A DNA stretch of 64,000 nucleotides from Cellulophaga sp. 20_2_10. Lineage in GTDB: Bacteria > Bacteroidota > Bacteroidia > Flavobacteriales > Flavobacteriaceae. The first letter of the stretch is position 1. Every line of letters begins with the position of its first letter. Made by a program: the position numbers and the translations under genes. Below, in pieces: positions 1 to 64,000 of this stretch. The stretch lies in contig NZ_JAMCOJ010000011.1 of the NCBI RefSeq assembly GCF_023476645.1, positions 40,691 through 104,690 on the forward strand. Reading direction: 5' to 3'. The notes under the pieces were generated by a model. It was given only the letters and a program-made list of their open reading frames with translations. It was not told the DNA's origin and made no database searches.

Positions 1-2
1 TA

Positions 3-38
3 ATTCTTGGTTTAATTTTTGTTGCTACTAAAAACTAG
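3..38 (+). CDS. C-terminal end of an upstream gene (partial)
   Basis: An open frame enters from the left edge and ends at TAG 36-38, coding for the hydrophobic tail ILGLIFVATKN. This would fit the last residues of a small membrane protein whose body lies outside the window. Only 11 codons are visible, so chance cannot be excluded. No function can be given. Confidence 0.3.
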   Translation: MLGLIFVATKN

Positions 39-59
39 ATTCATCTTAAAAAACCGAAA

Positions 60-620
60 ATGAAAAATGTATTTGTTGTTGCCGTAGTTTTATGTTTATT
101 TCATTCCTGTATTCCTTTGCGTGTTGCTCCCAATATTCAGGATTATAAAATTACCAAAGGCAAAACTTTTAAGAGGGGTTTGCCAAGGCAGCAGGTTTTT
201 GTTTTTGAAGATCCAAAAAACGAAAGTGAATTCTATAAGTACATAGACACAAAGTTTCAGTTGTACAATACGGATGTTTTTGATAATGTTCCTTTTTTTA
301 TAAATAGTACTCCGTACTACTTTTCGTTTTACGAAGTAGAAAAGAAAGATAAGAGCATTGATATACTTACGCCAGCTCTTGGTGCTTTAGCAAATAGGGC
401 AATAGGCTCTGAGGAAGATCCTTCTCATCTTTTTAATGATGAAGCTCACGTGCGTATAGATGGCAATTATTATATTGCTATAATTGCTTACGATGAGAGT
501 GGAAAAGATTGTTTGGATAAAAAATCGCTTTCACGTCCTTTAGTTTTAAACTATCTTCGTGCTTTAAAGGAAGAATATTTAGTTACGCACAATTACAATG
601 AAGTTTTATTTAAAAACTAA
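60..620 (+). CDS. putative lipoprotein of unknown function
   Basis: 186 residues. The N-terminus has a short hydrophobic signal followed by a lipobox-like LFHSC with Cys at about residue 17, so an envelope lipoprotein is likely. The mature part is soluble, with no further membrane helix or recognised domain. The 3' end overlaps the next gene by 23 bp (598-620) in another frame, so the two are probably translated from one message. I do not recognise the family. The call rests on the signal peptide and on uninterrupted coding sequence. Confidence 0.65.
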   Translation: MKNVFVVAVVLCLFHSCIPLRVAPNIQDYKITKGKTFKRGLPRQQVFVFEDPKNESEFYKYIDTKFQLYNTDVFDNVPFFINSTPYYFSFYEVEKKDKSIDILTPALGALANRAIGSEEDPSHLFNDEAHVRIDGNYYIAIIAYDESGKDCLDKKSLSRPLVLNYLRALKEEYLVTHNYNEVLFKN

Positions 621-1425
621 AGACCACTCTGTAACTCAAGAAGAGTTTACATTAAACTATAATGAAGATTTGGATATGTTGGTTACAGATCCGCAACCAG
701 AGAATTTAGAAGTGTATTATGAGAGTGATGATTATATCTCTCATACAGATTCTAAAAAAACAGTTGTAGACAAAATGTACCAAACTGTAAAAAATTATAG
801 TTTAAAGAAAAAGATACAGATCTTAACCAAGTTTACTACAGGAGAAAAAACCTTACTAGATGTTGGTGCAGGTACGGGCGATTTTTTAATTACAGCCAAA
901 AACAATAAGTGGATTTGTGATGGTGTGGAGCCAAGTATCTCTGCAAGAGAAAAAGCAACACAGAAGGGTTTAGAACTTTTTAGGAGCTTAGATACTTTAC
1001 CAGAAAAAAAATACAACGTAATTACGTTGTGGCACGTTTTAGAACATTTGCCAAATTTGGACCAACAAATAAAAACCTTGGAATCTAAATTAACCGATGA
1101 CGGAACTCTAATTGTAGCTGTTCCTAATTTTAATAGTTACGATGCCAAACACTATAAAGAATTTTGGGCTGCTTATGACGTACCTAGACATTTGTGGCAT
1201 TTTTCTAAAACAGCAATAAAAAAGATTTTTGCAAAACATAATATGAAACTGATACAAACCCAGCCAATGTTGTTTGATGCATTTTATGTTGCGCTATTAT
1301 CTGAAAAATACAAAACCGGAAACCAGAATATGTTAACAGCATTTTATAGAGGTTTACGTTCTAATATATCTGCGATGAAGACTAAGGAACATTCTTCTAT
1401 CATATACATCCTAAAAAAGAGTTAA
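598..1425 (+). CDS. class I SAM-dependent methyltransferase
   Basis: 275 residues. SAM-binding motif I is LLDVGAGTGDF at residues 86-96, followed by an acidic residue in VEP (motif II region) and a WHVLEHL motif typical of Methyltransf_11/23 folds. About 80 residues before the fold carry the partial motif LEVYYESDDYISHTDSKK, seen in flavobacterial relatives of this family. The start lies 23 bp inside the preceding lipoprotein gene and there is no better downstream start. A strong hairpin terminator follows at 1449. The substrate is unknown; methyltransferases of this type often act on small molecules or glycans. Confidence 0.85.
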   Translation: MKFYLKTKDHSVTQEEFTLNYNEDLDMLVTDPQPENLEVYYESDDYISHTDSKKTVVDKMYQTVKNYSLKKKIQILTKFTTGEKTLLDVGAGTGDFLITAKNNKWICDGVEPSISAREKATQKGLELFRSLDTLPEKKYNVITLWHVLEHLPNLDQQIKTLESKLTDDGTLIVAVPNFNSYDAKHYKEFWAAYDVPRHLWHFSKTAIKKIFAKHNMKLIQTQPMLFDAFYVALLSEKYKTGNQNMLTAFYRGLRSNISAMKTKEHSSIIYILKKS

Positions 1426-1448
1426 AACGTATTTTAAAGCGATTTAAG

Positions 1449-1496
1449 AAGGGTTTGACACTTGTAACGAGTACTAAGTCCTTTTTTATTTTTTAA
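1449..1496 (+). terminator. intrinsic terminator after the methyltransferase gene
   Basis: Left arm 1449-1464 and right arm 1468-1483 pair in 14 of 16 positions (some G-U) around a TAA loop. The stem is followed directly by a run of T broken by a single A, to about 1495. Confidence 0.7.
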
Positions 1497-1703
1497 TTAA
1501 TACTGAGTTATTTATGAAAGCCTTTTTTTATAGTTTTTAGTTATCAATCACACTTATTTTTATAGTTTTTATTGATGATAGTTTTTATTTATCGAAATAG
1601 TACCTCTTTATTTGTTTTTGTTATAGTTTGTGAAATGAAGTTTTTTTAGAAAAAGATCGAAAAACTAAATTTTAATCAATTTTAAAACTAACACCAGTTT
1701 TTG
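1497..1703. other. AT-rich intergenic spacer with a short repeated motif
   Basis: No credible coding frame is seen. The decamer ATAGTTTTTA occurs three times, at 1530, 1562 and 1578, and ATCAAT/ATTGAT form a small inverted repeat between the first copies. This may be a regulatory region for the gene at 1790, or simply biased AT-rich DNA. Confidence 0.4.
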
Positions 1704-1732
1704 TTGAAGATTAAAAAACTTTTCTATTTTTG
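1704..1732 (+). promoter_or_regulatory. Bacteroidota-type promoter for the OmpH-like gene
   Basis: A -33 TTG at 1704-1706 is separated by 18 bases from TATTTTTG at 1725-1732, an exact match to the TAnnTTTG -7 box. The -7 box lies over a possible TTG start at 1730, which argues that translation begins at the ATG at 1790 instead. Confidence 0.7.
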
Positions 1733-1789
1733 CTCAACTTAAATTTTGACTTTCCGTCGGTTCGGAAGTTTTATATTAAAAACCTAGAA

Positions 1790-2296
1790 ATGAAAAAAAT
1801 TATTTTTGCACTTGCATTCATCGGTTTAGTAGGATGCCAACAAAGTAAAATGGGTTACGTAGATAACGTAAAACTAATGAACGATTATAACGAGAAAGTA
1901 GATCTTGAAGCTAAGTTTAAAACTAAGATTGAAGCTTTTGGTAAAAAAAGAGATAGCGTACAACAAGCTTTTCAGATGGAGGCGCAAGCATTCCAAGTAA
2001 AGGCTCAGAAAATGGCACAGGCTAAAGCACAAGAAGAGTACGGTATGTTACAGCAAATGAGCCAACGTATTGGACAGCAGTTGCAAGCAGAAGAAAAGCA
2101 ATTACAAGTAAGTAGCCAAACAGAAATGGATAGCTTAGTTGCTAAAGTAAAGAGAGAGATTAAAGCATATGGTACAACAAACGGTTTCTCTTACATCTTT
2201 GGTGGTGGAGACGGTGGTAGCGTATTATACGGATCAGAAGCAGATGATCTTACAGATGAAATTACTAAGATCTTAAATGATAACTACAAGAAATAA
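1790..2296 (+). CDS. OmpH/Skp-like periplasmic chaperone family lipoprotein
   Basis: 168 residues from ATG 1790. A lipobox LVGC near residue 15 marks it as a lipoprotein. The sequence GYVDNVKLMNDYN after the signal matches the first strand of Skp/OmpH proteins. It is followed by about 90 residues of Gln/Lys/Glu-rich coiled coil (residues about 30-120) and a C-terminal part that returns to the body domain. Skp-like proteins hold unfolded outer-membrane proteins in the periplasm. Here a lipid anchor would tether the chaperone, unlike soluble Skp. It is monocistronic, with its own promoter (1704-1732) and terminator (2322-2348). Confidence 0.85.
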   Translation: MKKIIFALAFIGLVGCQQSKMGYVDNVKLMNDYNEKVDLEAKFKTKIEAFGKKRDSVQQAFQMEAQAFQVKAQKMAQAKAQEEYGMLQQMSQRIGQQLQAEEKQLQVSSQTEMDSLVAKVKREIKAYGTTNGFSYIFGGGDGGSVLYGSEADDLTDEITKILNDNYKK

Positions 2297-2321
2297 TAAC
2301 TTGTAAGTTACACATATTAAG

Positions 2322-2348
2322 AGCCTCAGCATTTGCTGAGGCTTTTTT
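2322..2348 (+). terminator. intrinsic terminator after the OmpH-like gene
   Basis: Perfect 8-bp GC-rich stem GCCTCAGC (2323-2330) / GCTGAGGC (2335-2342) with loop ATTT, followed by six T. Confidence 0.9.
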
Positions 2349-2430
2349 GTTTTTAACTCTAAATTAAAAAATCTATATTTATAGTTCTATAATTTGTACG
2401 CTTGCGTAAAAGTGCTACTAAAACAGTTGT

Positions 2431-3129
2431 ATGACTAAAGAAATAAAGACAGAAGCATTAGAGATGATTAAAGAAAATGTTCTGTTTGGTTTTTATAGTG
2501 AAAAAGAAATATTTACCAGCATAAGTGATGCGTTTTACGATGCCGAAGATTTTGATAACGATTGGCTTACCAAAGAAATAGGCAAACAATTTGTAGCGCA
2601 TAAGAATAATAGTAAGAGCTGGAACAGGCAGACTATATTTACAAGACTTGTATCTGTTTTTGATCAACTAAACAAAGAAAAAATAGTAAGCCTACATAAA
2701 GCCGGCTACACCAGGCAAGATGCTCAGGACGATTGTAGAGAAATAGTAGATGAACTAGGTGCTATTGGTATAATAGCAAAAGGATATTGCTATTACCACG
2801 CTCAAGACTTACAGAGAGCGTTAGGAGAAGACGGAATGCTTTATATTGGATATGATAGTATAGAACCAACAGATAGTGCAGCAGAAGCCGTAGCAAATAG
2901 AATTGTTACCTTGTTAAGAGAAAATGGCTTTACGGTGTCTTGGAACGGATTTATAGACACAAGAATAGAGATTAAAAACATTACGTGGCAAAAGGTTTAT
3001 GATGGAGTAGACTACAACTACAGCCGTATTTTTTCTATTATTGAAGAACACCACGCGCCAAAAAATAACCTAGAAACTACCACAAATAATACGACCCAAA
3101 AACCTTTCTGGAAATTCTGGAAACACTAA
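2431..3129 (+). CDS. DUF6891-like protein of unknown function
   Basis: 232 residues, soluble, no signal peptide. The central stretch AKGYCYYHAQDLQRAL and the following alternating segment resemble what I recall of the DUF6891 family, whose members carry a conserved xYCxxHxQDL motif and often occur in single copy in varied contexts. The C-terminus is low-complexity, Asn/Thr-rich, and ends in the aromatic tail KPFWKFWKH. The gene stands alone between a terminator and a 170-base spacer. Family assignment is from memory of motifs and not from a search. Confidence 0.6.
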   Translation: MTKEIKTEALEMIKENVLFGFYSEKEIFTSISDAFYDAEDFDNDWLTKEIGKQFVAHKNNSKSWNRQTIFTRLVSVFDQLNKEKIVSLHKAGYTRQDAQDDCREIVDELGAIGIIAKGYCYYHAQDLQRALGEDGMLYIGYDSIEPTDSAAEAVANRIVTLLRENGFTVSWNGFIDTRIEIKNITWQKVYDGVDYNYSRIFSIIEEHHAPKNNLETTTNNTTQKPFWKFWKH

Positions 3130-3243
3130 TATTTAGGGTGTAGAACAACTATTTTTTTATTTTAAACTGAATATTACGTAGGTAAAAACTGTCTATTTTT
3201 TAGCTTTTTACGTATTTCTGTAATTTTTATTGCCATTATCTTT

Positions 3244-3251
3244 TATATTTG
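3244..3251 (+). promoter_or_regulatory. -7 promoter element TATATTTG
   Basis: Exact match to TAnnTTTG 52 bases before the ATG at 3303. No TTG lies at the ideal 17-20 base distance upstream, so this is a half-supported promoter. Confidence 0.4.
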
Positions 3252-3302
3252 AGAGGCTATTCTTTCCCTCTCCAGAGGTTTAATACATTAAATTGATATA
3301 AA

Positions 3303-3710
3303 ATGAATGAAATATTAAAAATTATTGAAACAAGGAATTTGTATGCCCATTTAATTTTATTTAAAATATATCTAGCTTCTAAAGGAAGAACAGATCGCGG
3401 TTATAGTGGCAATTTGCGTAAAGATATTCAAGAACTATTTGGAGAAAATTTTAATCAAGAGGATTTTCTAATAGCAGAGCAATATCTAAATAGTAAAGGT
3501 TATCTTTTTCAGGAAAACTATATGTTCAGTTCTTATGGTAGGGATTATTTTGAAGATTGGATTAGAAATTTCTTAGAGATAGAAAATAAAGACATTGAAG
3601 TTCTTGAAAGTAAACTACCTGCCAAAATATTTAATTTTTTTGGTATTGTTGAAAAAGGAAGAAGTGTATTAGGATTTCTTAATAATTTAAAAGAGCTTAC
3701 GACGGAATAA
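3303..3710 (+). CDS. hypothetical soluble protein
   Basis: 135 residues, charged, mostly helical in appearance, no membrane helix or signal. I do not recognise the family. The pattern FNQEDFLIAEQYLNSKGYL followed by a basic/aromatic segment could be a small winged-helix-like fold, but this is a guess. It is followed after 19 bases by a membrane protein gene, so the two may be co-transcribed. Confidence 0.55.
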   Translation: MNEILKIIETRNLYAHLILFKIYLASKGRTDRGYSGNLRKDIQELFGENFNQEDFLIAEQYLNSKGYLFQENYMFSSYGRDYFEDWIRNFLEIENKDIEVLESKLPAKIFNFFGIVEKGRSVLGFLNNLKELTTE

Positions 3711-3729
3711 CAAATTTAAAGCTGGCTTT

Positions 3730-4155
3730 ATGAAAATCAGATACACTAAAAAAAAGGTAAATACCAATATTATAATGTCAACAGCTTTTGTTATATACTC
3801 ATTTTACCAATCGGTTTATATCTCAATTACTGAAAATACAATACACTGGTTTGCCTGTTTTATGTTTATTATTGCGTTAGCTTGGTTTGTACAAAGCATA
3901 CTAAAATCTACCTATTATTACCTGTCTATAGAAAATGGTATTATAAAAGAAAGAAATTCTTTTCGTAAAAAAATAGCATTAGAAGATATAAGTTACTTAA
4001 GAAAAACAGATGACCAGTATATTATAAAAACAGCAAAGTCGGAGTTGGTTGTTTATAGTAAGGAGGTAGAAATAGAATCTCTTAAAAACTTAGATAAAGT
4101 ATTAGCAATTTTAAACTTGCCAGCAGAAAAAAATCCTTTTGCAGTTAGTCCGTAA
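3730..4155 (+). CDS. two-helix membrane protein with a PH-like C-terminal domain
   Basis: 141 residues. Two membrane helices (about residues 15-35 and 40-60) are followed by a soluble part. That part begins YYLSIENGIIKERNSFRKKIALEDI and continues with short alternating strands, the layout of small bacterial PH-like (bPH/YcxB-type) proteins of Bacteroidota. The role is unknown. It lies 19 bases after the hypothetical gene at 3303. Confidence 0.55.
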   Translation: MKIRYTKKKVNTNIIMSTAFVIYSFYQSVYISITENTIHWFACFMFIIALAWFVQSILKSTYYYLSIENGIIKERNSFRKKIALEDISYLRKTDDQYIIKTAKSELVVYSKEVEIESLKNLDKVLAILNLPAEKNPFAVSP

Positions 4156-4291
4156 TTTTTTATTTAAGCTTAAGTTAACCACTTTAAAAAAACCAACGTT
4201 AGTTTTGTTGCTATTATTGGTTTAGTCTCTAAAAAGTGCTTAAAACAGCTTTAAAACAGAGGTTATTTGCGCTACACTGTAAAATTAAAAT

Positions 4292-4600
4292 ATGAATAAG
4301 ATAAATTTTAAAAAGTGGGCATTTCATTTTACTATTTGGAGCATTATTATAAATGGAATATCCCTATTCTTTAAAATAAACTTTAATAATAGTACTGGTG
4401 AAATATATAATTATGAAGAAAGAATATTTTATTTAACTATTCTTTCTCAGCTAATGTTGTTACTAGCTATGGTGTTTTTGGTAATAAGCATTGTAAAAAA
4501 AGAAAAACGTAATTACCAATTCTGGACCACTCTTGTCTACGTGCTAGTTTTTGGTATTTTCCCTACTTTAATTCTTATGTTTGGTTATCACTTTATTTAA
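4292..4600 (+). CDS. small membrane protein, unknown
   Basis: 102 residues with three hydrophobic segments (about 10-27, 45-68 and 78-100). The N-terminus is basic (NKINFKKW), which would place it inside the cell. No family is recognised. It belongs to a cluster of small membrane-protein genes between 3.7 and 5.2 kb. Confidence 0.5.
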   Translation: MNKINFKKWAFHFTIWSIIINGISLFFKINFNNSTGEIYNYEERIFYLTILSQLMLLLAMVFLVISIVKKEKRNYQFWTTLVYVLVFGIFPTLILMFGYHFI

Positions 4601-4638
4601 AAAAACCAAATGGTATTATATTCTAATTTAGAGCGCTT

Positions 4639-4983
4639 ATGAAAGTTATAAAACTCATTCTTGTTTACATTCTTTGGGCAATTTTAATTTGTCTTTCTTC
4701 GCTTGGGCTAGTCCGTTTGTGGATGGGGCCAAAAAAAGTATCGGCAACATTTTTAGAGCAATTAATGGCTTGGGGTTATGGGTTAACTTTAATGGTAGAT
4801 TCGGTTGTAATTGCATCTATATCATTAATTATTTTTATTTTTTTAGACCTTTTTTATATCAAGAAGAGAGTAACACTAACAAAGCCAATTGTAGTTAAAC
4901 TAATTCTTGTTCTAATTTTAACCACAATAGTTGCAGTTTCTTATCTAGGTTTAGATTATTATTTTAAAATAAATAATATGTAA
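4639..4983 (+). CDS. small membrane protein, unknown
   Basis: 114 residues with three strong membrane helices (about 4-24, 45-72 and 83-103). There is no recognisable domain. It starts 38 bases after the preceding membrane gene. The decayed reading frame immediately downstream has a similar helix-loop-helix plan and length, so these may be related small proteins. Confidence 0.5.
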   Translation: MKVIKLILVYILWAILICLSSLGLVRLWMGPKKVSATFLEQLMAWGYGLTLMVDSVVIASISLIIFIFLDLFYIKKRVTLTKPIVVKLILVLILTTIVAVSYLGLDYYFKINNM

Positions 4984-4992
4984 TGCCGCTAA

Positions 4993-5225
4993 ATGAAGAT
5001 AGAATACAAAATTTTTAATCTTTTGTTTTTTGGGATTTTAAGTGTTCTATTTTTGTTTTGTTCGTAGCTACTTTTAAAATTAGAGTACAATAAGCACCTA
5101 ACTTTCGGAGATATATTTACAATAGTTGCAGAGTATTGCTACTATTAGTACTTTTTCTTATTCCAATATATATATATATGTATTACCGGTTATATAAAAT
5201 TAGTAAAACAGAAATGGAGAATTAA
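4993..5225 (+). pseudogene. decayed small membrane protein gene
   Basis: From ATG 4993 a frame codes for MKIEYKIFNLLFFGILSVLF and then FCS before TAG at 5065. The same frame continues past the stop with LLLKLEYNKHLTFGDIFTIV, up to AEYC near 5138. A shift of frame there restores a hydrophobic helix LLLVLFLIPIYIYMYYRLYK and a charged tail ending KTEMEN at TAA 5223. Stitched together this gives a two-helix membrane protein of about 75 residues, so at least one nonsense change and one frameshift are implied. The alternative is chance coding likeness in AT-rich DNA. Confidence 0.5.
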
Positions 5226-5326
5226 TTATGCACTATTTCTATAGGATATTTTTTTATTAAGCCTCAAATAAGCAAAAAGTATACAAGAACCCGAAATTAA
5301 TATAGAACTACTAGCTCTGTCCCCTA

Positions 5327-5334
5327 TAATTTTG
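5327..5334 (+). promoter_or_regulatory. -7 promoter element TAATTTTG before the SDR operon
   Basis: Exact TAnnTTTG match 28 bases upstream of the ATG at 5363. No TTG was found at the usual -33 distance, which would suit an activator-dependent promoter. The AraC regulator at the end of the operon is a candidate. Confidence 0.5.
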
Positions 5335-5362
5335 CATCATAATTAATCTTTTAAAGAATTAA

Positions 5363-6187
5363 ATGATGAAAAAAACAATTTTTATAACAGGAGCAAGTAG
5401 TGGAATTGGTAAGGCAACAGCACTATATTTTCAGGAAAAAGGATGGAATGTAGTTGCTACAATGCGCAATACCGATTCAGGAAAAGAATTAGCAGCTTTG
5501 CCAAATGTCTTAGTAACAACGTTAGATGTTACAGACAGTAACTCTATACAAACAGCGGTTAGTAATGCTACATCAACATTTGGAACTATAGATGTATTAC
5601 TAAATAATGCAGGTTATGGTATGTTGGGTACTTTAGAAGCAACTCCTGTAAAAACAATTCGCCAACAATACAATGTAAATGTTATTGGTCTTTTAGAAAC
5701 TACACAAGCCGTTTTGCCAATTATGCGTAAACAGAAATCTGGAACTATTGTAAATATTTCATCAATGGGTGGCCGTATTGCATTGCCTTTAGGTAGCGTA
5801 TACGGAGCAACAAAATATGCTGTAGAGGGTATCTCTGAAGCTTTGCAGTATGAGCTAGAACCGTTGGGCATTAATGTTAAAATTATAGAACCGGGTGTTA
5901 TTACATCAAACTTTAGCAAATCTGTGGCATTTAATGATGAAAACATTACGGATTATAAAGTAGTTGTAGATAAAATAATGAAAACCTACAAAGGAGGAGA
6001 AAGTAACGAGGCCTTTCCTGTTAGCGAACCAATTACGGTTACTAAAGTTATAGACAAAGCTATTCACGACACAACAAATCAGCTTAGATTTCCTGCGGGT
6101 AATGATGCCGAACAAATGTTAGATGCAAGAGCAAAACTATCTGATAGTGAGATGATAACAATGCTTAAGGAAAACTTTGGTATTTAA
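5363..6187 (+). CDS. SDR family oxidoreductase
   Basis: 274 residues, classical short-chain dehydrogenase/reductase. The cofactor-binding motif TGASSGIG is at residues 9-16, NNAG at 81-84, the catalytic Ser in NISS at 131-134 and YxxxK at Tyr147/Lys151. It is soluble and NAD(P)H-dependent; the substrate is not predictable. Tandem start codons ATGATG make the exact start uncertain by one codon. It is the first gene of an apparent four-gene operon (spacers of 16, 26 and 9 bases) ending in an AraC regulator, which probably controls the set. Confidence 0.9.
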   Translation: MMKKTIFITGASSGIGKATALYFQEKGWNVVATMRNTDSGKELAALPNVLVTTLDVTDSNSIQTAVSNATSTFGTIDVLLNNAGYGMLGTLEATPVKTIRQQYNVNVIGLLETTQAVLPIMRKQKSGTIVNISSMGGRIALPLGSVYGATKYAVEGISEALQYELEPLGINVKIIEPGVITSNFSKSVAFNDENITDYKVVVDKIMKTYKGGESNEAFPVSEPITVTKVIDKAIHDTTNQLRFPAGNDAEQMLDARAKLSDSEMITMLKENFGI

Positions 6188-6203
6188 TTAAAAACGGCAA
6201 AAA

Positions 6204-7058
6204 ATGAAAAGTATTATTATATCTGGAGCTACCAGTGGTATTGGTAAAGCGCTTGTTGAGGCATTAATTTTAAAAGGAAATTATAAAATAGGAATTATTG
6301 GGCGTAACCAAGAAAAGTTAAAGGATTTAACCAAGAGTAATAACGCAGAGAGCAATCAGATTTTTACCTATAAGGCCGATTTGTCTTCTTTAAAGGAAAC
6401 TAAGAAAATAGCAAAAGAGATACTCTTAGATTTTAATGAAATAGATTTCTTAATAAACAATGCAGGAGTGTATTTGTATGAAAAGGAAATTACTCCTGAA
6501 GGGTTTGAAAAAACGTTGGTAACCAATTATTTATCTACGTTTTTACTTAACAAAATTCTTGTCCCTATACTTGTAGAAACGGCAAGTAAAAAGGGAGGTG
6601 CGCAAATAATAAATACGGGCTCTTCTGGTCATAAAAGACCTGTAAATTGGGGCGACTTAAATTTTGAAAACACGGCCTATGACGGACCTTTTGTTTATGA
6701 ACATTCTAAGCACTTAATAATCTCACATACGTTTAACTTAGCAAAACAATTGCAGAACACAAATGTGAGGGTTAATACAATTCACCCAGGTTTTGTAACA
6801 TCAGGATTAATAAAGGGCAAAAAAATGCCGTTCCCTATGAATATATTAACCAAAATTTTACCCATATTTATGGGGATTACACCAGAGAAAGCAAAGGAAA
6901 CCTATCTTTGGTTATTATTTAATGAGGAGGCAAAGCAATTAAACGCGACTTATATTGATAATAAAAAAGTAACTAAGGTTTGGCCGCCTATAAGAGATGA
7001 AAAAGCTCAAGAACGTTTAAGAATAGAATCTGAGGGGTTAATTTCTAATTTTCTATAA
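6204..7058 (+). CDS. SDR family oxidoreductase, retinol-dehydrogenase-like
   Basis: 284 residues. Motif SGATSGIG is at 7-14, NNAG at 85-88, the catalytic Ser is in TGSSG at about 140, and the active-site pair is Tyr165/Lys169 in YEHSK. The segment WGDLNFENTAYDG before the Tyr is typical of the retinol dehydrogenase/WW-domain oxidoreductase branch. It lies 16 bases after the first SDR. The two are only distantly alike, so this is not a recent duplication. The substrate is unknown. Confidence 0.88.
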   Translation: MKSIIISGATSGIGKALVEALILKGNYKIGIIGRNQEKLKDLTKSNNAESNQIFTYKADLSSLKETKKIAKEILLDFNEIDFLINNAGVYLYEKEITPEGFEKTLVTNYLSTFLLNKILVPILVETASKKGGAQIINTGSSGHKRPVNWGDLNFENTAYDGPFVYEHSKHLIISHTFNLAKQLQNTNVRVNTIHPGFVTSGLIKGKKMPFPMNILTKILPIFMGITPEKAKETYLWLLFNEEAKQLNATYIDNKKVTKVWPPIRDEKAQERLRIESEGLISNFL

Positions 7059-7084
7059 CTAAAAATACCAAACAACCATTTTCT

Positions 7085-8335
7085 ATGAAATTTCGTTTAC
7101 TAATTTTTCTTGTAATTTCTGCGCTTCTATTAATAGATTTATACGCATTTCAAGCCGTTAAAAACAGCACTAAAAATTTATGGGTTTATATACTTTATGG
7201 TGTATTATCTGCTGGGGTTTTAGTGTATCTTATATCTATTATTGTGAGGTATGATAATACTGCAGGCCCAGGAAAAGAGAGTTTAGCCTTTGGAGCTGTT
7301 TTTGCTTTGTTTTTGGTGCCAAAACTTATCGTAATTACCTTTTTGTTTGGAGAAGATATTATTAGGGTTATATCTGGGGTGTACCACTATTTTACACAAA
7401 GTACTACTGGTAAGGGTACAGGAGATTTTATTGCACCTAGAAGAACATTTATTAGTCAGTTAGCCTTAGGGATTGCGGCAGTGCCTTTTGCCTCTATTGT
7501 TTACGGTATATTTAAAGGAAAATACAATTATAAAGTTATATCGCATACACTTTATTTTGACGATTTACCAAGTGCTTTTGATGGTTTTAAAATTACGCAT
7601 ATTACAGATATACATTCTGGTAGTCTAGAAGATACTGAAAAAGTAGAATATGCTATAGACTTAATAAACCAACAAGAGACAGATATTATTTTATTTACAG
7701 GCGATATTGTAAATACCAAAGCAGAGGAAATGGATCCTTGGATAGAGACTTTTAAGCGCATAAAAACCCCTGAATTTAGTAAATATTCGGTGCTTGGTAA
7801 TCACGACTACGGAGAGTATGTAGAGTGGCCATCAGAAACCGAAAAGGAAGCTAATTTTAATGCAATTAAACAGATTCACGAAAAAATAGATTTTAAATTG
7901 TTATTAAATGAAAGTGTGTATCTAGAAAAGGACAATGAAAAATTGGCGCTAATAGGGGTAGAGAACTGGGGACATAATTTTAAACAAGCCGGAGATTTAG
8001 ATAAAGCATCTAAATTAACAGATAAAAGCGATTTTAAAATACTAATGAGTCACGACCCTAGCCATTGGGAATATCAAGTAAAAGAACACGCACACAACTA
8101 CCAAGTTACGTTAAGCGGACATACACACGGATTACAATTTGGTATAGAAATCCCGGGATATTTTAAATGGAGTCCGGCGCAGTTTATGTACAAACAATGG
8201 GCAGGATTGTATAAGGAGTTTGGAAGGTATATAAATGTAAATAGAGGTTTTGGTTTTCACGGTTATTCCGCTAGAGTAGGTATTTGGCCAGAGATTACAG
8301 TAATTACATTAAAACAAAAAAAGACAAATAGTTAA
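7085..8335 (+). CDS. membrane-anchored metallophosphoesterase
   Basis: 416 residues. Four hydrophobic segments occupy the first 145 residues. A calcineurin-like phosphoesterase domain follows with all metal-ligand motifs: DIH at 175-177, GD at 206-207, GNHD at 238-241, SHD at 322-324 and GHTH at 345-348. Relatives of this layout include YkuE-type and UDP-2,3-diacylglucosamine-hydrolase-like enzymes. The substrate here is unknown, though membrane attachment suggests a lipid or envelope substrate. It is third in the SDR operon. Confidence 0.88.
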   Translation: MKFRLLIFLVISALLLIDLYAFQAVKNSTKNLWVYILYGVLSAGVLVYLISIIVRYDNTAGPGKESLAFGAVFALFLVPKLIVITFLFGEDIIRVISGVYHYFTQSTTGKGTGDFIAPRRTFISQLALGIAAVPFASIVYGIFKGKYNYKVISHTLYFDDLPSAFDGFKITHITDIHSGSLEDTEKVEYAIDLINQQETDIILFTGDIVNTKAEEMDPWIETFKRIKTPEFSKYSVLGNHDYGEYVEWPSETEKEANFNAIKQIHEKIDFKLLLNESVYLEKDNEKLALIGVENWGHNFKQAGDLDKASKLTDKSDFKILMSHDPSHWEYQVKEHAHNYQVTLSGHTHGLQFGIEIPGYFKWSPAQFMYKQWAGLYKEFGRYINVNRGFGFHGYSARVGIWPEITVITLKQKKTNS

Positions 8336-8344
8336 GGACAGGGA

Positions 8345-9256
8345 ATGAAACAAAATTTTATAAATATCGATTCTATAAGTGATGTAAATGCTATTTTTAA
8401 TGCAGAGTCACCAGACCATCCATTGGTTTCCGTAATTCGTATAAACAACCCTAATATTCGTAAAAAATTTGATAACGAACACTTTATTATCAACCTATAT
8501 AGCATTGCAATAAAAGATATTTCTATAAAAGATTTAAGTTACGGAAGAAACAAATTCGATTTTCAGAGTGGTACAATGATGTTTATAAAGCCTGGTCAAG
8601 TAATTTCTCCAGGAGACGAGGAAAAGGGAGTAGATGATGATGGTTGGATGTTGTTTTTTCACCCAGATTTAATTCGTCAATCTCAGCTTTCTAGTAAAAT
8701 TAATTCGTACGATTTCTTTTCGTATGACCTGCATGAAGCATTGCATTTATCTAACAAAGAACGCAACGAACTTAAAATATTGGTAGATAAAATTGAAACA
8801 GAATATTCTCAAAACATAGACAGACATAGTCAAACTGTAATAGTCTCTACTATAGAATTAATACTAAATTATGCTACTCGTTATTATGATCGTCAGTTTT
8901 TTACAAGATCGGTTTTTAACAAGGATAAGGTAAGTGAGTTTGAAGAGCTACTTGCTGCATATTGTGACTCTGACCAGTTGCAAGAAAAAGGAATTCCTTC
9001 AGTACAATATTTAGCAGAAGCGTTGCATATGTCGCCCAAATATTTAACCGAAATGTTGAAAAAGGAAGCCGGCCGCAGCGCACAAGATCATATTCACCAA
9101 GTTTTAATATCAAAAGCCAAAACAATACTTTTAAGTTCGGATAAAAGCGTAAGTGAAATAGCCTTTGAATTAGGGTTTGAATACCCTCAGTATTTTAGTA
9201 CTCTTTTTAAAAAGAAAACACAATTTAAACCTAGTGAATACCGTAGTCTTAATTAG
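8345..9256 (+). CDS. AraC family transcriptional regulator
   Basis: 303 residues. The N-terminal sensor half contains cupin-like strand patterns such as GTMMFIKPGQV. The C-terminal 90 residues hold two helix-turn-helix units (YLAEALHMSPKYLTEMLKKE and SVSEIAFELGFEYPQYFSTL) and end with the family signature FKKKTQFKPSEYR. It starts 9 bases after the phosphoesterase gene, so it is the last gene of that operon and a likely self-regulating activator of it. The ligand is unknown. Confidence 0.92.
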   Translation: MKQNFINIDSISDVNAIFNAESPDHPLVSVIRINNPNIRKKFDNEHFIINLYSIAIKDISIKDLSYGRNKFDFQSGTMMFIKPGQVISPGDEEKGVDDDGWMLFFHPDLIRQSQLSSKINSYDFFSYDLHEALHLSNKERNELKILVDKIETEYSQNIDRHSQTVIVSTIELILNYATRYYDRQFFTRSVFNKDKVSEFEELLAAYCDSDQLQEKGIPSVQYLAEALHMSPKYLTEMLKKEAGRSAQDHIHQVLISKAKTILLSSDKSVSEIAFELGFEYPQYFSTLFKKKTQFKPSEYRSLN

Positions 9257-9306
9257 CCATCTATAGCACTACCAAGCACTATTAAATAGGTCATTTAGTA
9301 TATTTA

Positions 9307-10689
9307 TTATGTGTTTTTTAAATATGTATTAATTGTAAACCTAAATGTAGCGCCAATTTCGGAGTTGTTTTCTAAGGTTAATTTGCCGCCAAGCATCTCT
9401 GTGTAGGCCTTTGCAATAGTTAAACCAATACCAGAACCATGTAATGCATTTTTATGGTCCACATCTACTTGGTAAAATGCTTTAAAAATGGCATTAAACT
9501 TATCTTTAGGAATGCCTATACCAGTGTCTTTAATTAGAAATTCTATAGTGTTTTGGTCTTTGTAAAAGCACCTAAAGTCTATGGTTCCTTTTTCGGTGTA
9601 CTTAATAGCGTTTTTTAAGAGATGTTTTAGCACTTCTATAAGCTTTTCTTTGTCAGAATAGATAATGGCTTCAGTTGTACTAATTAAGTTATTCTTGGTA
9701 AATACAATTCCCTTTTCCTTGGCTGCCGGCAACAATATATTATGTACTAGATCTATAACTTCGGTCACATTAAAAGTAGACGCCTCTACAAGCATTAAGC
9801 CTGTTTCTACTTTAGAGACATTTACAATATCAGAGATAATATCTAGTAATTTATTACCGTTATTATTTATGAGTTCTACGTACTCTTGGTATTCTTTATC
9901 TTCCTTGTTGTATTCCTTTAAAAAATCTGTGCAACCTAAAATACCATACATTGGTGTGCCAATTTCGTGACTCACATTTGTTAAAAAGGCCGACTTTAAT
10001 TGATCCGATTTTTCTGCCCTTAATTTAGCAGCAACGGCATTGTTGTGCTTTACCACTAGCTCTTGCTGTAGTACGTTTTCTTTAACTAAAGCATTATGTA
10101 ATTGCTCTATTAAAAATGAAATAGAAAAGACCAGAATAAAGTTAAAGAGCACGTTATTAATGCTAACAACCGCAAATACATCAAAATCATATTCATTAAA
10201 AATCGGAAGATGAAATAAGTTAAGGTAGAACGCTGCTATTAAAATTACATATAAAACTACGCTTATTAAAACAGAATTTATACCAGCCTTTCGGCCTTTA
10301 TATAATGTTATTAGTGCGGTAGTTGTAAATATTAAAATACTTCCGTTTCCTTTAAATCCTAGGTGTAGTAATAAAGCAAAAGATAAAAGATAAAGGTTTA
10401 TAGAAAATATTGTTTTTTTAGTTTCAAAACTTAGCCCTTTATTAAAAACAATAAAAACTAAAACAAGCACGGCAATTGTATCTGTAACTAAAACAAACCA
10501 ATCTCCCCTAGTTACTGCAACATATCCGCTGGGCAAATATGATAAAATACCTATTAAAAAGGTGATTAGCAGTATAGAGATAAACAGTTTGTCTCTAAAA
10601 TAGGCTAATCCTTTTTTCTTATTTAGCTCTTTAAAATTACTGTAACTTACATACCAGGTTATATAAGATTTCCACCATTTCTGAATCAT
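9307..10689 (-). CDS. membrane sensor histidine kinase (paralogue A)
   Basis: 460 residues from the start MIQKWWKSY, chosen because the neighbouring paralogue begins with the same nine residues. Five or six membrane helices (about residues 37-200) lead to a coiled linker. A HisKA domain follows with phospho-acceptor His241 in SHEIGTPMYG, then a HATPase_c domain with N box LLKNAIKYTEKG, G1 box KDTGIGIP and G2 box GSGIGLTIAK. There is no receiver or PAS domain, and no response-regulator gene lies nearby, so the partner must be encoded elsewhere. The H-box has Gly where most kinases have Arg (SHExRTP). The signal sensed is unknown. Confidence 0.9.
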   Translation of the reverse strand: MIQKWWKSYITWYVSYSNFKELNKKKGLAYFRDKLFISILLITFLIGILSYLPSGYVAVTRGDWFVLVTDTIAVLVLVFIVFNKGLSFETKKTIFSINLYLLSFALLLHLGFKGNGSILIFTTTALITLYKGRKAGINSVLISVVLYVILIAAFYLNLFHLPIFNEYDFDVFAVVSINNVLFNFILVFSISFLIEQLHNALVKENVLQQELVVKHNNAVAAKLRAEKSDQLKSAFLTNVSHEIGTPMYGILGCTDFLKEYNKEDKEYQEYVELINNNGNKLLDIISDIVNVSKVETGLMLVEASTFNVTEVIDLVHNILLPAAKEKGIVFTKNNLISTTEAIIYSDKEKLIEVLKHLLKNAIKYTEKGTIDFRCFYKDQNTIEFLIKDTGIGIPKDKFNAIFKAFYQVDVDHKNALHGSGIGLTIAKAYTEMLGGKLTLENNSEIGATFRFTINTYLKNT

Positions 10690-10950
10690 CTTAGGGTTTA
10701 TTATAGCGTCCACAGCTTACATTTTTTGTTACAAGTGGTTGGTTTTGTTAATAGTTTTACTAAAAGTAGTAATTTTAAAGTTATTACTTTTAACTAGTTC
10801 TGTATTAAAACATAACTTTTAATACATTGTTTTCGCTATTTCTGTTTTTGGTGAAGTTATACTAAGGTAGGTTTTTAAGAATGTGATGCATTATGCCGCC
10901 AGCCAAATAAATTTATTTGGGTTCTTGTAGAAAAATATTTTCAGCACTTT

Positions 10951-12324
10951 TTATAAATGTATATTTATGGTAAATCTAAAAGTTGTTCCAAGCTCTGTGT
11001 TGTTCTCTAGACTCAATTTCCCGCCTAACATTTTTGTATATGCTTTTGCTATTGCTAAGCCAATACCAGAACCGTGTAATGCATTTTTCTGATCAGTATC
11101 TACTTGGTAAAAAGCCTTAAAAATAGAATCAAATTTATCTTTCGGAATTCCAATTCCGGTATCTTTTATTAAAAATTCAATCATATTTTCATCAGTGTAA
11201 TAACACCTAAAATCTATAGTTCCTTTTTCAGTGTATTTAATGGCGTTTTCTAGTAATTGTTTAAGAACCTCCTTTATTTTTTCACTGTCTGAGTGTATAA
11301 TTGCTTGATTGACATTAATTAAGTTGTTTTTGGCAAAAACAATACCCTTTTCTTTAGCAGCAGGTGCCAAACTTGTATGTATCTCGTCTATAATATCTAT
11401 AATATTAAATGTGGAAGTATTCACCTCCATTAAACCAGTTTCTACCTTAGAGATATTTACAATGTTTGCTATTAAGTTTATTAATTTAGTGCCATTGTCT
11501 TCAACAAGACCTACGTAGCCTTGATATTCTTTATCGTCTTTATTATATTCTTTTAAGAAATCTGTAGACCCCAAAATACCGTACATTGGTGTGCCAATTT
11601 CGTGACTTAAATTTGCTAAAAATGCAGATTTTAGTTGTTCAGATTTTTCAGCTCTAAGCTTAGCAGATACTGCATTATTATGTTTAATTACGAGTTCTTC
11701 TTGTAGCTTAGTCTCTTTTATAAATGCCCTATGTAATTGGTTTATTAAGAACGATATAGCAAGAATAACGATTAGGTTAAACAGTAAATTATTTAGGGCT
11801 ATTATAATAAACTCTGTAAAATGATAATTGACGGTATAAATAAGTGCAATGACGTCAAAATAGTAACTTAACAAGATACCAGTGTAGATTAGCACGGCTA
11901 TAAAAAAAGCATATATACCACTTCTACGCCCACTATAAAGTGTAATAATACTTGTAGTCATAAACAGTAGCGTGGGTCCATTGCCACTTAACTCGTGGTT
12001 TATAAATAACACAGTAGACAATAGTAATAGAGTGGCAGAAAAAATATTTTTTTTGGCTCTTAAAGTCAGGGGTTTAAAAAAAGTAAGAAACAGTACAACA
12101 CCTAAAGCAAAACTATCTGTGATTACCACAATCCAATTTTCATTTATAAAACCAACAATGATTGTTGGTACATAAGCTATAAAACCAATAAGTGTAACTA
12201 ATAGTAATATTGAGATAAACAAGATGCTTCTAAAATAAGCTATGCTTGTTTCCTCTTTTTCTTGTGTAATACTAGTATAATCTAAATACCATTGCAGGTA
12301 AGATTTCCACCATTTTTGAATCAT
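10951..12324 (-). CDS. membrane sensor histidine kinase (paralogue B)
   Basis: 457 residues from MIQKWWKSY, matching paralogue A. The architecture is the same: membrane domain, coiled linker, HisKA with His241 in SHEIGTPMYG, HATPase_c with LLENAIKYTEKG, KDTGIGIP and GSGIGLAIAK. The kinase halves of A and B are nearly the same over long runs, while the membrane halves differ much more. This points to a tandem duplication followed by divergence of the sensing part. A spacer of about 260 bases separates the two genes, so each may have its own promoter. No response regulator is nearby. Confidence 0.9.
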   Translation of the reverse strand: MIQKWWKSYLQWYLDYTSITQEKEETSIAYFRSILFISILLLVTLIGFIAYVPTIIVGFINENWIVVITDSFALGVVLFLTFFKPLTLRAKKNIFSATLLLLSTVLFINHELSGNGPTLLFMTTSIITLYSGRRSGIYAFFIAVLIYTGILLSYYFDVIALIYTVNYHFTEFIIIALNNLLFNLIVILAISFLINQLHRAFIKETKLQEELVIKHNNAVSAKLRAEKSEQLKSAFLANLSHEIGTPMYGILGSTDFLKEYNKDDKEYQGYVGLVEDNGTKLINLIANIVNISKVETGLMEVNTSTFNIIDIIDEIHTSLAPAAKEKGIVFAKNNLINVNQAIIHSDSEKIKEVLKQLLENAIKYTEKGTIDFRCYYTDENMIEFLIKDTGIGIPKDKFDSIFKAFYQVDTDQKNALHGSGIGLAIAKAYTKMLGGKLSLENNTELGTTFRFTINIHL

Positions 12325-12614
12325 TTTCTGTGTGTATATGTAGTACACTAGTAACAAGAAAGTTGCTAATGCTCGGGGTTTTTAATTGACTACATACTAG
12401 TAACGGGTTTAGAACATTTCTATTTTTTAGAATGTTGGTTTTTCGTTGAACGGGTTGATTTTAGTAAAAAAAGTAAAAATAATTTTACCAAACGTGGTGT
12501 TTTTTTAACTAAAAGTAAAATTTCAATTTAATTTTTTAATAGTGTCCCCTTTTTTATTTTGGTATCGTTATAAGGTTGAAGTTTAATTTATTACTAATTT
12601 TAAAACAAAAAACA

Positions 12615-12965
12615 ATGAAAGATTTTATGCTAATTTTTATTGGTAAAGAATATACAGATCTTGGCCTTTCTCCAGAACAAATGCAAGAACGTATGGGTAA
12701 ATGGTTTGCTTGGAGCCAAAAAATGGAAAAGCAGGGTATTGTAAAACACGGAGAGGCTTTACATCCAGTAGTAAGACAAATTAGTGGCCCTAACAGAACG
12801 GTTACAGACCGTACAGCTGCGGAACTTAAAGAAATTGTTGGGGGTTATTATATGATAAAAGCTAAAGATTTAGATGCAGCATGTGCAATTGCACAAGATT
12901 TTCCAGATTTTGATCTTGGTAATACCGTAGAGGTACGTGAGGTAATGGTTTTTGATAATTTCTAA
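12615..12965 (+). CDS. YCII-related (DGPF-type) protein
   Basis: 116 residues from ATG 12615. The upstream in-frame start at 12576 would add an unlikely leader, and MKDFMLIF is the usual YCII-type N-terminus. The body shows the ferredoxin-like pattern of the YCII/DGPF family (GGYYMIKAKDLDAACAIAQD). It is soluble, and no active site is obvious. It lies two bases before an ECF sigma factor gene; this pairing is characteristic of the ECF42 group, where DGPF-type genes are the conserved neighbours and candidate targets or partners. Confidence 0.88.
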   Translation: MKDFMLIFIGKEYTDLGLSPEQMQERMGKWFAWSQKMEKQGIVKHGEALHPVVRQISGPNRTVTDRTAAELKEIVGGYYMIKAKDLDAACAIAQDFPDFDLGNTVEVREVMVFDNF

Positions 12966-12967
12966 GA

Positions 12968-14212
12968 ATGCAAGAACAACAAGTAATAGACCATCTTTTT
13001 AGACATCAGTACGGAAAGATGGTTTCTATTTTAACGCGCATTTTTGGATTCAAAAATTTTGAACTTATAGAAGACGCCGTACAAGATACTTTTGCAAAAG
13101 CTACTGTGCAATGGCGTACTAAAATTCCTGAAAACCCTGAAGCTTGGTTCACTACAGCATCTAAAAATAGGGTGATAGATTTATTGCGAAAGATAGATGC
13201 TGATAAAAACCGAATAGAGAAGTTGAATTATAGCGCTTCGGCAATCTCGTTTACCAATCTATTTGAAAAAGAAGAAATACAAGACAGTGAGTTACGAATG
13301 ATTTTTACAGCTTGTCATCCGGAACTAAACGCTAATGACCAAATTGCGTTTGCATTAAAAACTATTGGGGGTTTTAGTACCTCAGAAATTGCTGCGGCAT
13401 TGCTTATAAAACCAGAAACGGTAAAGAAACGTTTAACAAGAGCCAAGAAAACAATTGTAGACAGAAACATAGATTTTAGGTTTCCGTCAAAGGATAGGTT
13501 GCAAGAACGATTGTATATTGTGCTAGAAGTAATTTATCTTATTTTTAACGAAGGTTTTCATTCTAACCATAAAAAGTTATTGGTGCGTAAAGAATTGTGC
13601 GGAGAAGGGCTTAGATTAACTAAAATGATTTTATCTAAACAAGAGCTGAGGTGTGGAGCTAGTTATGCCTTATTTTCTTTAATGTGTTTTCATTCGTCTC
13701 GTTTAGAGACTAAGATAGATTCAGATTTTAATAGTATCAATTTAAAAAATCAAGACCGTACCAAATGGTATTTTCCTTTAATTAATTTGGGATACAATGC
13801 TTTAGAGAAAGCAGAAGACTATTTAGATTTTTCTGCATATCATTTAGAGGCGGCCATTGCGGCAGAACATGTAAAGGCCAAAACGTTTGAAGAAACTAAT
13901 TGGGAAAAAATTCTAGAACTTTACAGCCAGTTACAAGAGAATGATAAAAATGCAGTAATTTCTTTGTCTATGGCAATTGTGTTTATACAACTACAGCAAC
14001 CAGAAAAAGCGTTAGAAATACTAGAAGAGGTATGTCCGTCTATCCTAGGGCAACGATCTTATTTGTACTATGGGGTAAAGGCAAAATATTACCAAAGTAC
14101 GGGTGATATAGGTGCTGCGATTAATTCTTTAAATACAGCCATTACTAAAGTTGCCAACCAGGTAGAAAAGGCATATTTAATTAAGAAAAGAGATGTGTTG
14201 CTTACACTATAA
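12968..14212 (+). CDS. ECF RNA polymerase sigma factor with long C-terminal extension (ECF42-like)
   Basis: 414 residues, about twice a normal ECF sigma factor. Sigma region 2 spans about residues 10-80 (EDAVQDTFAKA, AWFTTASKNRVIDLLR). Region 4 spans about 115-165, with the HTH GGFSTSEIAAALLIKPETVK. The remaining 250 residues (DUF6596-type then TPR-like helices such as PEKALEILEEV) form the extension typical of ECF42. No anti-sigma factor gene is near, in line with control through the extension. The 3' end overlaps the convergent phosphotransferase gene by 11 bases. Confidence 0.9.
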   Translation: MQEQQVIDHLFRHQYGKMVSILTRIFGFKNFELIEDAVQDTFAKATVQWRTKIPENPEAWFTTASKNRVIDLLRKIDADKNRIEKLNYSASAISFTNLFEKEEIQDSELRMIFTACHPELNANDQIAFALKTIGGFSTSEIAAALLIKPETVKKRLTRAKKTIVDRNIDFRFPSKDRLQERLYIVLEVIYLIFNEGFHSNHKKLLVRKELCGEGLRLTKMILSKQELRCGASYALFSLMCFHSSRLETKIDSDFNSINLKNQDRTKWYFPLINLGYNALEKAEDYLDFSAYHLEAAIAAEHVKAKTFEETNWEKILELYSQLQENDKNAVISLSMAIVFIQLQQPEKALEILEEVCPSILGQRSYLYYGVKAKYYQSTGDIGAAINSLNTAITKVANQVEKAYLIKKRDVLLTL

Positions 14213-15200
14213 AAGCAGTTGGATTTTCTTCGCAAAAGCTTGTCCAATTTTTTAATCTTCCTAAATACATTTTTAGATAGTTTTCACTTAAAAATATGTT
14301 AGACCAATCAAAACGTTGTGCTTGTACCCCTAAATAAAATAACCAAATAGCTTTGCCGGCTGTAGGTATTACGTCTAATTCTTGTTTTGTAAGTGCTCTT
14401 TGTTCTTGATAACCTTTTAAAAACTCTTTTACTTTTAAGTCATAAGCCTCCTTATCTGTTTCTATATGATAAAGCTGCATACAGAAATAAGCAACATCTA
14501 GAACCAAAGAACCATTACCGCAAAAATCAAAATCAAAAATTGTAATTGCTCTATTGTCGGTAATACTCATATTATCATACCAAATATCTAAATGAATAAT
14601 ACCTTTTGGTATATCATCTAATGCTATATTTTTAAAGGTGCTTGCAACTTGTTCTCCTTGTGCTTTAACAAATTTAAGCTCTGGTAAATCTTCAGAAAAG
14701 TAGTTTTTTAAAAAGTTATAGGGCTTATAAACAAGGGTCTCTGTGGTGTAGTTCACTCGCGCTACAGTTTTATCAATAGTAACATTGTGTATGTTGCTCA
14801 TTAAAGCACCAATTGCAAAACTAGTTTCGTGATCTATAAACCTAACTTTTCCCCCTTCAGCAAAAGAAAAAAGTATAGCATAACGTTCGCCTTCCGGAGC
14901 TTGTATTGTTTGCAAATAGGCACTGCTTTTATCTTTTAAAGCATAAGACACGGATAACTCGTTACTTTTTAAAAGCTCTAAAAGCTTAATCTCTTCTAAA
15001 ATTTCTTGTTTAGATCTCCAATTACAAGAATACACACGCAAAACATAGGTAGTTTCTTTATTTTTTAGAAAGTAGGTATGGTTTATACCTGTTCTAAATA
15101 AAGTACAGGTAAAATCACTAGATAAATTGTATTGTTCTTTTACCAGCAAGCCTAAAGCTGTTGCAGAAAGGGTAGAGGCAGTTGCTGGAAAATGTGTCAT
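14202..15200 (-). CDS. phosphotransferase enzyme family protein (APH/homoserine-kinase-II-like)
   Basis: 332 residues, protein-kinase-like fold of the APH family. The catalytic loop is GIIHLDIWYDNM with the catalytic Asp in HLD, and the metal-binding motif is IFDFDFCGNG. The substrate could be a small alcohol or amino alcohol; resistance to an aminoglycoside is not implied. It is last in a reverse-strand operon: its ATG overlaps the TGA of the 50-residue membrane protein gene (ATGA overlap). It converges with, and overlaps, the sigma factor gene. Confidence 0.85.
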   Translation of the reverse strand: MTHFPATASTLSATALGLLVKEQYNLSSDFTCTLFRTGINHTYFLKNKETTYVLRVYSCNWRSKQEILEEIKLLELLKSNELSVSYALKDKSSAYLQTIQAPEGERYAILFSFAEGGKVRFIDHETSFAIGALMSNIHNVTIDKTVARVNYTTETLVYKPYNFLKNYFSEDLPELKFVKAQGEQVASTFKNIALDDIPKGIIHLDIWYDNMSITDNRAITIFDFDFCGNGSLVLDVAYFCMQLYHIETDKEAYDLKVKEFLKGYQEQRALTKQELDVIPTAGKAIWLFYLGVQAQRFDWSNIFLSENYLKMYLGRLKNWTSFCEENPTAFIV

Positions 15201-15349
15201 TTTTTAAAGAATAATCTTCCGCTTGCAATGTAAGCAGCTGCCGGAATTAAGATGAGGTAATTGTAATTTGTTATTTCAAAATATAAAAAAGACAATGCCA
15301 TTACTATGACTAGCAACAGCATTAAAATTTCGAATTGTTTTTTCTTCAA
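15197..15349 (-). CDS. small two-helix membrane protein
   Basis: 50 residues from TTG 15349, or 41 from ATG 15322. Its stop overlaps the next gene's start as ATGA (15197-15200), and its TTG lies four bases after the stop of the DoxX-like gene, so the frame fits tightly between two real genes. Two hydrophobic segments (LMLLLVIVMALSFLYF and YLILIPAAAYIAS) with basic ends (LKKKQ, GRLFFKK) give a hairpin membrane topology. The function is unknown. The strongest evidence is the gene spacing and the clean membrane pattern. Confidence 0.7.
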   Translation of the reverse strand: MKKKQFEILMLLLVIVMALSFLYFEITNYNYLILIPAAAYIASGRLFFKK

Positions 15350-15353
15350 ATTT

Positions 15354-15755
15354 CTACTTATTAGCTAAAAGGTAAAGTAGAAATATAGCAGGCATAAAGT
15401 AAATAACTATGGTTTTTGCACCTTCGTAATCTTTAGCTATTCGCTGACCAAATAATAAGAATAATAATGTAATACAAGATAAAATGGTACCGTAAATAGC
15501 CATATTACTTTGTCCGTCTAAAATAAACTGCACCACACCAACAGCACAAAGAGCGCCAGCAATAACCTCTATAATTAAGATGATACCTAATAATAACGGA
15601 ACCGTATTTTTTAAAGGTGTTTCACTAAAATGACCTTTTAACCAAGATAGGTTTCCTTTCCAGTCAGCAACCTTATCAAAACCACTTTGTAAAAAAGTAA
15701 TAATTAAAAAGATTAGCAATAGTACTTCTGTAATATTCTCGTGTAAATTGTTCAT
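15354..15755 (-). CDS. DoxX-like integral membrane protein
   Basis: 133 residues with four membrane helices in the order and spacing of small DoxX/DUF-type proteins. The first helix ends in QSGFDKVADWKGNLSWLKGHF, a typical DoxX loop with conserved Lys and Phe. The molecular role is not settled; some DoxX proteins take part in redox balance. It lies 3 bases after holB, second in the reverse-strand operon. Confidence 0.75.
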   Translation of the reverse strand: MNNLHENITEVLLLIFLIITFLQSGFDKVADWKGNLSWLKGHFSETPLKNTVPLLLGIILIIEVIAGALCAVGVVQFILDGQSNMAIYGTILSCITLLFLLFGQRIAKDYEGAKTIVIYFMPAIFLLYLLANK

Positions 15756-15758
15756 TTT

Positions 15759-16910
15759 TTAGCTTGCTTTTTTATGTAAAAATCTTGTTAGTTTTATAGA
15801 TAAATCGGTTAAAATTAGTTTCGCATTACCGTTTCGCTCTATGTGGTACATTGCTGTTTCTAGCTCTGTAATAATGTCTATAATGTTGTTCTCATGAATA
15901 AAAGGAGCAAACTTTTCTAGTTTAAAACCTTCTACGTGTATTTCCATAAATGCCAACTCTTTTGTGTTGTAATTTACCAACATTGCTTGGCGCATTATAG
16001 CCATGCAATAAGTCAAGAATTTTTTTTGAGTTTCTCTTCCGGTTTTTGCAATTTCGTTACTCCACAAAATTAAATCTTGTATAGCAGCTTTGTTTCCTTT
16101 TGCTCTAAAAGCGGAACGCACCCATTGTACAAACCATTTTTCAAAAACAAGATCTTCAGAAGTATTATTCATCAAATCTAATGCTTTATTAAAATTGCCA
16201 TTAGCTTCATGTGCAATTTTAAAAGCGTTTTGTTGGTCTAATCCTTTTTTTAGTAATGCAGATGTTATTGCGTCTTCAGCCAAAGGCGGAAAATGTAAAA
16301 TCTGACACCTAGAGCGTATGGTTTGTATTATTTGCTCCTCGTCTTCAGCAATTAAAATAAATATGGTTTTTTCTGGTGGTTCTTCAATAAGCTTAAGCAA
16401 TTTGTTTGCTGCGGCAGTATTCATTTTATCAGCCATCCAAACAATCATCACTTTATAACCACCTTCATAAGATTTTAAGGACAATTTTTTTACAATGTCT
16501 TGGGCTTCATCTACACCAATCTGACCTTGTTTTTTTTCAATACCAATAAGTCGGTACCAGTCAAACAAATTGCCATAGGGTTGCTCGTGAACAAACTGTC
16601 GCCAATCTTGCATATAGTGGTTACTAACTGCGTGACTTTTTACTTTATCTGAGTTGGTTACCGGAAATGCAAAATGCATATCTGGATGCGATAAATTTCC
16701 ACATTTTAAATTACAAGCTTCTATACCACCAGTATTTTCTGCTTCTGTATTTTTACACAACATGTATTGTGCATAAGCAATTGCCATTGGTAAAGTACCA
16801 CAACCTTCATTCCCTACAAATAATTGTGCATGCGGAATTCTACCTGCATCTGCGCTTAAACACAAGTGCTTTTTTATATGAGAAAGTCCTAAAATATCTT
16901 GAAATAGCAT
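15759..16910 (-). CDS. holB: DNA polymerase III subunit delta'
   Basis: 383 residues from ATG 16910, the MLFQDILGLSHIKKHL start typical of the family. A longer reading from 17015 is only open intergenic sequence. Clamp-loader AAA+ fold: the P-loop position reads VGNEGCGTLPMA and lacks the catalytic Lys, as expected for the non-hydrolysing stator subunit. The sensor segment IRSRCQILHFPPL and the arginine-finger region are present. The zinc module shows three Cys (CKNT, EACNLKC) where four are usual. It helps load the sliding clamp during replication. First gene of a four-gene reverse operon. Confidence 0.92.
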   Translation of the reverse strand: MLFQDILGLSHIKKHLCLSADAGRIPHAQLFVGNEGCGTLPMAIAYAQYMLCKNTEAENTGGIEACNLKCGNLSHPDMHFAFPVTNSDKVKSHAVSNHYMQDWRQFVHEQPYGNLFDWYRLIGIEKKQGQIGVDEAQDIVKKLSLKSYEGGYKVMIVWMADKMNTAAANKLLKLIEEPPEKTIFILIAEDEEQIIQTIRSRCQILHFPPLAEDAITSALLKKGLDQQNAFKIAHEANGNFNKALDLMNNTSEDLVFEKWFVQWVRSAFRAKGNKAAIQDLILWSNEIAKTGRETQKKFLTYCMAIMRQAMLVNYNTKELAFMEIHVEGFKLEKFAPFIHENNIIDIITELETAMYHIERNGNAKLILTDLSIKLTRFLHKKAS

Positions 16911-17134
16911 AGCGTCAAAGATATGTAAAGTGAACACAATTAAAAATTTTGTTATAGAGTAAAAATAGAAGCTTTTGGCTTTTGCTGTTCTCGTTTTGTT
17001 TAAAATGATATCCAAGTAAATGTAAATAACATAAAAATGATACCTTAAAAAGCTTTTTATGATAATGAGATTGACTTTACACTGTGCAAAGCTAAAAATA
17101 CTGTTAATGGTTTTACATGCTATACTTAAATCTT

Positions 17135-17142
17135 TACATTTG
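17135..17142 (+). promoter_or_regulatory. -7 promoter element TACATTTG for pgk
   Basis: Exact TAnnTTTG match 44 bases before the pgk ATG, in the divergent spacer between holB and pgk. The upstream half is TTTTAC instead of a clear TTG. Confidence 0.5.
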
Positions 17143-17186
17143 GTGTTTGTTAAACGTAACAGAGCTAAATTAAACCTAAGTACAGT

Positions 17187-18377
17187 ATGAAAACAATAAA
17201 CGATTTTAATTTTGAAAACAAGAGAGCATTAATCCGTGTAGATTTTAATGTTCCTATGGATGAAAATTTTAATGTAACAGATACTAACCGTATTGAAGCC
17301 GCAAAGCCAACAATTATAAAAGTGTTAGAAGATGGTGGAAGTGTTGTTTTAATGAGTCACTTAGGTAGGCCAAATGGACAAGTTGTTCCAGAATTATCTT
17401 TGGAGCATATTTGTAGTAAAGTATCTGAGGTTTTAGGAGTACAAGTAAATTTTGTGGCAAGTTCTGTAGGTGAAGAAGCAGAAAAAGCGGCTTCTAGTTT
17501 AGAAAACGGACAAGTATTATTGTTAGAAAACTTACGTTTTAACGCAGAAGAAGAAAAAGGCGGAGAAGCATTTGCAGAGCAACTGTCTAAATTAGGAGAT
17601 GTTTATATTAATGATGCTTTTGGTACAGCGCACAGAGCACATGCATCTACAACTGTTGTTGCTAAATTTTTTCCGGAGAATAAATGTTTTGGTGCTTTAT
17701 TAGCTAAAGAAATTATAGCTATAGAAAAAGTAATGCAAACAGGTGAAAAGCCTGTTACTGCGATTTTAGGAGGAGCAAAAGTTTCTTCTAAAATTACAAT
17801 TATAGAGAATATTTTAGATAAAGTAGACCACTTGATTATTGGTGGTGGTATGACGTATACTTTTGTAAAAGCTAAAGGCGGACAAGTAGGGGATTCTATC
17901 TGCGAGGACGATAAAATGGAATTAGCATTAGAAATTTTAAAACAAGCAAAAGCAAAAGGAGTAGAAGTACATATACCTGTAGATGTAATTGCTGCAGATG
18001 ATTTTAGTAATACTGCAAATACTAAAATAGTGGATGTAGATAAAATTGAAGCTGGTTGGCAAGGTTTAGATGCCGGACCAAAAACCTTAGAGATCTTCAA
18101 AGAAGTTATTTTAAAGTCTAAAACAATACTTTGGAATGGCCCAATTGGTGTTTTTGAAATGGAAAATTTTGCAAACGGAACTATTTCTATTGGGAATAAT
18201 ATAGCCGAGGCTACAAAAAACGGTGCTTTCTCTTTAGTGGGTGGTGGCGATTCTGTTGCGGCTGTTAAACAATTTGGTTTTCAAGATAAAGTTAGCTACG
18301 TATCTACTGGTGGTGGGGCAATGTTAGAAAGCTTAGAAGGGAAATCTTTACCTGGTATTGCCGCTATTAAAGCATAA
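17187..18377 (+). CDS. pgk: phosphoglycerate kinase
   Basis: 396 residues, full length. It catalyses 1,3-bisphosphoglycerate + ADP to 3-phosphoglycerate + ATP in glycolysis. Signatures: RVDFNVPMD near the N-terminus, SHLGRPNG, the basic-patch motif [14 protein letters not shown], hinge-region GGAKVSSKI, and the nucleotide loop [13 protein letters not shown] with STGGGAMLE at the C-terminus. It is soluble and cytoplasmic. The gene is divergent from holB and about 110 bases before a transglycosylase gene. Confidence 0.98.
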
Positions 18378-18491
18378 AATTTAGGTTAGGCATAATTGTT
18401 GAGTGTTGTAAAAAGCGTTAAAAATTTTATTTTTAAATAAAAAAGTGCGACTTTACACCGCACCAACTAAACACGCCAAAATATAATTAAA

Positions 18492-20108
18492 ATGAAAAGT
18501 ATTTATTTAGGAGTACTGTTGCTCTCTAGCGTCTCTATTTTTGCACAAGAAAAAGATAGTGTTTCGTCTGTTACAGCAAGTCAGGAAATATTAAGTGTTA
18601 TAAAAAATGACACTGTAGATTCTATAGCAAAAAAAGCAAGTAATACGCCTGAAAAGGTGAAACCTATTACTGCTCTTATTGTAAAGGATTCTAACAAGAC
18701 AAAGTATGAGTTGGCAGATCATAAAAATGCAGCTGCTTACGATCGTTTGTGGCTAGAGCAAATGCGTAAAAGTGCTTCTCTTTATGATACGATCTATACT
18801 AAAATAGCAGATGAACGCATAGAGGATATGAAGGTTAGTCACATAGACTTGCCTACAGATACTTTAAAAGCGAGGTTGGCTCGTTTAAATGCAAAAACAC
18901 CTTTTAATGTAGAATATAACGAGTCTTTGGAGCGCGTTATAAAATCGTACCTTACTCGTAATAGAGGTCTAATGGAACGTATGCAAACTGTTAGTCAGTT
19001 TTACTTTCCTATGTTTGAGCAAGAGTTAGATAACTTTGATATGCCTTTAGAAATGAAATATTTGGCTATTATAGAATCGGCGCTTAATCCAAGGGCTAAA
19101 TCTAGAGTTGGTGCAACTGGTTTGTGGCAATTTATGTACGGTACGGGTAAAGAACAAAACTTAGAGGTTAATAGTTATGTAGATGAACGTAGCGACCCTA
19201 TAAAATCTACAAGAGCAGCGTGCGAGTATTTAACACGCTTGTATAGTATTTATAACGATTGGGATTTAGCATTAGCAGCATATAACTCTGGACCAGGAAA
19301 CGTAAACAAAGCAATTAGACGTTCTGGAGGATATACAAACTACTGGAATATTAGAAATCATTTACCTAGAGAAACAGCGGGTTATGTGCCTGCATTTTTG
19401 GCTACTATGTATATTTTTGAATATGCAAAGGAACACGGTATATCTGGTGAAGTAGTAGAACGTCCTTATTTTGAAACCGATACAGTACACGTTAAAAGTC
19501 TTTTAACTTTTGACCAGATTTCTAGATTTACCGGTGTTACAGTAGAAGAGTTAGAAGTTTTAAATCCATCATACAAATTAAATATAATTCCTTTTCAGGA
19601 AGGTAGAGATCACTCTTTACGTTTGCCAACAGGCGTTATGGGTAAGTTTGTAACTAATGAAGATGCCATATATGTGTTGGCAGAAGAAGAGTTAAAAAAA
19701 GAAGAAAAGCCATTAGCTAAATTGGTAGAGGCAGAGTCTCAATCGAGATATAGAGTTAGAAGTGGTGATTTTCTTGGTAAAATTGCAGAGAAATTTGGAG
19801 TTAGGGTTAGTGAAATTAAACGTTGGAACGGATTAAGAAGTAACAATTTAAAAGTAGGACAGCGTTTAACCATTTATTCTAGAAACTCTAAGGCAATAGC
19901 ATCGGCAAAACCACAATACAAGAAAAAGTCTATTCCGCCAGGGGCTAAGACACATACAGTGCAATCTGGAGACTCACTTTGGACCATTTCTCAAAAATAT
20001 TCTGGAATTTCTGTTGATAATTTAAAAAATTGGAACGGTATTAGCGGTAAGAATCTTAAGCTAGGTACAAAAATTATGTTGTGCGATTGCTCGGATAAAA
20101 AAATATAA
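18492..20108 (+). CDS. lytic murein transglycosylase with two LysM domains (MltD-like)
   Basis: 538 residues. The signal peptide ends near FAQ (residue 19). A transglycosylase SLT domain (about 175-300) has catalytic Glu195 in AIIESALNP, then SRVGATGLWQFM and the AAYNSGPGN motif. Two LysM repeats follow near residues 416-460 (YRVRSGDFLGKIAEKFGV) and 490-535 (HTVQSGDSLWTISQKYSG). It would cleave the MurNAc-GlcNAc bond in periplasmic peptidoglycan. The linker between residues 20 and 130 is unassigned. Followed 25 bases later by the DUF4837 lipoprotein gene, so probably one operon. Confidence 0.92.
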   Translation: MKSIYLGVLLLSSVSIFAQEKDSVSSVTASQEILSVIKNDTVDSIAKKASNTPEKVKPITALIVKDSNKTKYELADHKNAAAYDRLWLEQMRKSASLYDTIYTKIADERIEDMKVSHIDLPTDTLKARLARLNAKTPFNVEYNESLERVIKSYLTRNRGLMERMQTVSQFYFPMFEQELDNFDMPLEMKYLAIIESALNPRAKSRVGATGLWQFMYGTGKEQNLEVNSYVDERSDPIKSTRAACEYLTRLYSIYNDWDLALAAYNSGPGNVNKAIRRSGGYTNYWNIRNHLPRETAGYVPAFLATMYIFEYAKEHGISGEVVERPYFETDTVHVKSLLTFDQISRFTGVTVEELEVLNPSYKLNIIPFQEGRDHSLRLPTGVMGKFVTNEDAIYVLAEEELKKEEKPLAKLVEAESQSRYRVRSGDFLGKIAEKFGVRVSEIKRWNGLRSNNLKVGQRLTIYSRNSKAIASAKPQYKKKSIPPGAKTHTVQSGDSLWTISQKYSGISVDNLKNWNGISGKNLKLGTKIMLCDCSDKKI

Positions 20109-20133
20109 CCGTAATAAACCAATTAGTCATTAG

Positions 20134-21132
20134 ATGAAAAAATTATCAATCTTAGTTTTTGCTATTTGTTTAGCGTTAACGTCATGTAAAGAAGGTGGTA
20201 GCACCAAAGAAGATTTTACACCAGGCTCTATAGGGCAGGTAAACTCACTTACTGTAGTAATGAGTAATGAACTTTGGGAAGGCAAAGTAGGAGATAATGT
20301 TAGAGATCATTTTGCTGCATCTGTAGTTGGTATTGCTTGGAACGAACCTATTTTTACATTGCGCCATTTGCCAGAAACGGTATTTACAGGAGCAGTGCGT
20401 AAAGCTAGATCTGTTTTAGTTGTTCAAAAGAAAGACACCACAAATATGTCTTACATTAATTCTAACATGTATGCACGTCCACAAAACGTAGCGGTTGTTA
20501 TTGGATCAACTGAAGAAGGACTTATAGAAACGATTAATAAGCAGGCAGATCACATTATTTCAGAATTTAATAAGACAGACTTAAAGGTTACACAAGGTAA
20601 CTTTAAACGCTCTTTAAATACCGAGACAGATATACAGGATAAGTTTGGTGTTAAAATGGATATACCTTCCGTTTATAAAGTTGGTAAAAGTGAGGATAAT
20701 TTTGTTTGGTTAGACCGTAGTATTAAAAACGGTACTATGAATTTAATTGTGTATAGTTTGCCTTGGGATTCTTTTAGTAATGATGCTACTTTTATTAGCG
20801 ATATAGTAAGCAAAAGAGATTCTATAGGTAAAAAATACATTCCAGGACCTAACGAGGGTACGTATATGGATACAGAAAAGGCATTTGCGCCATCTGTTTT
20901 TCCTGCGCAAATTGGTGGTAAAAAAGCTGCTGAGGTTAGAGGTCGTTGGGAAATCTATAATTACTCTATGGCTGGCCCATATGTGTCTTATATTATAAGT
21001 GATAAAGAAAACAATCGTAAGTTGGTTGTAGAAGGCTTTACATTTGCTCCTGCAGCTGTTAAGAGAGACTTTATGTTTGAGCTTGAAGCAATTATTAAAA
21101 CATTGCGTTTTGTGCCTAACACGGCCAAATAA
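20134..21132 (+). CDS. DUF4837 family lipoprotein
   Basis: 332 residues. Lipobox LTSCK with Cys at about residue 18. The body carries features I recall for DUF4837: NSLTVVMSNELWEGKVGD, a segment around VVQKKDTTNM, and WLDRSIKNGTMNLIVYSLPW. This family is restricted to Bacteroidota and has no assigned role. Linkage to a peptidoglycan lytic enzyme suggests an envelope function, but this is inference. A bidirectional-looking hairpin terminator follows. Confidence 0.85.
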   Translation: MKKLSILVFAICLALTSCKEGGSTKEDFTPGSIGQVNSLTVVMSNELWEGKVGDNVRDHFAASVVGIAWNEPIFTLRHLPETVFTGAVRKARSVLVVQKKDTTNMSYINSNMYARPQNVAVVIGSTEEGLIETINKQADHIISEFNKTDLKVTQGNFKRSLNTETDIQDKFGVKMDIPSVYKVGKSEDNFVWLDRSIKNGTMNLIVYSLPWDSFSNDATFISDIVSKRDSIGKKYIPGPNEGTYMDTEKAFAPSVFPAQIGGKKAAEVRGRWEIYNYSMAGPYVSYIISDKENNRKLVVEGFTFAPAAVKRDFMFELEAIIKTLRFVPNTAK

Positions 21133-21161
21133 CGACTTACACACATAACAGATATAACTAA

Positions 21162-21188
21162 AAAGGCTCCAATAAAATTGGAGCCTTT
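21162..21188 (+). terminator. intrinsic terminator after the DUF4837 gene
   Basis: Perfect 12-bp stem AAAGGCTCCAAT (21162-21173) / ATTGGAGCCTTT (21177-21188) with a three-base loop. A and T runs at the stem ends would let it work on either strand. Confidence 0.85.
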
Positions 21189-21265
21189 AATTTTCACATA
21201 GTATTGCACAATTAAATGCAATGGTTAGTCTTTAATTTGTTCTTCTGTTTAAATCTAATTGCCAT

Positions 21266-21436
21266 TTAAACAAAAGCGAAACCCGTAAGTACTCTATACA
21301 ATAAAGCATAAGCTGCAACGGCGATCAAGGTAAAAGAGAACCAAGAAAACGCTTTCAGATAATTTTTAAGGATAAAATGCCCAAGGTTTTTAAATCCATT
21401 TAAATAGATTTCTTTACAAAGTAAAATTCCTTTCAT
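21266..21436 (-). CDS. small conserved membrane protein (DUF6747-like)
   Basis: 56 residues from ATG 21436 to TAA 21266. The sequence begins MKGILLCKEIYLNGFKNLGH and has one membrane helix (FSWFSFTLIAVAAYALLYR region) ending GFAFV. The KEIYxxGFxNLGHxILKNYxKAFxWFS pattern matches what I recall of a short flavobacterial family annotated DUF6747. It stands alone between a terminator and the OmpA-family gene. The function is unknown. Confidence 0.72.
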   Translation of the reverse strand: MKGILLCKEIYLNGFKNLGHFILKNYLKAFSWFSFTLIAVAAYALLYRVLTGFAFV

Positions 21437-21641
21437 AAGCTTGCATTTAAGTTAATAAGTCATGAAAGTCGTGTATGTACTTGGTACAAAGCAAAGATTC
21501 TAGATAAAGCGTGTCATAAAAAGGTTCTACCCCCACTTAAAAAAATATCATCGATAAACAACAGTATCAGGTAGTTAGCTGTATTTTTTTCTTGTAAGTA
21601 ATGCCTTATAGCTTATAAAGGATTTATAGTATTTGTAAAGC

Positions 21642-21676
21642 AAAAAAAATCTCAAGGGTACACCTTGAGACTTTTT
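21642..21676. terminator. bidirectional terminator after the OmpA-family gene
   Basis: Stem TCTCAAGG (21650-21657) / CCTTGAGA (21663-21670) with a five-base loop, flanked by eight A on the left and a T run on the right. It is placed 40-70 bases past the stop of the reverse-strand gene at 21716. Confidence 0.8.
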
Positions 21677-21715
21677 ATTTATAGTTTATTTTTTTAAATA
21701 GCGGTGTGTTTTGTA

Positions 21716-23809
21716 TTACATGTCTACAATTATAAATTCTGAACGTCTGTTTTCTTGGTGTTCTTTTCTACTGCAACGAACTCCATCTGCACATTCATTT
21801 ATTAATTGTTCTTCTCCATAACCTGTAGCACTTACAATTCTACTTGCGTCTATACCTTTAGAGATTATATATTTTTCTGTAGATTTTGCTCTTTTATCTG
21901 ATAAATACTTGTTGTAAGCACTATCACCCCTTGCATCTGTATGAGATTCAATTTTAATTCTCATTTCTGGATACTCGTTCATTACAGAAACAAGTTTGTC
22001 TAATTCTTCTCCTGCATCTTGTCTTATGTAAGATTTATCAAAATTAAAGAAGATTTTTTCTGTTTTAAGTTTCTTAATTCCGTTTTCAATGGCAATCATT
22101 TCATGAAGCTTTCTCATAGCAATTCCCACATTTACTACTTCATTCTCTTTAGTTGTTGTTGCCAGTTCTTCTCCAAAGTACGTTTCTTTGTTGGTTTGTA
22201 TTTTATATTTAGTATTACTGTCTAAATCTTCAAAAACAAAACTACCATCGTCTTCTGTTAAGATCTCTTTAAGCTTAATATTGTTTTCATCTAACAATAC
22301 AATTAAAGCTTTAGGCATAAGTTCTCCTGTTACAATTTCTGTTACTACACCAGCAATTGCATTTTGGTTTACCTCTTCTACCATTAAATTCTTAAACGAG
22401 TAAATATCGTCATCCCCTTTACCACCTTGTCTGTTAGATGCAAAGTATCCTTTTTGTGTTTCTTCATTAATAATATAAGAGAAATCGTCTTTATTACTAT
22501 TTATTGGTTGTCCAACATTAATAACATCTTTAAATCCGTCTGCATCATATGCAACTTCATATACATCTAAACCACCTAGACCTACGTGTCCGTTAGAAGA
22601 AAAATATAGTTTTTTTCCATTAATAAAAGGAAACATCTCTTTTTGCTCTGTGTTAATTTTTGGACCTAGGTTTTTAGGAGAAGAAAATAAACCATCTTCT
22701 AAAACGTCTACAACAAAAATATCTGTTTCACCTATACTCCCTGGCATATCAGATACAAAGTATAATTGTTTTCCATCGGGACTTAATGCAGGATGTCCTG
22801 TAGAATACTCATCGCTATTAAAAGGTAACTCTACAGCTTCTGTCCAATCACCGTCTATTTTTTTAGACATATACAACTTAAGATTGTTTACGCCGTTTTT
22901 ATCTCTTCTTAATTTTTTACCATAGTTATTTCTAGTAAAATACATTGTTTCGTTGTCTGGGGAAAACGTAACAGATGCTTCGTGGTACTTTGTATTTACT
23001 TTTTTAGAGAATTTTATAGCGTCTTTTAAATCGTCTGATTGCTGATTAACTTTTGCAACATATAAGTCTAAATAAGGTTGGTTATTCCACTTGTATTTTC
23101 TTGTACTAAAAAAAGAAGAATCCTTTGCAGATGCAAATACAATTTCTTCTTTGTTGTAAAACATTGGAGAAAAATCTGAATTTTCTGTGTTTACAGATAA
23201 GTTTTTAAGTTCTGAATTTGGCTTTCTACTTAAAATACCATCTAAAACTTGCTCGTTACGTTCGCTAGATTCTATAGCTAAACCAGACTCTAAGGGAGCA
23301 TCTTTTTTCATACGATTGTACAAACGCATAAAACGCTTTGCCTTTCCATATTTTCCATTCCCCTTTAATGCGTGAGAATATTTAAAAATTTGATCAGCAC
23401 TTAAATCATCTTTATAAGTATCATATAGAATTTCATACCAATGGTAAGCCATTTCCATATTGGTATTGTAGTAATGAGAATCTCCTGCTTTTTGTAATAT
23501 TTCTTGAGTGTAATTTTCTTTGTCTTTTTGTAAAGCCTCATCATACAATTCTGCTGCTTCTGCGTACCAAAGCATATCAAAATAAGCATTAGCCCTTTCA
23601 ATTAACTTGTTGTTGTCTGCCGATTTGGACTTTTTAATTATTTCGGTAGTCTCTTCATCATCTGTATATGAGTAGTTATCTATGGCCAAAACGGGATAAT
23701 TAACCTCTTTAGTAGGGCTGTTTTGGGTAGTGGTAGTTTCTTTTTTCACTTCCTGGGAGAAGATACTTAAAGAAAATAAAAGCAGACAAGTAGGTAATAT
23801 TTTTTTCAT
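21716..23809 (-). CDS. TPR / PD40 / OmpA-domain outer-membrane-associated protein
   Basis: 697 residues. Signal peptide to about residue 19 (FSQ). TPR-like helices occupy about 65-165. A beta-propeller of WD40-like PD40 repeats spans about 205-475 (HPALSPDGKQLYFVSDMPGS, YFSSNGHVGLGGLDVYEV). A carboxypeptidase-regulatory-like fold is near 490-560. A C-terminal OmpA domain follows (NFDKSYIRQDAGEELDKL, IKIESHTDARGDSAYN, NRRSEF) that would bind peptidoglycan. This layout resembles PorE-type proteins linked to type IX secretion and gliding, but the usual PorP/SprF partner gene is not adjacent, so the exact role is open. Confidence 0.88.
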   Translation of the reverse strand: MKKILPTCLLLFSLSIFSQEVKKETTTTQNSPTKEVNYPVLAIDNYSYTDDEETTEIIKKSKSADNNKLIERANAYFDMLWYAEAAELYDEALQKDKENYTQEILQKAGDSHYYNTNMEMAYHWYEILYDTYKDDLSADQIFKYSHALKGNGKYGKAKRFMRLYNRMKKDAPLESGLAIESSERNEQVLDGILSRKPNSELKNLSVNTENSDFSPMFYNKEEIVFASAKDSSFFSTRKYKWNNQPYLDLYVAKVNQQSDDLKDAIKFSKKVNTKYHEASVTFSPDNETMYFTRNNYGKKLRRDKNGVNNLKLYMSKKIDGDWTEAVELPFNSDEYSTGHPALSPDGKQLYFVSDMPGSIGETDIFVVDVLEDGLFSSPKNLGPKINTEQKEMFPFINGKKLYFSSNGHVGLGGLDVYEVAYDADGFKDVINVGQPINSNKDDFSYIINEETQKGYFASNRQGGKGDDDIYSFKNLMVEEVNQNAIAGVVTEIVTGELMPKALIVLLDENNIKLKEILTEDDGSFVFEDLDSNTKYKIQTNKETYFGEELATTTKENEVVNVGIAMRKLHEMIAIENGIKKLKTEKIFFNFDKSYIRQDAGEELDKLVSVMNEYPEMRIKIESHTDARGDSAYNKYLSDKRAKSTEKYIISKGIDASRIVSATGYGEEQLINECADGVRCSRKEHQENRRSEFIIVDM

Positions 23810-24260
23810 TGGGAATTGTTAAAAAAATCGATTGGATTTTATTTTACAGAAGCAAAACTCACATTTATATGTTACTTCTATGGCTAAGTTTTTAAGTTCG
23901 TTATGGTATAATTATACCACGTATTAATTCTTTCGGTTAAGTTTATAGGTCTTAAAGAAGAGCGTCTATAGCTCTCTTATTCTATAAGTAACGCTTAAAA
24001 TTAACTTTTCGTGTATAACTTGTTAATAAATACATATACAGCTGGGTTGAAGTAATGTATATCTTTCTTACGTGAAGGGGGTTAAAATAGATAACTTAGA
24101 TAGAAAAGCTCTCTTGTTTGTTAGATGGAGCACCAAAGATACAAGACCCATACATAGGGATGCTTTTATTGTTGTGTAAGTGAAGAAATATGTGTTTAAA
24201 AAGGGATAATTATGTTACGTAAAAGATCCTTCTTGCTTTGATTCGATATTTGTTGAAAAC
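23810..24260. other. intergenic region of about 450 bases without a gene
   Basis: No convincing reading frame is seen. It holds the upstream region of the OmpA-family gene, including the palindrome at 23904-23919, and an imperfect AGAGC/GCTCT inverted repeat near 23957-23977. The right end is bounded by the tatA terminator. Confidence 0.5.
23904..23919. promoter_or_regulatory. 16-bp perfect palindrome upstream of the OmpA-family gene
   Basis: TGGTATAATTATACCA is its own reverse complement. It lies about 95 bases before the start of the gene at 23809, a sensible place for a dimeric repressor or activator site. No regulator is adjacent, so the binding protein is unknown. Confidence 0.45.
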
Positions 24261-24290
24261 AAAAAACCCCGCATAAATGCAGGGCTTGTG
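24261..24290 (-). terminator. intrinsic terminator after tatA
   Basis: On the minus strand the stem CCCTGCAT / ATGCGGGG pairs completely if one U-G pair is allowed, followed by TTTTTT. On the plus strand the same position is a C-A mismatch, so the structure is built for the minus strand. Confidence 0.8.
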
Positions 24291-24310
24291 TAAATTTATA
24301 TAGTGAAAAA

Positions 24311-24505
24311 TTACTTTTTCTCTTCTAGCTTGTCATCATTAGAATCATCTTCTTTAGAAGCATCCTTAAATTCCTTTATTCCGCTTCCTAAACCGCGCAT
24401 TAATTCTGGTATTTTTTTACCTCCAAAAAGCAATAAAACAGCAACAACTATAAGTGCTATAGATGCACCACCTGGTATGGCTAACATAATATTTGATGAA
24501 ATCAT
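24311..24505 (-). CDS. tatA: twin-arginine translocase subunit TatA/TatE
   Basis: 64 residues from ATG 24505; ATG 24487 is the alternative. One N-terminal membrane helix ([21 protein letters not shown]) contains the TatA hallmark FGxxxxPEL. It is followed by an amphipathic helix ([14 protein letters not shown]) and an acidic/basic tail. TatA forms the pore for folded proteins at the inner membrane. A longer reading from 24553 adds an unlikely second hydrophobic leader. It has its own terminator and is divergent from the M23 peptidase gene. Confidence 0.9.
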
Positions 24506-24669
24506 AATAATTAAATTTTGTAGAACAAAGATAATAAAAACTAAATACAACACTGTTAATATTATAAATAGAATTAGTTTTTATGCAAAGAGTAATTAAA
24601 TTAGGCATTAATAACTTAATTTTGATGCTTAGCAACCCTGATTTGTTAGTGTAATAAAATTCTAAAGTT

Positions 24670-24677
24670 TATATTTG
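24670..24677 (+). promoter_or_regulatory. -7 promoter element TATATTTG immediately before the M23 gene
   Basis: Exact TAnnTTTG match ending six bases before the ATG at 24684. Transcription would start about at the initiation codon, giving a leaderless or nearly leaderless message. A TTG at 24643 is too far (24 bases) for an ideal -33 box. Confidence 0.5.
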
Positions 24678-24683
24678 TTTGTT

Positions 24684-25553
24684 ATGGCAAAAGAAAGTAA
24701 AAAAAGAAAGGAAATTAAACGCAAGCTTTTAAATAAGTATCGTTTGGTTATTCTTAACGAGGATACTTTTGAAGAAAAAATTTCATTCAAACTTAGTAGG
24801 CTTAATGTTTTTGTACTTGGCTGGGTTTCTACTTTTGTTTTAATTGCATTAACTACAGTACTTATTGCATTTACTCCGCTGCGAGAATACATACCTGGTT
24901 ATTCATCTACTAAATTAAAAAGACAAGCAACAGAACTTACGTATAAAACAGATTCTCTTGTAAATGTTTTAAATTATACCAATAAGTATTTATCTAATAT
25001 ACGTATGGTTTTAAGTGGTGATGTGGCTAATAATAAAATGAATAGAGATTCGCTTTTTGAGCAGGTTAAAATAGATCCAAATACAGTAGACCTTAGTCCA
25101 ATTAAAGAAGATTTAAATCTAAGAGCGCAAGTTGCCTTAGAGGATAAATACAATTTATTTGGCAACACAAAAACGGAATCGTCATTGGTGTTATTTTCAC
25201 CTGTAAGTGGTACAATTTCCCAAGATTACGATAAGGATAAAAAACATTTTGCTGTAGATGTTGTAGCTCCAAAAGATAGTCCAATAAAATCTGTAGCGCA
25301 AGGAACTGTAATATTTGCAGATTGGACAACAGAAACTGGGTATGTAATTATAGTAGAGCATAAAGATAATTTACTGTCAGTCTACAAACACAATAGTACG
25401 TTGCATAAATCGCAAGGAGAAGTTGTAAAAGCCGGTGAGGTTATAGCAACTATAGGAAATACGGGCGAGTTAACAACGGGTCCTCATTTACATTTTGAAC
25501 TGTGGAATAATGGAACTTCGGTGAACCCAACTAATTATATCGATTTTAAATAA
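24684..25553 (+). CDS. M23 family metallopeptidase, membrane-anchored
   Basis: 289 residues from ATG 24684 (MAKESKKRK). The basic cytoplasmic N-terminus is followed by one membrane helix (about residues 42-65), a coiled stalk (about 75-140) and a LytM/M23 domain. Zinc-site motifs are HFAVDVVAPKDSP (HxxxD) and GPHLHFELW (HxH), both intact, so it should be an active peptidoglycan endopeptidase. It lies 6 bases before the GH3 gene and is the first gene of an operon. Confidence 0.92.
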   Translation: MAKESKKRKEIKRKLLNKYRLVILNEDTFEEKISFKLSRLNVFVLGWVSTFVLIALTTVLIAFTPLREYIPGYSSTKLKRQATELTYKTDSLVNVLNYTNKYLSNIRMVLSGDVANNKMNRDSLFEQVKIDPNTVDLSPIKEDLNLRAQVALEDKYNLFGNTKTESSLVLFSPVSGTISQDYDKDKKHFAVDVVAPKDSPIKSVAQGTVIFADWTTETGYVIIVEHKDNLLSVYKHNSTLHKSQGEVVKAGEVIATIGNTGELTTGPHLHFELWNNGTSVNPTNYIDFK

Positions 25554-25559
25554 TAAATT

Positions 25560-27059
25560 ATGTCTTTAAAATCTTTTGCAGCAAAAATCTTTGCTAAAAA
25601 AATAGTGACTAAAAATGCCAAGTGGATTTCTAACCCAATTGAAACCCAAGAAAGAGTATTTAAGGAATTAATAGAAAAGGCAGCAAACACAAAATTTGGT
25701 AAAGACCATAATTTTGATTCAATTAAGACTCATAAAGATTTTGTAGCTCATGTACCCGTAAGAGATTATGAGGCATTAAAAAATTATGTGGACGAGGTTG
25801 TAGAAGGTAAAGTGGATGTGCTTTGGCCAGGAAAGCCTGCTTATTTTGCTAAAACTTCTGGCACTACATCTGGAGCTAAATATATTCCTATCACTAAAGA
25901 ATCTATTAAATACCAGATTGAAGCATCTAGAGATGCAATTTTAAATTACATTCACGAAACAGGACAGGCAGATTTTGTAGATGCTAGAATGATATTTTTG
26001 CAAGGAAGTCCTGTTCTACAAGAGAAAAACGGAATAAAATTAGGTCGCCTTTCAGGAATATCTGCACATTATGTTCCAAAATATTTGCAGAGAAATAGAT
26101 TACCAAGTTGGGAAACCAACTGTATTGAAGATTGGGAAACCAAAGTAAATAAAATAGTAGAAGAGACAAAGGCAGAGGATATGAGCGTTATTGCTGGTAT
26201 ACCATCTTGGGTACAAATGTATTTTGAAAAACTAGAATCTACCACCGGGAAAAAAGTCGGGGATCTATTTCAGAATTTTCAGTTGTTTATTTACGGAGGA
26301 GTTAATTATGAACCTTACCGTGCAAAATTTGAGAATCTAATAGGTCGTAAAGTAGATAGTATAGAGCTTTTTCCGGCTAGTGAAGGTTTCTTTGCGTATC
26401 AGAATTCTCAACAAGAAAAGGGAATGTTATTGCTCTTGAATTCTGGAATTTTTTATGAGTTTATAAAAGCAGGTGAGTTTTATGAAGATAATGCAGAACG
26501 CATCACGCTAAAAGACGTAGAATTAGGTGTAAATTATGTAATGATAATTTCTACTAACGCTGGTTTATGGGGTTATAATTTAGGAGATACCATTCAGTTT
26601 ATTTCTAGAGATCCTTATAAAGTAATTGTTTCAGGGAGAATTAAGCACTTTATATCTGCTTTTGGAGAACACGTAATTGCAAAGGAAGTAGAGGAAGCAA
26701 TGCAAACTGCAATAGAAAAAACGGGTGCTAGAATAAACGAATTTACAGTTGCTCCGCAAACAACACCAAAGGAGAAAGAGCTACCGTATCACGAGTGGTT
26801 TATAGAGTTTGAGAAGGAACCAACTAGTATGGCGCAGTTTATTTCTATTTTAGATGAAAAGTTACAAGAACAGAATAGTTATTATTTTGACTTAATTGAT
26901 GGAAAGGTGTTACAAACCTTAAAAATCACGAAAGTGGATAAAGACGGTTTTAAAAATTATATGATAGGTATTGGCAAATTTGGAGGCCAAAATAAAGTAC
27001 AACGTTTGTCTGATGACAGAAAACTGGCAGACGGGTTGAAAGAATTTACGTTAAACTAA
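25560..27059 (+). CDS. GH3 family acyl-adenylating enzyme-like protein
   Basis: 499 residues, similar in length and pattern to bacterial members of the GH3 (plant auxin-conjugating) superfamily. The ATP-binding signature is FAKTSGTTSGAKYIPIT near residue 100. Further family segments are IYGGVNYEPYR, ELFPASEGFFAYQ and GYNLGDTIQFISRDPYKVIVSGR. These enzymes adenylate a carboxylic acid and pass it to an amine or other acceptor. The bacterial substrate is unknown. It lies between the M23 peptidase and the DUF6909-like gene, a neighbourhood I recall from other Flavobacteriaceae. Confidence 0.9.
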   Translation: MSLKSFAAKIFAKKIVTKNAKWISNPIETQERVFKELIEKAANTKFGKDHNFDSIKTHKDFVAHVPVRDYEALKNYVDEVVEGKVDVLWPGKPAYFAKTSGTTSGAKYIPITKESIKYQIEASRDAILNYIHETGQADFVDARMIFLQGSPVLQEKNGIKLGRLSGISAHYVPKYLQRNRLPSWETNCIEDWETKVNKIVEETKAEDMSVIAGIPSWVQMYFEKLESTTGKKVGDLFQNFQLFIYGGVNYEPYRAKFENLIGRKVDSIELFPASEGFFAYQNSQQEKGMLLLLNSGIFYEFIKAGEFYEDNAERITLKDVELGVNYVMIISTNAGLWGYNLGDTIQFISRDPYKVIVSGRIKHFISAFGEHVIAKEVEEAMQTAIEKTGARINEFTVAPQTTPKEKELPYHEWFIEFEKEPTSMAQFISILDEKLQEQNSYYFDLIDGKVLQTLKITKVDKDGFKNYMIGIGKFGGQNKVQRLSDDRKLADGLKEFTLN

Positions 27060-27093
27060 AAAGTCTACCTTAACAAATTAGTGTTAATTTATG

Positions 27094-27101
27094 TAGATTT
27101 G
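27094..27101 (+). promoter_or_regulatory. -7 promoter element TAGATTTG
   Basis: Exact TAnnTTTG match, ending 15 bases before the ATG at 27117. No TTG lies at the ideal upstream distance. Confidence 0.5.
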
Positions 27102-27116
27102 CAATGAATACTATAT

Positions 27117-28802
27117 ATGAATAAGATAATAAATACAACCAGAGCACAAGAGTCTACAAATGCCATTGAGCGTTTGTATATTACAATGAGACACTTGTTT
27201 AATAGAGGTTTTTATAAGCCTATGGGTGTTTCAGGAGAAACACTACGAAATGCATTATTGCAATTAAGACCAGAGATTTACGGATCTATAGGAGAAGAAA
27301 AATCAGAATTAAGTGGTTTAACCTATGTTTTAGAACGTCTTCCAGAAGGTATAGAACAGTGTAGGTATATAAACTTAACATCGGATGAAGGTTATGGTGA
27401 TTCTCATTTTAAAGCTATAATTCCAGCAAAAAGAAGAAGAGATTGTTACCGCATAGACGAGGATCAAATGAATATTGTAATTACCAGAGGTAGATCTGAT
27501 ATTTATGATATTCTAACACACCTTACATTTCTGTTTATTGAATCTGAGAAAATATGTAAGCGTGTTTTAATAGAGGATACTAAAAAAACAATTAGAGACT
27601 GGAGTAAATTAGAAGCTGCTTTAGAAACAGAAGAATTAACTCAGGCTGAACTAGAAGTAGCATTAAGTTACACTGCAAATATCTTAGGTAGATCTTTTGT
27701 TGAGGTAAAAGCAATGCATCAGGTTTTTGCAACTAAAGAGAATCCAGAAAAGTTTTTACGTACCATTTATTGGATGGGTAAATTAGCAATTGAAGAAGAA
27801 ACTCTTGGAGACAAAAGAATAATTACGTTTAGTCCAGTTTTACGGGAACGTTTAGGGCACCATATACATGGAGACCGTTGGGCGTTAACTATAAAAGAGA
27901 CACTAGAAGAAAACGGAATATTACACAGGCCAATTCATATCATTAGTGCAAATATGCATAGTGTAATGAATTCATTATTTGCTAAAAAAGCATTGGCTAA
28001 AGAATATCCAAATTCTAAAGATAGCTTAGAGATTTACGAGGATTTAAGTAAAGAGAAGAATAATAAGTTAAGAGCTAAGGTAACTGCTTATGCCAAGAAA
28101 AATGGTATGATCTCTTTAAAGGATACTTCAGGAACAAACATAGATGTTCAAATTTTTGATACAGCTAAGTTTGGAGATAGCGCTTGCTGTTTTGACCTTC
28201 CAAAAGGGACATCGGAAGATGATAAACCAGTTATTTTTGTAATGGATTATGCTTTTGGCGAACAGGCTTACGAGACTATTGATGAACTACTAAAACCATA
28301 TGAAAAAGCAGACGAAAAAGAATTTCTAAATATTGAGTCGGTCTCTATTATGGGGAAAGCAGGAATATTAGAAGGAGGTAAAGGTGACATTATGATTGCT
28401 ACTGCTCATATTTTTGAAGGTACAGCAGATAACTATCCATTTAAAAACGAATTATCGGCATCTGATTTTGAAGGTCACGGTCTTAAGGTTTTAGAAGGTA
28501 CGATGGTAACTGTATTGGGAACTTCTTTGCAGAATAAAAATATCCTGCAATTTTTTAAAGACTCTACTTGGGGTGTTATTGGTCTAGAGATGGAAGGTGT
28601 ACATTACCAAAAAGCAATACAAGCAGCCTCTAGAATAAGAAAAAGTATTAAGGAAGATGTAAAGGTTAGGTATGCATATTACGCATCAGATAATCCATTA
28701 GAAACAGGAGGTACATTAGCATCTGGAGGTTTAGGAACAACAGGGGTAAAACCAACATATTTAATTACAGACAAAATATTAAAACAATTATTTAATTCAT
28801 AA
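27117..28802 (+). CDS. DUF6909-like protein with a nucleoside-phosphorylase-like C-terminus
   Basis: 561 residues, soluble, no signal. The N-terminal third (TTRAQESTNAIERLYITMRH onward) matches my memory of DUF6909, a Bacteroidota family without known role. The last 170 residues contain SIMGKAGILEGGKGDIMIAT and then GLEMEG at 489-494. The latter strongly recalls the EMEG substrate-binding motif of the purine nucleoside phosphorylase superfamily (MTA/SAH nucleosidase, AMP nucleosidase). AMP nucleosidase-like action on a nucleotide is therefore possible but inferred. Own -7 element upstream; the Wzz-like gene follows after two bases. Confidence 0.75.
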   Translation: MNKIINTTRAQESTNAIERLYITMRHLFNRGFYKPMGVSGETLRNALLQLRPEIYGSIGEEKSELSGLTYVLERLPEGIEQCRYINLTSDEGYGDSHFKAIIPAKRRRDCYRIDEDQMNIVITRGRSDIYDILTHLTFLFIESEKICKRVLIEDTKKTIRDWSKLEAALETEELTQAELEVALSYTANILGRSFVEVKAMHQVFATKENPEKFLRTIYWMGKLAIEEETLGDKRIITFSPVLRERLGHHIHGDRWALTIKETLEENGILHRPIHIISANMHSVMNSLFAKKALAKEYPNSKDSLEIYEDLSKEKNNKLRAKVTAYAKKNGMISLKDTSGTNIDVQIFDTAKFGDSACCFDLPKGTSEDDKPVIFVMDYAFGEQAYETIDELLKPYEKADEKEFLNIESVSIMGKAGILEGGKGDIMIATAHIFEGTADNYPFKNELSASDFEGHGLKVLEGTMVTVLGTSLQNKNILQFFKDSTWGVIGLEMEGVHYQKAIQAASRIRKSIKEDVKVRYAYYASDNPLETGGTLASGGLGTTGVKPTYLITDKILKQLFNS

Positions 28803-28804
28803 TA

Positions 28805-29857
28805 ATGAGTAACAATCAGCAGCCACAACCAGCTTCAGAAGAAATAGATTTAGGACAGCTATTTCAGTTAATAGGGAGTGCTTTTAAAAAACTATTTGCT
28901 TTTATAGGGGGTATTTTTAGCGGTATTTTTCATTTTATAATGTTGTTTTTAATCTTTATTCAAAAGCATTTTATAAAGTTTGTTATAGCAGGAGTGGTAG
29001 GTGTTGGTTTAGGTGTCTATTTAGATTTAGGGAAAAAAGATGTTTTTGTTTCTAGTATGGTGGTAGAGCCGAACTTTAATAGTGTACAACAGCTATATAA
29101 TAATATTAGTTTTTACAATGAACTCGCAAAAGCTCAGGATTCAATAAGTTTGGCAAGTGCTTTAAAGATAACAGCTATAGAAGCGGCTAGTATTAAGAAG
29201 TTTGAAATAGAATCGTATTCAGATGAAAACCAGAAGGTACTATTGTTTGATAAGTTCGTTAGAGAGTTAGATTCGACCACGGTAAAGAACTTAGATTTTG
29301 AGGCTTATTTAAAAAACTTTAATACGTTTGATGCGCGCTTTCATAAAATAAATCTTGTAAGTACAAATAGTGAAGTTGCGAAAAAAGCTCAACCTGCAAT
29401 AGTACAATCAATAGCTAGTAATACTTATTTTAAAGAACAAAAGGCAACTAATGATAAGAATATTGTCTTTCAGGAAGAAATTTACAATCAGCAGTTAAAT
29501 GAAATTGTGTCGCTTCAAGAATTGTATAAAGATGTAATGATTAAAGAGGCTTCAAAAGAAATTGGAGGCACTAACATTAGCTTAGCAGATAACGATGGTG
29601 GAAAAAACAAAGAAATTGAACTTTTAAAAGAAAGGGACGATTTAAAAGAGAAATTTGTAGCGTTAAATTTAGAAAAGGCGAATAAGGCAACTATTCTTAA
29701 TGTAATTTCTGATTTTCCTTCAAGGGGAGTTAAATTTGGAGGGATTACCAATCAGTACAAATTCTTATTGCCTATATTATTAGTGTCTTTAGTTTTAATA
29801 TTATTATTGTTGTTAGAGTTAAATAAGGCGTTAAAGAATTATACTGGTAAACGATAG
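28805..29857 (+). CDS. Wzz-like polysaccharide chain-length/co-polymerase candidate
   Basis: 350 residues. A cytoplasmic N-terminus of about 45 residues is followed by a first membrane region (about 45-75), a periplasmic segment of about 235 residues with coiled-coil character (about 190-290) and a second membrane helix (residues about 318-338). This two-helix plan with a long helical periplasmic part is that of Wzz/PCP proteins, though no canonical Wzz motif is clear. It starts 2 bases after the DUF6909-like gene and precedes rfbC, so it stands where wzzE stands in the ECA operon. Confidence 0.6.
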   Translation: MSNNQQPQPASEEIDLGQLFQLIGSAFKKLFAFIGGIFSGIFHFIMLFLIFIQKHFIKFVIAGVVGVGLGVYLDLGKKDVFVSSMVVEPNFNSVQQLYNNISFYNELAKAQDSISLASALKITAIEAASIKKFEIESYSDENQKVLLFDKFVRELDSTTVKNLDFEAYLKNFNTFDARFHKINLVSTNSEVAKKAQPAIVQSIASNTYFKEQKATNDKNIVFQEEIYNQQLNEIVSLQELYKDVMIKEASKEIGGTNISLADNDGGKNKEIELLKERDDLKEKFVALNLEKANKATILNVISDFPSRGVKFGGITNQYKFLLPILLVSLVLILLLLLELNKALKNYTGKR

Positions 29858-29907
29858 GGTGCTATTTTAAAATTATTCTTCTTAAAAGGAATACTGAATA
29901 AGTAATA

Positions 29908-30453
29908 ATGAAGATTATAAAAACGGAGTTAGAGGGTTGCTTGATTATAGAACCAACAGTGTTTAAAGATAGTAGAGGATACTTTTTTGAGAGCCACAAT
30001 ACTGATCATTTTAATAAAGCTTTAGGTCAAAATGTTAGTTTTGTTCAGGATAACCAATCATTTTCTACGAGAGGGGTTGTAAGGGCATTACATTATCAAA
30101 AAGGGGGTAGTGCACAGGCAAAGTTAATTCATGTATTAAACGGTGTTATTTTGGATGTGGCAGTAGATTTAAGACCTAACTCCAAAACTTACGGAGAATA
30201 TTTCTCAATTGAGTTGTCATCAGAAAATAAAAAACAATTATTTGTGCCAAGAGGGTTTGCGCACGGATTTTCTGTTTTAAGTGATACTGCTGAGGTTTTA
30301 TATAAGTGTGATAACTATTACAACAAAGAATCTGAAGGAGGAATAATTTATAACGATTCAACTTTAAATATTGATTGGAAGCTTAAATCAGAAGAAATCA
30401 AAGTTTCACAAAAAGATCTAGTTTTACCAACTTTTAAATCGGCCTTACTATGA
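29908..30453 (+). CDS. rfbC: dTDP-4-dehydrorhamnose 3,5-epimerase
   Basis: 181 residues, full length. Third enzyme of dTDP-L-rhamnose synthesis. Signatures: GYFFESHNTDHFNKALG, FVQDNQSFSTRGVVRALHYQ with the catalytic His, the segment DLRPNSKTYGEYFSIEL, and FVPRGFAHGFSVLSD. Soluble cupin fold. The stop overlaps the next gene's start (ATGA at 30450-30453), so translation is coupled to rfbD. Confidence 0.95.
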   Translation: MKIIKTELEGCLIIEPTVFKDSRGYFFESHNTDHFNKALGQNVSFVQDNQSFSTRGVVRALHYQKGGSAQAKLIHVLNGVILDVAVDLRPNSKTYGEYFSIELSSENKKQLFVPRGFAHGFSVLSDTAEVLYKCDNYYNKESEGGIIYNDSTLNIDWKLKSEEIKVSQKDLVLPTFKSALL

Positions 30454-31229
30454 TAAAAATAGTAGTCACTGGTGCAAACGGACAATTAGGACGGTGCTTT
30501 CAAAAAGTAAAAGATACTATTAGTGATATAGAGTTTATATTTTGTGACTCTAAGGATTTGGACATAACCGATAAAGAAAGAGTACAACTTTTTTTCGAAA
30601 AGAATGAATTCGACTACTGTATAAACTGTGCTGCATATACCAATGTAGAGCAAGCAGAGAAAACTCCTGAAAGGGCCTACTTTATTAATGGCGAGGGAGT
30701 TAAAAATATTGCAAAAGAGTGTAAAAAGCATAACGTTATACTGTTTCATATATCAACAGATTATGTTTTTGATGGAGAAAAAGGTTCTCCTTATTTAATA
30801 TCAGATATAACGAACCCTATTAATGAGTATGGAAAGTCCAAGTTAATGGGAGAAAACTATATTGTTGAAATACTAGAAAAATATTTTATAGTAAGAACAT
30901 CTTGGTTGTATTCAGAATTTGGACATAATTTTTATAAGACCATTCTTAATAAAGCTAAAAAGGGAGAAGATTTAACTGTTATAGATACGGAAACAGGTTG
31001 CCCTACAAATGCAAATAATCTAGCAAAATATATTTTAGAATTAGTTAGTTCTAATAATAAAGGTTTTGGGGTGAAGCATTTTACGGATAATAAGCCAATG
31101 ACATGGCATAGTTTTGCCGAGGAAATTTTAAAAAATAATCAGTTAGATAGGACTACAAAGCTTGTAAGGGCTAATAATTATCGTAGTTTTGCTAAAAGAC
31201 CTAAGAATAGTACACTTTTGTGTGATTAG
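30450..31229 (+). CDS. rfbD: dTDP-4-dehydrorhamnose reductase, C-terminally short
   Basis: 259 residues; the family is usually about 280-300. The NAD(P)-binding motif TGANGQLG is at residues 6-13, the catalytic YxxxK is in NEYGKSKLMGE, and STDYVFDG and VRTSWLYS are present. The sequence ends RPKNSTLLCD. In the family the equivalent RPxNSxL motif is followed by about 30 residues of C-terminal helix, which are missing here. No continuation was found in the other frames downstream. Activity may survive because the active site is upstream. Translationally coupled to rfbC. Confidence 0.88.
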   Translation: MIKIVVTGANGQLGRCFQKVKDTISDIEFIFCDSKDLDITDKERVQLFFEKNEFDYCINCAAYTNVEQAEKTPERAYFINGEGVKNIAKECKKHNVILFHISTDYVFDGEKGSPYLISDITNPINEYGKSKLMGENYIVEILEKYFIVRTSWLYSEFGHNFYKTILNKAKKGEDLTVIDTETGCPTNANNLAKYILELVSSNNKGFGVKHFTDNKPMTWHSFAEEILKNNQLDRTTKLVRANNYRSFAKRPKNSTLLCD

Positions 31230-31254
31230 TTTAGGTTGAAATAAAAAGTGTCAA

Positions 31255-32655
31255 GTGATAAAGAAGATTTGTTGTATTGGAGCAGGATATGTTGGGGGGC
31301 CAACAATGGCTATTATTGCCCAAAAGTGTCCAGAGATTGAAATTACAGTTGTTGACTTAAATCAGAAACGAATAGATCAATGGAATGATCCTGATGTATC
31401 TAATATTCCGATATATGAGCCCGGTTTATCTGATGTGGTTGCAGAGGCAAGAGGAAGAAACTTGTTTTTTGATACTAATATAGATAAAGCTATAGATGAG
31501 GCAGATATGATTTTCATCTCTGTAAATACGCCAACCAAAACCTACGGTAAAGGTAAAGGTATGGCGGCAGATTTAAAATATATTGAGTTGTGCGCAAGGC
31601 AAATAGCACGAGTTGCAACGTCTGATAAAATTGTAGTGGAAAAATCTACCTTGCCTGTTAGAACAGCTCAAGCTCTTAAAAATATATTAGATCATACAGG
31701 AAACGATGTTAATTTTGAGATATTATCTAACCCAGAATTTTTAGCAGAAGGCACTGCTGTATCAGATTTAACTAATCCAGATAGAGTTCTAATAGGGGGT
31801 CAGCAAGAAACAGAAAAAGGGAAACAAGCAGTTCAGGCTTTGGTAGATATTTATGCTAACTGGGTTCCTAAAGATAAAATTTTAACCACGAATTTATGGT
31901 CATCAGAATTATCTAAACTAACTGCAAATGCTTTTTTGGCACAACGAGTGTCATCTATTAATGCGATGAGTGAGTTGTGTGAAATTACGGGTGCCAATGT
32001 AGATGAGGTCGCAAAGGCGATAGGAATGGATAGTCGTATTGGTCCAAAGTTTTTAAAATCATCCGTTGGTTTTGGAGGTTCTTGTTTTCAAAAAGATATT
32101 CTAAACTTGGTATATATTGCTAAATCGTATGGTCTAGCCCAAGTCGCGGATTATTGGGAGCAAGTAATTTTAATGAACGATCACCAAAAGAGAAGATTTG
32201 CGCATAATATTGTTAAAACATTATACAATACCGTATCTGATAAGAAAATAGCATTTTTAGGCTGGGCATTTAAAAAAGACACCAACGATACTAGAGAATC
32301 TCCTGCAATATATGTAGCAGAAGAGTTGTTGTTAGAACAGGCTAAAATATCGGTTTGGGATCCCAAGGTTAAAGACGTGCAAATTTTTACAGATATTAAT
32401 GCAATAGGTTCAATAGAGTCTAATGACATAGAGAATAGATTAGCTGTTGCTAAAGATCCTTATGAAGCTTGCAAAGAATCGCATGCTATAGCTATTTTAA
32501 CAGAGTGGGAGGAATTTAATGCCTATGATTGGCAGCGTATTTATGATAATATGCACAAGCCAGCCTTTGTTTTTGACGGTAGAGGCGTGTTAAATAAAAA
32601 TAAACTTCAAGAAATAGGTTTTGTGTATTACAGAATTGGTGAGGGAGGCGTTTAA
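31255..32655 (+). CDS. ugd: UDP-glucose 6-dehydrogenase (long type)
   Basis: 466 residues, starting with GTG at 31255 ([15 protein letters not shown]), length and motifs of the animal/plant-like UGDH class and not the 420-residue WecC class. NAD motif [16 protein letters not shown], catalytic Cys in [10 protein letters not shown], and the C-terminal segment [15 protein letters not shown]. It converts UDP-glucose to UDP-glucuronate. With the UDP-glucuronate decarboxylase at 50837 it would supply UDP-xylose. It sits 25 bases after rfbD. Confidence 0.94.
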
Positions 32656-32697
32656 TTAAATCCTTTCTAGAAAATTTAAAGATATAAATTACAATTA

Positions 32698-33822
32698 ATG
32701 AAAAAGAACCTAATCATATTTGGTACTAGACCAGAAGCTATAAAAATGGCTCCATTGGTAAAAGAATTTTTAAAGCATTCTGATACCTTTGAAACCAAAG
32801 TTTGTATCACGGCACAACATAGGGAGATGTTAGATCAGGTGTTATCCTTTTTTGAGATTACTCCAGATTACGATTTAGATTTAATGAAACCTAATCAGAA
32901 TTTATATTCTTTAACAGCAGATATTATTACTGGTTTAAAGCCAATCTTAGAGGATTTTAAGCCAGATTTTGTTTATGTTCATGGAGATACTACTACAACA
33001 ATGGCATCAAGCATAGCTGCTTTTTATTCTGGAGCAAAAGTTTGCCACGTAGAAGCAGGTTTAAGAACATTTAATAAAAGATCTCCATTTCCGGAGGAAG
33101 TAAATAGAAGTATTGCTGGCTCAGTTGCTGATTATCATTTTTCTCCAACTACAACGTCACAGCAAAATTTATTAAATGAAAATGTGAGGCAAGAGAATAT
33201 TATAGTAACAGGTAATACTGTTATAGATGCGCTTCAGTTTAGCTCTAATAAAGTGACATCAGATATGTATTCAGATGATGAAGTTGAGAGGCTGAAAACA
33301 ATTGTGGATACATCTAAGAAATTAATATTGGTTACTGGGCATAGAAGAGAAAATCACGGACAAGGTTTTATTAATATTTGTAGTGCATTAAAAGAGTTAT
33401 CCTTAGGTAATGAGGATGTACAAATTATTTATCCAGTGCATTTAAACCCTAATGTACAAAAGCCTGTTTATGAGCTTTTAGATAATGTGAGTAATATAAA
33501 ATTAATTGCACCTTTATCGTACCCTGCTTTCGTATGGTTAATGAGTCAATCTTATTTAATTATTACTGATAGTGGAGGGGTACAAGAAGAGGCTCCAAGT
33601 TTAGGTAAGCCAGTTCTCGTTATGAGGGATACTACAGAAAGACCAGAAGCTGTAGAAGCAGGCACTGTGTTTTTAGTAGGAACAGATAAAGGTAAAATAG
33701 TTTTAGAAGCGAATAAATTGCTTCATGACAAAGAAGCATATTCTGTTATGAGTAAATTACACAACCCCTATGGTGACGGGACTTCTTGTCAAAAAATAGT
33801 CGAATTTATTTCAAAATTATAA
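32698..33822 (+). CDS. wecB: UDP-N-acetylglucosamine 2-epimerase (non-hydrolysing)
   Basis: 374 residues, full length. Converts UDP-GlcNAc to UDP-ManNAc. Signatures: [44 protein letters not shown] and [20 protein letters not shown]. Cytoplasmic. Directly followed (2 bases) by wecC; the pair makes UDP-ManNAcA, the uronic-acid donor of enterobacterial common antigen. Confidence 0.96.
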
Positions 33823-33824
33823 TT

Positions 33825-35039
33825 ATGAGTAAAAGTCCAAGTGTTGTAATGATTGGTTTAGGTTATATAGGCTTGCCAACAGCAGCTTTAATAGCGCAAA
33901 ATAAAACTTACGTTCACGGAGTAGATATTAATCCAGATGTAGTAGAAACTATCAATCAAGGGAAAATACATATTGTAGAACCAGAATTAGATATTGCGGT
34001 TGCTAATGCAGTAAAAGAAGGCTATTTAAAAGCTGCTACAACGCCCGTAGAGGCTAATACCTATTTAATAGTTGTTCCTACCCCATTTAAAGCTAAAAAT
34101 GAACCAGACATTTCTTTCGTAGAGTCTGCAACACGAGCTATACTACCATTGTTAAAAGAAGACGATTTATATATAATAGAGTCCACTTCGCCTATTGGTA
34201 CTACAGAGAAGATGATGAAAATCATTTATACTGAAAGACCAGAATTAAAAGGAAAGTTGAATATAGCTTATTGTCCAGAGCGTGTACTACCAGGAAACGT
34301 AATGTACGAACTGGTACATAATGATCGTGTTATTGGGGGTGTTGATGAAAAATCAACTGAAAAAGCTATTGCGTTTTACAAGCAATTTATAAAAGGTGAC
34401 TTGCATAAAACGAATGCACGTACAGCTGAAATGTGTAAACTAGTAGAAAACTCTTCTAGGGACGTACAAATAGCATTTGCTAATGAATTATCACTTATAT
34501 GCGATAAGGCAGATATTAATGTGTGGGAACTTATAGAATTAGCTAATAAACACCCCAGAGTTAATATATTACAACCTGGTTGCGGAGTTGGAGGTCATTG
34601 TATAGCTGTAGACCCTTATTTTATAGTTTCAGATTATCCATTGGAATCTAAAATAATAGGCACGGCTAGAGAAATAAATAACTATAAATCGTTTTGGTGT
34701 GCAGAAAAAGTACAAACAGCCAAATTAGAATTTCAGATAAAACACGGCCGCAAGCCAAGTATTGCTCTAATGGGATTAGCATTTAAGCCTAATATTGATG
34801 ATTTAAGAGAGTCACCAGCTAAATACATTGCACAAAAGGTATTACAGGGTGCTAATGATGAGGAATATTATATTGTAGAGCCTAATATTACAGAGCACAA
34901 GGTATTTAAGCTAACAGATTATAAAGAAGCTGCAAGCAAAGCAGATATTATTGTGTTTTTAGTTTCTCATGATGAGTTTAAATCGTTAAATATCGCTACA
35001 GATAAAGTTGTATTAGACTTTTGTGGGGTAAAAAAATAA
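33825..35039 (+). CDS. wecC: UDP-N-acetyl-D-mannosamine dehydrogenase
   Basis: 404 residues from ATG 33825; an upstream in-frame ATG at 33786 would overlap wecB and adds no family sequence. NAD motif GLGYIGLPTA, IIESTSPIGTTEKM, AYCPERVLPG, catalytic Cys in GCGVGGHCIAVDPYF and GLAFKPNIDDLRESPA. The combination AYCPERVLPG with GVGGHCIAVDPYF fits WecC rather than UDP-glucose dehydrogenase. Oxidises UDP-ManNAc to UDP-ManNAcA with NAD. Confidence 0.95.
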   Translation: MSKSPSVVMIGLGYIGLPTAALIAQNKTYVHGVDINPDVVETINQGKIHIVEPELDIAVANAVKEGYLKAATTPVEANTYLIVVPTPFKAKNEPDISFVESATRAILPLLKEDDLYIIESTSPIGTTEKMMKIIYTERPELKGKLNIAYCPERVLPGNVMYELVHNDRVIGGVDEKSTEKAIAFYKQFIKGDLHKTNARTAEMCKLVENSSRDVQIAFANELSLICDKADINVWELIELANKHPRVNILQPGCGVGGHCIAVDPYFIVSDYPLESKIIGTAREINNYKSFWCAEKVQTAKLEFQIKHGRKPSIALMGLAFKPNIDDLRESPAKYIAQKVLQGANDEEYYIVEPNITEHKVFKLTDYKEAASKADIIVFLVSHDEFKSLNIATDKVVLDFCGVKK

Positions 35040-35041
35040 TT

Positions 35042-35566
35042 ATGAATAACAATTTTTATTTTTGTCTGATACTTTTAATAATTTTTTCATGCGAAAATAA
35101 ACCAAAAGAAGAAGTTTTTTTTAAAAAAGATTTAAATTATCACTTGAGTACAAACTTAAAAGAGTTAGATAATAGTGTTGGAATTGAAGAAAAATTAACG
35201 GATGATGTTTATTTAAGAGGATTTGCTTTTTATGAGAAAGGAAAAGATAGCTATGATTTGATATTAGAGTTCCAGGATGATATTACCAGTGAAATAGTAT
35301 CAAAATACACTTTTGCTGTTGAAGGTTTTGTTAGTGAAGACTATTTAGAGAACCTTTCAGACTATGCTACGTCTAGAAATAGAAAGTATGAAATTTGGAT
35401 TGGAACTTATAAATTAAGGAAAACTAATAATTATTGTTATCTTGTTATAGGCATAAAAACAAAAATTAAAAAATTTAACCTTATTAAGTTTTACTTATAT
35501 GACCAAGCTGGTTACAAAGGAGATATTGGTAAACGAGTTTTATTTTATAATTATAATATATATTAA
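35042..35566 (+). CDS. putative lipoprotein inside the polysaccharide operon
   Basis: 174 residues from ATG 35042. The signal peptide carries a lipobox-like IIFSCENK with Cys at about residue 17. The mature part is basic and aromatic with beta-like segments and has no family I recognise. It sits 2 bases after wecC and 13 bases before rmlB, so it is part of the operon. No equivalent exists in the ECA operon of enterobacteria. A role in assembly or retention of the polymer at the envelope is possible but only inferred. Confidence 0.6.
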   Translation: MNNNFYFCLILLIIFSCENKPKEEVFFKKDLNYHLSTNLKELDNSVGIEEKLTDDVYLRGFAFYEKGKDSYDLILEFQDDITSEIVSKYTFAVEGFVSEDYLENLSDYATSRNRKYEIWIGTYKLRKTNNYCYLVIGIKTKIKKFNLIKFYLYDQAGYKGDIGKRVLFYNYNIY

Positions 35567-35579
35567 GCGAAAAATTTAA

Positions 35580-36623
35580 ATGAATATATTAATTACAGGA
35601 GGAGCAGGTTTTATTGGTTCGCACGTGGTTAGGCATTTGGTTACTAAGTATCCTAATTATAATATTTTTAATCTGGATGTTTTAACTTATGCAGGCAATT
35701 TAGAAAACTTAAAAGATATTCAATCGGCCGATAACTATACTTTTTTAAAGGTAGATATCACAGACGAACAATCAATAAATAGACTGTTTATAAAACATAA
35801 ATTTACAGGAGTAATCCATTTAGCTGCAGAAAGTCATGTCGATCGTTCCATAAAAGAACCTTTAGCCTTTGCTAAAACAAACATTTTAGGAACTATTGTG
35901 TTGTTAAATGCGTTTAAAAGTCTTTGGCAAAATAATTGGGAAGGTAAACGATTTTATCACGTAAGTACAGATGAGGTTTACGGTAGTTTAGGAAAAACAG
36001 GTTTGTTTACAGAAACAACATCCTACGATCCAAATTCACCTTATTCGGCATCAAAGGCTAGTTCAGATCATTTTGTACGTGCTTACGGTGAAACTTATGG
36101 TATGCCTTATGTTATTAGTAATTGTTCTAATAACTATGGGCCAAACCATTTTCCAGAAAAATTGATTCCTTTATTTATAAATAATATTATAAATAATAAA
36201 GCCCTTCCTGTTTATGGTGATGGCTTATTTACAAGAGATTGGCTATATGTTAAAGATCATGCTGTTGCTATTGATTTAGCTTTTCATAAAGGTGAAAATG
36301 GAGAAACTTATAATATAGGAGGCTTTAACGAATGGACGAATATTGATCTAGTTAAGATTTTATGTACATTAATGGATGATAAACTAGGGAGAAAAGAAGG
36401 AACTTCACTGAAGTTAATAACCTATGTTAAAGATCGTCCAGGACACGATTTGCGATATGCGATAGATGCTTCAAAAATAAATAAAAAGCTAGGTTGGAGA
36501 CCATCGGTTACTTTTGAGGAAGGACTAAAAAAAACGATTGATTGGTATTTAGAAAATAAAGAATGGTTAAATAATATAACCTCTGGTGATTATCAAGAAT
36601 ATTACAATAATCAATATAATTAA
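35580..36623 (+). CDS. rfbB: dTDP-glucose 4,6-dehydratase
   Basis: 347 residues, full length (RmlB/RffG). NAD motif TGGAGFIGSH at residues 6-15, LAAESHVDRSI, STDEVYGSLG, the catalytic YxxxK in YSASKASSDH, and NCSNNYGPNHFPEKLIPL. Makes dTDP-4-keto-6-deoxyglucose, the branch point to dTDP-rhamnose (RmlC/D) and dTDP-Fuc4NAc (WecE/WecD). Its position after wecC matches rffG of the ECA operon. Confidence 0.96.
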   Translation: MNILITGGAGFIGSHVVRHLVTKYPNYNIFNLDVLTYAGNLENLKDIQSADNYTFLKVDITDEQSINRLFIKHKFTGVIHLAAESHVDRSIKEPLAFAKTNILGTIVLLNAFKSLWQNNWEGKRFYHVSTDEVYGSLGKTGLFTETTSYDPNSPYSASKASSDHFVRAYGETYGMPYVISNCSNNYGPNHFPEKLIPLFINNIINNKALPVYGDGLFTRDWLYVKDHAVAIDLAFHKGENGETYNIGGFNEWTNIDLVKILCTLMDDKLGRKEGTSLKLITYVKDRPGHDLRYAIDASKINKKLGWRPSVTFEEGLKKTIDWYLENKEWLNNITSGDYQEYYNNQYN

Positions 36624-36642
36624 AGTTTTAAAAGTATAAAAA

Positions 36643-37509
36643 ATGAAAGGTATAATATTAGCCGGTGGTTCAGGTACTAGACTTCATCCTCTTACTAAGG
36701 TTGTTTCTAAGCAGTTATTGCCGGTGTATGACAAGCCAATGATATATTACCCACTTTCTGTATTGATGTTATCTGGGATTCGCGAGATTTTAATAATTTC
36801 TACGCCGATGGATTTACCTAACTTTAAACGTTTATTCGGAGATGGTTCTCAAATAGGTTTGAAAATTAGTTATGCAGAGCAGCCATCACCAGATGGGTTA
36901 GCACAGGCATTTATTATTGGAGAAGAATTTATTGGAGATGATGATGTTTGTTTAGTATTAGGAGATAATATTTTTTATGGAGCTGGACTTCAAAAGTTAC
37001 TTTCAAATTCTGTTAATATAGTTAAGGAAGAAAAAAGTGCTGTTGTTTTTGGTTATTATGTTGAAGACCCAGAGCGTTACGGGGTTGCAGATTTTGATAC
37101 AGAAGGTAATGTCTTGAGTATTGAAGAAAAGCCAGTTAAACCTAAATCTAATTTTGCAGTTGTAGGTTTGTATTTTTATCCAAACTCTGTTGTGAAAATA
37201 TCAAAACAAGTTAAGCCATCTCATCGTGGAGAGTTGGAAATAACTTCAGTAAACAAAGACTATTTAGAACGAAAGCAATTAAAAATGCAAGTATTAAGTA
37301 GGGGATTTGCTTGGTTGGATACAGGGACGCATGAAGCCTTAACAGAAGCTACAGAATTTGTAAAAGCTGTAGAGAAACGAACTAGTCTAAAAATAGCTTG
37401 CCTAGAAGAGATTGCATATCGAATGGGCTATATATCGAGAAAGGAGCTAGCAAAACTTGCTGAAAATTATAAAAAAAGCGGATACGGCAATTATCTTAAA
37501 AGGATATAA
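36643..37509 (+). CDS. rfbA: glucose-1-phosphate thymidylyltransferase
   Basis: 288 residues, full length (RmlA/RffH). Nucleotidyl-transferase signature [20 protein letters not shown] near the N-terminus, [33 protein letters not shown], and [12 protein letters not shown]. Forms dTDP-glucose from dTTP and glucose-1-phosphate. It is followed with no spacer by wecD (TAA directly before ATG), as rffH is followed by wecD in ECA operons. Confidence 0.96.
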
Positions 37510-38202
37510 ATGAATATTATTAAGCTAGATTGGGACAGTGATTTTTTTGGATATACTATTGGAAGAGTTGATGTAAAAAGCCCTGGGGCTTTTGATTTTC
37601 CAAAATTTAAAAAAAATGCAGCTTTATACAGGTTAGTTTATTTATTTTCAGATCAAAAAATAGAGTCTAGTAAGGTACAATTAGTTGACACAAAGCTTAC
37701 CTTTAGTAAACAGTTAGAGCACGCCAACCTTGATGAAAATAGTAAGGTGAGTATATTCTTAAAAGGTAAAGATGATTTTAAAAAAATAGAGAAACTTGCT
37801 TTGCAAAGTGGAAAATATTCAAGGTTTAAAATTGATTTAAATTTTAAAAAGAATGAATATGAGCTTTTATATAAGAAATGGATAAGAAATTCTATTTATG
37901 AAGAAAAAGCAATAGAGGTTGCTATTTTTAAAGATAGCCAAGAAATTTTAGGCTTTTTCACCTTAGAAAAGAAAAGTGATTCTTTATGTGATATTAGTTT
38001 GGTTGCAGTTGACCAAAACGCCAGAGGGAAGAAAATAGGTACTAAATTAATTAATTTTGCAATATCTCAAGGAGTTAAAAAAGGGTTTAAAGATATTCAA
38101 GTTGTTACGCAACTAGAAAATCTACCAGCTAAAAATCTATATGAAAAGTGTGGGTTTAAAATTTGTAAAACAGAATATATATACCATTATTGGAATTTAT
38201 GA
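37510..38202 (+). CDS. wecD: dTDP-fucosamine (Fuc4N) acetyltransferase, WecD-like
   Basis: 230 residues. The N-terminus LDWDSDFFGYTIGRV resembles the WxxxFFG start of WecD/RffC proteins. The C-terminal half is a GNAT fold with the acetyl-CoA loop VDQNARGKKIGTKLI and the terminal NLYEKCGFK motif. In ECA synthesis this enzyme N-acetylates dTDP-4-amino-4,6-dideoxygalactose. Assignment leans on gene order, between rmlA and wecE exactly as in E. coli, and on a weak N-terminal match, because GNAT domains alone are not specific. The stop overlaps wecE as ATGA. Confidence 0.82.
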   Translation: MNIIKLDWDSDFFGYTIGRVDVKSPGAFDFPKFKKNAALYRLVYLFSDQKIESSKVQLVDTKLTFSKQLEHANLDENSKVSIFLKGKDDFKKIEKLALQSGKYSRFKIDLNFKKNEYELLYKKWIRNSIYEEKAIEVAIFKDSQEILGFFTLEKKSDSLCDISLVAVDQNARGKKIGTKLINFAISQGVKKGFKDIQVVTQLENLPAKNLYEKCGFKICKTEYIYHYWNL

Positions 38203-39332
38203 TACCATTCAATAAACCATTTTTAGTAGGAAAGGAAATTCGATATATTGAAGAGTCTGTAAAATCCGGAAAGATTTCAGGCAATGGATATTTTACAAAT
38301 AAATGTCAAAAATATTTTGAAGACAATTTTGGGTTCAAGAAAGCCTTATTGACCACATCTTGCACAGATGCATTGGAAATGACGGCAATGTTAATGAATA
38401 TTAAGCCCGGAGACGAAGTAATTGTGCCATCCTATACTTTTGTGTCCTCTGCATTAGCATTTGTTCGTCAAGGAGCTAATATTGTGTTTGCTGATAGTCG
38501 CGATGATCATCCTGGTATAAATGAAAATGGAATAGAAGCTTTGATTACTTCAAAGACTAAAGCTATTGTAGTAGTACATTATGCTGGTGTTGCTTGTGAT
38601 ATGGATGTAGTAATGGGTATTGCAAATAAATATAATTTATTTGTTGTCGAAGATGCTGCTCAAGCAATTGATTCTTATTACAAAGGAAAACCCTTAGGAA
38701 GTATTGGACATTTTGGAACATTCTCGTTCCATGAAACTAAAAATATAATTTCTGGAGAAGGGGGTTTGTTAGCCATTAATGATGGTCGGTTTGTTGATCG
38801 GGCTGAGGTTATTTGGGAAAAAGGAACTAATCGTTCTTCTTTTTTTAAGGGAGAGGTTGATAAATATGGTTGGGTAGATACGGGATCGTCTTTTCTTCCA
38901 TCAGAGCTGGTAGCTGCTTTCTTATATGCGCAGTTAGAACACTTAAAGGAGATACAACAGAAGAGAGAATCGTTATGGAACGTTTATTATAGCGCATTAA
39001 AAGAATTAGATAATCAAAATATTTTAAAATTAGCTAGCTTGCCTAATTTTGCGACAAATAACGCCCATATGTTTTATGTGATTACAAAAAACATAAAAGA
39101 ACGTGATGCGTTAATAGCGCATTTAAAAGGTAATGAGATACATGCCGTATTTCATTACTTGTCGTTGCATAAGAGTCCCTATTATACAAAAAACAATACA
39201 CTAGAGAGTGGTCAAGAATTACTTCAATCAGATAGATATACGGATTGCCTAATACGCTTACCGCTCTTTTATAATTTAAAAGTAAGTGAAGTAAATATGA
39301 TTTCAAAAGTGATAATCGACTTTTTTAAATGA
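38199..39332 (+). CDS. wecE: dTDP-4-amino-4,6-dideoxygalactose transaminase
   Basis: 377 residues from ATG 38199 (MIPFNKPFLVGKE), which overlaps the wecD stop as ATGA and matches the E. coli WecE start MIPFN. An in-frame ATG at 38190 is less likely. PLP-dependent DegT/WecE fold with Lys181 in SFHETKN, and VPSYTFVSSALAF, VVHYAGVACDMD, VEDAAQAIDSYYKGKPLGSI and REKGTNRS-like WEKGTNRSSFFKG segments typical of WecE. It aminates dTDP-4-keto-6-deoxyglucose to dTDP-Fuc4N. The stop overlaps wecF as ATGA. Confidence 0.94.
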   Translation: MIPFNKPFLVGKEIRYIEESVKSGKISGNGYFTNKCQKYFEDNFGFKKALLTTSCTDALEMTAMLMNIKPGDEVIVPSYTFVSSALAFVRQGANIVFADSRDDHPGINENGIEALITSKTKAIVVVHYAGVACDMDVVMGIANKYNLFVVEDAAQAIDSYYKGKPLGSIGHFGTFSFHETKNIISGEGGLLAINDGRFVDRAEVIWEKGTNRSSFFKGEVDKYGWVDTGSSFLPSELVAAFLYAQLEHLKEIQQKRESLWNVYYSALKELDNQNILKLASLPNFATNNAHMFYVITKNIKERDALIAHLKGNEIHAVFHYLSLHKSPYYTKNNTLESGQELLQSDRYTDCLIRLPLFYNLKVSEVNMISKVIIDFFK

Positions 39333-40489
39333 GAATATTGCATATAGCAACAGACGAAAAATTTATAAATAGTATAAGTTGGCAGTTTGGAAATATAACT
39401 AATACTGAGAATTATTATGTAATCTTATTAGATTCCATTGATTCTAATATTAAATATGTTACGCTCGATGAAAAATTTAAAATTGTTGTAAAGAATAAAA
39501 ATGGACTTGATTTCTGTATTAAGGAAATAGAAAAACATGATATAGTTATTTTTCATGGCCTTAATTATTTTCAAAGTCAAATTGTTCTAAAGACTAATAA
39601 TGTGTCCAAATTAGTTTGGTTCTTTTGGGGAGGCGAGTTTTATGACAACCCTAAATTGCTGAAATTAAATTCTATTGGGGATAAAACAAAGGAGCTTTTT
39701 GTTAATACTACTATAAAGAATAAGCTAAAAAGAATAATACGACCATTATTTTATTTTTTAAAGAATCATACAAAAACGCCAGAACGGACAGTTTTGGATG
39801 CTGCTAAAAAAATACATCATTTTGGAATTCTTTACAAAGAAGAAATGGATTACTTTAAATCTTTAGGGTGTTTGTCTGACGATGTTTCTTTTTTTAAAAT
39901 GACCTATTATCCGTTAGATTTTATCTTTAAAGGTATAGAAAACATTAAAGTGAGCGGAACTAATATTTTAATTGGTAATTCGGCTTCTTTAACAAATAAC
40001 CATATAGAAGCATTTGATTTACTCAAGGACATTAAGCTTGAAAACAGAAAAATAATCGTGCCTTTAAGCTATGGAGATAAGAATTACGGAAAATCTATAA
40101 GTCATATTGGAAAAACTCTTTTTGGGCAAAATATGATGCCACTTTCTGAGTTTATTACTTTAAATGAATTTAATACACTTTTAAGTAGCTGTAATGTGGT
40201 AATAATGAATCATTACAGGCAACAAGCTGTTGGGAATGTTATTGCTGTTTTGTGGATGGGATCCAAAGTTTATTTAAATGAAAGTAATACACTTTATCAT
40301 TATCTAAAACGTATTGGTATTGCAGTTTTCTCTATAAATGAAGAGTTAAAGAAAAACCCTGAAGCGTTTGTAGGCTTAAATGATGCTCAAATCAATAATA
40401 ATAGAAAAATTTTGATAAGCGAAATGGGTTTTGAGGCGGTTAAGAGCAATATGTTTGAAGGGCTTAAATCTATTCTTAATGACTATTAA
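39329..40489 (+). CDS. wecF: TDP-N-acetylfucosamine:lipid II N-acetylfucosaminyltransferase (WecF, GT56-like)
   Basis: 386 residues. The central part NILIGNSASLTNNHIEAFDL followed by KIIVPLSYGDKNYG matches the WecF pattern (GNS...NHI...VPxxY). FFWGGEFYDN and MNHYRQQAVGNVIAVLWMGS correspond to WecF HIWGADLYE and ARQQGIGTL regions. WecF adds Fuc4NAc to the ManNAcA-GlcNAc lipid-linked disaccharide, completing the ECA repeat. A linker of about 60 residues near 130-190 makes it longer than the E. coli enzyme. Coupled to wecE (ATGA overlap) and overlapping wzx by 11 bases. Confidence 0.85.
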   Translation: MRILHIATDEKFINSISWQFGNITNTENYYVILLDSIDSNIKYVTLDEKFKIVVKNKNGLDFCIKEIEKHDIVIFHGLNYFQSQIVLKTNNVSKLVWFFWGGEFYDNPKLLKLNSIGDKTKELFVNTTIKNKLKRIIRPLFYFLKNHTKTPERTVLDAAKKIHHFGILYKEEMDYFKSLGCLSDDVSFFKMTYYPLDFIFKGIENIKVSGTNILIGNSASLTNNHIEAFDLLKDIKLENRKIIVPLSYGDKNYGKSISHIGKTLFGQNMMPLSEFITLNEFNTLLSSCNVVIMNHYRQQAVGNVIAVLWMGSKVYLNESNTLYHYLKRIGIAVFSINEELKKNPEAFVGLNDAQINNNRKILISEMGFEAVKSNMFEGLKSILNDY

Positions 40490-41918
40490 AAAACAAGCTA
40501 TTTCTGGCGTAAAATGGACTACGGTATCAACCATTACTTTGGCATTAAGTGCATTACTTAAAATATCTATTTTAGCACGATTTCTAGACGCCTCAGATTT
40601 TGGCTTAATGGCATTAGTAACTTTTGTACTAGGGTTTATGGATTTGTTTATGGATATGGGTATTACGTCGGCCATATTGCATAAACAAAATATTACAAAA
40701 AAAGAATATGCTAGCTTATATTGGCTTAATATTGGGTTTAGTTTGGTATTGTTTGTTTTAATAATAGTACTAAGTCCATTAGTAGCCTCTTTTTATAACG
40801 AATTAGAGCTTGTTAGACTTATTCCTTTATCAGGTGTAATTATTCTGTTTTCTGCTATAGGAAGACAGTATAAAACCATTTTTCAAAAAGAGCTACTGTT
40901 TAAAACAATGGCTATAGTTGATATAGCCTCTGTAATTGTTTCACTAATCTCTGCGATTAGTTTTGCCTTTTATGGTTTTGGTGTCTATGCTTTAGTATAT
41001 GCCGCACTAATACAATATGGTTTAAATAATAGTGCTTATTTTATTTTAGGAATTAGAAAAAATCCTGTATTGTTTCATTATAATTATTCTGAAACAAAAC
41101 CTTTTTTGAAGATAGGTGTTTATCAAGTGGGAGGGCAAGTTATTAATTTTATCAATCGTGATTTAGATGTTTTAATTATTGGTAAATTTTTTGGAGCAGA
41201 TATTCTAGGTGGTTATAGTTTGGCTAAACAATTAGTTAAGAGGCCTTTAAGCGTTATTAACCCTATTGTCAATAGATTGGCAACATCGATTTTACCAAGA
41301 TATCAAACCAATAATTCATTACTTTTAGAATATTTTAATAAACTAATTAAAAGTTTAAGTATTATTAATGCTTTCGTATATGGAGCTGTTGCTGTTTTAG
41401 CACCTTTAGTTGTAAGTTTTTTATATGGAAATGGTTACGAAGATATAATACCTTTGGTTAGGTTATTTACTATAATGGTATATTTTAGGTCTGTTTCAAG
41501 TTTGGTAGGCATATTATCTATAACTAAAGGAAGAACCGATTTAGAATTTTATTGGAACATAATTACTGCAGTTGTTATGCCTTTGGTTATTTTTATAGGT
41601 ATAAGTGAAGGAACAGAAATTATTGTATTATTAATGGCCATAGCTCAAATGTTCCTTGTTTTACCTATGTGGTATATGTTTTATTTTAAACAGATTAAAA
41701 TGCCCTTATTAGAACTAGTTCGGAACATCTTTGTACCATTTTTTATTACAAGTATTATTTATGTATTATATAGTATTACCGCTATTGATTCTATTATATT
41801 TCAAGTGTTTGTTAGTGGCGTGCTTTTTATGGTTTTAATGATATATTTAATTAAAACGGATAAAGAGGTCTTAAGCTATATAAAATCAAACAAATATGTT
41901 AAGAACTACATTAAATGA
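40479..41918 (+). CDS. polysaccharide repeat-unit flippase (Wzx, MOP superfamily)
   Basis: 479 residues from ATG 40479 (MTIKKQAISGVKWTTVST), the usual start of this branch; a longer frame from 40431 lies inside wecF. About 12 to 14 membrane helices. The sequence SGVKWTTVSTITLALSALLKISILARFL and the later QVGGQVINFINRDLDVLIIGKFFGADILGGY are typical of the WzxC/polysacc_synt_3 type. It would flip lipid-linked repeat units across the inner membrane. In enterobacteria wzxE lies on the other side of wecF, so the two genes are swapped here. Confidence 0.9.
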   Translation: MTIKKQAISGVKWTTVSTITLALSALLKISILARFLDASDFGLMALVTFVLGFMDLFMDMGITSAILHKQNITKKEYASLYWLNIGFSLVLFVLIIVLSPLVASFYNELELVRLIPLSGVIILFSAIGRQYKTIFQKELLFKTMAIVDIASVIVSLISAISFAFYGFGVYALVYAALIQYGLNNSAYFILGIRKNPVLFHYNYSETKPFLKIGVYQVGGQVINFINRDLDVLIIGKFFGADILGGYSLAKQLVKRPLSVINPIVNRLATSILPRYQTNNSLLLEYFNKLIKSLSIINAFVYGAVAVLAPLVVSFLYGNGYEDIIPLVRLFTIMVYFRSVSSLVGILSITKGRTDLEFYWNIITAVVMPLVIFIGISEGTEIIVLLMAIAQMFLVLPMWYMFYFKQIKMPLLELVRNIFVPFFITSIIYVLYSITAIDSIIFQVFVSGVLFMVLMIYLIKTDKEVLSYIKSNKYVKNYIK

Positions 41919-41921
41919 AAA

Positions 41922-42119
41922 ATGAATCCGTTAGAATATTGGATGCATACTAACAAGGAATTAAAACTGTTTCTAGATAATTATTTTTCATCGCATATAA
42001 ATCTTGTCCAAAACTCTCAATTAAAACAAGACTGTATTACAAATTATAATACCGGAAATGGTATCGAGAAAATGCAGGTAATATCTTTGCTAAGTGCGCT
42101 TAAGTTATTTTTCAATTAA
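41922..42119 (+). CDS. small hypothetical, possible remnant of a larger gene
   Basis: 65 residues, starting 3 bases after wzx stops. The N-terminal part NPLEYWMHTNKELKLFLDNY and the end GIEKMQVISLLSALKLFFN recall the C-terminal tail of asparagine-synthase-like enzymes that occur in flavobacterial polysaccharide clusters. If so, this is a remnant whose catalytic part has been lost. That likeness is from memory and weak; a genuine small protein is the alternative. It converges on the lyase gene, five bases away. Confidence 0.4.
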   Translation: MNPLEYWMHTNKELKLFLDNYFSSHINLVQNSQLKQDCITNYNTGNGIEKMQVISLLSALKLFFN

Positions 42120-42124
42120 TCGGT

Positions 42125-43927
42125 TTAGTTTAAGTTTATTTTATGTTCTATGTCATCTTTAGTATAAAAAAGAATGTTATTTTTTATATAAGGATTTGTA
42201 ACAGGTAAATTATATTGTTTTGATTCTATCAATATTATTGTTTCCATAAATGGGTCGTCAGAATTTAAAATTATTTGTTTAGAGTCCACGATTTTAAAAG
42301 GACTGACTGATCTAAAAAAGTCTTTTTCTAGAAAGGTGTTTTTTACACCTGTCGTAAACATTGAAACTGTAATGTTATTTGGCATAGAAAATACAACTTT
42401 ATTGTTTGTGTTTTTTATTTTGGAAACTCCTTTGCCTATATTAAAAATTTGCTGTAATGTTTCTGCTTTTTTAAGTCCATTAACATCATCTTTTACCACT
42501 ATTAAGTTTGGTTTAATAAAGAATAACTGTCTGTTAACAGTTAGCGAGTCATACATGTTGTGAGACGCTTCAATCATTTCATAAGTGTCTCTTGTTGTAT
42601 AGCTATTTAATTTTGAGTATTGGCCTTTTCTCCCAAGAGTATAATCTTTATTATTAACAACTATTGTATTGTGAGCAAATACAGACATCAGTAAAGGACG
42701 ATTTATTTTATCGTAGCCATAATATCCTTGATCTGTGAAAACATCTGTCCCTAAGGTGTGATAAACAAACGAAAGATCGTCGTGATGTTTATGTACTTTG
42801 GATTTATAATTGGCAAATAGTGCTAAATAGCTTTTATCGGTTGTTTTGGATCTCAATGTTGCAATGTTGTTTTCAAAACTAACCATAGAATTTAGATTAT
42901 AATTGCTTAATAGAGCATGTAATCTGCTATCGTTTTCAAAATCAGAAACTAGTTTCGGAGATAATTTTTCAATTTGACTATCTCCCCACAGTGGAAATGT
43001 TAAATCTGGTTTGATTAATTGGACTAAGATGTCGTTCATTTTTAAATATTTTAAAAGCTTGTCTGGAGGTGTAGTACCTTGTCCAATAAGTTTAAAAATG
43101 TTTTTGTAAAGATTGTGGTTAAAAATATGATATGTCATAGAATGCTCTTTAGCAAGTCCACTTTTATCTATAATCTTATCAAAACTATTTAGTGCCCTTT
43201 TTGAGGCAATATTTTTAAGATCTTCTGATATAAATCTGTTGCTAATAAATGCTTTAGAAGAGTATAGTAAGGAGCGGTCCATCATTAAGGAATGGTTATG
43301 GACAGAATAATTTGTTGGATCAACCATGAATTTAATATTTTCAGATAAATGGTTAAAACAAATTTGAATAAAAGAGATGTCTGGTTTATTTAAACCTAAT
43401 TCGTTGCTTATTGTTTGAAAAATATGAGTTGTTCTGAAAGCACACGAATGGTCGTACCATGAAAACTTTGATGTAGTAAAATTTTTGTTTTGGTGTAGTT
43501 TGATATAGCTTTTAATATAAGCTTTAGCTTTATTATGATATTTTATCTCATTTGTGTTTTTGTAAGCGTGATTAAGTGATGATACAAATAGTAAATTTTG
43601 ATAATATAATTGCCATGTGTCGTTTTTGAGTGGGTTTTCTGTCCAATCTATAGCATCAATATTAATACTAAACGATTTAAGAGAATTTAAAACTATAATG
43701 CTATCATTAATTATACTGTTAGCTATTTTAAGTAAGGTATTACCTTTATATGGAACTGTACGAGGTATTTCATTAAAGAGAATATTCTCTTTTAGATCAG
43801 AAATACTGAATTGGTAATTGGATTTTTTGTAATTAAAATTAATTTCCTTCTTTTGGGCACTTACCGATTGAGTAGAAACAAGAAACAAGAAACAAGAAAC
43901 AAGAAACAAGAATTTATTCAATTTCAT
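42125..43927 (-). CDS. secreted heparinase II/III family polysaccharide lyase
   Basis: 600 residues from ATG 43927. The signal peptide (residues 1-24, ending SVSAQ) is coded by a heptanucleotide repeat. An alpha-helical toroid domain spans about 50-340 (WSYDHSCAFRTT-like segment FSWYDHSCAFRTTHIF). A Hepar_II_III beta-sandwich domain follows with HKHHDDLSFVYHTLG, VFTDQGYYGYD and SVFAHNTIVVN. Such enzymes cleave uronic-acid-containing polymers by beta-elimination. It is the only gene of the locus on the minus strand and has its own -7 element. It may trim or degrade the polymer made by the surrounding genes. Confidence 0.88.
   Translation of the reverse strand: MKLNKFLFLVSCFLFLVSTQSVSAQKKEINFNYKKSNYQFSISDLKENILFNEIPRTVPYKGNTLLKIANSIINDSIIVLNSLKSFSINIDAIDWTENPLKNDTWQLYYQNLLFVSSLNHAYKNTNEIKYHNKAKAYIKSYIKLHQNKNFTTSKFSWYDHSCAFRTTHIFQTISNELGLNKPDISFIQICFNHLSENIKFMVDPTNYSVHNHSLMMDRSLLYSSKAFISNRFISEDLKNIASKRALNSFDKIIDKSGLAKEHSMTYHIFNHNLYKNIFKLIGQGTTPPDKLLKYLKMNDILVQLIKPDLTFPLWGDSQIEKLSPKLVSDFENDSRLHALLSNYNLNSMVSFENNIATLRSKTTDKSYLALFANYKSKVHKHHDDLSFVYHTLGTDVFTDQGYYGYDKINRPLLMSVFAHNTIVVNNKDYTLGRKGQYSKLNSYTTRDTYEMIEASHNMYDSLTVNRQLFFIKPNLIVVKDDVNGLKKAETLQQIFNIGKGVSKIKNTNNKVVFSMPNNITVSMFTTGVKNTFLEKDFFRSVSPFKIVDSKQIILNSDDPFMETIILIESKQYNLPVTNPYIKNNILFYTKDDIEHKINLN
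43874..43912 (-). repeat. heptanucleotide tandem repeat in the lyase signal-peptide codons
   Basis: On the minus strand, five complete copies of TTCTTGT plus TTCT (39 bp). They code for FLFLVSCFLFLVS, the hydrophobic core of the signal peptide. Because 7 is not a multiple of 3, gain or loss of one or two copies would shift the frame just after the start. A change of three copies keeps the frame. Confidence 0.9.
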
Positions 43928-43953
43928 AATTATGAATGATTTAATTTTATTTC

Positions 43954-43961
43954 CAAAAGTA
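43954..43961 (-). promoter_or_regulatory. -7 promoter element TACTTTTG for the lyase gene
   Basis: Minus-strand exact TAnnTTTG match, 26 bases upstream of ATG 43927. It supports that start over the longer frame from 44002. No clear TTG is found 17-20 bases further upstream. Confidence 0.5.
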
Positions 43962-44008
43962 ATAATTATTATAGCAGAAGATGTATTTTTGCTATCTAAC
44001 ATTTTGTT

Positions 44009-45127
44009 TTGAATAAGTTAATACGATCGTTGCTTGTTATTCTTTTTATGCTTCAGGGCACAAATGATTTTAACAGTTTAATTTTAATGCTTTACATTAT
44101 CCTATTAGGATGTGTATGTTTTGTTAATAACAATCGGGTTAAAATGCCTAGTTATTATATTCTAGCATTAGTAGTCTATTCCTTTTATTTGTTTTTAGGT
44201 CTTATTAATGGTCATGATAGTCCTCTAATAGATATTAAATTTCAATTTTTTTCATTTCTTTTTTTCTTTTTATTGTTAAATCAAAATATTAATATTTTGA
44301 AATTATTATTTTTAATAAATGGTATTGTATTTATCATATATTTTTTACTATTATTTAATTTAATACCTAATATTTGGAATGAAAATACTTTAGGACATGG
44401 AGGACGTGTATACGGCCCATCAATAATTTCTATTAATTTGTTGTTCTTTTATTACTTAAAAAAAGGGAAAGTGTTTGACAGAAAGCTTGTAATAGCTGCA
44501 ATGATGGGGTTGCTTTATATTGCGCTAACTACAAATTTCATGAATTTAGCAGTGTTTGTTGCTCTTGCCTTTTTGTTAATGGTGAATTTTAAAAAACTAT
44601 TGAAGCCTATTTATTTGGTTTCTATTATTATTATTATTATTGGAGGTTTGACTTATTTAAATTCCCCCTATGTTCCAAAATTAGTGGCAGCTAAGATGAA
44701 ATATATTTATAAACCTTGGGAATATGGAAGTCTTAAAACTAGGGTAAAAGATTTTAATCAGGTTGTTGAAAATGAAGATTTTGGAGTTTTTAAATCTTTT
44801 TTTGGTGAGGGTTATGGTACTAGTTCCCAGGTTTATCGCTATAATCCTATATCCATATCTTTAAGTAGAACTTTTAGTTTTCAAGAAATTGATAATGGCT
44901 TTTATTATATATACCATAGAGGTGGATGGACTTTGTTTGTTTTATTTGTACTTAGTCATCTCTATTTGTTTTTTAAAATTAAGCTGCTTAAAGGTAGGTT
45001 AGGTTTTGTAGTATTTGTTTTTTTTACCTGTATTCTATCTATTCATTATTTTAATTACTATTATTATTTGTTGATTCCTTTTTTTATTCTTGACGATAAA
45101 AGAGTAAATACTAAAACAGTTGTGTAA
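44009..45127 (+). CDS. multi-pass membrane protein, Wzy-type polymerase candidate
   Basis: 372 residues from TTG 44009; the next ATG would remove the first helix and a stop lies just upstream. About ten membrane helices and one longer periplasmic loop (about 215-290) containing GEGYGTSSQVYRYN and IDNGFYYIYHRGGWTLFVLF. These features are common to O-antigen/EPS polymerases, where sequence conservation is low. The ATG of the next gene overlaps its stop by one base. It is divergent from the lyase gene. Confidence 0.7.
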   Translation: MNKLIRSLLVILFMLQGTNDFNSLILMLYIILLGCVCFVNNNRVKMPSYYILALVVYSFYLFLGLINGHDSPLIDIKFQFFSFLFFFLLLNQNINILKLLFLINGIVFIIYFLLLFNLIPNIWNENTLGHGGRVYGPSIISINLLFFYYLKKGKVFDRKLVIAAMMGLLYIALTTNFMNLAVFVALAFLLMVNFKKLLKPIYLVSIIIIIIGGLTYLNSPYVPKLVAAKMKYIYKPWEYGSLKTRVKDFNQVVENEDFGVFKSFFGEGYGTSSQVYRYNPISISLSRTFSFQEIDNGFYYIYHRGGWTLFVLFVLSHLYLFFKIKLLKGRLGFVVFVFFTCILSIHYFNYYYYLLIPFFILDDKRVNTKTVV

Positions 45128-46134
45128 TGAATATACTATATGTTGTTCCTGATTTAAATAAAGTTTCTGGTGGGCCTAGAACAAGAATAACCATGTTTAA
45201 AAACGTTTTTATAAAAAACGGTGGTGTAGTTATAGAAAATGGAGATAAGTTGTTTAAAAGTATAAAGCCAAGGAAGTTAAACCTAGTATATGTTGAATCT
45301 GCAACAAATAGAGTTGGTTTGCTAGATGTAGTCTCTTTATTTTTTTTAAGGTTGTATTCAAAAAGAGTAACGGTGTTTATAAGGGATATATATATCGAGT
45401 TGTTCCCGGAAGAATATAAAAAACCGAGGAAAAAAATAACGCTTATATTAAACAAAATAAGTAATTTTTATTTGGCACTAATCGCAACAGATATGGTGTT
45501 TCCGACTAAAGATATGGGGAAAGTCTTTTTTGAAAAAAATAATTTTTACCCCAGTCGTGAATATACAGATTTACCTCCTGGTACTTTGAAAACAAATAAG
45601 AGTTATAGTATACCTAGTTTTAATAAAAAAGTCGGAATATTATATTTAGGTAGTACAAAATATGCAAATGCAGGGTTTGATAAATTTATTGATTTTTCTA
45701 GAGCATATTCTAAATATTATAATTTTTTTGTATTATCTGGAGATAAAGGTTTGGCATCTAAATTTAAAGAAGAAGAAATAGCTTTTGATAAAGTTGTTCA
45801 TTCCGAAATCCCTTCGTTTATTAAAAATCATAATATTGCTTTTGCAATACATACAAGACCAAGAAATTTATATGATGATTTAACTTTTCCGATAAAAGTG
45901 TTGGATTTTGTTGCTATGCAGCTTCCTTTTTTTTCAGAAAGACACGTCCCAATTGTAAAATTGTTGGGAGAAAGCTACCCTTTGTTTTATGGTTTAACTA
46001 ATCAAGAAAAAATTCATTTATTCATTCAAAATATGGATGAAGAAACTTATACTTCTGTAGTAGAGCACTTTAAGGAGGTTACATCAAGAAATAGTTATGA
46101 TAAAAGATATAAAAAGTTGCTTAGTCAACAATAG
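45127..46134 (+). CDS. glycosyltransferase (GT4-like)
   Basis: 335 residues, soluble with a Rossmann-like pattern. The N-terminus MNILYVVPDLNKVSGGPRTR has the Gly-rich acceptor-side loop of GT-B enzymes. The C-terminal half has VGILYLGSTKYANAGFDKFI and the nucleotide-sugar side TFPIKVLDFVAMQLPFFSER, where GT4 enzymes have a conserved Glu motif. Specificity cannot be read. It overlaps both neighbours (1 base and 38 bases), so translation is coupled. Confidence 0.75.
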   Translation: MNILYVVPDLNKVSGGPRTRITMFKNVFIKNGGVVIENGDKLFKSIKPRKLNLVYVESATNRVGLLDVVSLFFLRLYSKRVTVFIRDIYIELFPEEYKKPRKKITLILNKISNFYLALIATDMVFPTKDMGKVFFEKNNFYPSREYTDLPPGTLKTNKSYSIPSFNKKVGILYLGSTKYANAGFDKFIDFSRAYSKYYNFFVLSGDKGLASKFKEEEIAFDKVVHSEIPSFIKNHNIAFAIHTRPRNLYDDLTFPIKVLDFVAMQLPFFSERHVPIVKLLGESYPLFYGLTNQEKIHLFIQNMDEETYTSVVEHFKEVTSRNSYDKRYKKLLSQQ

Positions 46135-47359
46135 TTGGCAGGACATTTTTTTTAAATTGAGCACATATTTTTATGTTATTACTTTTCCTTTGTTTTTAAA
46201 TTTGAATACAATTGCTTTGTGTTTATTTGTTTTTGGTAGTGTTATCACATTTAAAAGGCATCGAGGATTTATAAATTTAAAAGAAAATAAATTGGAGATT
46301 ATTTCTTTTTTATTTCTTTTTCTTGCGTTTGTTTTTGGTTTTTTCCTTTCTAAGGATACCACTAGAGTACTTAAAGATATAGGGAGAACTTTGCCTTTAG
46401 TTATAATCCCTATAAGTGTTTTACTGCATAGAAAAAGTGATTTCAATTTTAAAAGTATATACATATCATTAGGTTGGGGGTTATTTATTGGAATGCTGAT
46501 TTGTTGGTTTAATATTATAAAATCTATACTTTCAAGAGAAAATTATTTAAAACAAGCATCATATTTTTTTGAGTGGATCTATACAGATGCAAATTTAGTT
46601 AAGCCATTGGGTGTTCACCCGAGTTATTTTGCGGTATTATTAGTGCTCTTTATTAGTGTTTTATGTTTTGATAAGATTTTTATGAAACTGCAAAAAAATA
46701 AGTTAAAATTAATTCTAATTCTTGCACCGTTCTTTCTTTTTTTAATAGAGACAAATAGTCGTGTAGGTATAATATCATTAATAGTTATTTTTCTTATTCA
46801 TGCATTAAAAACATTTAGAATCAAACTAATTTTAGGGGTAGTTTTGTTGATTTTTTTGACTGGACTATTATCACTTAAATTCAATTATTTAGGTTCTAAA
46901 TTCAGTAAAATTATTAGTCTTAATGGAGAAGTTAAGTTTGAACGCTTTCAGCGTTGGAAAGAGATTGCTAATGTATTTAATGAAAAAGATAAATTAATAT
47001 TAGGGGTAGGTTCTGGTGATGCAAGATTGGTGTACCGTAGGGCATATTATAATGGAGGATTTGACCTAGCACTTAGAAATAATTATAATGCACATAACCA
47101 ATATCTAGAATTTTTTGTTTCTAATGGGATTTTAGGATTGTTTATTTATTTGTTTCTGTTAATTGTTTTTTATAAAAGCACAAAAATAAAAGGGAGTTCT
47201 ATGCATTTTTTTGTTGTTTTTATTTTGTTTTCTATGACAGAAAGTTTTTTAGGTAGAAGTCAAGGAGTAATGATTTTTTCTTTTTTTTATTCTATACTAG
47301 TTTTAAATTATAAGCCTATTAATCGTCATGAAAAAATAGTCAAGAGGTTTTTAATTTAA
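46097..47359 (+). CDS. O-antigen ligase/polymerase family membrane protein (Wzy_C-like)
   Basis: 420 residues, about 11-12 membrane helices. The region LIETNSRVGIISLIVIFLIH and the large loop ending NAHNQYLEFFVSNGILGLFI are the Wzy_C (PF04932) signature, with the conserved His in HNQYLE. Such proteins polymerise repeat units or ligate glycan to an acceptor (WaaL). The locus thus has two polymerase/ligase-like genes, this one and 44009. It overlaps the glycosyltransferase gene by 38 bases. Confidence 0.82.
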   Translation: MIKDIKSCLVNNSWQDIFFKLSTYFYVITFPLFLNLNTIALCLFVFGSVITFKRHRGFINLKENKLEIISFLFLFLAFVFGFFLSKDTTRVLKDIGRTLPLVIIPISVLLHRKSDFNFKSIYISLGWGLFIGMLICWFNIIKSILSRENYLKQASYFFEWIYTDANLVKPLGVHPSYFAVLLVLFISVLCFDKIFMKLQKNKLKLILILAPFFLFLIETNSRVGIISLIVIFLIHALKTFRIKLILGVVLLIFLTGLLSLKFNYLGSKFSKIISLNGEVKFERFQRWKEIANVFNEKDKLILGVGSGDARLVYRRAYYNGGFDLALRNNYNAHNQYLEFFVSNGILGLFIYLFLLIVFYKSTKIKGSSMHFFVVFILFSMTESFLGRSQGVMIFSFFYSILVLNYKPINRHEKIVKRFLI

Positions 47360-47435
47360 AATTTTATTAATGTTAAATTTAGGTTTTAGGTTAGAGAAAA
47401 TAAAATTGTCTTAATGAATCACTAATGTCAAAAAA

Positions 47436-48515
47436 ATGAAAATATTTTTAATATCCAATATGTTTCCATCTTCCAAAGATCCCGTTTATGGTGTGTTTGT
47501 TAAAAACTTTAGAGACCAATTGTTGGCTCAGGGCATGCGGTTTTCGTGCTATTCGCTAATTTTTGGTAAATCTCATTTGATATTTGGTAAAATATTAAAA
47601 TATGCAAAATACTATATTTCAATTGGCTTTAATTTTATAAAAAAAGATTATGATGTCATTTATGTCCATTATTTATCACATAATACACCTATCTTATTGT
47701 TCTTACTTTTTTTATTTGGAAAAAGTAAACCTATAATTATTAATACCCATGGATCGGACGTTACTAAGTCTAAGGATAAGTATATTGATAAATTGAACGA
47801 GCGGTTGTTAAAAAAAATAGACTTAATAGTTGTGCCTTCTCAATATTTTAAGGAGCTAATCTTAAAACAATATTTATCTCTTGAGGAAGAAAATGTATTT
47901 GTATCCCCTTCTGGGGGTATAAACAGGGAAACCTTTTACTGTAAAATAAATAAAGAGTCTAACAAGGAATTTAGGCTTGGTTTTGTATCTAGGATTGATA
48001 AAAATAAGGGATGGGATGATTTTGTTAATGCATTGAGAATTCTTGAAAAAGATGGGGTAAATTTTAAGGCTCTAATTGCAGGAAGGGGAGACGATGTAGA
48101 TGAATTACTTGACTTAATTTCCGTTAATAAACTTCAACAAAAAATTATTTATGTTGGTGTATTGGATCAAAATCAGTTGTGCGATTTTTATAATGAATTA
48201 GACGTTTTTGTTTTTCCTAGTAAGTTGTCAGAAAGTCTCGGTTTGGTTGGTTTAGAAGCTATGAGTTGCGGAATACCTGTTATTGGAAGTGGTATAGCAG
48301 GAATAAAAACATATGTTAAAAATAATTTTAATGGATTTTTATTTGAGCCTGGTAATATACAAGACTTAGCAGATTGTATAAAACAATATTCCGTATTTAG
48401 TGATATTAAAAAAAATGAGTTTTCACTAAATGCTATAAATACTTCTGAGAAGTATGACTCTAAATATGTTACTAAAAATTTAATTTTAAAATTAAAAGAA
48501 ATTGTTATTTTATAA
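47436..48515 (+). CDS. glycosyltransferase family 4 protein
   Basis: 359 residues, GT-B fold. LGFVSRIDKNKGWDDFVNAL marks the start of the Glycos_transf_1 domain, and VFPSKLSESLGLVGLEAMSCGIPVI carries the GT4 E-x7-E-like motif. The N-terminal domain holds NTHGSDVT. The sugar donor is unknown. It is the last gene before a 190-base spacer, so wecG and later genes may form a separate transcription unit. Confidence 0.88.
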   Translation: MKIFLISNMFPSSKDPVYGVFVKNFRDQLLAQGMRFSCYSLIFGKSHLIFGKILKYAKYYISIGFNFIKKDYDVIYVHYLSHNTPILLFLLFLFGKSKPIIINTHGSDVTKSKDKYIDKLNERLLKKIDLIVVPSQYFKELILKQYLSLEEENVFVSPSGGINRETFYCKINKESNKEFRLGFVSRIDKNKGWDDFVNALRILEKDGVNFKALIAGRGDDVDELLDLISVNKLQQKIIYVGVLDQNQLCDFYNELDVFVFPSKLSESLGLVGLEAMSCGIPVIGSGIAGIKTYVKNNFNGFLFEPGNIQDLADCIKQYSVFSDIKKNEFSLNAINTSEKYDSKYVTKNLILKLKEIVIL

Positions 48516-48708
48516 TGTATTCTATTTTTGTTTTTAAGTTTGTAATGAATAAAGTATTTTTTTTCGATTGCTTAATTATGTATTAATTTGAGTTCAGGTT
48601 AATAATAGCTATTAATACTATTTATTTAGATTAAATAAAAAGAAGATTTTTTTTGTAAAAATAAAAGATGTTTTACATGTAGCCTTTACGTAAATTTAAT
48701 TTTCTATA

Positions 48709-49446
48709 ATGAAAGATATAAACATACTTAACACCCATATTCATAATTTAAGTATGGAAGAGACTTTAGAAATTATAGATGCTACAATTTCTAAAGGAGA
48801 ACAATTACACCATGTAGTTGTGAATGCAGGAAAGATAGTAGCAATGCAGAGAGATATGCAATTGCGCCAAAGTGTTAATGAAAGCGACTTAATTAATGCA
48901 GATGGCCAGGCAGTAGTGTGGGCCTCTAAAATTTTAAAAAAACCATTAAAAGAACGTGTTGCGGGCATAGACCTTATGGTTAACCTGGTTGCTTTGGCTG
49001 CTAAAAAGAAATATAAAGTATTTTTCTTTGGAGCAAAAGAAGAAGTGGTTAAGGAGGTTGTAAATATATATTCAAATCAGTATTCTTCAGATATTGTTGC
49101 TGGTTATAGGAATGGTTATTTTAAAAAAGAAGAAGAGCAGGATATTGCTCGAGAAATAGCTGAGAGTGGAGCAAACATCCTATTTGTGGCTATTAGTTCT
49201 CCTACTAAGGAAAACTTTTTGTACGAAAATAAAGAGCTTTTAAAAAAAGTGAACTTTGTTATGGGAGTTGGCGGTAGTTTCGATGTTGTTTCAGGTAAGG
49301 TAAAGCGTGCTCCATTGTGGATGCAAAATTATGGTTTGGAATGGTTTTATAGGTTTGCCCAAGAGCCAAAGCGAATGTGGAAACGTTATTTAATTGGTAA
49401 TTCTAAATTTATGTACCTAGTTTTAAAGGAAAGATTAAAAAGTTAA
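48709..49446 (+). CDS. wecG: WecG/TagA/CpsF family (GT26) UDP-ManNAcA transferase
   Basis: 245 residues. GT26 signatures: HHVVVNAGKIVAMQRD, the DADG-like NADGQAVVWASKIL, RVAGIDLMVNL, and GVGGSFDVVSGKVKRAPLWMQ followed by LEWFYRFAQEPKRMWKRY. WecG transfers ManNAcA to GlcNAc-PP-undecaprenol. TagA transfers ManNAc, but linkage to wecB/wecC/wecF favours ManNAcA here. In ECA operons wecG is last; here it follows five interposed genes and precedes the initiating transferase. Confidence 0.9.
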   Translation: MKDINILNTHIHNLSMEETLEIIDATISKGEQLHHVVVNAGKIVAMQRDMQLRQSVNESDLINADGQAVVWASKILKKPLKERVAGIDLMVNLVALAAKKKYKVFFFGAKEEVVKEVVNIYSNQYSSDIVAGYRNGYFKKEEEQDIAREIAESGANILFVAISSPTKENFLYENKELLKKVNFVMGVGGSFDVVSGKVKRAPLWMQNYGLEWFYRFAQEPKRMWKRYLIGNSKFMYLVLKERLKS

Positions 49447-49475
49447 TATCTTTGACTTTTACATCAACTCACTAA

Positions 49476-50828
49476 ATGCTATCTAACCAACACAGATTTT
49501 CTTCTTTATTAATTCCATTATCATATGGGCTAGATTTGCTTATTATAAATCTATTTGCTTTTTACCTGCCTATTAATTTTGAGAATGCACTACTATTTCA
49601 TTTTTACCTATCCGGAGCTTGGATTGTATTATCATTAAAAAGTAATTTTTATGAGGTATATAGATATAGTAAGGCAACCAGGATACTAATACTACTGTTT
49701 ACTCAATTTGTTTTTTTCTTTTTAATATTATATGCTTTTATAGGTTTTTTTAAGCAGCCCAATATTAGTAGACTTAATCTAGGTAAGTACTTTTTGTATG
49801 TAGGCCTGGTAATATCTATTGTCAAGTTTTTAAATTATTACCTTTTAATGAGTTACAGAAAAAGGATAAAAGGTAATTTAAGAAACGTTGTTGTGATTGG
49901 TAAAAACAAAAAGGCAGATCAGTTGGTAAACGTTTTTAGGGAGCGTGTAGAATATGGTTTTCAGTTTTTTAAACAGTTTTCAACTAAGGTAGATGATTTT
50001 AATCTAGATGATAGTTTTGAGTATATCTCTAAAAATAATATAGATGAAATTTATTGTTCGGTTTCAGAGTTAACCAACAAGGAAATGACAAACCTTATTA
50101 ATTTCGCGGATAACAATTTAAAAACCTTAAAGTTTATACCAGATAATAAAAACATCTTTTCTAAAAAATTAAAATTCGAGTACTATGACTACATACCAGT
50201 ACTTTCGTTACGTGAAATTCCTTTGCACGAAGGGATAAATTCCTTTGTAAAACGATTGTTCGATGTGGTTTTTGCTTTACTGGTTATTGTTTTCCTTTTA
50301 TCTTGGCTTATCCCTTTAATGGCAATTATCATAAGTATAGAGTCTAAAGGCCCTGTTTTTTTTAGACAAAAAAGAAACGGTGTAGATAATGAAGAGTTTT
50401 ACTGTTATAAGTTTAGGTCTATGGCACCAAACAATGATGCAGATAACCATATGGCTACTAAAAACGATATGCGTATTACCAAAGTGGGTCGGTTTATACG
50501 TAAAACTAGTATAGATGAGTTGCCTCAGTTCTATAACGTATTATTTGGGTCTATGTCTGTTGTTGGTCCACGACCGCATATGGTAAAGCATACAAGTGAG
50601 TATGCAACTAAAGTAAATAAATACATGGTAAGACACTTTGTAAAACCAGGTATTACCGGCTTAGCACAAGTAAGAGGGTACAGAGGAGAAATAGAAAAAG
50701 ACGAAGACATATTAAATAGAACCAAATTCGATATTTTTTATATTGAAAACTGGTCTTTATTTTTAGATTTAAAAATTATAGTACAAACCGTACTTAACGC
50801 TGTTTCTGGAGAAGAAAAGGCATATTAA
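49476..50828 (+). CDS. exopolysaccharide polyprenyl glycosylphosphotransferase (WcaJ-type)
   Basis: 450 residues. Four to five N-terminal membrane helices, a CoA-binding-like middle domain (about 140-240) and a C-terminal bacterial sugar transferase domain: [63 protein letters not shown] and [15 protein letters not shown]. It moves a sugar-1-phosphate (usually glucose or galactose) to undecaprenyl phosphate and starts repeat-unit synthesis. This is not the WecA (GlcNAc-1-P) family used in ECA. It starts 29 bases after wecG. Confidence 0.92.
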
Positions 50829-50836
50829 TACATACA

Positions 50837-51811
50837 ATGAAAAAAGTACTTATAACTGGAGCAGCAGGATTTTTAGGATCTCACTTATGCGACAGGTTCA
50901 TAAAAGAAGGTTTCTACGTAATTGCAATGGATAATTTAATTACGGGCGACTTAAAAAATATTGAGCACCTTTTTCCATTAGAGAATTTTGAGTTTCAACA
51001 CCATGATGTTTCTAAGTTTATTCATATTCCAGGTAAACTAGATTATATATTACATTTTGCATCACCTGCAAGTCCAATAGATTATTTAAAAATTCCGATT
51101 GAGACGCTTAAAGTGGGTGCTTTAGGTACACATAATTTATTAGGGGTAGCAAAAGAAAAGAATGCAAGAATACTAGTTGCTTCTACATCTGAAGTATACG
51201 GAGATCCATTAGTGCACCCGCAAACTGAAGAATATTACGGTAATGTTAGTCCAGTTGGGCCACGTGGTGTGTATGATGAGGCAAAGCGTTTTATGGAGTC
51301 TATTACTATGGCATACCATCGTTTTCACGGAATAGAAACTAGAATAGTACGTATTTTTAATACCTACGGACCAAGAATGCGACTAAACGATGGTCGTGTT
51401 GTACCAGCGTTTATGGGTCAGGCTTTACGAGGAGAAGATTTAACGGTCTTTGGCGACGGAAAGCAAACAAGGTCCTTCTGTTATATAGATGATCAAGTAG
51501 AGGGTATTTATAGGCTTTTAATGAGCGATTATAGTTACCCCGTTAATATTGGTAATCCGCATGAAACCACTATAGGTAAATTTGCAGAAGAAATTATAAA
51601 ACTTACAGGAACAGATCAAAAGGTAATTTACAAGCCATTGCCAACAGATGATCCAATGCAAAGACAGCCAGATATTACAAAAGCAAAGGAATTGCTAGAT
51701 TGGGAACCACAGGTTTCTAGGTCGGAAGGATTAAAAATAGTTTTCGATTATTTTAAGTCATTATCTCCTGAAGAACTTCAGGATAAAGAACATAGAGATT
51801 TTTCTAAATAG
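50837..51811 (+). CDS. UDP-glucuronate decarboxylase (UDP-xylose synthase)
   Basis: 324 residues, extended SDR fold. [11 protein letters not shown] near residues 7-17, [42 protein letters not shown], catalytic YxxxK in VYDEAKRF, and the [10 protein letters not shown] motif. These match UXS closely and distinguish it from epimerases. It makes UDP-xylose from UDP-glucuronate, which ugd (31255) provides. It is the last gene of the locus, 8 bases after the initiating transferase, and is followed by the minisatellite. Confidence 0.93.
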
Positions 51812-52475
51812 AGAGTCAAGAAAACAGAAAACAGAAAATAGAGCAGAGAGCATAGATAAAAGAGTTTCGTCTTATATCTTGTTTCTAACAGCGTAGCGGT
51901 CTTGTTTCTTGATTCTATTAGTGAAACGGTCTTGAATCTAATTTCCGCAAGAGTAAGTCTATATTCTTTGTTCTAACAGCGTAGCGATCTTTTTTCTTTT
52001 TAGAGTCAAGAGTCAAGAGTCAAGAGTCAAGAGTCAAGAAAACAGAGAATAGAGTATAGATAAAAAGAGATTTTGATCTTGTATCCTGAATCTAGCAGTG
52101 AAACGGTCTTGAATCTAATTTCCGCAAGAATAAGTCTATATTCTTTTTTCTAACAGCGTAGCGGTCTTGTTTCTTTTTATAGTCAAGAGTCAAGAGTCAA
52201 GAGTCAAGAAAACAGAGAATAGATAAAAGATATTTTTGTCTTGCATCCTGAATCTAGTAGTGAAACGGTCTTGAATCTATTTCCGCGACAGTAAGTCTAT
52301 ATTCTTTGTTCTAACAGCGTAGCGATCTTTTTTCTTTTTCTAGAGTTAAGAGAAGAAAAAATAGAGAAGAGAAAATAGATCATAGATAAAAGAGTTTCGT
52401 CTTATATCTTGATTCTAACAGCGTAGCGGTCTTGTTTCTTGAATCTAACAACAAAGCGGTCTTTTTTCTTCTTTT
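51812..52475. repeat. intergenic nested minisatellite
   Basis: About 660 bases with no gene. Units of roughly 160-190 bases start near 51812, 52003, 52180 and 52342. Each opens with a purine-rich part containing AGTCAAG heptamers (five copies at 52004-52038, four at 52181-52208) and continues with ACAGAGAATAGA-like sequence. Each ends in a pyrimidine-rich part. A 19-bp motif, CTAACAGCGTAGCGGTCTT or a variant, occurs nine times (51885, 51915, 51973, 52092, 52150, 52254, 52311, 52415, 52445). The blocks 51861-51920 and 52391-52450 are nearly identical. Purine and pyrimidine parts could pair as imperfect hairpins. Confidence 0.92.
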
Positions 52476-52501
52476 TTAAAGGATATTAATTCGTCATACT
52501 G

Positions 52502-52509
52502 TATTTTTG
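52502..52509 (+). promoter_or_regulatory. -7 promoter element TATTTTTG for purD
   Basis: Exact TAnnTTTG match, ending 16 bases before the purD ATG. It lies just outside the minisatellite. No TTG at the ideal -33 spacing. Confidence 0.55.
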
Positions 52510-52525
52510 AACAAACTTTTACATT

Positions 52526-53797
52526 ATGAATATTCTTATCCTTGGATCTGGCGGTAGAGAACACACTATTGCTTGGAAACTAAATCAAAGTAAAAAGCTT
52601 AGCAAACTCTTTGTAGCACCTGGTAATGCTGGGACTGCTTCAATCGCAAAGAATATACCAATTGGTGTAAACGATTTTCAAGCTATTAAAGAAGTTGTTC
52701 TAACAGAGCACATAAATATGGTTATTGTTGGCCCAGAAGATCCTTTGGTTAATGGTATACACGATTTCTTTTTAAACGACATCGACCTAAAAAATATTCC
52801 TGTAATAGGACCACAAAAGGCAGCTGCAACTTTAGAGGGTAGTAAAGACTTTGCAAAGGAATTTATGATGCGTCATAACATACCTACAGCAGCATATAAA
52901 AGTTTTACAGCAGAAACTCTGGCAGACGGACAAGCTTTTTTAGAAACTCTAAAAGCTCCTTATGTTTTAAAAGCAGATGGATTAGCGGCTGGTAAAGGTG
53001 TTTTAATTTTACAAGATTTAGACGAAGCTAAAAAGGAATTAGCGTCTATGTTGGTAGATTCTAAATTTGGGGATGCTAGTACTACTGTTGTTATAGAAGA
53101 ATTTTTAGACGGAATAGAACTAAGTGTTTTTGTACTTACAGATGGTAAAAACTACAAAGTATTGCCAACAGCTAAAGATTACAAGCGTATTGGCGAAGGA
53201 GATACGGGCTTAAATACAGGTGGTATGGGAGCAATTTCTCCTGTTCCTTTTGCTAGTGAAGAGTTTATGAGTAAAATACACTCACAAGTAGTAAAACCAA
53301 CGGTAGACGGACTTGTAAAAGATAATTTACCATACAAAGGCTTTATTTTTATTGGGTTGATAAAAGTTGGTGACGAACCAAAAGTTATAGAGTATAACGT
53401 ACGTTTAGGAGATCCTGAAACTGAAGTTGTTTTACCAAGAATAGAGAATGATTTAGTCGATGTGTTTACGGCAGTTGCAAATCAGACACTAGATACAATA
53501 GATATTAAGATTGATGAAAGAACTGCAACTACTGTAATGACGGTTTCTGGTGGTTATCCAGAGGCGTATGAGAAAGGAAAAGAAATTACAGGATTAGATA
53601 CTGTAGATGGCTCTATTGTTTTCCACGCGGGTACAACATTAGAAAATGGTAAAGTTGTTACTAGCGGTGGTCGTGTAATGGCTGTAACGTCATTTGGTGC
53701 TAACTTTAAAGATGCATTGGCACAATCGTATAAAAACGTAGAAAAGCTTCATTTTGATAAAATGAACTATAGAAAAGATTTAGGTTTCGATTTGTAG
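52526..53797 (+). CDS. purD: phosphoribosylamine-glycine ligase
   Basis: 423 residues, full length. ATP-grasp enzyme of purine synthesis joining phosphoribosylamine and glycine. Signatures: ILGSGGREHTIAWKL at the N-terminus, VGPEDPLVNGI, KADGLAAGKGVLI, AKDYKRIGEGDTGLNTGGMGA, EYNVRLGDPETEVVLPR and the C-terminal HAGTTLENG. Cytoplasmic. Monocistronic, with a -7 element upstream and a hairpin terminator downstream. Confidence 0.97.
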   Translation: MNILILGSGGREHTIAWKLNQSKKLSKLFVAPGNAGTASIAKNIPIGVNDFQAIKEVVLTEHINMVIVGPEDPLVNGIHDFFLNDIDLKNIPVIGPQKAAATLEGSKDFAKEFMMRHNIPTAAYKSFTAETLADGQAFLETLKAPYVLKADGLAAGKGVLILQDLDEAKKELASMLVDSKFGDASTTVVIEEFLDGIELSVFVLTDGKNYKVLPTAKDYKRIGEGDTGLNTGGMGAISPVPFASEEFMSKIHSQVVKPTVDGLVKDNLPYKGFIFIGLIKVGDEPKVIEYNVRLGDPETEVVLPRIENDLVDVFTAVANQTLDTIDIKIDERTATTVMTVSGGYPEAYEKGKEITGLDTVDGSIVFHAGTTLENGKVVTSGGRVMAVTSFGANFKDALAQSYKNVEKLHFDKMNYRKDLGFDL

Positions 53798-53820
53798 GAG
53801 TCAAAACCTAACATAAATAA

Positions 53821-53862
53821 AAACCCAACTAACATACCTTGTGTATATAGTTGGGTTTTTTA
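53821..53862. terminator. bidirectional terminator between purD and the DUF6341-like gene
   Basis: Perfect 11-bp stem AAACCCAACTA (53821-53831) / TAGTTGGGTTT (53848-53858), with further ACATAC/GTGTAT pairing inside, flanked by A and T runs. It suits the converging purD and reverse-strand genes. Confidence 0.85.
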
Positions 53863-53896
53863 TATATAAGTTTAGCCGGTACAGCTAAATAAATAT

Positions 53897-54130
53897 TTAA
53901 ATTTTAATAAAAGAATGTGCGGTTACACTCTTATCTTCTTCATTTTTATTAGAATGGTCCTTAAGTTGTAACATCCAATATACCATTGCTACGGCACCAA
54001 TAATCATAAAAATCCAGTTAAGCGTATTTGCTGCCCACCAACTTTCTAGCTCCAATGCACGTAAAGCATCCAAAGGTGCAAAAAGTACATTAACAAATAA
54101 ATCCTCTATTGCTTTAAAAAATGTTTTCAT
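53897..54130 (-). CDS. DUF6341-like small membrane protein
   Basis: 77 residues from ATG 54130 (MKTFFKAIEDLFVNVLF). A longer frame from 54199 overlaps the divergent gene and adds no family sequence. Pattern FAPLDALRALELESWWAANTLNWIFM then a membrane helix (MIIGAVAMVYWMLQL) and EEDKSVTAHSF at the end. This matches what I remember of DUF6341, a flavobacterial family often beside purD and DUF6427. Function unknown. Confidence 0.8.
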   Translation of the reverse strand: MKTFFKAIEDLFVNVLFAPLDALRALELESWWAANTLNWIFMIIGAVAMVYWMLQLKDHSNKNEEDKSVTAHSFIKI

Positions 54131-54171
54131 CTTATATGTATATTTACCCTGCAAAAATATAAAAACTCTAG

Positions 54172-55110
54172 ATGATTTCAAGCTTTTTTGGAAAAACAAA
54201 ACCTATTAATTACATAATTGTACTTACACTCTTGTTTGTATCCTATTGTTTGGTGCGTTTTCTGGGCAAAGACGTTGTATTTACACCCGAGTTACTATTT
54301 TCAAATTTAGGCATATTTTTGGCCCTTTTTGCCACATTTTTTGCTGTTAATTTTATAGTAAAGCGCAATAAAATTACCAAGGCGAACTCTTTTGCGGTCC
54401 TTTTTTATGGTTTGTTATGTATTTTTTTTCCAGAATCTTTGTTAGACTCTAACGCTATTTTATGCAGCTTTTTTCTTGTTTTGGCTACTAGAAAACTGAT
54501 CAGTTTAAAATCTTTAAAAGAAATTAAGTATAAAATCTTTGATGCAGCAATGTGGATAATTGTAGCGAGTCTTTTTTATGATTGGGCTATGTTATATCTA
54601 GTTTGGGTATTTATAGCTGTTTATATTTACGAACCTAAAAACATAAGAAATTGGTTTATTCCTTTTTCTGCCTTTGTTGCTGTTGGTTTGTTAACGGTTG
54701 CTTTTTTATCTGCTGTAGATAAGCTTCAATTTATACAGGAACATTATGTGTTTAATATAGATTTAGAGCCTAGTATGTTTTCGGAGTGGGGTAAGACCTC
54801 TGTGCTGTTAATTTACCTTATCATAGTTATTTTTGTGGGTATTTATAGTAGTGTTAAATTGGGTAAAACAGGAGCCGGGCGTTTAGCTAGTATGCGTTTA
54901 GTTGCTATTTCTTTTACTATTGGCATATTTGTAACCTTGTTTGAGGTGTCTATGAATTCTTTTCCTATTATGGTTACCTTTTTTCCGGCTGCTGTCTTCT
55001 TAACCAACTATGTAGATATTATTCGCAAACCTCGTTTTAAAGAATTTGCCCTGCTTGTGGCTATTCTAGTGCCAATATCTGTATTTGTATTTAAGGTTTT
55101 ACTGAAGTAA
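54172..55110 (+). CDS. DUF6427-like multi-pass membrane protein
   Basis: 312 residues with about nine or ten membrane helices. The start MISSFFGKTKPINYIIV and the motif FPESLLDSNAILCSFFLVLATRKLISL match what I recall of DUF6427, a flavobacterial family. No catalytic residues are apparent. It is divergent from the DUF6341-like gene. Its 5' end lies only 42 bases from that gene's start, so the promoters share this short spacer. Confidence 0.8.
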   Translation: MISSFFGKTKPINYIIVLTLLFVSYCLVRFLGKDVVFTPELLFSNLGIFLALFATFFAVNFIVKRNKITKANSFAVLFYGLLCIFFPESLLDSNAILCSFFLVLATRKLISLKSLKEIKYKIFDAAMWIIVASLFYDWAMLYLVWVFIAVYIYEPKNIRNWFIPFSAFVAVGLLTVAFLSAVDKLQFIQEHYVFNIDLEPSMFSEWGKTSVLLIYLIIVIFVGIYSSVKLGKTGAGRLASMRLVAISFTIGIFVTLFEVSMNSFPIMVTFFPAAVFLTNYVDIIRKPRFKEFALLVAILVPISVFVFKVLLK

Positions 55111-55117
55111 AAATTGG

Positions 55118-55125
55118 TATATTTG
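55118..55125 (+). promoter_or_regulatory. -7 promoter element TATATTTG for the DUF4254 gene
   Basis: Exact TAnnTTTG match, ending 15 bases before ATG 55141. It overlaps the possible upstream TTG start at 55114, which favours the ATG. Confidence 0.55.
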
Positions 55126-55140
55126 TCTAAAATTGACAGC

Positions 55141-55740
55141 ATGTTTAGTGATTTCGCCTTTAAAATATTTAACGAAAGTATAGATAAATACCACATTTTA
55201 GATGATGTGTATCAACCTTTTGAAAACCCATATCCAAAAGATGAGATAGCGCATTTATTGTACAGAAAAAACTGGATAGATACGGTGCAATGGCATTACG
55301 AGGATATTATTAGAGATCCTAATATAGACCCTGCTAGTGCGTTAGTTTTAAAACGTAAAATTGATGCCAGCAATCAAGATCGTACAGATTTAGTAGAATA
55401 TATAGATAGTTATTTCTTGGGTAAATTCCAATCAGTACAAGTAAAAGAAGGTGCTACTATAAACACAGAAAGTCCGGCTTGGGCTATAGATAGGTTGTCT
55501 ATTCTAGCATTAAAAGTGTATCATATGCAAGAAGAAGCAACTAGGACAGATGCTTCTGTAGAGCACAAACAAAAATGTCAAGTTAAATTAGACGTTTTGT
55601 TAGAACAAAAGAAAGACCTTTCTACAGCGGTAGATCAATTACTCGCAGATATTGAAGCTGGAACCAAGTACATGAAAGTTTACAAACAAATGAAAATGTA
55701 TAATGATGACGAGCTAAACCCTGTGCTTCGTGGAAAGTAA
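55141..55740 (+). CDS. DUF4254 domain protein
   Basis: 199 residues from ATG 55141 (MFSDFAFKIFNESIDKYH). Soluble, helical. LLYRKNWIDTVQWHYEDIIRDP, RKIDASNQDRTDLVEYID and SPAWAIDRLSILALKVYHM are the hallmark segments of DUF4254. In Bacteroidota this gene is usually next to a glycosyltransferase-9 gene, as here, and thus probably linked to LPS core synthesis by an unknown route. It overlaps the GT9 gene by 11 bases. Confidence 0.9.
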   Translation: MFSDFAFKIFNESIDKYHILDDVYQPFENPYPKDEIAHLLYRKNWIDTVQWHYEDIIRDPNIDPASALVLKRKIDASNQDRTDLVEYIDSYFLGKFQSVQVKEGATINTESPAWAIDRLSILALKVYHMQEEATRTDASVEHKQKCQVKLDVLLEQKKDLSTAVDQLLADIEAGTKYMKVYKQMKMYNDDELNPVLRGK

Positions 55741-56773
55741 ACCTCAAGAACATATTTTAATAATACGCTTATCTGCTATGGGAGACGTTGCAATGACGGT
55801 CCCTGTGGTTAACGGTTTATTAAAGCAAAATCCAAACTTAAAAGTTACCGTTTTAACAAGGCAGTTTTTTACGCCTATGTTTGCACAATTACCTAATGTA
55901 CACGTTTACGAAGCAGATGTAAAAGGCAAACACAAGGGTGTAGCTGGTCTTTTTAAATTGTATAAAGAACTTAGAGCAATGCAGGTTACAGCTGTGGCCG
56001 ACTTGCATAATGTTTTGCGTTCTAATATTTTAAAACAGTTCTTTAAATTTTCAGGTATTCCTTTTGTACAAATTGATAAAGGCAGAGCCGATAAAAAAGC
56101 ACTTACAGCAAGTAAAAACAAAGTGTTTAAGCAACTAAAAACTACGCAGCAACGTTACATTTCTGTTTTTAGCAAATTAGGATTTCCTATTCAGCTTGAT
56201 GATTCTTGCGCTTTAGCAAAAGAAAAATTATCTGATACCGCGCTTGCATTACTACCAAAAGAACCTAAAAAATGGATAGGTATTGCACCATTTGCAGCTT
56301 TTGAGGGAAAAACGTACCCATTGCCATTAATGGAAAAAGTGGTGTCTCAATTCAATGAGGCCAATACTTATACTATTATTCTTTTTGGTGGAGGAGATAA
56401 AGAAAAAGAAGTTTTAGGAAACTGGGAGCAAACCTATAGCAATTGTGTTTCTGTGGTTAAAAAACTAAGCTTTACAGAAGAACTCTCTTTAATCTCAAAC
56501 TTAGACGTTATGTTAGCTATGGATAGTGGTAACGCGCACCTAAGTGCAATGTTTGCGGTACCTACAATAACACTTTGGGGAGTTACACACCCATTTGCTG
56601 GCTTTTACCCATTTGCGCAGCAAAGCACAAATGCATTGTTAGCAAACAGAGAAAATTACCCACTTATACCAACATCTGTTTACGGTAATAAATTTCCGCC
56701 TGGTTATGAAAAAACTATGGAAACCATACTGGCAGACGATGTTGTGAAAAAGATTTTGGAGGTTGTTGGGTAG
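55730..56773 (+). CDS. glycosyltransferase family 9 (heptosyltransferase-like)
   Basis: 347 residues, starting at GTG 55730 inside the DUF4254 gene; the next Met would cut off the first strand. HILIIRLSAMGDVAMTVPVVNGL is the GT9 N-terminal signature, ADLHNVLRSNILKQFF the acceptor-side motif, WIGIAPFAAFEGKTYPLPLM and MAMDSGNAHLSAMFAVPTITLWGVTHP the donor-side motifs. It likely adds a heptose or related sugar to the lipopolysaccharide core at the inner membrane. Translation is coupled to the DUF4254 gene. Confidence 0.9.
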   Translation: MESKPQEHILIIRLSAMGDVAMTVPVVNGLLKQNPNLKVTVLTRQFFTPMFAQLPNVHVYEADVKGKHKGVAGLFKLYKELRAMQVTAVADLHNVLRSNILKQFFKFSGIPFVQIDKGRADKKALTASKNKVFKQLKTTQQRYISVFSKLGFPIQLDDSCALAKEKLSDTALALLPKEPKKWIGIAPFAAFEGKTYPLPLMEKVVSQFNEANTYTIILFGGGDKEKEVLGNWEQTYSNCVSVVKKLSFTEELSLISNLDVMLAMDSGNAHLSAMFAVPTITLWGVTHPFAGFYPFAQQSTNALLANRENYPLIPTSVYGNKFPPGYEKTMETILADDVVKKILEVVG

Positions 56774-56840
56774 TTATTTGGGATTGTGATATTCATACAT
56801 AGTTTAGTGTAAAATTATTTTAAAGTTTAATTAAAGAAGT

Positions 56841-57644
56841 ATGGATAAAAAATTATTTCCTAATTCAATTATACAATCTCTATTAGTATTTTTAATATTT
56901 TTTGTTATCAACGGCATTATTGTGTCAGTATTAGGTTTATTTACAGACAATTTAGACTTTAAAGTCACCTTAAATTTTATACTAAGCTTTTTATGCACTT
57001 TTCTTGTAATTTATATCGTGAATAAGAAAAGAGGGGTATCAGTAAAATTCTCTTTTCGTGTAAAGAATTATCAATTGTTGTTTCTCTCTTCACTTGTTGT
57101 AGTTACATATGTTCTTGGAATTTCTACCCCTATTTTCAAATCGTTTTTATTACCATTATTTAATGGGGCTGGAGAGGAGTTGACTAATCCTTTTAATAAT
57201 TTACCATTTACTATTTCTACAATTATTTTTGCTCCTGTTTTAGAAGAGATTTTATTTAGAGGCTTATTCTTAAAAGGTTTTTTGTTAAAATATTCAGTTA
57301 AGAAAGCTATTGTTGTGTCTACAATTTTGTTTGCAGTTATACACTTTTTACCTTCTCAGATAATAAATGCATTATTACTAGGCCTATTTTTTGGGTATAT
57401 GTATTACAAAACAAAAAGTATTGGGTATACAATTGTTCTACATTTTTTGGCTAACCTAACTAGCTTTGTTGCTGGATATATTAATTTTAAAAATGCTAAG
57501 TCTGTAATTAGTCCAATTAATGATGTTTATGGAGATTTATCAGTATATATAATAGTAGTTTCAGTTATTATTTTAATTATTTCTTCAATTATGCTAAAAA
57601 ACACCTTAAAAAGCCATAATTCAACCTCTACCGCTTCACAGTAA
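56841..57644 (+). CDS. CPBP family intramembrane glutamic endopeptidase
   Basis: 267 residues, about eight membrane helices. The catalytic motif EExxxR is in APVLEEILFRGLFLKGF. The second motif is in ILFAVIHFLPSQI and the third in IGYTIVLHFLANLTS. This is the Abi/CAAX-protease family. Substrates are mostly unknown in bacteria; members process peptides or act in immunity to bacteriocins. The 3' end overlaps the convergent TetR gene by 17 bases. Confidence 0.9.
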   Translation: MDKKLFPNSIIQSLLVFLIFFVINGIIVSVLGLFTDNLDFKVTLNFILSFLCTFLVIYIVNKKRGVSVKFSFRVKNYQLLFLSSLVVVTYVLGISTPIFKSFLLPLFNGAGEELTNPFNNLPFTISTIIFAPVLEEILFRGLFLKGFLLKYSVKKAIVVSTILFAVIHFLPSQIINALLLGLFFGYMYYKTKSIGYTIVLHFLANLTSFVAGYINFKNAKSVISPINDVYGDLSVYIIVVSVIILIISSIMLKNTLKSHNSTSTASQ

Positions 57645-58236
57645 TAGTTTTAAAATAACTACGCAATTGCTGAATGTATTTGTAGCGTAGTAATTTAGGA
57701 TTGCCTTCTACCATTAATAAGCGCACACCCATATAGGAAGACATTAAAAAGCTAGCCACCGCATCACTATCTACGTGGCGGTCTATATAACCATCTGTTT
57801 TACCCTTTTGCAAGTTGGTAATAAGATTTACTTCCCAGACCTTAAAAATCTCTTTAAGGAGCTTTACAACGGTTTCATTTTTACCGCTAAACTCGGTCAT
57901 AAAATTACTTAACACAAAACCATTGTCTAATTGGTTGTGTTCAGCTGTTTCTAGGGCATTATCAAGACACTTATCTAAAATTACAGCAGGGTTTTCTTGT
58001 CCTTCAAAAGGAGCAATTAACTCGCTATATACTTTCTGAAAAATAATGTTCTGTAGAATACTTATAAAAAATTCTTCCTTAGATTTAAAGTGATAATAAA
58101 ATGCGCCTTTAGATAACGATAGTTCTTTTAACACGTCATCTACGCTAGTATCATAATACCCGTTTTTGTAAAATATAGCTAGGCCAACAGACTGCATTCT
58201 CTGCATTGTTGCCATTCGTTTTAAGTTCTTTTCCAT
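57628..58236 (-). CDS. TetR/AcrR family transcriptional regulator
   Basis: 202 residues. The N-terminal HTH is SVDDVLKELSLSKGAFYYHFKSKEEFF with the usual YxHFxxK end. The C-terminal ligand domain is helical and divergent. It would act as a dimeric repressor. Upstream lies an array of TAGTTT/AAACTA sites, including one within its own apparent promoter, so self-regulation and control of the divergent DUF2064 gene are likely. The ligand is unknown. Confidence 0.92.
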   Translation of the reverse strand: MEKNLKRMATMQRMQSVGLAIFYKNGYYDTSVDDVLKELSLSKGAFYYHFKSKEEFFISILQNIIFQKVYSELIAPFEGQENPAVILDKCLDNALETAEHNQLDNGFVLSNFMTEFSGKNETVVKLLKEIFKVWEVNLITNLQKGKTDGYIDRHVDSDAVASFLMSSYMGVRLLMVEGNPKLLRYKYIQQLRSYFKTITVKR

Positions 58237-58257
58237 TTCGCTACTTTTTTAATTAAA

Positions 58258-58396
58258 TAGACTAGTTAGTTTGTTGCAAGGTTCTCTTTTTTGCATCAAA
58301 ATATATTTATAGGTTGTAAATGGCTGGGGAAACGATAAACTACGTAATATTCAAAATAAAAATATAGTTTATACAACTATATAAACTACCTAGTTT
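58258..58396. promoter_or_regulatory. TetR operator array and divergent promoter region
   Basis: In the 319-base gap between tetR and the DUF2064 gene, the half-site TAGTTT/AAACTA occurs five times: near 58265, 58337, 58365, 58383 and 58391. A perfect 9-bp inverted repeat TAGTTTATA (58365-58373) / TATAAACTA (58380-58388) and a second pair AAACTA-CC-TAGTTT (58383-58396) share a half. The 58265 copy lies between TTG and TATTTAAT on the minus strand, which is a plausible tetR promoter. The rest of the gap holds nothing recognised. Confidence 0.6.
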
Positions 58397-58555
58397 GTTT
58401 TATTATTGTGTAAAAGATGAAATAAATATCAAAATTAGCGGATTTTGCGTTGTAATTATAGTAATTGTCTTACAAAAAGTATCTAATTAAAAATTTCTAT
58501 GCTATTTTTATAAAAGAAATTAAGGTTTCTATTTTTTAACGACCAAGCAACCACA

Positions 58556-59254
58556 ATGAAACTACACCAGAACAAAACTGTTTTACTAGTTTTTTCCCTT
58601 TCAGCTAAATTAGAAGCAGAAAGGAAGCCGTTGTTTGGTGGTGAAAAACGAGAAGTCTCTACACAGTTTTTTGACCTTTTAATTAAGAACACTTTAAAGG
58701 TTGCAAATAAAAGTAATGTAGATGTTGTTTGGTTAGATGAAACGCAGCAACAAGGAAATACTTTTGCAGAGCGTTATACCAACGCTTATAAAAACCTTTA
58801 TGCAGAAGGGTACACCAATGTAATTTCTATTGGTAATGATACGCCAAATTTAACAGCTAAACACATACAACAAGCTGTGGATGTAATGACTACTAAAAAA
58901 GTAGTATTTGGCCCTGCTAAAGATGGTGGTATTTACTTGTTTGGGATACATAAGAGTATTTTTAATGAAGAAACGTTTAAAAATTTACCTTGGTTAACTT
59001 CTAAGTTATCTAAAAAGATAAGTCAATTAGCAACTGCAGAGAGCATTTCTTTTGGTGTATTAGAAACGCTTCAAGATTTAGATACTACAGCATCAGCAAT
59101 AGATTACGCATATGCAAATCCTAATTCGGTTTTAAGTACTTTTATTGTTCTTCATTTAGGTGCAAAATCAATAATTAAAATAAAAACAAGGTACAATCTT
59201 GTTTCTTCGTTTTACGCATCCTCATTTTTACGTAGAGGTCCGCCCAACTCATAA
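58556..59254 (+). CDS. DUF2064 (GT-A-like) protein
   Basis: 232 residues, soluble. NVISIGNDTPNLTAKHIQQAV and KKVVFGPAKDGGIYLFGI are the signature segments of the DUF2064/TIGR04282 family, a GT-A nucleotide-sugar-transferase-like fold. The N-terminal half is divergent. The activity is not established. It lies between the TetR operator array and the SusC gene, in the same orientation as the latter. Confidence 0.8.
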   Translation: MKLHQNKTVLLVFSLSAKLEAERKPLFGGEKREVSTQFFDLLIKNTLKVANKSNVDVVWLDETQQQGNTFAERYTNAYKNLYAEGYTNVISIGNDTPNLTAKHIQQAVDVMTTKKVVFGPAKDGGIYLFGIHKSIFNEETFKNLPWLTSKLSKKISQLATAESISFGVLETLQDLDTTASAIDYAYANPNSVLSTFIVLHLGAKSIIKIKTRYNLVSSFYASSFLRRGPPNS

Positions 59255-59283
59255 ATTAGCAACAGAACACATATTGTAAGTAA

Positions 59284-59311
59284 CTACTAGCAGATTTATA
59301 ACTGGTAGTAG
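59284..59311 (+). promoter_or_regulatory. hairpin upstream of the SusC gene
   Basis: CTACTAGCAG (59284-59293) and CTGGTAGTAG (59302-59311) pair in 9 of 10 positions around an 8-base AT loop. No T run follows, so this is a weak terminator candidate or a structure in the SusC leader. Confidence 0.35.
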
Positions 59312-59351
59312 GCGCTTATAAGTTAATTTATCAACCTTAGTACATTCAATT

Positions 59352-62300
59352 ATGAAAATAGCAATAGTAGCTGTGATGCAGCTATTTGCCTTTATGGTAT
59401 TTGCGCAAACAAATACCTATACGTCTACGGTAGTAGATCAAGATAACGAACCAATACCTTTTGCTACGGTAAAAGAAATAGGCAAAGAAAATTATACAAC
59501 CACAACTATAGATGGCGACTTTACACTACAAACAAGCTCTACTAGCTTTGTGATACAAGTATCATCTATTGGGTTTACAAGCAAAGAAATTACTATTACT
59601 AACGGTAATTTTCCGGCAAGTATTACACTAATGGCTTCTGACGAACAGTTAAACGAAATTGTAGTAACTGCTTTGGGAATAGAGAGAGAAAAACAATCTT
59701 TGGTGTCTGCGGTAACCAGAGTATCATCAGACAAATTAACAGAAGTAACATTAACCAATGTAGTAAACAGTTTAGCTGGGCAAGTAGCCGGAGTGCAAAT
59801 AACAAATGGTTCTTCTGGAGTTGGTTCTTCATCTAGAATTGTAATTCGTGGTGAGAATTCTCTAAGCGGAAGCAATCAGCCCTTATTTGTGGTAGATGGT
59901 GTGCCAATTAGTAACGAGCAAATTACGAGTGACCTAGTAAACAACGGTGCTTTGCAAGAGGTAGATTTTGGAAACGGTGGTTCTGAAATTTCTCCAGATG
60001 ATATTGCATCAATCTCTATATTAAAAGGAGCTGGTTCTGCAGCACTTTACGGTGCTAGAGCTGCAAATGGAGTTGTAGTTATTACTACAAAACGAGGTAA
60101 AAATAAAAAAGGTTTTGGTGTTACAACAAGTAACTCGCTTACTATAGAAACCTTACTTACCTTACCAGATTACCAAAATGTGTACGGTGGTGGTTCTAAC
60201 GGTCAATATTCTTTTCAAAACGGAAAAGGTGCTGGTGTTAATGATGGTGGTTTAAGTAGCTACGGTCCAAGGTTAGATCAGGGTTTATTGGTAAATCAGT
60301 TTAACAGTCCTTCTGTAGATATTAACGGTAATCCTGTGCGTGCAGGTGATGTAATTTCTAGAACAAATGCAGATGGTAGTTATACGCCTATTACTGCAAC
60401 ACCTTGGGAGTCTAACCCTAATAACGTGCGTAATTTTTTTGAAACTGGTATTACCAAGCAAAACAATATAGCCATTAATTCTTCAGGCGAAAACGGAAGC
60501 AGTAGATTATCTTATAGTAATTTAAGAAACGAGGGCATTGTACCAAACACAGATTTAGATCGTGATGGTATTTCGCTTAGCTTAAATCAGAAATTAACAG
60601 AGCAATTAAATGTAAATGCTTTTGTAAACTATATAAATACGCGCAGTGGTAACAGGCCAAACCTTGGTTACGGATACGAGAATCCGTTATATGGTTTTAA
60701 CTGGACAGGCAGGCAGGCAGACGTTTCTGCTTTAAAAAATTACTGGCAAGCTGGTCAAGAAGGTGTGCAGCATTATGATATTAATTACTTGTGGCTTACA
60801 AACCCTTATTTAACGGTTAATGAAAACACCAATAGCTTTAATAAAAATAGAGTTTTAGGTAATGTTGCAGCTGTTTATGATATTACAGATAAATTAAATG
60901 TTGTGGTACGTGCAGGTATAGATACCTATGCAGATAAGCGCGAGTTTAGAAGAGCGGTAAGTACAAACGCAAATCCGCAAGGTTCTTTTAGAGAAGATAA
61001 TATAAATTTTAGAGAGTTAAATACAGATGTTTTATTGTCTTATAAAGATGTTATAAACGATGATTTAAAATACACTGTTGCTGTAGGTGCAAATAGGTTT
61101 GACCAAGAAATTAAATACAGCTATGCAGAAGCCTCACAACTAGCATTGCCAGGAATTTACACCCTAGCAAACTCTAGAACTCCGCTTAAAGGAGATAGCA
61201 GGCTGTTTGAAAAAAGAATTAATAGTGTTTACGGTACTGGTAATTTGTCTTATAAAAATGCATTGTATTTAGACCTTACGTATCGTAACGACTGGAGTAG
61301 CACATTGCCATCTAACAACAATTCATTTGGATATTACTCAGCCGGATTAAGTTTTGTAGCTAGTAGTCTTTTTCAATTACCAGAGCCAATATCGTATTTA
61401 AACTTTAGGTTTAGTGCGGCTAGTGTTGGTAATGATACCAATCCGTATCAAAATACTCAGAATTTCTTATTTAATCAGAATTACGGTTCTAATTTTAGGG
61501 TAACTAACGAGACGGTTTTAAAAAATGCAAATCTAAAACCAGAACGTCTTAATGCTTTTGAAGCGGGTCTAGAAGCTTGGTTTTTTAATGGCAGATTGCA
61601 ATTAGATGCTGCTGGGTACCAAAACACAAGTGTAGATCAAATTATATCTAGACCAATATCAGAATCTAGTGGTTTTGGTAGTTTTAACGTAAATGGTGGT
61701 AAAGTACAAACCACAGGTTTAGAGCTCTTACTTAGCGGAACTGTAATTAAAAATGCCGATTTTCAATGGCAGAGTTCGGTAAACTTCTCTACGTTTAAAA
61801 GTAAGGTTAAAGAGTTGCCAGATGGTGTAGACCAGTTTGTAACGGGTACGGCAAATATATTTTCTGGTGGTGGCGGATCTAACTCTGTTTTTTACATCGC
61901 TAAAAAAGATGGCCGTGTTGGCGATATGTACGGTACTGGTTTTGTTGAGGTAGATGGGCAAATTGTGCACGACTCTAACGGGTTTCCTGTTCAAGATCCT
62001 AACCTGCGTTTGTTAGGGAATTACAATCCAGATTTTACAATGGGTTTCAACAACAAATTTTCATACAAAGGATTAGATTTTACCTTTTTGTTCGATTGGC
62101 GTAAAGGCGGAACAATAGTTTCTAGAACAAAGGCTTTGGGTAGTACATCTGGCGTATTAAAAGAAACATTAGAAGGTAGAGAATCTGGTATTATTGGTTC
62201 TGGCGTTGTAAATACAGGTACTGCAGATAATCCGCAATACACACCAAATACCACAGCAGTTGCCGCACAGGCATACAATAATGCATTTTTTGATCGCGGT

Positions 62301-62570
62301 AACGAGGCTAGTGCACTTTACAGTGCGTCTTACGTAAAGTTAAGACAAGTGAGTGTGTACTATAATTTCCCGGCTAAAATTGTAGATGCTATTGGTTTTA
62401 ATAAAATAAAAATAGGTTTAGTAGGTAGTAATTTATTGTTGTTTACAGAGAATCCACATTTTGACCCAGAACTAAATGGTTTGCAAGAGCAGAGTATTAC
62501 ATACGGAGTAGAAGATTTTTCATATCCGTCTACCAGAAGCTTTGGTGTTAGTTTAAAAACAGAATTTTAA
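59352..62570 (+). CDS. SusC/RagA family TonB-linked outer membrane protein
   Basis: 1072 residues. Signal peptide (residues 1-19, ending FAQ), then a carboxypeptidase-regulatory-like domain (about 22-95, VVDQDNEPIPFATV). The TonB-box region LNEIVVTALGIEREKQSLV follows, and a plug domain with SusC signatures FVVDGVPISN and GSAALYGARAANGVVVITTKRG. The rest is a 22-strand-type barrel ending FGVSLKTEF, with the terminal Phe typical of outer-membrane proteins. It imports a ligand bound by the SusD partner immediately downstream. The substrate is unknown, and no glycoside hydrolase is visible nearby. Confidence 0.96.
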   Translation: MKIAIVAVMQLFAFMVFAQTNTYTSTVVDQDNEPIPFATVKEIGKENYTTTTIDGDFTLQTSSTSFVIQVSSIGFTSKEITITNGNFPASITLMASDEQLNEIVVTALGIEREKQSLVSAVTRVSSDKLTEVTLTNVVNSLAGQVAGVQITNGSSGVGSSSRIVIRGENSLSGSNQPLFVVDGVPISNEQITSDLVNNGALQEVDFGNGGSEISPDDIASISILKGAGSAALYGARAANGVVVITTKRGKNKKGFGVTTSNSLTIETLLTLPDYQNVYGGGSNGQYSFQNGKGAGVNDGGLSSYGPRLDQGLLVNQFNSPSVDINGNPVRAGDVISRTNADGSYTPITATPWESNPNNVRNFFETGITKQNNIAINSSGENGSSRLSYSNLRNEGIVPNTDLDRDGISLSLNQKLTEQLNVNAFVNYINTRSGNRPNLGYGYENPLYGFNWTGRQADVSALKNYWQAGQEGVQHYDINYLWLTNPYLTVNENTNSFNKNRVLGNVAAVYDITDKLNVVVRAGIDTYADKREFRRAVSTNANPQGSFREDNINFRELNTDVLLSYKDVINDDLKYTVAVGANRFDQEIKYSYAEASQLALPGIYTLANSRTPLKGDSRLFEKRINSVYGTGNLSYKNALYLDLTYRNDWSSTLPSNNNSFGYYSAGLSFVASSLFQLPEPISYLNFRFSAASVGNDTNPYQNTQNFLFNQNYGSNFRVTNETVLKNANLKPERLNAFEAGLEAWFFNGRLQLDAAGYQNTSVDQIISRPISESSGFGSFNVNGGKVQTTGLELLLSGTVIKNADFQWQSSVNFSTFKSKVKELPDGVDQFVTGTANIFSGGGGSNSVFYIAKKDGRVGDMYGTGFVEVDGQIVHDSNGFPVQDPNLRLLGNYNPDFTMGFNNKFSYKGLDFTFLFDWRKGGTIVSRTKALGSTSGVLKETLEGRESGIIGSGVVNTGTADNPQYTPNTTAVAAQAYNNAFFDRGNEASALYSASYVKLRQVSVYYNFPAKIVDAIGFNKIKIGLVGSNLLLFTENPHFDPELNGLQEQSITYGVEDFSYPSTRSFGVSLKTEF

Positions 62571-62581
62571 GACGTAAAAAG

Positions 62582-64000
62582 ATGAAAAAATATATAAAGC
62601 TATTTGTAGCAACCGCAGTAGCAAGCATTGTTTTTACCGCTTGTACTAACGATTTTGAAGAAAAAAACACAAATCCGAATGCACCAGAAAATGTAGATCC
62701 ACAGTTTTTATTAACCAATGTGGTATCTGTATCGTCAGACTTAAGTGCGTACCAACAAGGGTTTAGACAGGCCAATTATTTAGCGCAATTTGCAGCAAGT
62801 ATTGAGTTTGAACGTATAGACCGTTATGAAATGGGTTCTAATAGCGAGTATTGGAGTGCTATTTTTAGATTATTATCAGATATTAAATCGATGAAAGCTT
62901 CCCCGGCGGCAAACGACGCCTACGTGGCTGTTGGTGATATTATGCAGAGTTATTTGTTTTCTCAATTAACAGATCTTTGGAATGATGTGCCATATACAGA
63001 AGCAGTAGCAGCTTTAGAAGGTACTTTTTCTCCTAAGTATGACACACAAGAAAGCATTTATACAGATCCAGAAACAGGAATAGTAGCAGTGCTTAAAAAA
63101 GCTGTTAACACGCTTGAAAATACAAACAACGTAATTCAGGGTGATATTATGTTTCAGGGAGATTTAGAGAAATGGGTACGTTTTGCAAACTCACTCCAAG
63201 TACGTTACTTATTGCGTAGTAGTAAAAGAACAACAGATTTTACAGATTTACAGGCTTTGGCAGATTCTGGTAAATTAATGCAGTCTAATGCAGACAATGC
63301 TGTAGTGCCTTATTTGGCTTCTGCGCCTAATCAGTTTCCTATGTTTAACGCAGCTTTAGGTTTGTATCAAGAGCATACAATGACAAAGACAGTAGAAACT
63401 GTTTTAACTGCTTGGGACGATCCTCGTGTGGCGGTGCTTTACAAACCAACCGAAGCAAGTAAAAACTTTGCGACACCAGAGTATAAAGGATTACAAAACG
63501 GACAGTCTAGTAGTACCATAAATGCAAACGGAATAGACCTAACTACTATTTCTTTATTTGGTTCTATTTTTAGAGATGTAGCAGATGGTATAGATGCGCA
63601 ATATATGCAATACTCAGAGGTGCAATTCGCATTAGCAGAAGCAGCAGCTAGGGGTTATATCACAGGCGATACAAATGCATATTACCAAAATGCTGTAACA
63701 GCTAGTTTTGAGTATTACAATGTTGAATTACCTGCGGATTATTTTACAAGAGCAGCGGTTGCTTTAAATGGTTCTACGGATGATCTTACAAAGATACTTA
63801 CGCAGAAATGGTTAAGTCTAATTAATGTTGGTCACGAGGCTTGGTTTAATGTTCGTAGAACAGGTATTCCAAACTTAGAGGCTGGTCCAGATAATTTTAA
63901 TAACGATAAATATCCCGTTCGGTATTTGTATCCAGAGTCAGAACAAGCTACCAATAGTGTAAATTATAAAGAAGCTGTTGAGCGCATTGGGGGAGATAAT
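62582..64000 (+). CDS. SusD/RagB family nutrient-binding lipoprotein (3' end outside window)
   Basis: 473 codons are open from ATG 62582 to the right edge with no stop, so the gene is incomplete. Lipobox VFTAC with Cys at about residue 21, then NDFEEKNTNPNAPENVDPQF, the usual start of the SusD-like_2 group. Later segments include YLFSQLTDLWNDVPYTEA, WVRFANSLQVRYLLRSS, and EAWFNVRRTGIPNL near the visible end. As a surface lipoprotein it caps the SusC pore and binds the nutrient. It starts 11 bases after the SusC gene, so one message. Confidence 0.95.
   Translation, partial: MKKYIKLFVATAVASIVFTACTNDFEEKNTNPNAPENVDPQFLLTNVVSVSSDLSAYQQGFRQANYLAQFAASIEFERIDRYEMGSNSEYWSAIFRLLSDIKSMKASPAANDAYVAVGDIMQSYLFSQLTDLWNDVPYTEAVAALEGTFSPKYDTQESIYTDPETGIVAVLKKAVNTLENTNNVIQGDIMFQGDLEKWVRFANSLQVRYLLRSSKRTTDFTDLQALADSGKLMQSNADNAVVPYLASAPNQFPMFNAALGLYQEHTMTKTVETVLTAWDDPRVAVLYKPTEASKNFATPEYKGLQNGQSSSTINANGIDLTTISLFGSIFRDVADGIDAQYMQYSEVQFALAEAAARGYITGDTNAYYQNAVTASFEYYNVELPADYFTRAAVALNGSTDDLTKILTQKWLSLINVGHEAWFNVRRTGIPNLEAGPDNFNNDKYPVRYLYPESEQATNSVNYKEAVERIGGDN

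Follow-up and report, generated by a model that had tools for sequence, protein, structure and literature searches.

Fuc4NAc and ManNAcA are sugars most familiar from the enterobacterial common antigen (ECA) of gut bacteria. Assembly of the ECA chain is started by WecA, with GlcNAc-1-phosphate. For the genus Cellulophaga, Fuc4NAc and ManNAcA were reported before this analysis: the title of the paper on the O-specific polysaccharide of Cellulophaga pacifica names both sugars (Perepelov et al. 2013, Carbohydr. Res. 372:69), so that this polymer agrees, as far as the title tells, in genus and in both sugars with what we predict here. According to an excerpt, the O-polysaccharide of Cellulophaga baltica resembles that of E. 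coli O93, making it another Cellulophaga O-polysaccharide like an enterobacterial one, but with different sugars (Man, GlcA, GlcNAc) (PMC10191223). A genome survey, as excerpted, gives Fuc4NAc only in Gammaproteobacteria (PMC7725333).

We analyzed a stretch of 64,000 nucleotides (termed the window) from the marine flavobacterium Cellulophaga sp. 20_2_10. It shares wecB, wecC, rmlB, rmlA, wecD, wecE, a GT56 gene, and a WecG-family gene with the wec operon that encodes ECA in E. coli K-12, and the order of these genes is almost identical. In contrast to that operon, no WecA was found, the window has a WcaJ-type initiator, its Wzx, Wzy, and Wzz proteins have no significant match, it adds rmlC, rmlD, ugd, a UDP-xylose-type gene, a GT4 gene, and another candidate transferase gene, and its locus varies between species. 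We consider it probable that positions 28805-51811 constitute a Wzx/Wzy-type O-antigen (LPS O-polysaccharide) cluster with ManNAcA and Fuc4NAc, whose ECA-like gene order results from mosaic exchange.

The reading frames from wecB to wecG, named in an earlier note on this DNA, are all open and lie where, and in the order in which, it had placed them. Additional to those it listed are rmlC, rmlD, and ugd upstream, wcaJ and the UDP-xylose-synthase-type gene downstream, and the heparinase-like gene inside; no wecA was found.

Table 1 Features of the cluster (positions in the window; L numbers designate other loci).
Feature	Position	Strand	Evidence
Wzz-like polysaccharide co-polymerase	28805..29857	+	Structural model; kept across genus
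rmlC, dTDP-4-dehydrorhamnose 3,5-epimerase	29908..30453	+	TIGR01221 236 bits, above cut-off
rmlD, dTDP-4-dehydrorhamnose reductase	30450..31229	+	PF04321 273 bits
ugd, nucleotide-sugar (probably UDP-glucose) dehydrogenase	31255..32655	+	TIGR03026 above cut-off; top NCBIfam equivalog TuaD, 321.7 bits, below cut-off 700
wecB, UDP-GlcNAc 2-epimerase	32698..33822	+	TIGR00236 492.9 bits, cut-off 210
wecC, UDP-ManNAc dehydrogenase	33786..35039 (ATG probably 33825)	+	NF008286 535 bits, cut-off 459
Small protein, lipoprotein-like start (reading of sequence)	35021..35566	+	Homologues in L043, L081; no significant match in Pfam or NCBIfam
rmlB, dTDP-glucose 4,6-dehydratase	35580..36623	+	TIGR01181 461 bits, cut-off 365
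rmlA, glucose-1-phosphate thymidylyltransferase, module type	36643..37509	+	TIGR01207 468 bits, cut-off 361
wecD, predicted dTDP-Fuc4N N-acetyltransferase, exchangeable acyl slot	37510..38202	+	Best family PRK10975; fold
wecE, dTDP-4-keto-6-deoxyglucose 4-aminotransferase (Fuc4N)	38190..39332 (ATG probably 38199)	+	NF008687 566 bits, cut-off 375
wecF-like GT56 Fuc4NAc transferase	39329..40489	+	PF07429 60.8 bits, cut-off 25
wzx flippase, MOP family, WzxC/TuaB type	40431..41918 (ATG probably 40479)	+	NF007773 332 bits, cut-off 273
Heparinase II/III-like protein, within cluster	42125..44002	-	PF07940 59 bits; homologue at same place in L081
Candidate O-antigen polymerase (Wzy), function inferred	44009..45127	+	Very hydrophobic sequence; partners in L042, L043, L081, L091; no family match in Pfam or NCBIfam
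Putative glycosyltransferase, function inferred from position	45127..46134	+	Partners in L042, L043, L091; no significant family match in Pfam or NCBIfam
Wzy_C / O-antigen ligase family protein	46097..47359	+	PF04932 57 bits, cut-off 31.7
GT4 glycosyltransferase	47436..48515	+	PF00534 117 bits
wecG/tagA/cpsF family transferase, probably ManNAcA	48709..49446	+	TIGR00696 176.6 bits, cut-off 69
wcaJ-type initiating hexose-1-phosphate transferase	49476..50828	+	TIGR03023 422 bits, cut-off 410.75
UDP-glucuronate decarboxylase-type (UDP-xylose synthase) gene	50837..51811	+	PF01370/PF16363, name from sequence reading; no NCBIfam equivalog cut-off reached

The enzymes for UDP-ManNAcA (WecB, WecC) and dTDP-Fuc4NAc (RmlA, RmlB, WecE, and, by family and fold, WecD) are present, as had been claimed. 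WecB, WecC, RmlB, RmlA, and WecE exceed curated NCBIfam cut-offs and are 54-63% identical to their E. coli counterparts (61% for WecB). Against PDB transaminases, WecE scored 422 bits with 6blg and 416 bits with 4piw, the next match reaching 153 bits, a large gap in score that identifies the aminotransferase as WecE. The protein at 37510 is 23% identical to E. coli WecD. Among families it scores best with the WecD equivalog PRK10975, where it reaches 94 bits across residues 2-223 and misses the cut-off of 219. When its AlphaFold model (pLDDT 92.7) was compared by Foldseek with solved structures, E. coli WecD (2fs5) ranked first by E-value among 1340 PDB matches (E 4.8e-14, TM 0.76/0.79; next match 3.0e-10), so that its closest solved fold is WecD rather than an unrelated acetyltransferase. 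Both the GNAT fold and the N-terminal part of WecD are present, as seen in the match to 2fs5 and in a full-length alignment, and we regard the modelled protein as a diverged WecD. ManNAcA and Fuc4NAc as sugars of the cluster are a sound prediction.

The presence of both transferases, also claimed, holds at the level of the family. The protein at 39329 lies inside GT56 by its Pfam match, whereas it falls below the cut-offs of all six WecF equivalog models that it matched (best 166.5 versus 457 bits); it is 25% identical to E. coli WecF, and the motifs GNS, NNH, PLSYG, and RQQ, common to it and its relatives, are partly found in E. coli WecF by alignment. The wecG product, the sole PF03808 match in the genome, passes the WecG/TagA/CpsF superfamily model and no equivalog cut-off, and its scores with the TarA (152.9) and WecG (150.8) models are so close that the types are not separable by score. 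A profile search with PF00953 found no WecA in the genome, which is rated 100% complete; the single match is MraY, located between MurE- and MurD-like reading frames. The initiator of the cluster is of the WcaJ type (TIGR03023), and, outside the cluster, the genome encodes a second such transferase of 213 aa.

For assembly, the Wzx/Wzy set is complete, with wzx, wzyC, and wcaJ assigned by family and the Wzz-like gene only by a low-confidence model. The latter model (pLDDT 69) shows helices at both ends flanking an alpha/beta domain, and Wzz, Wzc, or KpsE accounted for all of the best 50 of 335 Foldseek matches (TM ≤0.44). In Pfam, the protein has no Wzz match, and Wzz appears below threshold in both homologues scanned; a comparison by hhalign with three E. 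coli Wzz proteins gave no support. In BLAST comparisons with their ECA namesakes WzxE, WzyE, and WzzE, the Wzx protein, the Wzy candidates, and the Wzz-like protein gave nothing better than an E-value of 0.36.

These data bear on whether the locus is a genuine ECA operon, making the ECA trisaccharide, that came from Enterobacterales or that both lineages have in common. The wecB-wecC-rmlB-rmlA-wecD-wecE order as in E. coli and the identities of the five well-matched enzymes speak for it. Against it stand a genome in which no WecA was found, assembly proteins with no significant ECA match, the low identities of WecD and WecF, E. coli sequences on long branches in the trees of WecF (2.97 changes per column) and WecC (2.44), and WecB and WecC whose nearest relatives are from another Cellulophaga; the extra transferases in the cluster speak against the trisaccharide, and a review, as excerpted, counts Flavobacterium as ECA-negative (PMC7439462). 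We consider this possibility largely refuted and very improbable. Transfer or deep conservation of a whole operon, as the earlier note had suggested from collinearity, is not supported by these results, and its label "ECA-like" is too strong for a cluster with a WcaJ-type initiator and assembly proteins that have no significant ECA match.

The O-antigen reading accounts for the gene order differently. The Wzz-like gene occurs in all 18 Cellulophaga genomes (one match being partial), and we read the region downstream of it in 16 of the 17 others; for two genomes the part read was shorter than 14 kb. Gene content after the Wzz-like gene differs among these 16 genomes, 8 of which have purD after the cluster; at least 9 of the 16 same-genus stretches, several of them incomplete, carry a UDP-xylose-synthase-type homologue above 500 bits, and GT56 is found in 2 of the 18 genomes. 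Identity to another Cellulophaga locus, L127, in which no WecE or WecF was found, is 94% for WecB and 96% for WecC; the ECA-like collinearity was therefore probably put together within the variable O-antigen locus. The nearest relatives of WecE (82% identity) and WecF (71%) are from a Bizionia MAG. RmlA groups with RmlA of 10 of the 15 other WecE clusters, apart from RmlA of the 15 other Cellulophaga loci (100/97), but is not fixed to the block, as 5 of the 16 WecE clusters in the tree have the other RmlA type.

From three samples of Bacteroidota genomes, we obtained 39 stretches of 20 kb around GT56 matches, and 23 of them contain WecE above 400 bits, a recurrence from which we argue that the order is probably beyond chance. 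Relatives differ in the gene before wecE, which can be of the GNAT, formyltransferase-like, hexapeptide, or PglD-like kind. On both the WecE and the WecF trees, this kind changes 9 times, and shuffled labels gave 7.6 changes on average; this independence from the trees indicates that the acyl gene is exchanged. The Asn of the N-x-H motif is missing in all 12 formyltransferase-like members. The new point, on the evidence of these comparisons, is an N-acyl slot ahead of wecE whose gene can be exchanged.

Such exchange among relatives could also mean that Fuc4NAc is not what the GT56 product carries, its N-acyl group or its 4-amino sugar being a different one. Four GT56 clusters (L047, L051, L103, and L104) resemble the window in that GT56 adjoins or lies near a dTDP-sugar aminotransferase, but this enzyme is DesI-like where the window has WecE, and L051 and L103 have a PglD-like gene where the window has WecD. 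DesI-like aminotransferases would yield the 4-epimer Qui4N. The clear assignment of the aminotransferase as WecE and the WecD fold of the slot protein make this quite unlikely for the window.

On the O-antigen reading, WcaJ would put the first sugar phosphate onto undecaprenyl phosphate. WecB and WecC would provide UDP-ManNAcA for the WecG-family enzyme, and RmlA, RmlB, WecE, and WecD would provide dTDP-Fuc4NAc for the GT56 enzyme. Further sugars could be added by the GT4 enzyme and the putative second transferase, with RmlC/D (L-rhamnose) and Ugd/UDP-xylose-synthase-type enzymes on hand, before the unit would be flipped by Wzx and polymerised by a Wzy under the Wzz-like protein. The cluster itself would have arisen by mosaic exchange: within a variable locus, a local wecB-wecC pair would have been joined to an [acyl]-wecE-wecF-wzx block, mostly led by rmlA, that would circulate among Bacteroidota with its N-acyl gene swapped between relatives. 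The enzyme families are observed, and we infer acceptors, linkages, and sugar order; ligation to the lipid A-core would follow by analogy with the C. pacifica title, and that structure may stem from a related but different cluster.

Since no cluster gene was shown to be an LPS-specific anchor gene, the same sugars could instead be part of a capsule, an exopolysaccharide, or a protein O-glycan. The cluster contains no proven ligase, a heparinase-like gene is present as for a uronic acid polymer, and the second initiating transferase gene fits as well. We nevertheless consider such a product unlikely, given the Wzz-like gene, the Wzy_C-family protein, the variable content at one locus of the genus, and a published Fuc4NAc/ManNAcA polymer titled O-specific polysaccharide.

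In summary, the cluster is the likely gene basis for the Fuc4NAc and ManNAcA reported in a Cellulophaga O-antigen. Its genes speak against a restriction of Fuc4NAc to Gammaproteobacteria, as given in the survey excerpt (PMC7725333); one possible reason for the miss is that curated cut-offs are set far above the scores that WecD and WecF of Bacteroidota reach. More generally, and with even confidence for and against, we propose that the dTDP-Fuc4N pathway of Bacteroidota is a circulating cassette in which enzyme types before wecE swap between sister clusters while WecE, GT56, and Wzx stay; one swap would alter the N-acyl group and hence the antigen, and the formyltransferase-like members may perform an undescribed acyl transfer on Fuc4N. 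The exchangeable slot offers a simple, testable idea for antigen change. Because the O-antigen of Cellulophaga lytica is, as excerpted, a reported settlement cue for tubeworm larvae (PMC11271524), sugars of antigen variation in Cellulophaga would be of ecological interest.

All the open reading frames named in the earlier note, which claimed an enterobacterial common antigen (ECA)-like gene set, are there with reading frames intact. WecB, WecC, RmlB, RmlA, and WecE score above their own cut-offs in curated models, and the PDB comparison of WecE returned the transaminases 6blg (422 bits) and 4piw (416 bits), the next sugar aminotransferase scoring 153. WecD, together with WecF one of the two points the note itself had marked as weak, shares 23% identity with its E. 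coli counterpart and lies under the equivalog cut-off; its top-scoring family is WecD, with a full-length alignment. That it might instead be an unrelated acetyltransferase was rejected on a fold search with its AlphaFold model (pLDDT 92.7), in which E. coli WecD was the best PDB match (2fs5, E 4.8e-14, TM 0.76/0.79) and the second hit had E 3.0e-10 (TM 0.62/0.58), so that the predicted fold favors the earlier assignment. The putative WecF, which the pathway required to be a GT56 (PF07429) protein, scored 60.8 bits against the Pfam cut-off of 25 and carries the family motifs; it is 25% identical to E. coli WecF across 186 aligned positions and under the cut-off in all six NCBIfam WecF models matched. 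A PDB search with its sequence yielded one weak hit (E 0.0092), an unrelated protein, and no solved GT56. The WecG-family protein scores alike for the WecG and TarA models, and ManNAcA is taken as its donor because wecC sits in the same cluster. As predictions from enzyme families, the two sugars originally proposed, ManNAcA and Fuc4NAc, are sound.

GT56 alone is no proof of Fuc4NAc. At four loci from comparison genomes (L047, L051, L103, and L104; L-numbers denote such loci throughout), tested with NCBIfam, the aminotransferase in the vicinity of GT56 scores best against the DesI family, at values under the DesI cut-off. Two of these four DesI-like aminotransferases were compared with the PDB and best matched 2po3, a DesI structure. 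DesI-type enzymes lead to Qui4N, the 4-epimer. The pairing of GT56 with a DesI-like aminotransferase instead of WecE therefore suggests a Qui4N branch within the GT56 family. L104 belongs to Serratia rubidaea. Because the aminotransferase of the window is WecE, Fuc4N is the better call for its 4-amino sugar.

The cluster is bordered upstream by rmlC, rmlD, and ugd, and downstream by wcaJ and a UDP-xylose-synthase-type gene; its interior holds a GT4, a Wzy_C protein, two family-less transferase/polymerase candidates, and a heparinase II/III-like gene. With a single rmlA and a single rmlB within the window, both are probably shared by the rhamnose and Fuc4NAc pathways. No WecA was found in the strain's own genome, where the sole match to PF00953, the family including WecA and MraY, is MraY. 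The same genome has one WecG-family match and two PF02397 initiating transferases, WcaJ being the one inside the cluster. BLAST comparison of the Wzx, the Wzy candidates, and the Wzz-like protein with their ECA namesakes gave nothing better than E 0.36.

Features of the cluster and related genes (window coordinates unless a genome or locus is named)
Feature	Position	Strand	Remarks
Wzz-like gene	28805..29857	+	upstream end of cluster
Small lipoprotein-like gene	35021-35566		no family; between wecC and rmlB; homologues in L043 and L081
wecF	39329		start of the GT56 gene
wecF-wecG part	39329-49446		G+C 0.277 (whole window 0.318)
Heparinase II/III-like gene	42125-44002	-	opposite strand, cluster interior; homologue in the same place in L081; glutamine amidotransferase/asparagine-synthase-like gene instead in L042; family-less gene of similar length in L091
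Second initiating sugar-phosphate transferase	own genome, C1:712519-713043		213 aa; outside the cluster
L042 slot protein	L042, 12107-12991		formyltransferase-like

The Wzz-like protein itself has no Wzz match in Pfam, the two homologues scanned have one under threshold, and hhalign of the family against three E. coli Wzz proteins gave no support (probability 1). With its structural model, the best 50 of 335 Foldseek matches are all Wzz, Wzc, or KpsE entries, pointing to a polysaccharide co-polymerase; because the model is weak (mean pLDDT 69, TM-scores at most 0.44), this reading is kept at fold level only.

A Wzz-like gene was found in all 18 genomes of the window's genus, Cellulophaga, the match being partial in one, G013, which was omitted from the locus comparison. 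In 16 of the 17 other genus genomes we followed the sequence downstream from this gene for at most 20 kb, and in two of them for only 7.0 and 13.1 kb. Fifteen of these 16 loci open with an rmlB-like gene and rmlA, and later content varies by genome; purD stands at the cluster end in 8, the other stretches stopping short of it. GT56 is present in only 2 of the 18 genomes. Given the constant Wzz-like gene, the varying content, and the rarity of GT56, the locus shows the pattern of a variable O-antigen locus. Across the phylum, GT56 is sporadic too, occurring in 17 of 397 genomes of a family sample (16 above the cut-off) and 23 of 395 of a phylum sample; both counts include the window's own genome and share two further matching genomes. 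Among 39 loci, L056 and L058 had no WecF-like protein by phmmer and were scored as misses. GT56-like stretches within reading frames of about 560 to more than 3500 residues were seen at L064, L066, L067, L069-L071, L074, L079, and L080, eight of these nine loci being in one Bacteroidota family (f24); such frames look as if fused to other domains.

To account for the ECA-like gene order, the earlier note suggested that the module had been either transferred or deeply conserved. Neither is needed, as exchange among Bacteroidota would explain the order. WecB and WecC are 94% and 96% identical to those of L127, from another Cellulophaga; this locus, covered as far as purD and past it, encodes neither WecE nor WecF. 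WecE and WecF are 82% and 71% identical to those of a Bizionia MAG, their sister with support of 100/96 and 100/99, respectively, and L042, the other Cellulophaga GT56 cluster, is sister to a Maribacter cluster (99/92 and 100/99). The window RmlA groups, with support of 100/97, with that of 10 of 15 other WecE clusters and the two E. coli RmlA enzymes; the RmlA of the 15 other Cellulophaga loci included all fall outside this group. It has no well supported tie there to the ECA enzyme RffH (83/68). Five WecE clusters (L043, L050, L081, L085, and L095) have the other RmlA type, so RmlA itself has been exchanged. RmlB is nearest to that of L042 (85% identity; the RmlB, WecB, and WecC trees were quick ones without bootstrap). 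With such differing nearest relatives, a mosaic is the best reading of the series. The idea that an ECA operon was transferred was rejected on this mosaic ancestry, on the failure to find any WecA, and on the lack of machinery matching ECA. E. coli was chosen as the root of the WecE and WecF trees. The latter, from which GT56 proteins with at least 430 aa or a score of at most 45 bits were excluded, contains several long branches (E. coli, L057, and L075 among them), and its bootstrap did not settle. The inner part, rmlB-rmlA-acyl-wecE with a GT56, may have an old common origin; the ECA reference here was the E. coli K-12 operon alone, plus one S. rubidaea GT56 locus unlike it, and such deep-origin statements are correspondingly weak.

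The position just before wecE, occupied by wecD in the window, behaves as an exchangeable acyl slot. Among 42 distinct loci with WecE above 400 bits, classed by phmmer likeness, it holds a WecD-type GNAT in 9 (the window, L085-L088, L091, L094, L095, and L097), another GNAT-domain protein in 1 (L092), a formyltransferase-like protein in 11, an LbH hexapeptide protein in 6, a PglD-like protein in 1, and another type of protein in the remaining 14 (among them WecF, RmlA-like proteins, and flippases). In L073, a formyltransferase-like gene lies one gene further upstream. Scans of representatives with Pfam bore out these classes for two formyltransferase-like proteins, one LbH and one PglD-like protein, two GNAT proteins in addition to that of the window, and the L092 protein. 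Trees and slot counts leave out L082 and L083, which lie on the contigs of L042 and L043, and L131, which comes from the L042 genome. The fewest GNAT/formyltransferase-like changes were 9 on both the WecE and WecF trees (22 rows, 10 GNAT including E. coli), against a mean of 7.6 for shuffled labels, and 289 and 285 of 300 shuffles, respectively, needed no more changes than the real labels. The count was 9 with the duplicate L131 in or out of the WecE tree, and 9 over 21 rows with L046 removed, a locus that should not be labelled on the WecF tree because its formyltransferase-like gene and WecE are on the opposite strand from its GT56; without E. coli, L046, L063, and L073 it was 8 over 18 rows, against shuffled means of 6.4. 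Slot type thus shows no tendency at all to track either tree. Well supported sisters differ in their slot on both trees in three cases: the window (GNAT) and Bizionia (formyltransferase-like), L042 (formyltransferase-like) and L091 (GNAT), and L084 (formyltransferase-like) and L086 (GNAT). L087 (GNAT) and L096 (formyltransferase-like) are sisters on the WecF tree (100/100) and form a trio with L099 (LbH) on the WecE tree (100/97), and L048 (formyltransferase-like) and L053 (LbH) are sisters on the WecF tree only (100/100), the WecE tree placing L048 weakly with L043. The trees of the slot proteins themselves resolve poorly, with 7 of 9 inner branches open for the formyltransferase-like proteins and 5 of 7 for GNAT.

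In the PDB, the L042 slot protein is closest to the ArnA formyltransferase domain and to methionyl-tRNA formyltransferases. Aligned against E. coli Fmt, the 12 formyltransferase-like proteins next to wecE or close to it all retain the His and Asp; at the Asn of the N-x-H motif, presumably a catalytic residue, every one carries Val instead. Given this kinship and this substitution, formylation by these proteins is a guess from homology.

A genome survey limits Fuc4NAc to Gammaproteobacteria (PMC7725333), and Flavobacterium appears as ECA-negative in a review of ECA (PMC7439462). Both rare sugars, Fuc4NAc and ManNAcA, are already reported for the genus Cellulophaga: the title of Perepelov et al. 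(2013), on the C. pacifica O-specific polysaccharide, includes the two. A literature search, with subscription journals mostly outside it, found no paper linking these genes to a Cellulophaga Fuc4NAc/ManNAcA O-antigen and none using the term Fuc4NFo. In summary, the gene cluster first described is real and its sugars are soundly predicted, whereas neither the ECA name nor the proposed history of transfer or conservation held up. The cluster is most likely a known kind of O-antigen cluster, our additions being an assignment of its genes, a mosaic history, and an exchangeable acyl slot.
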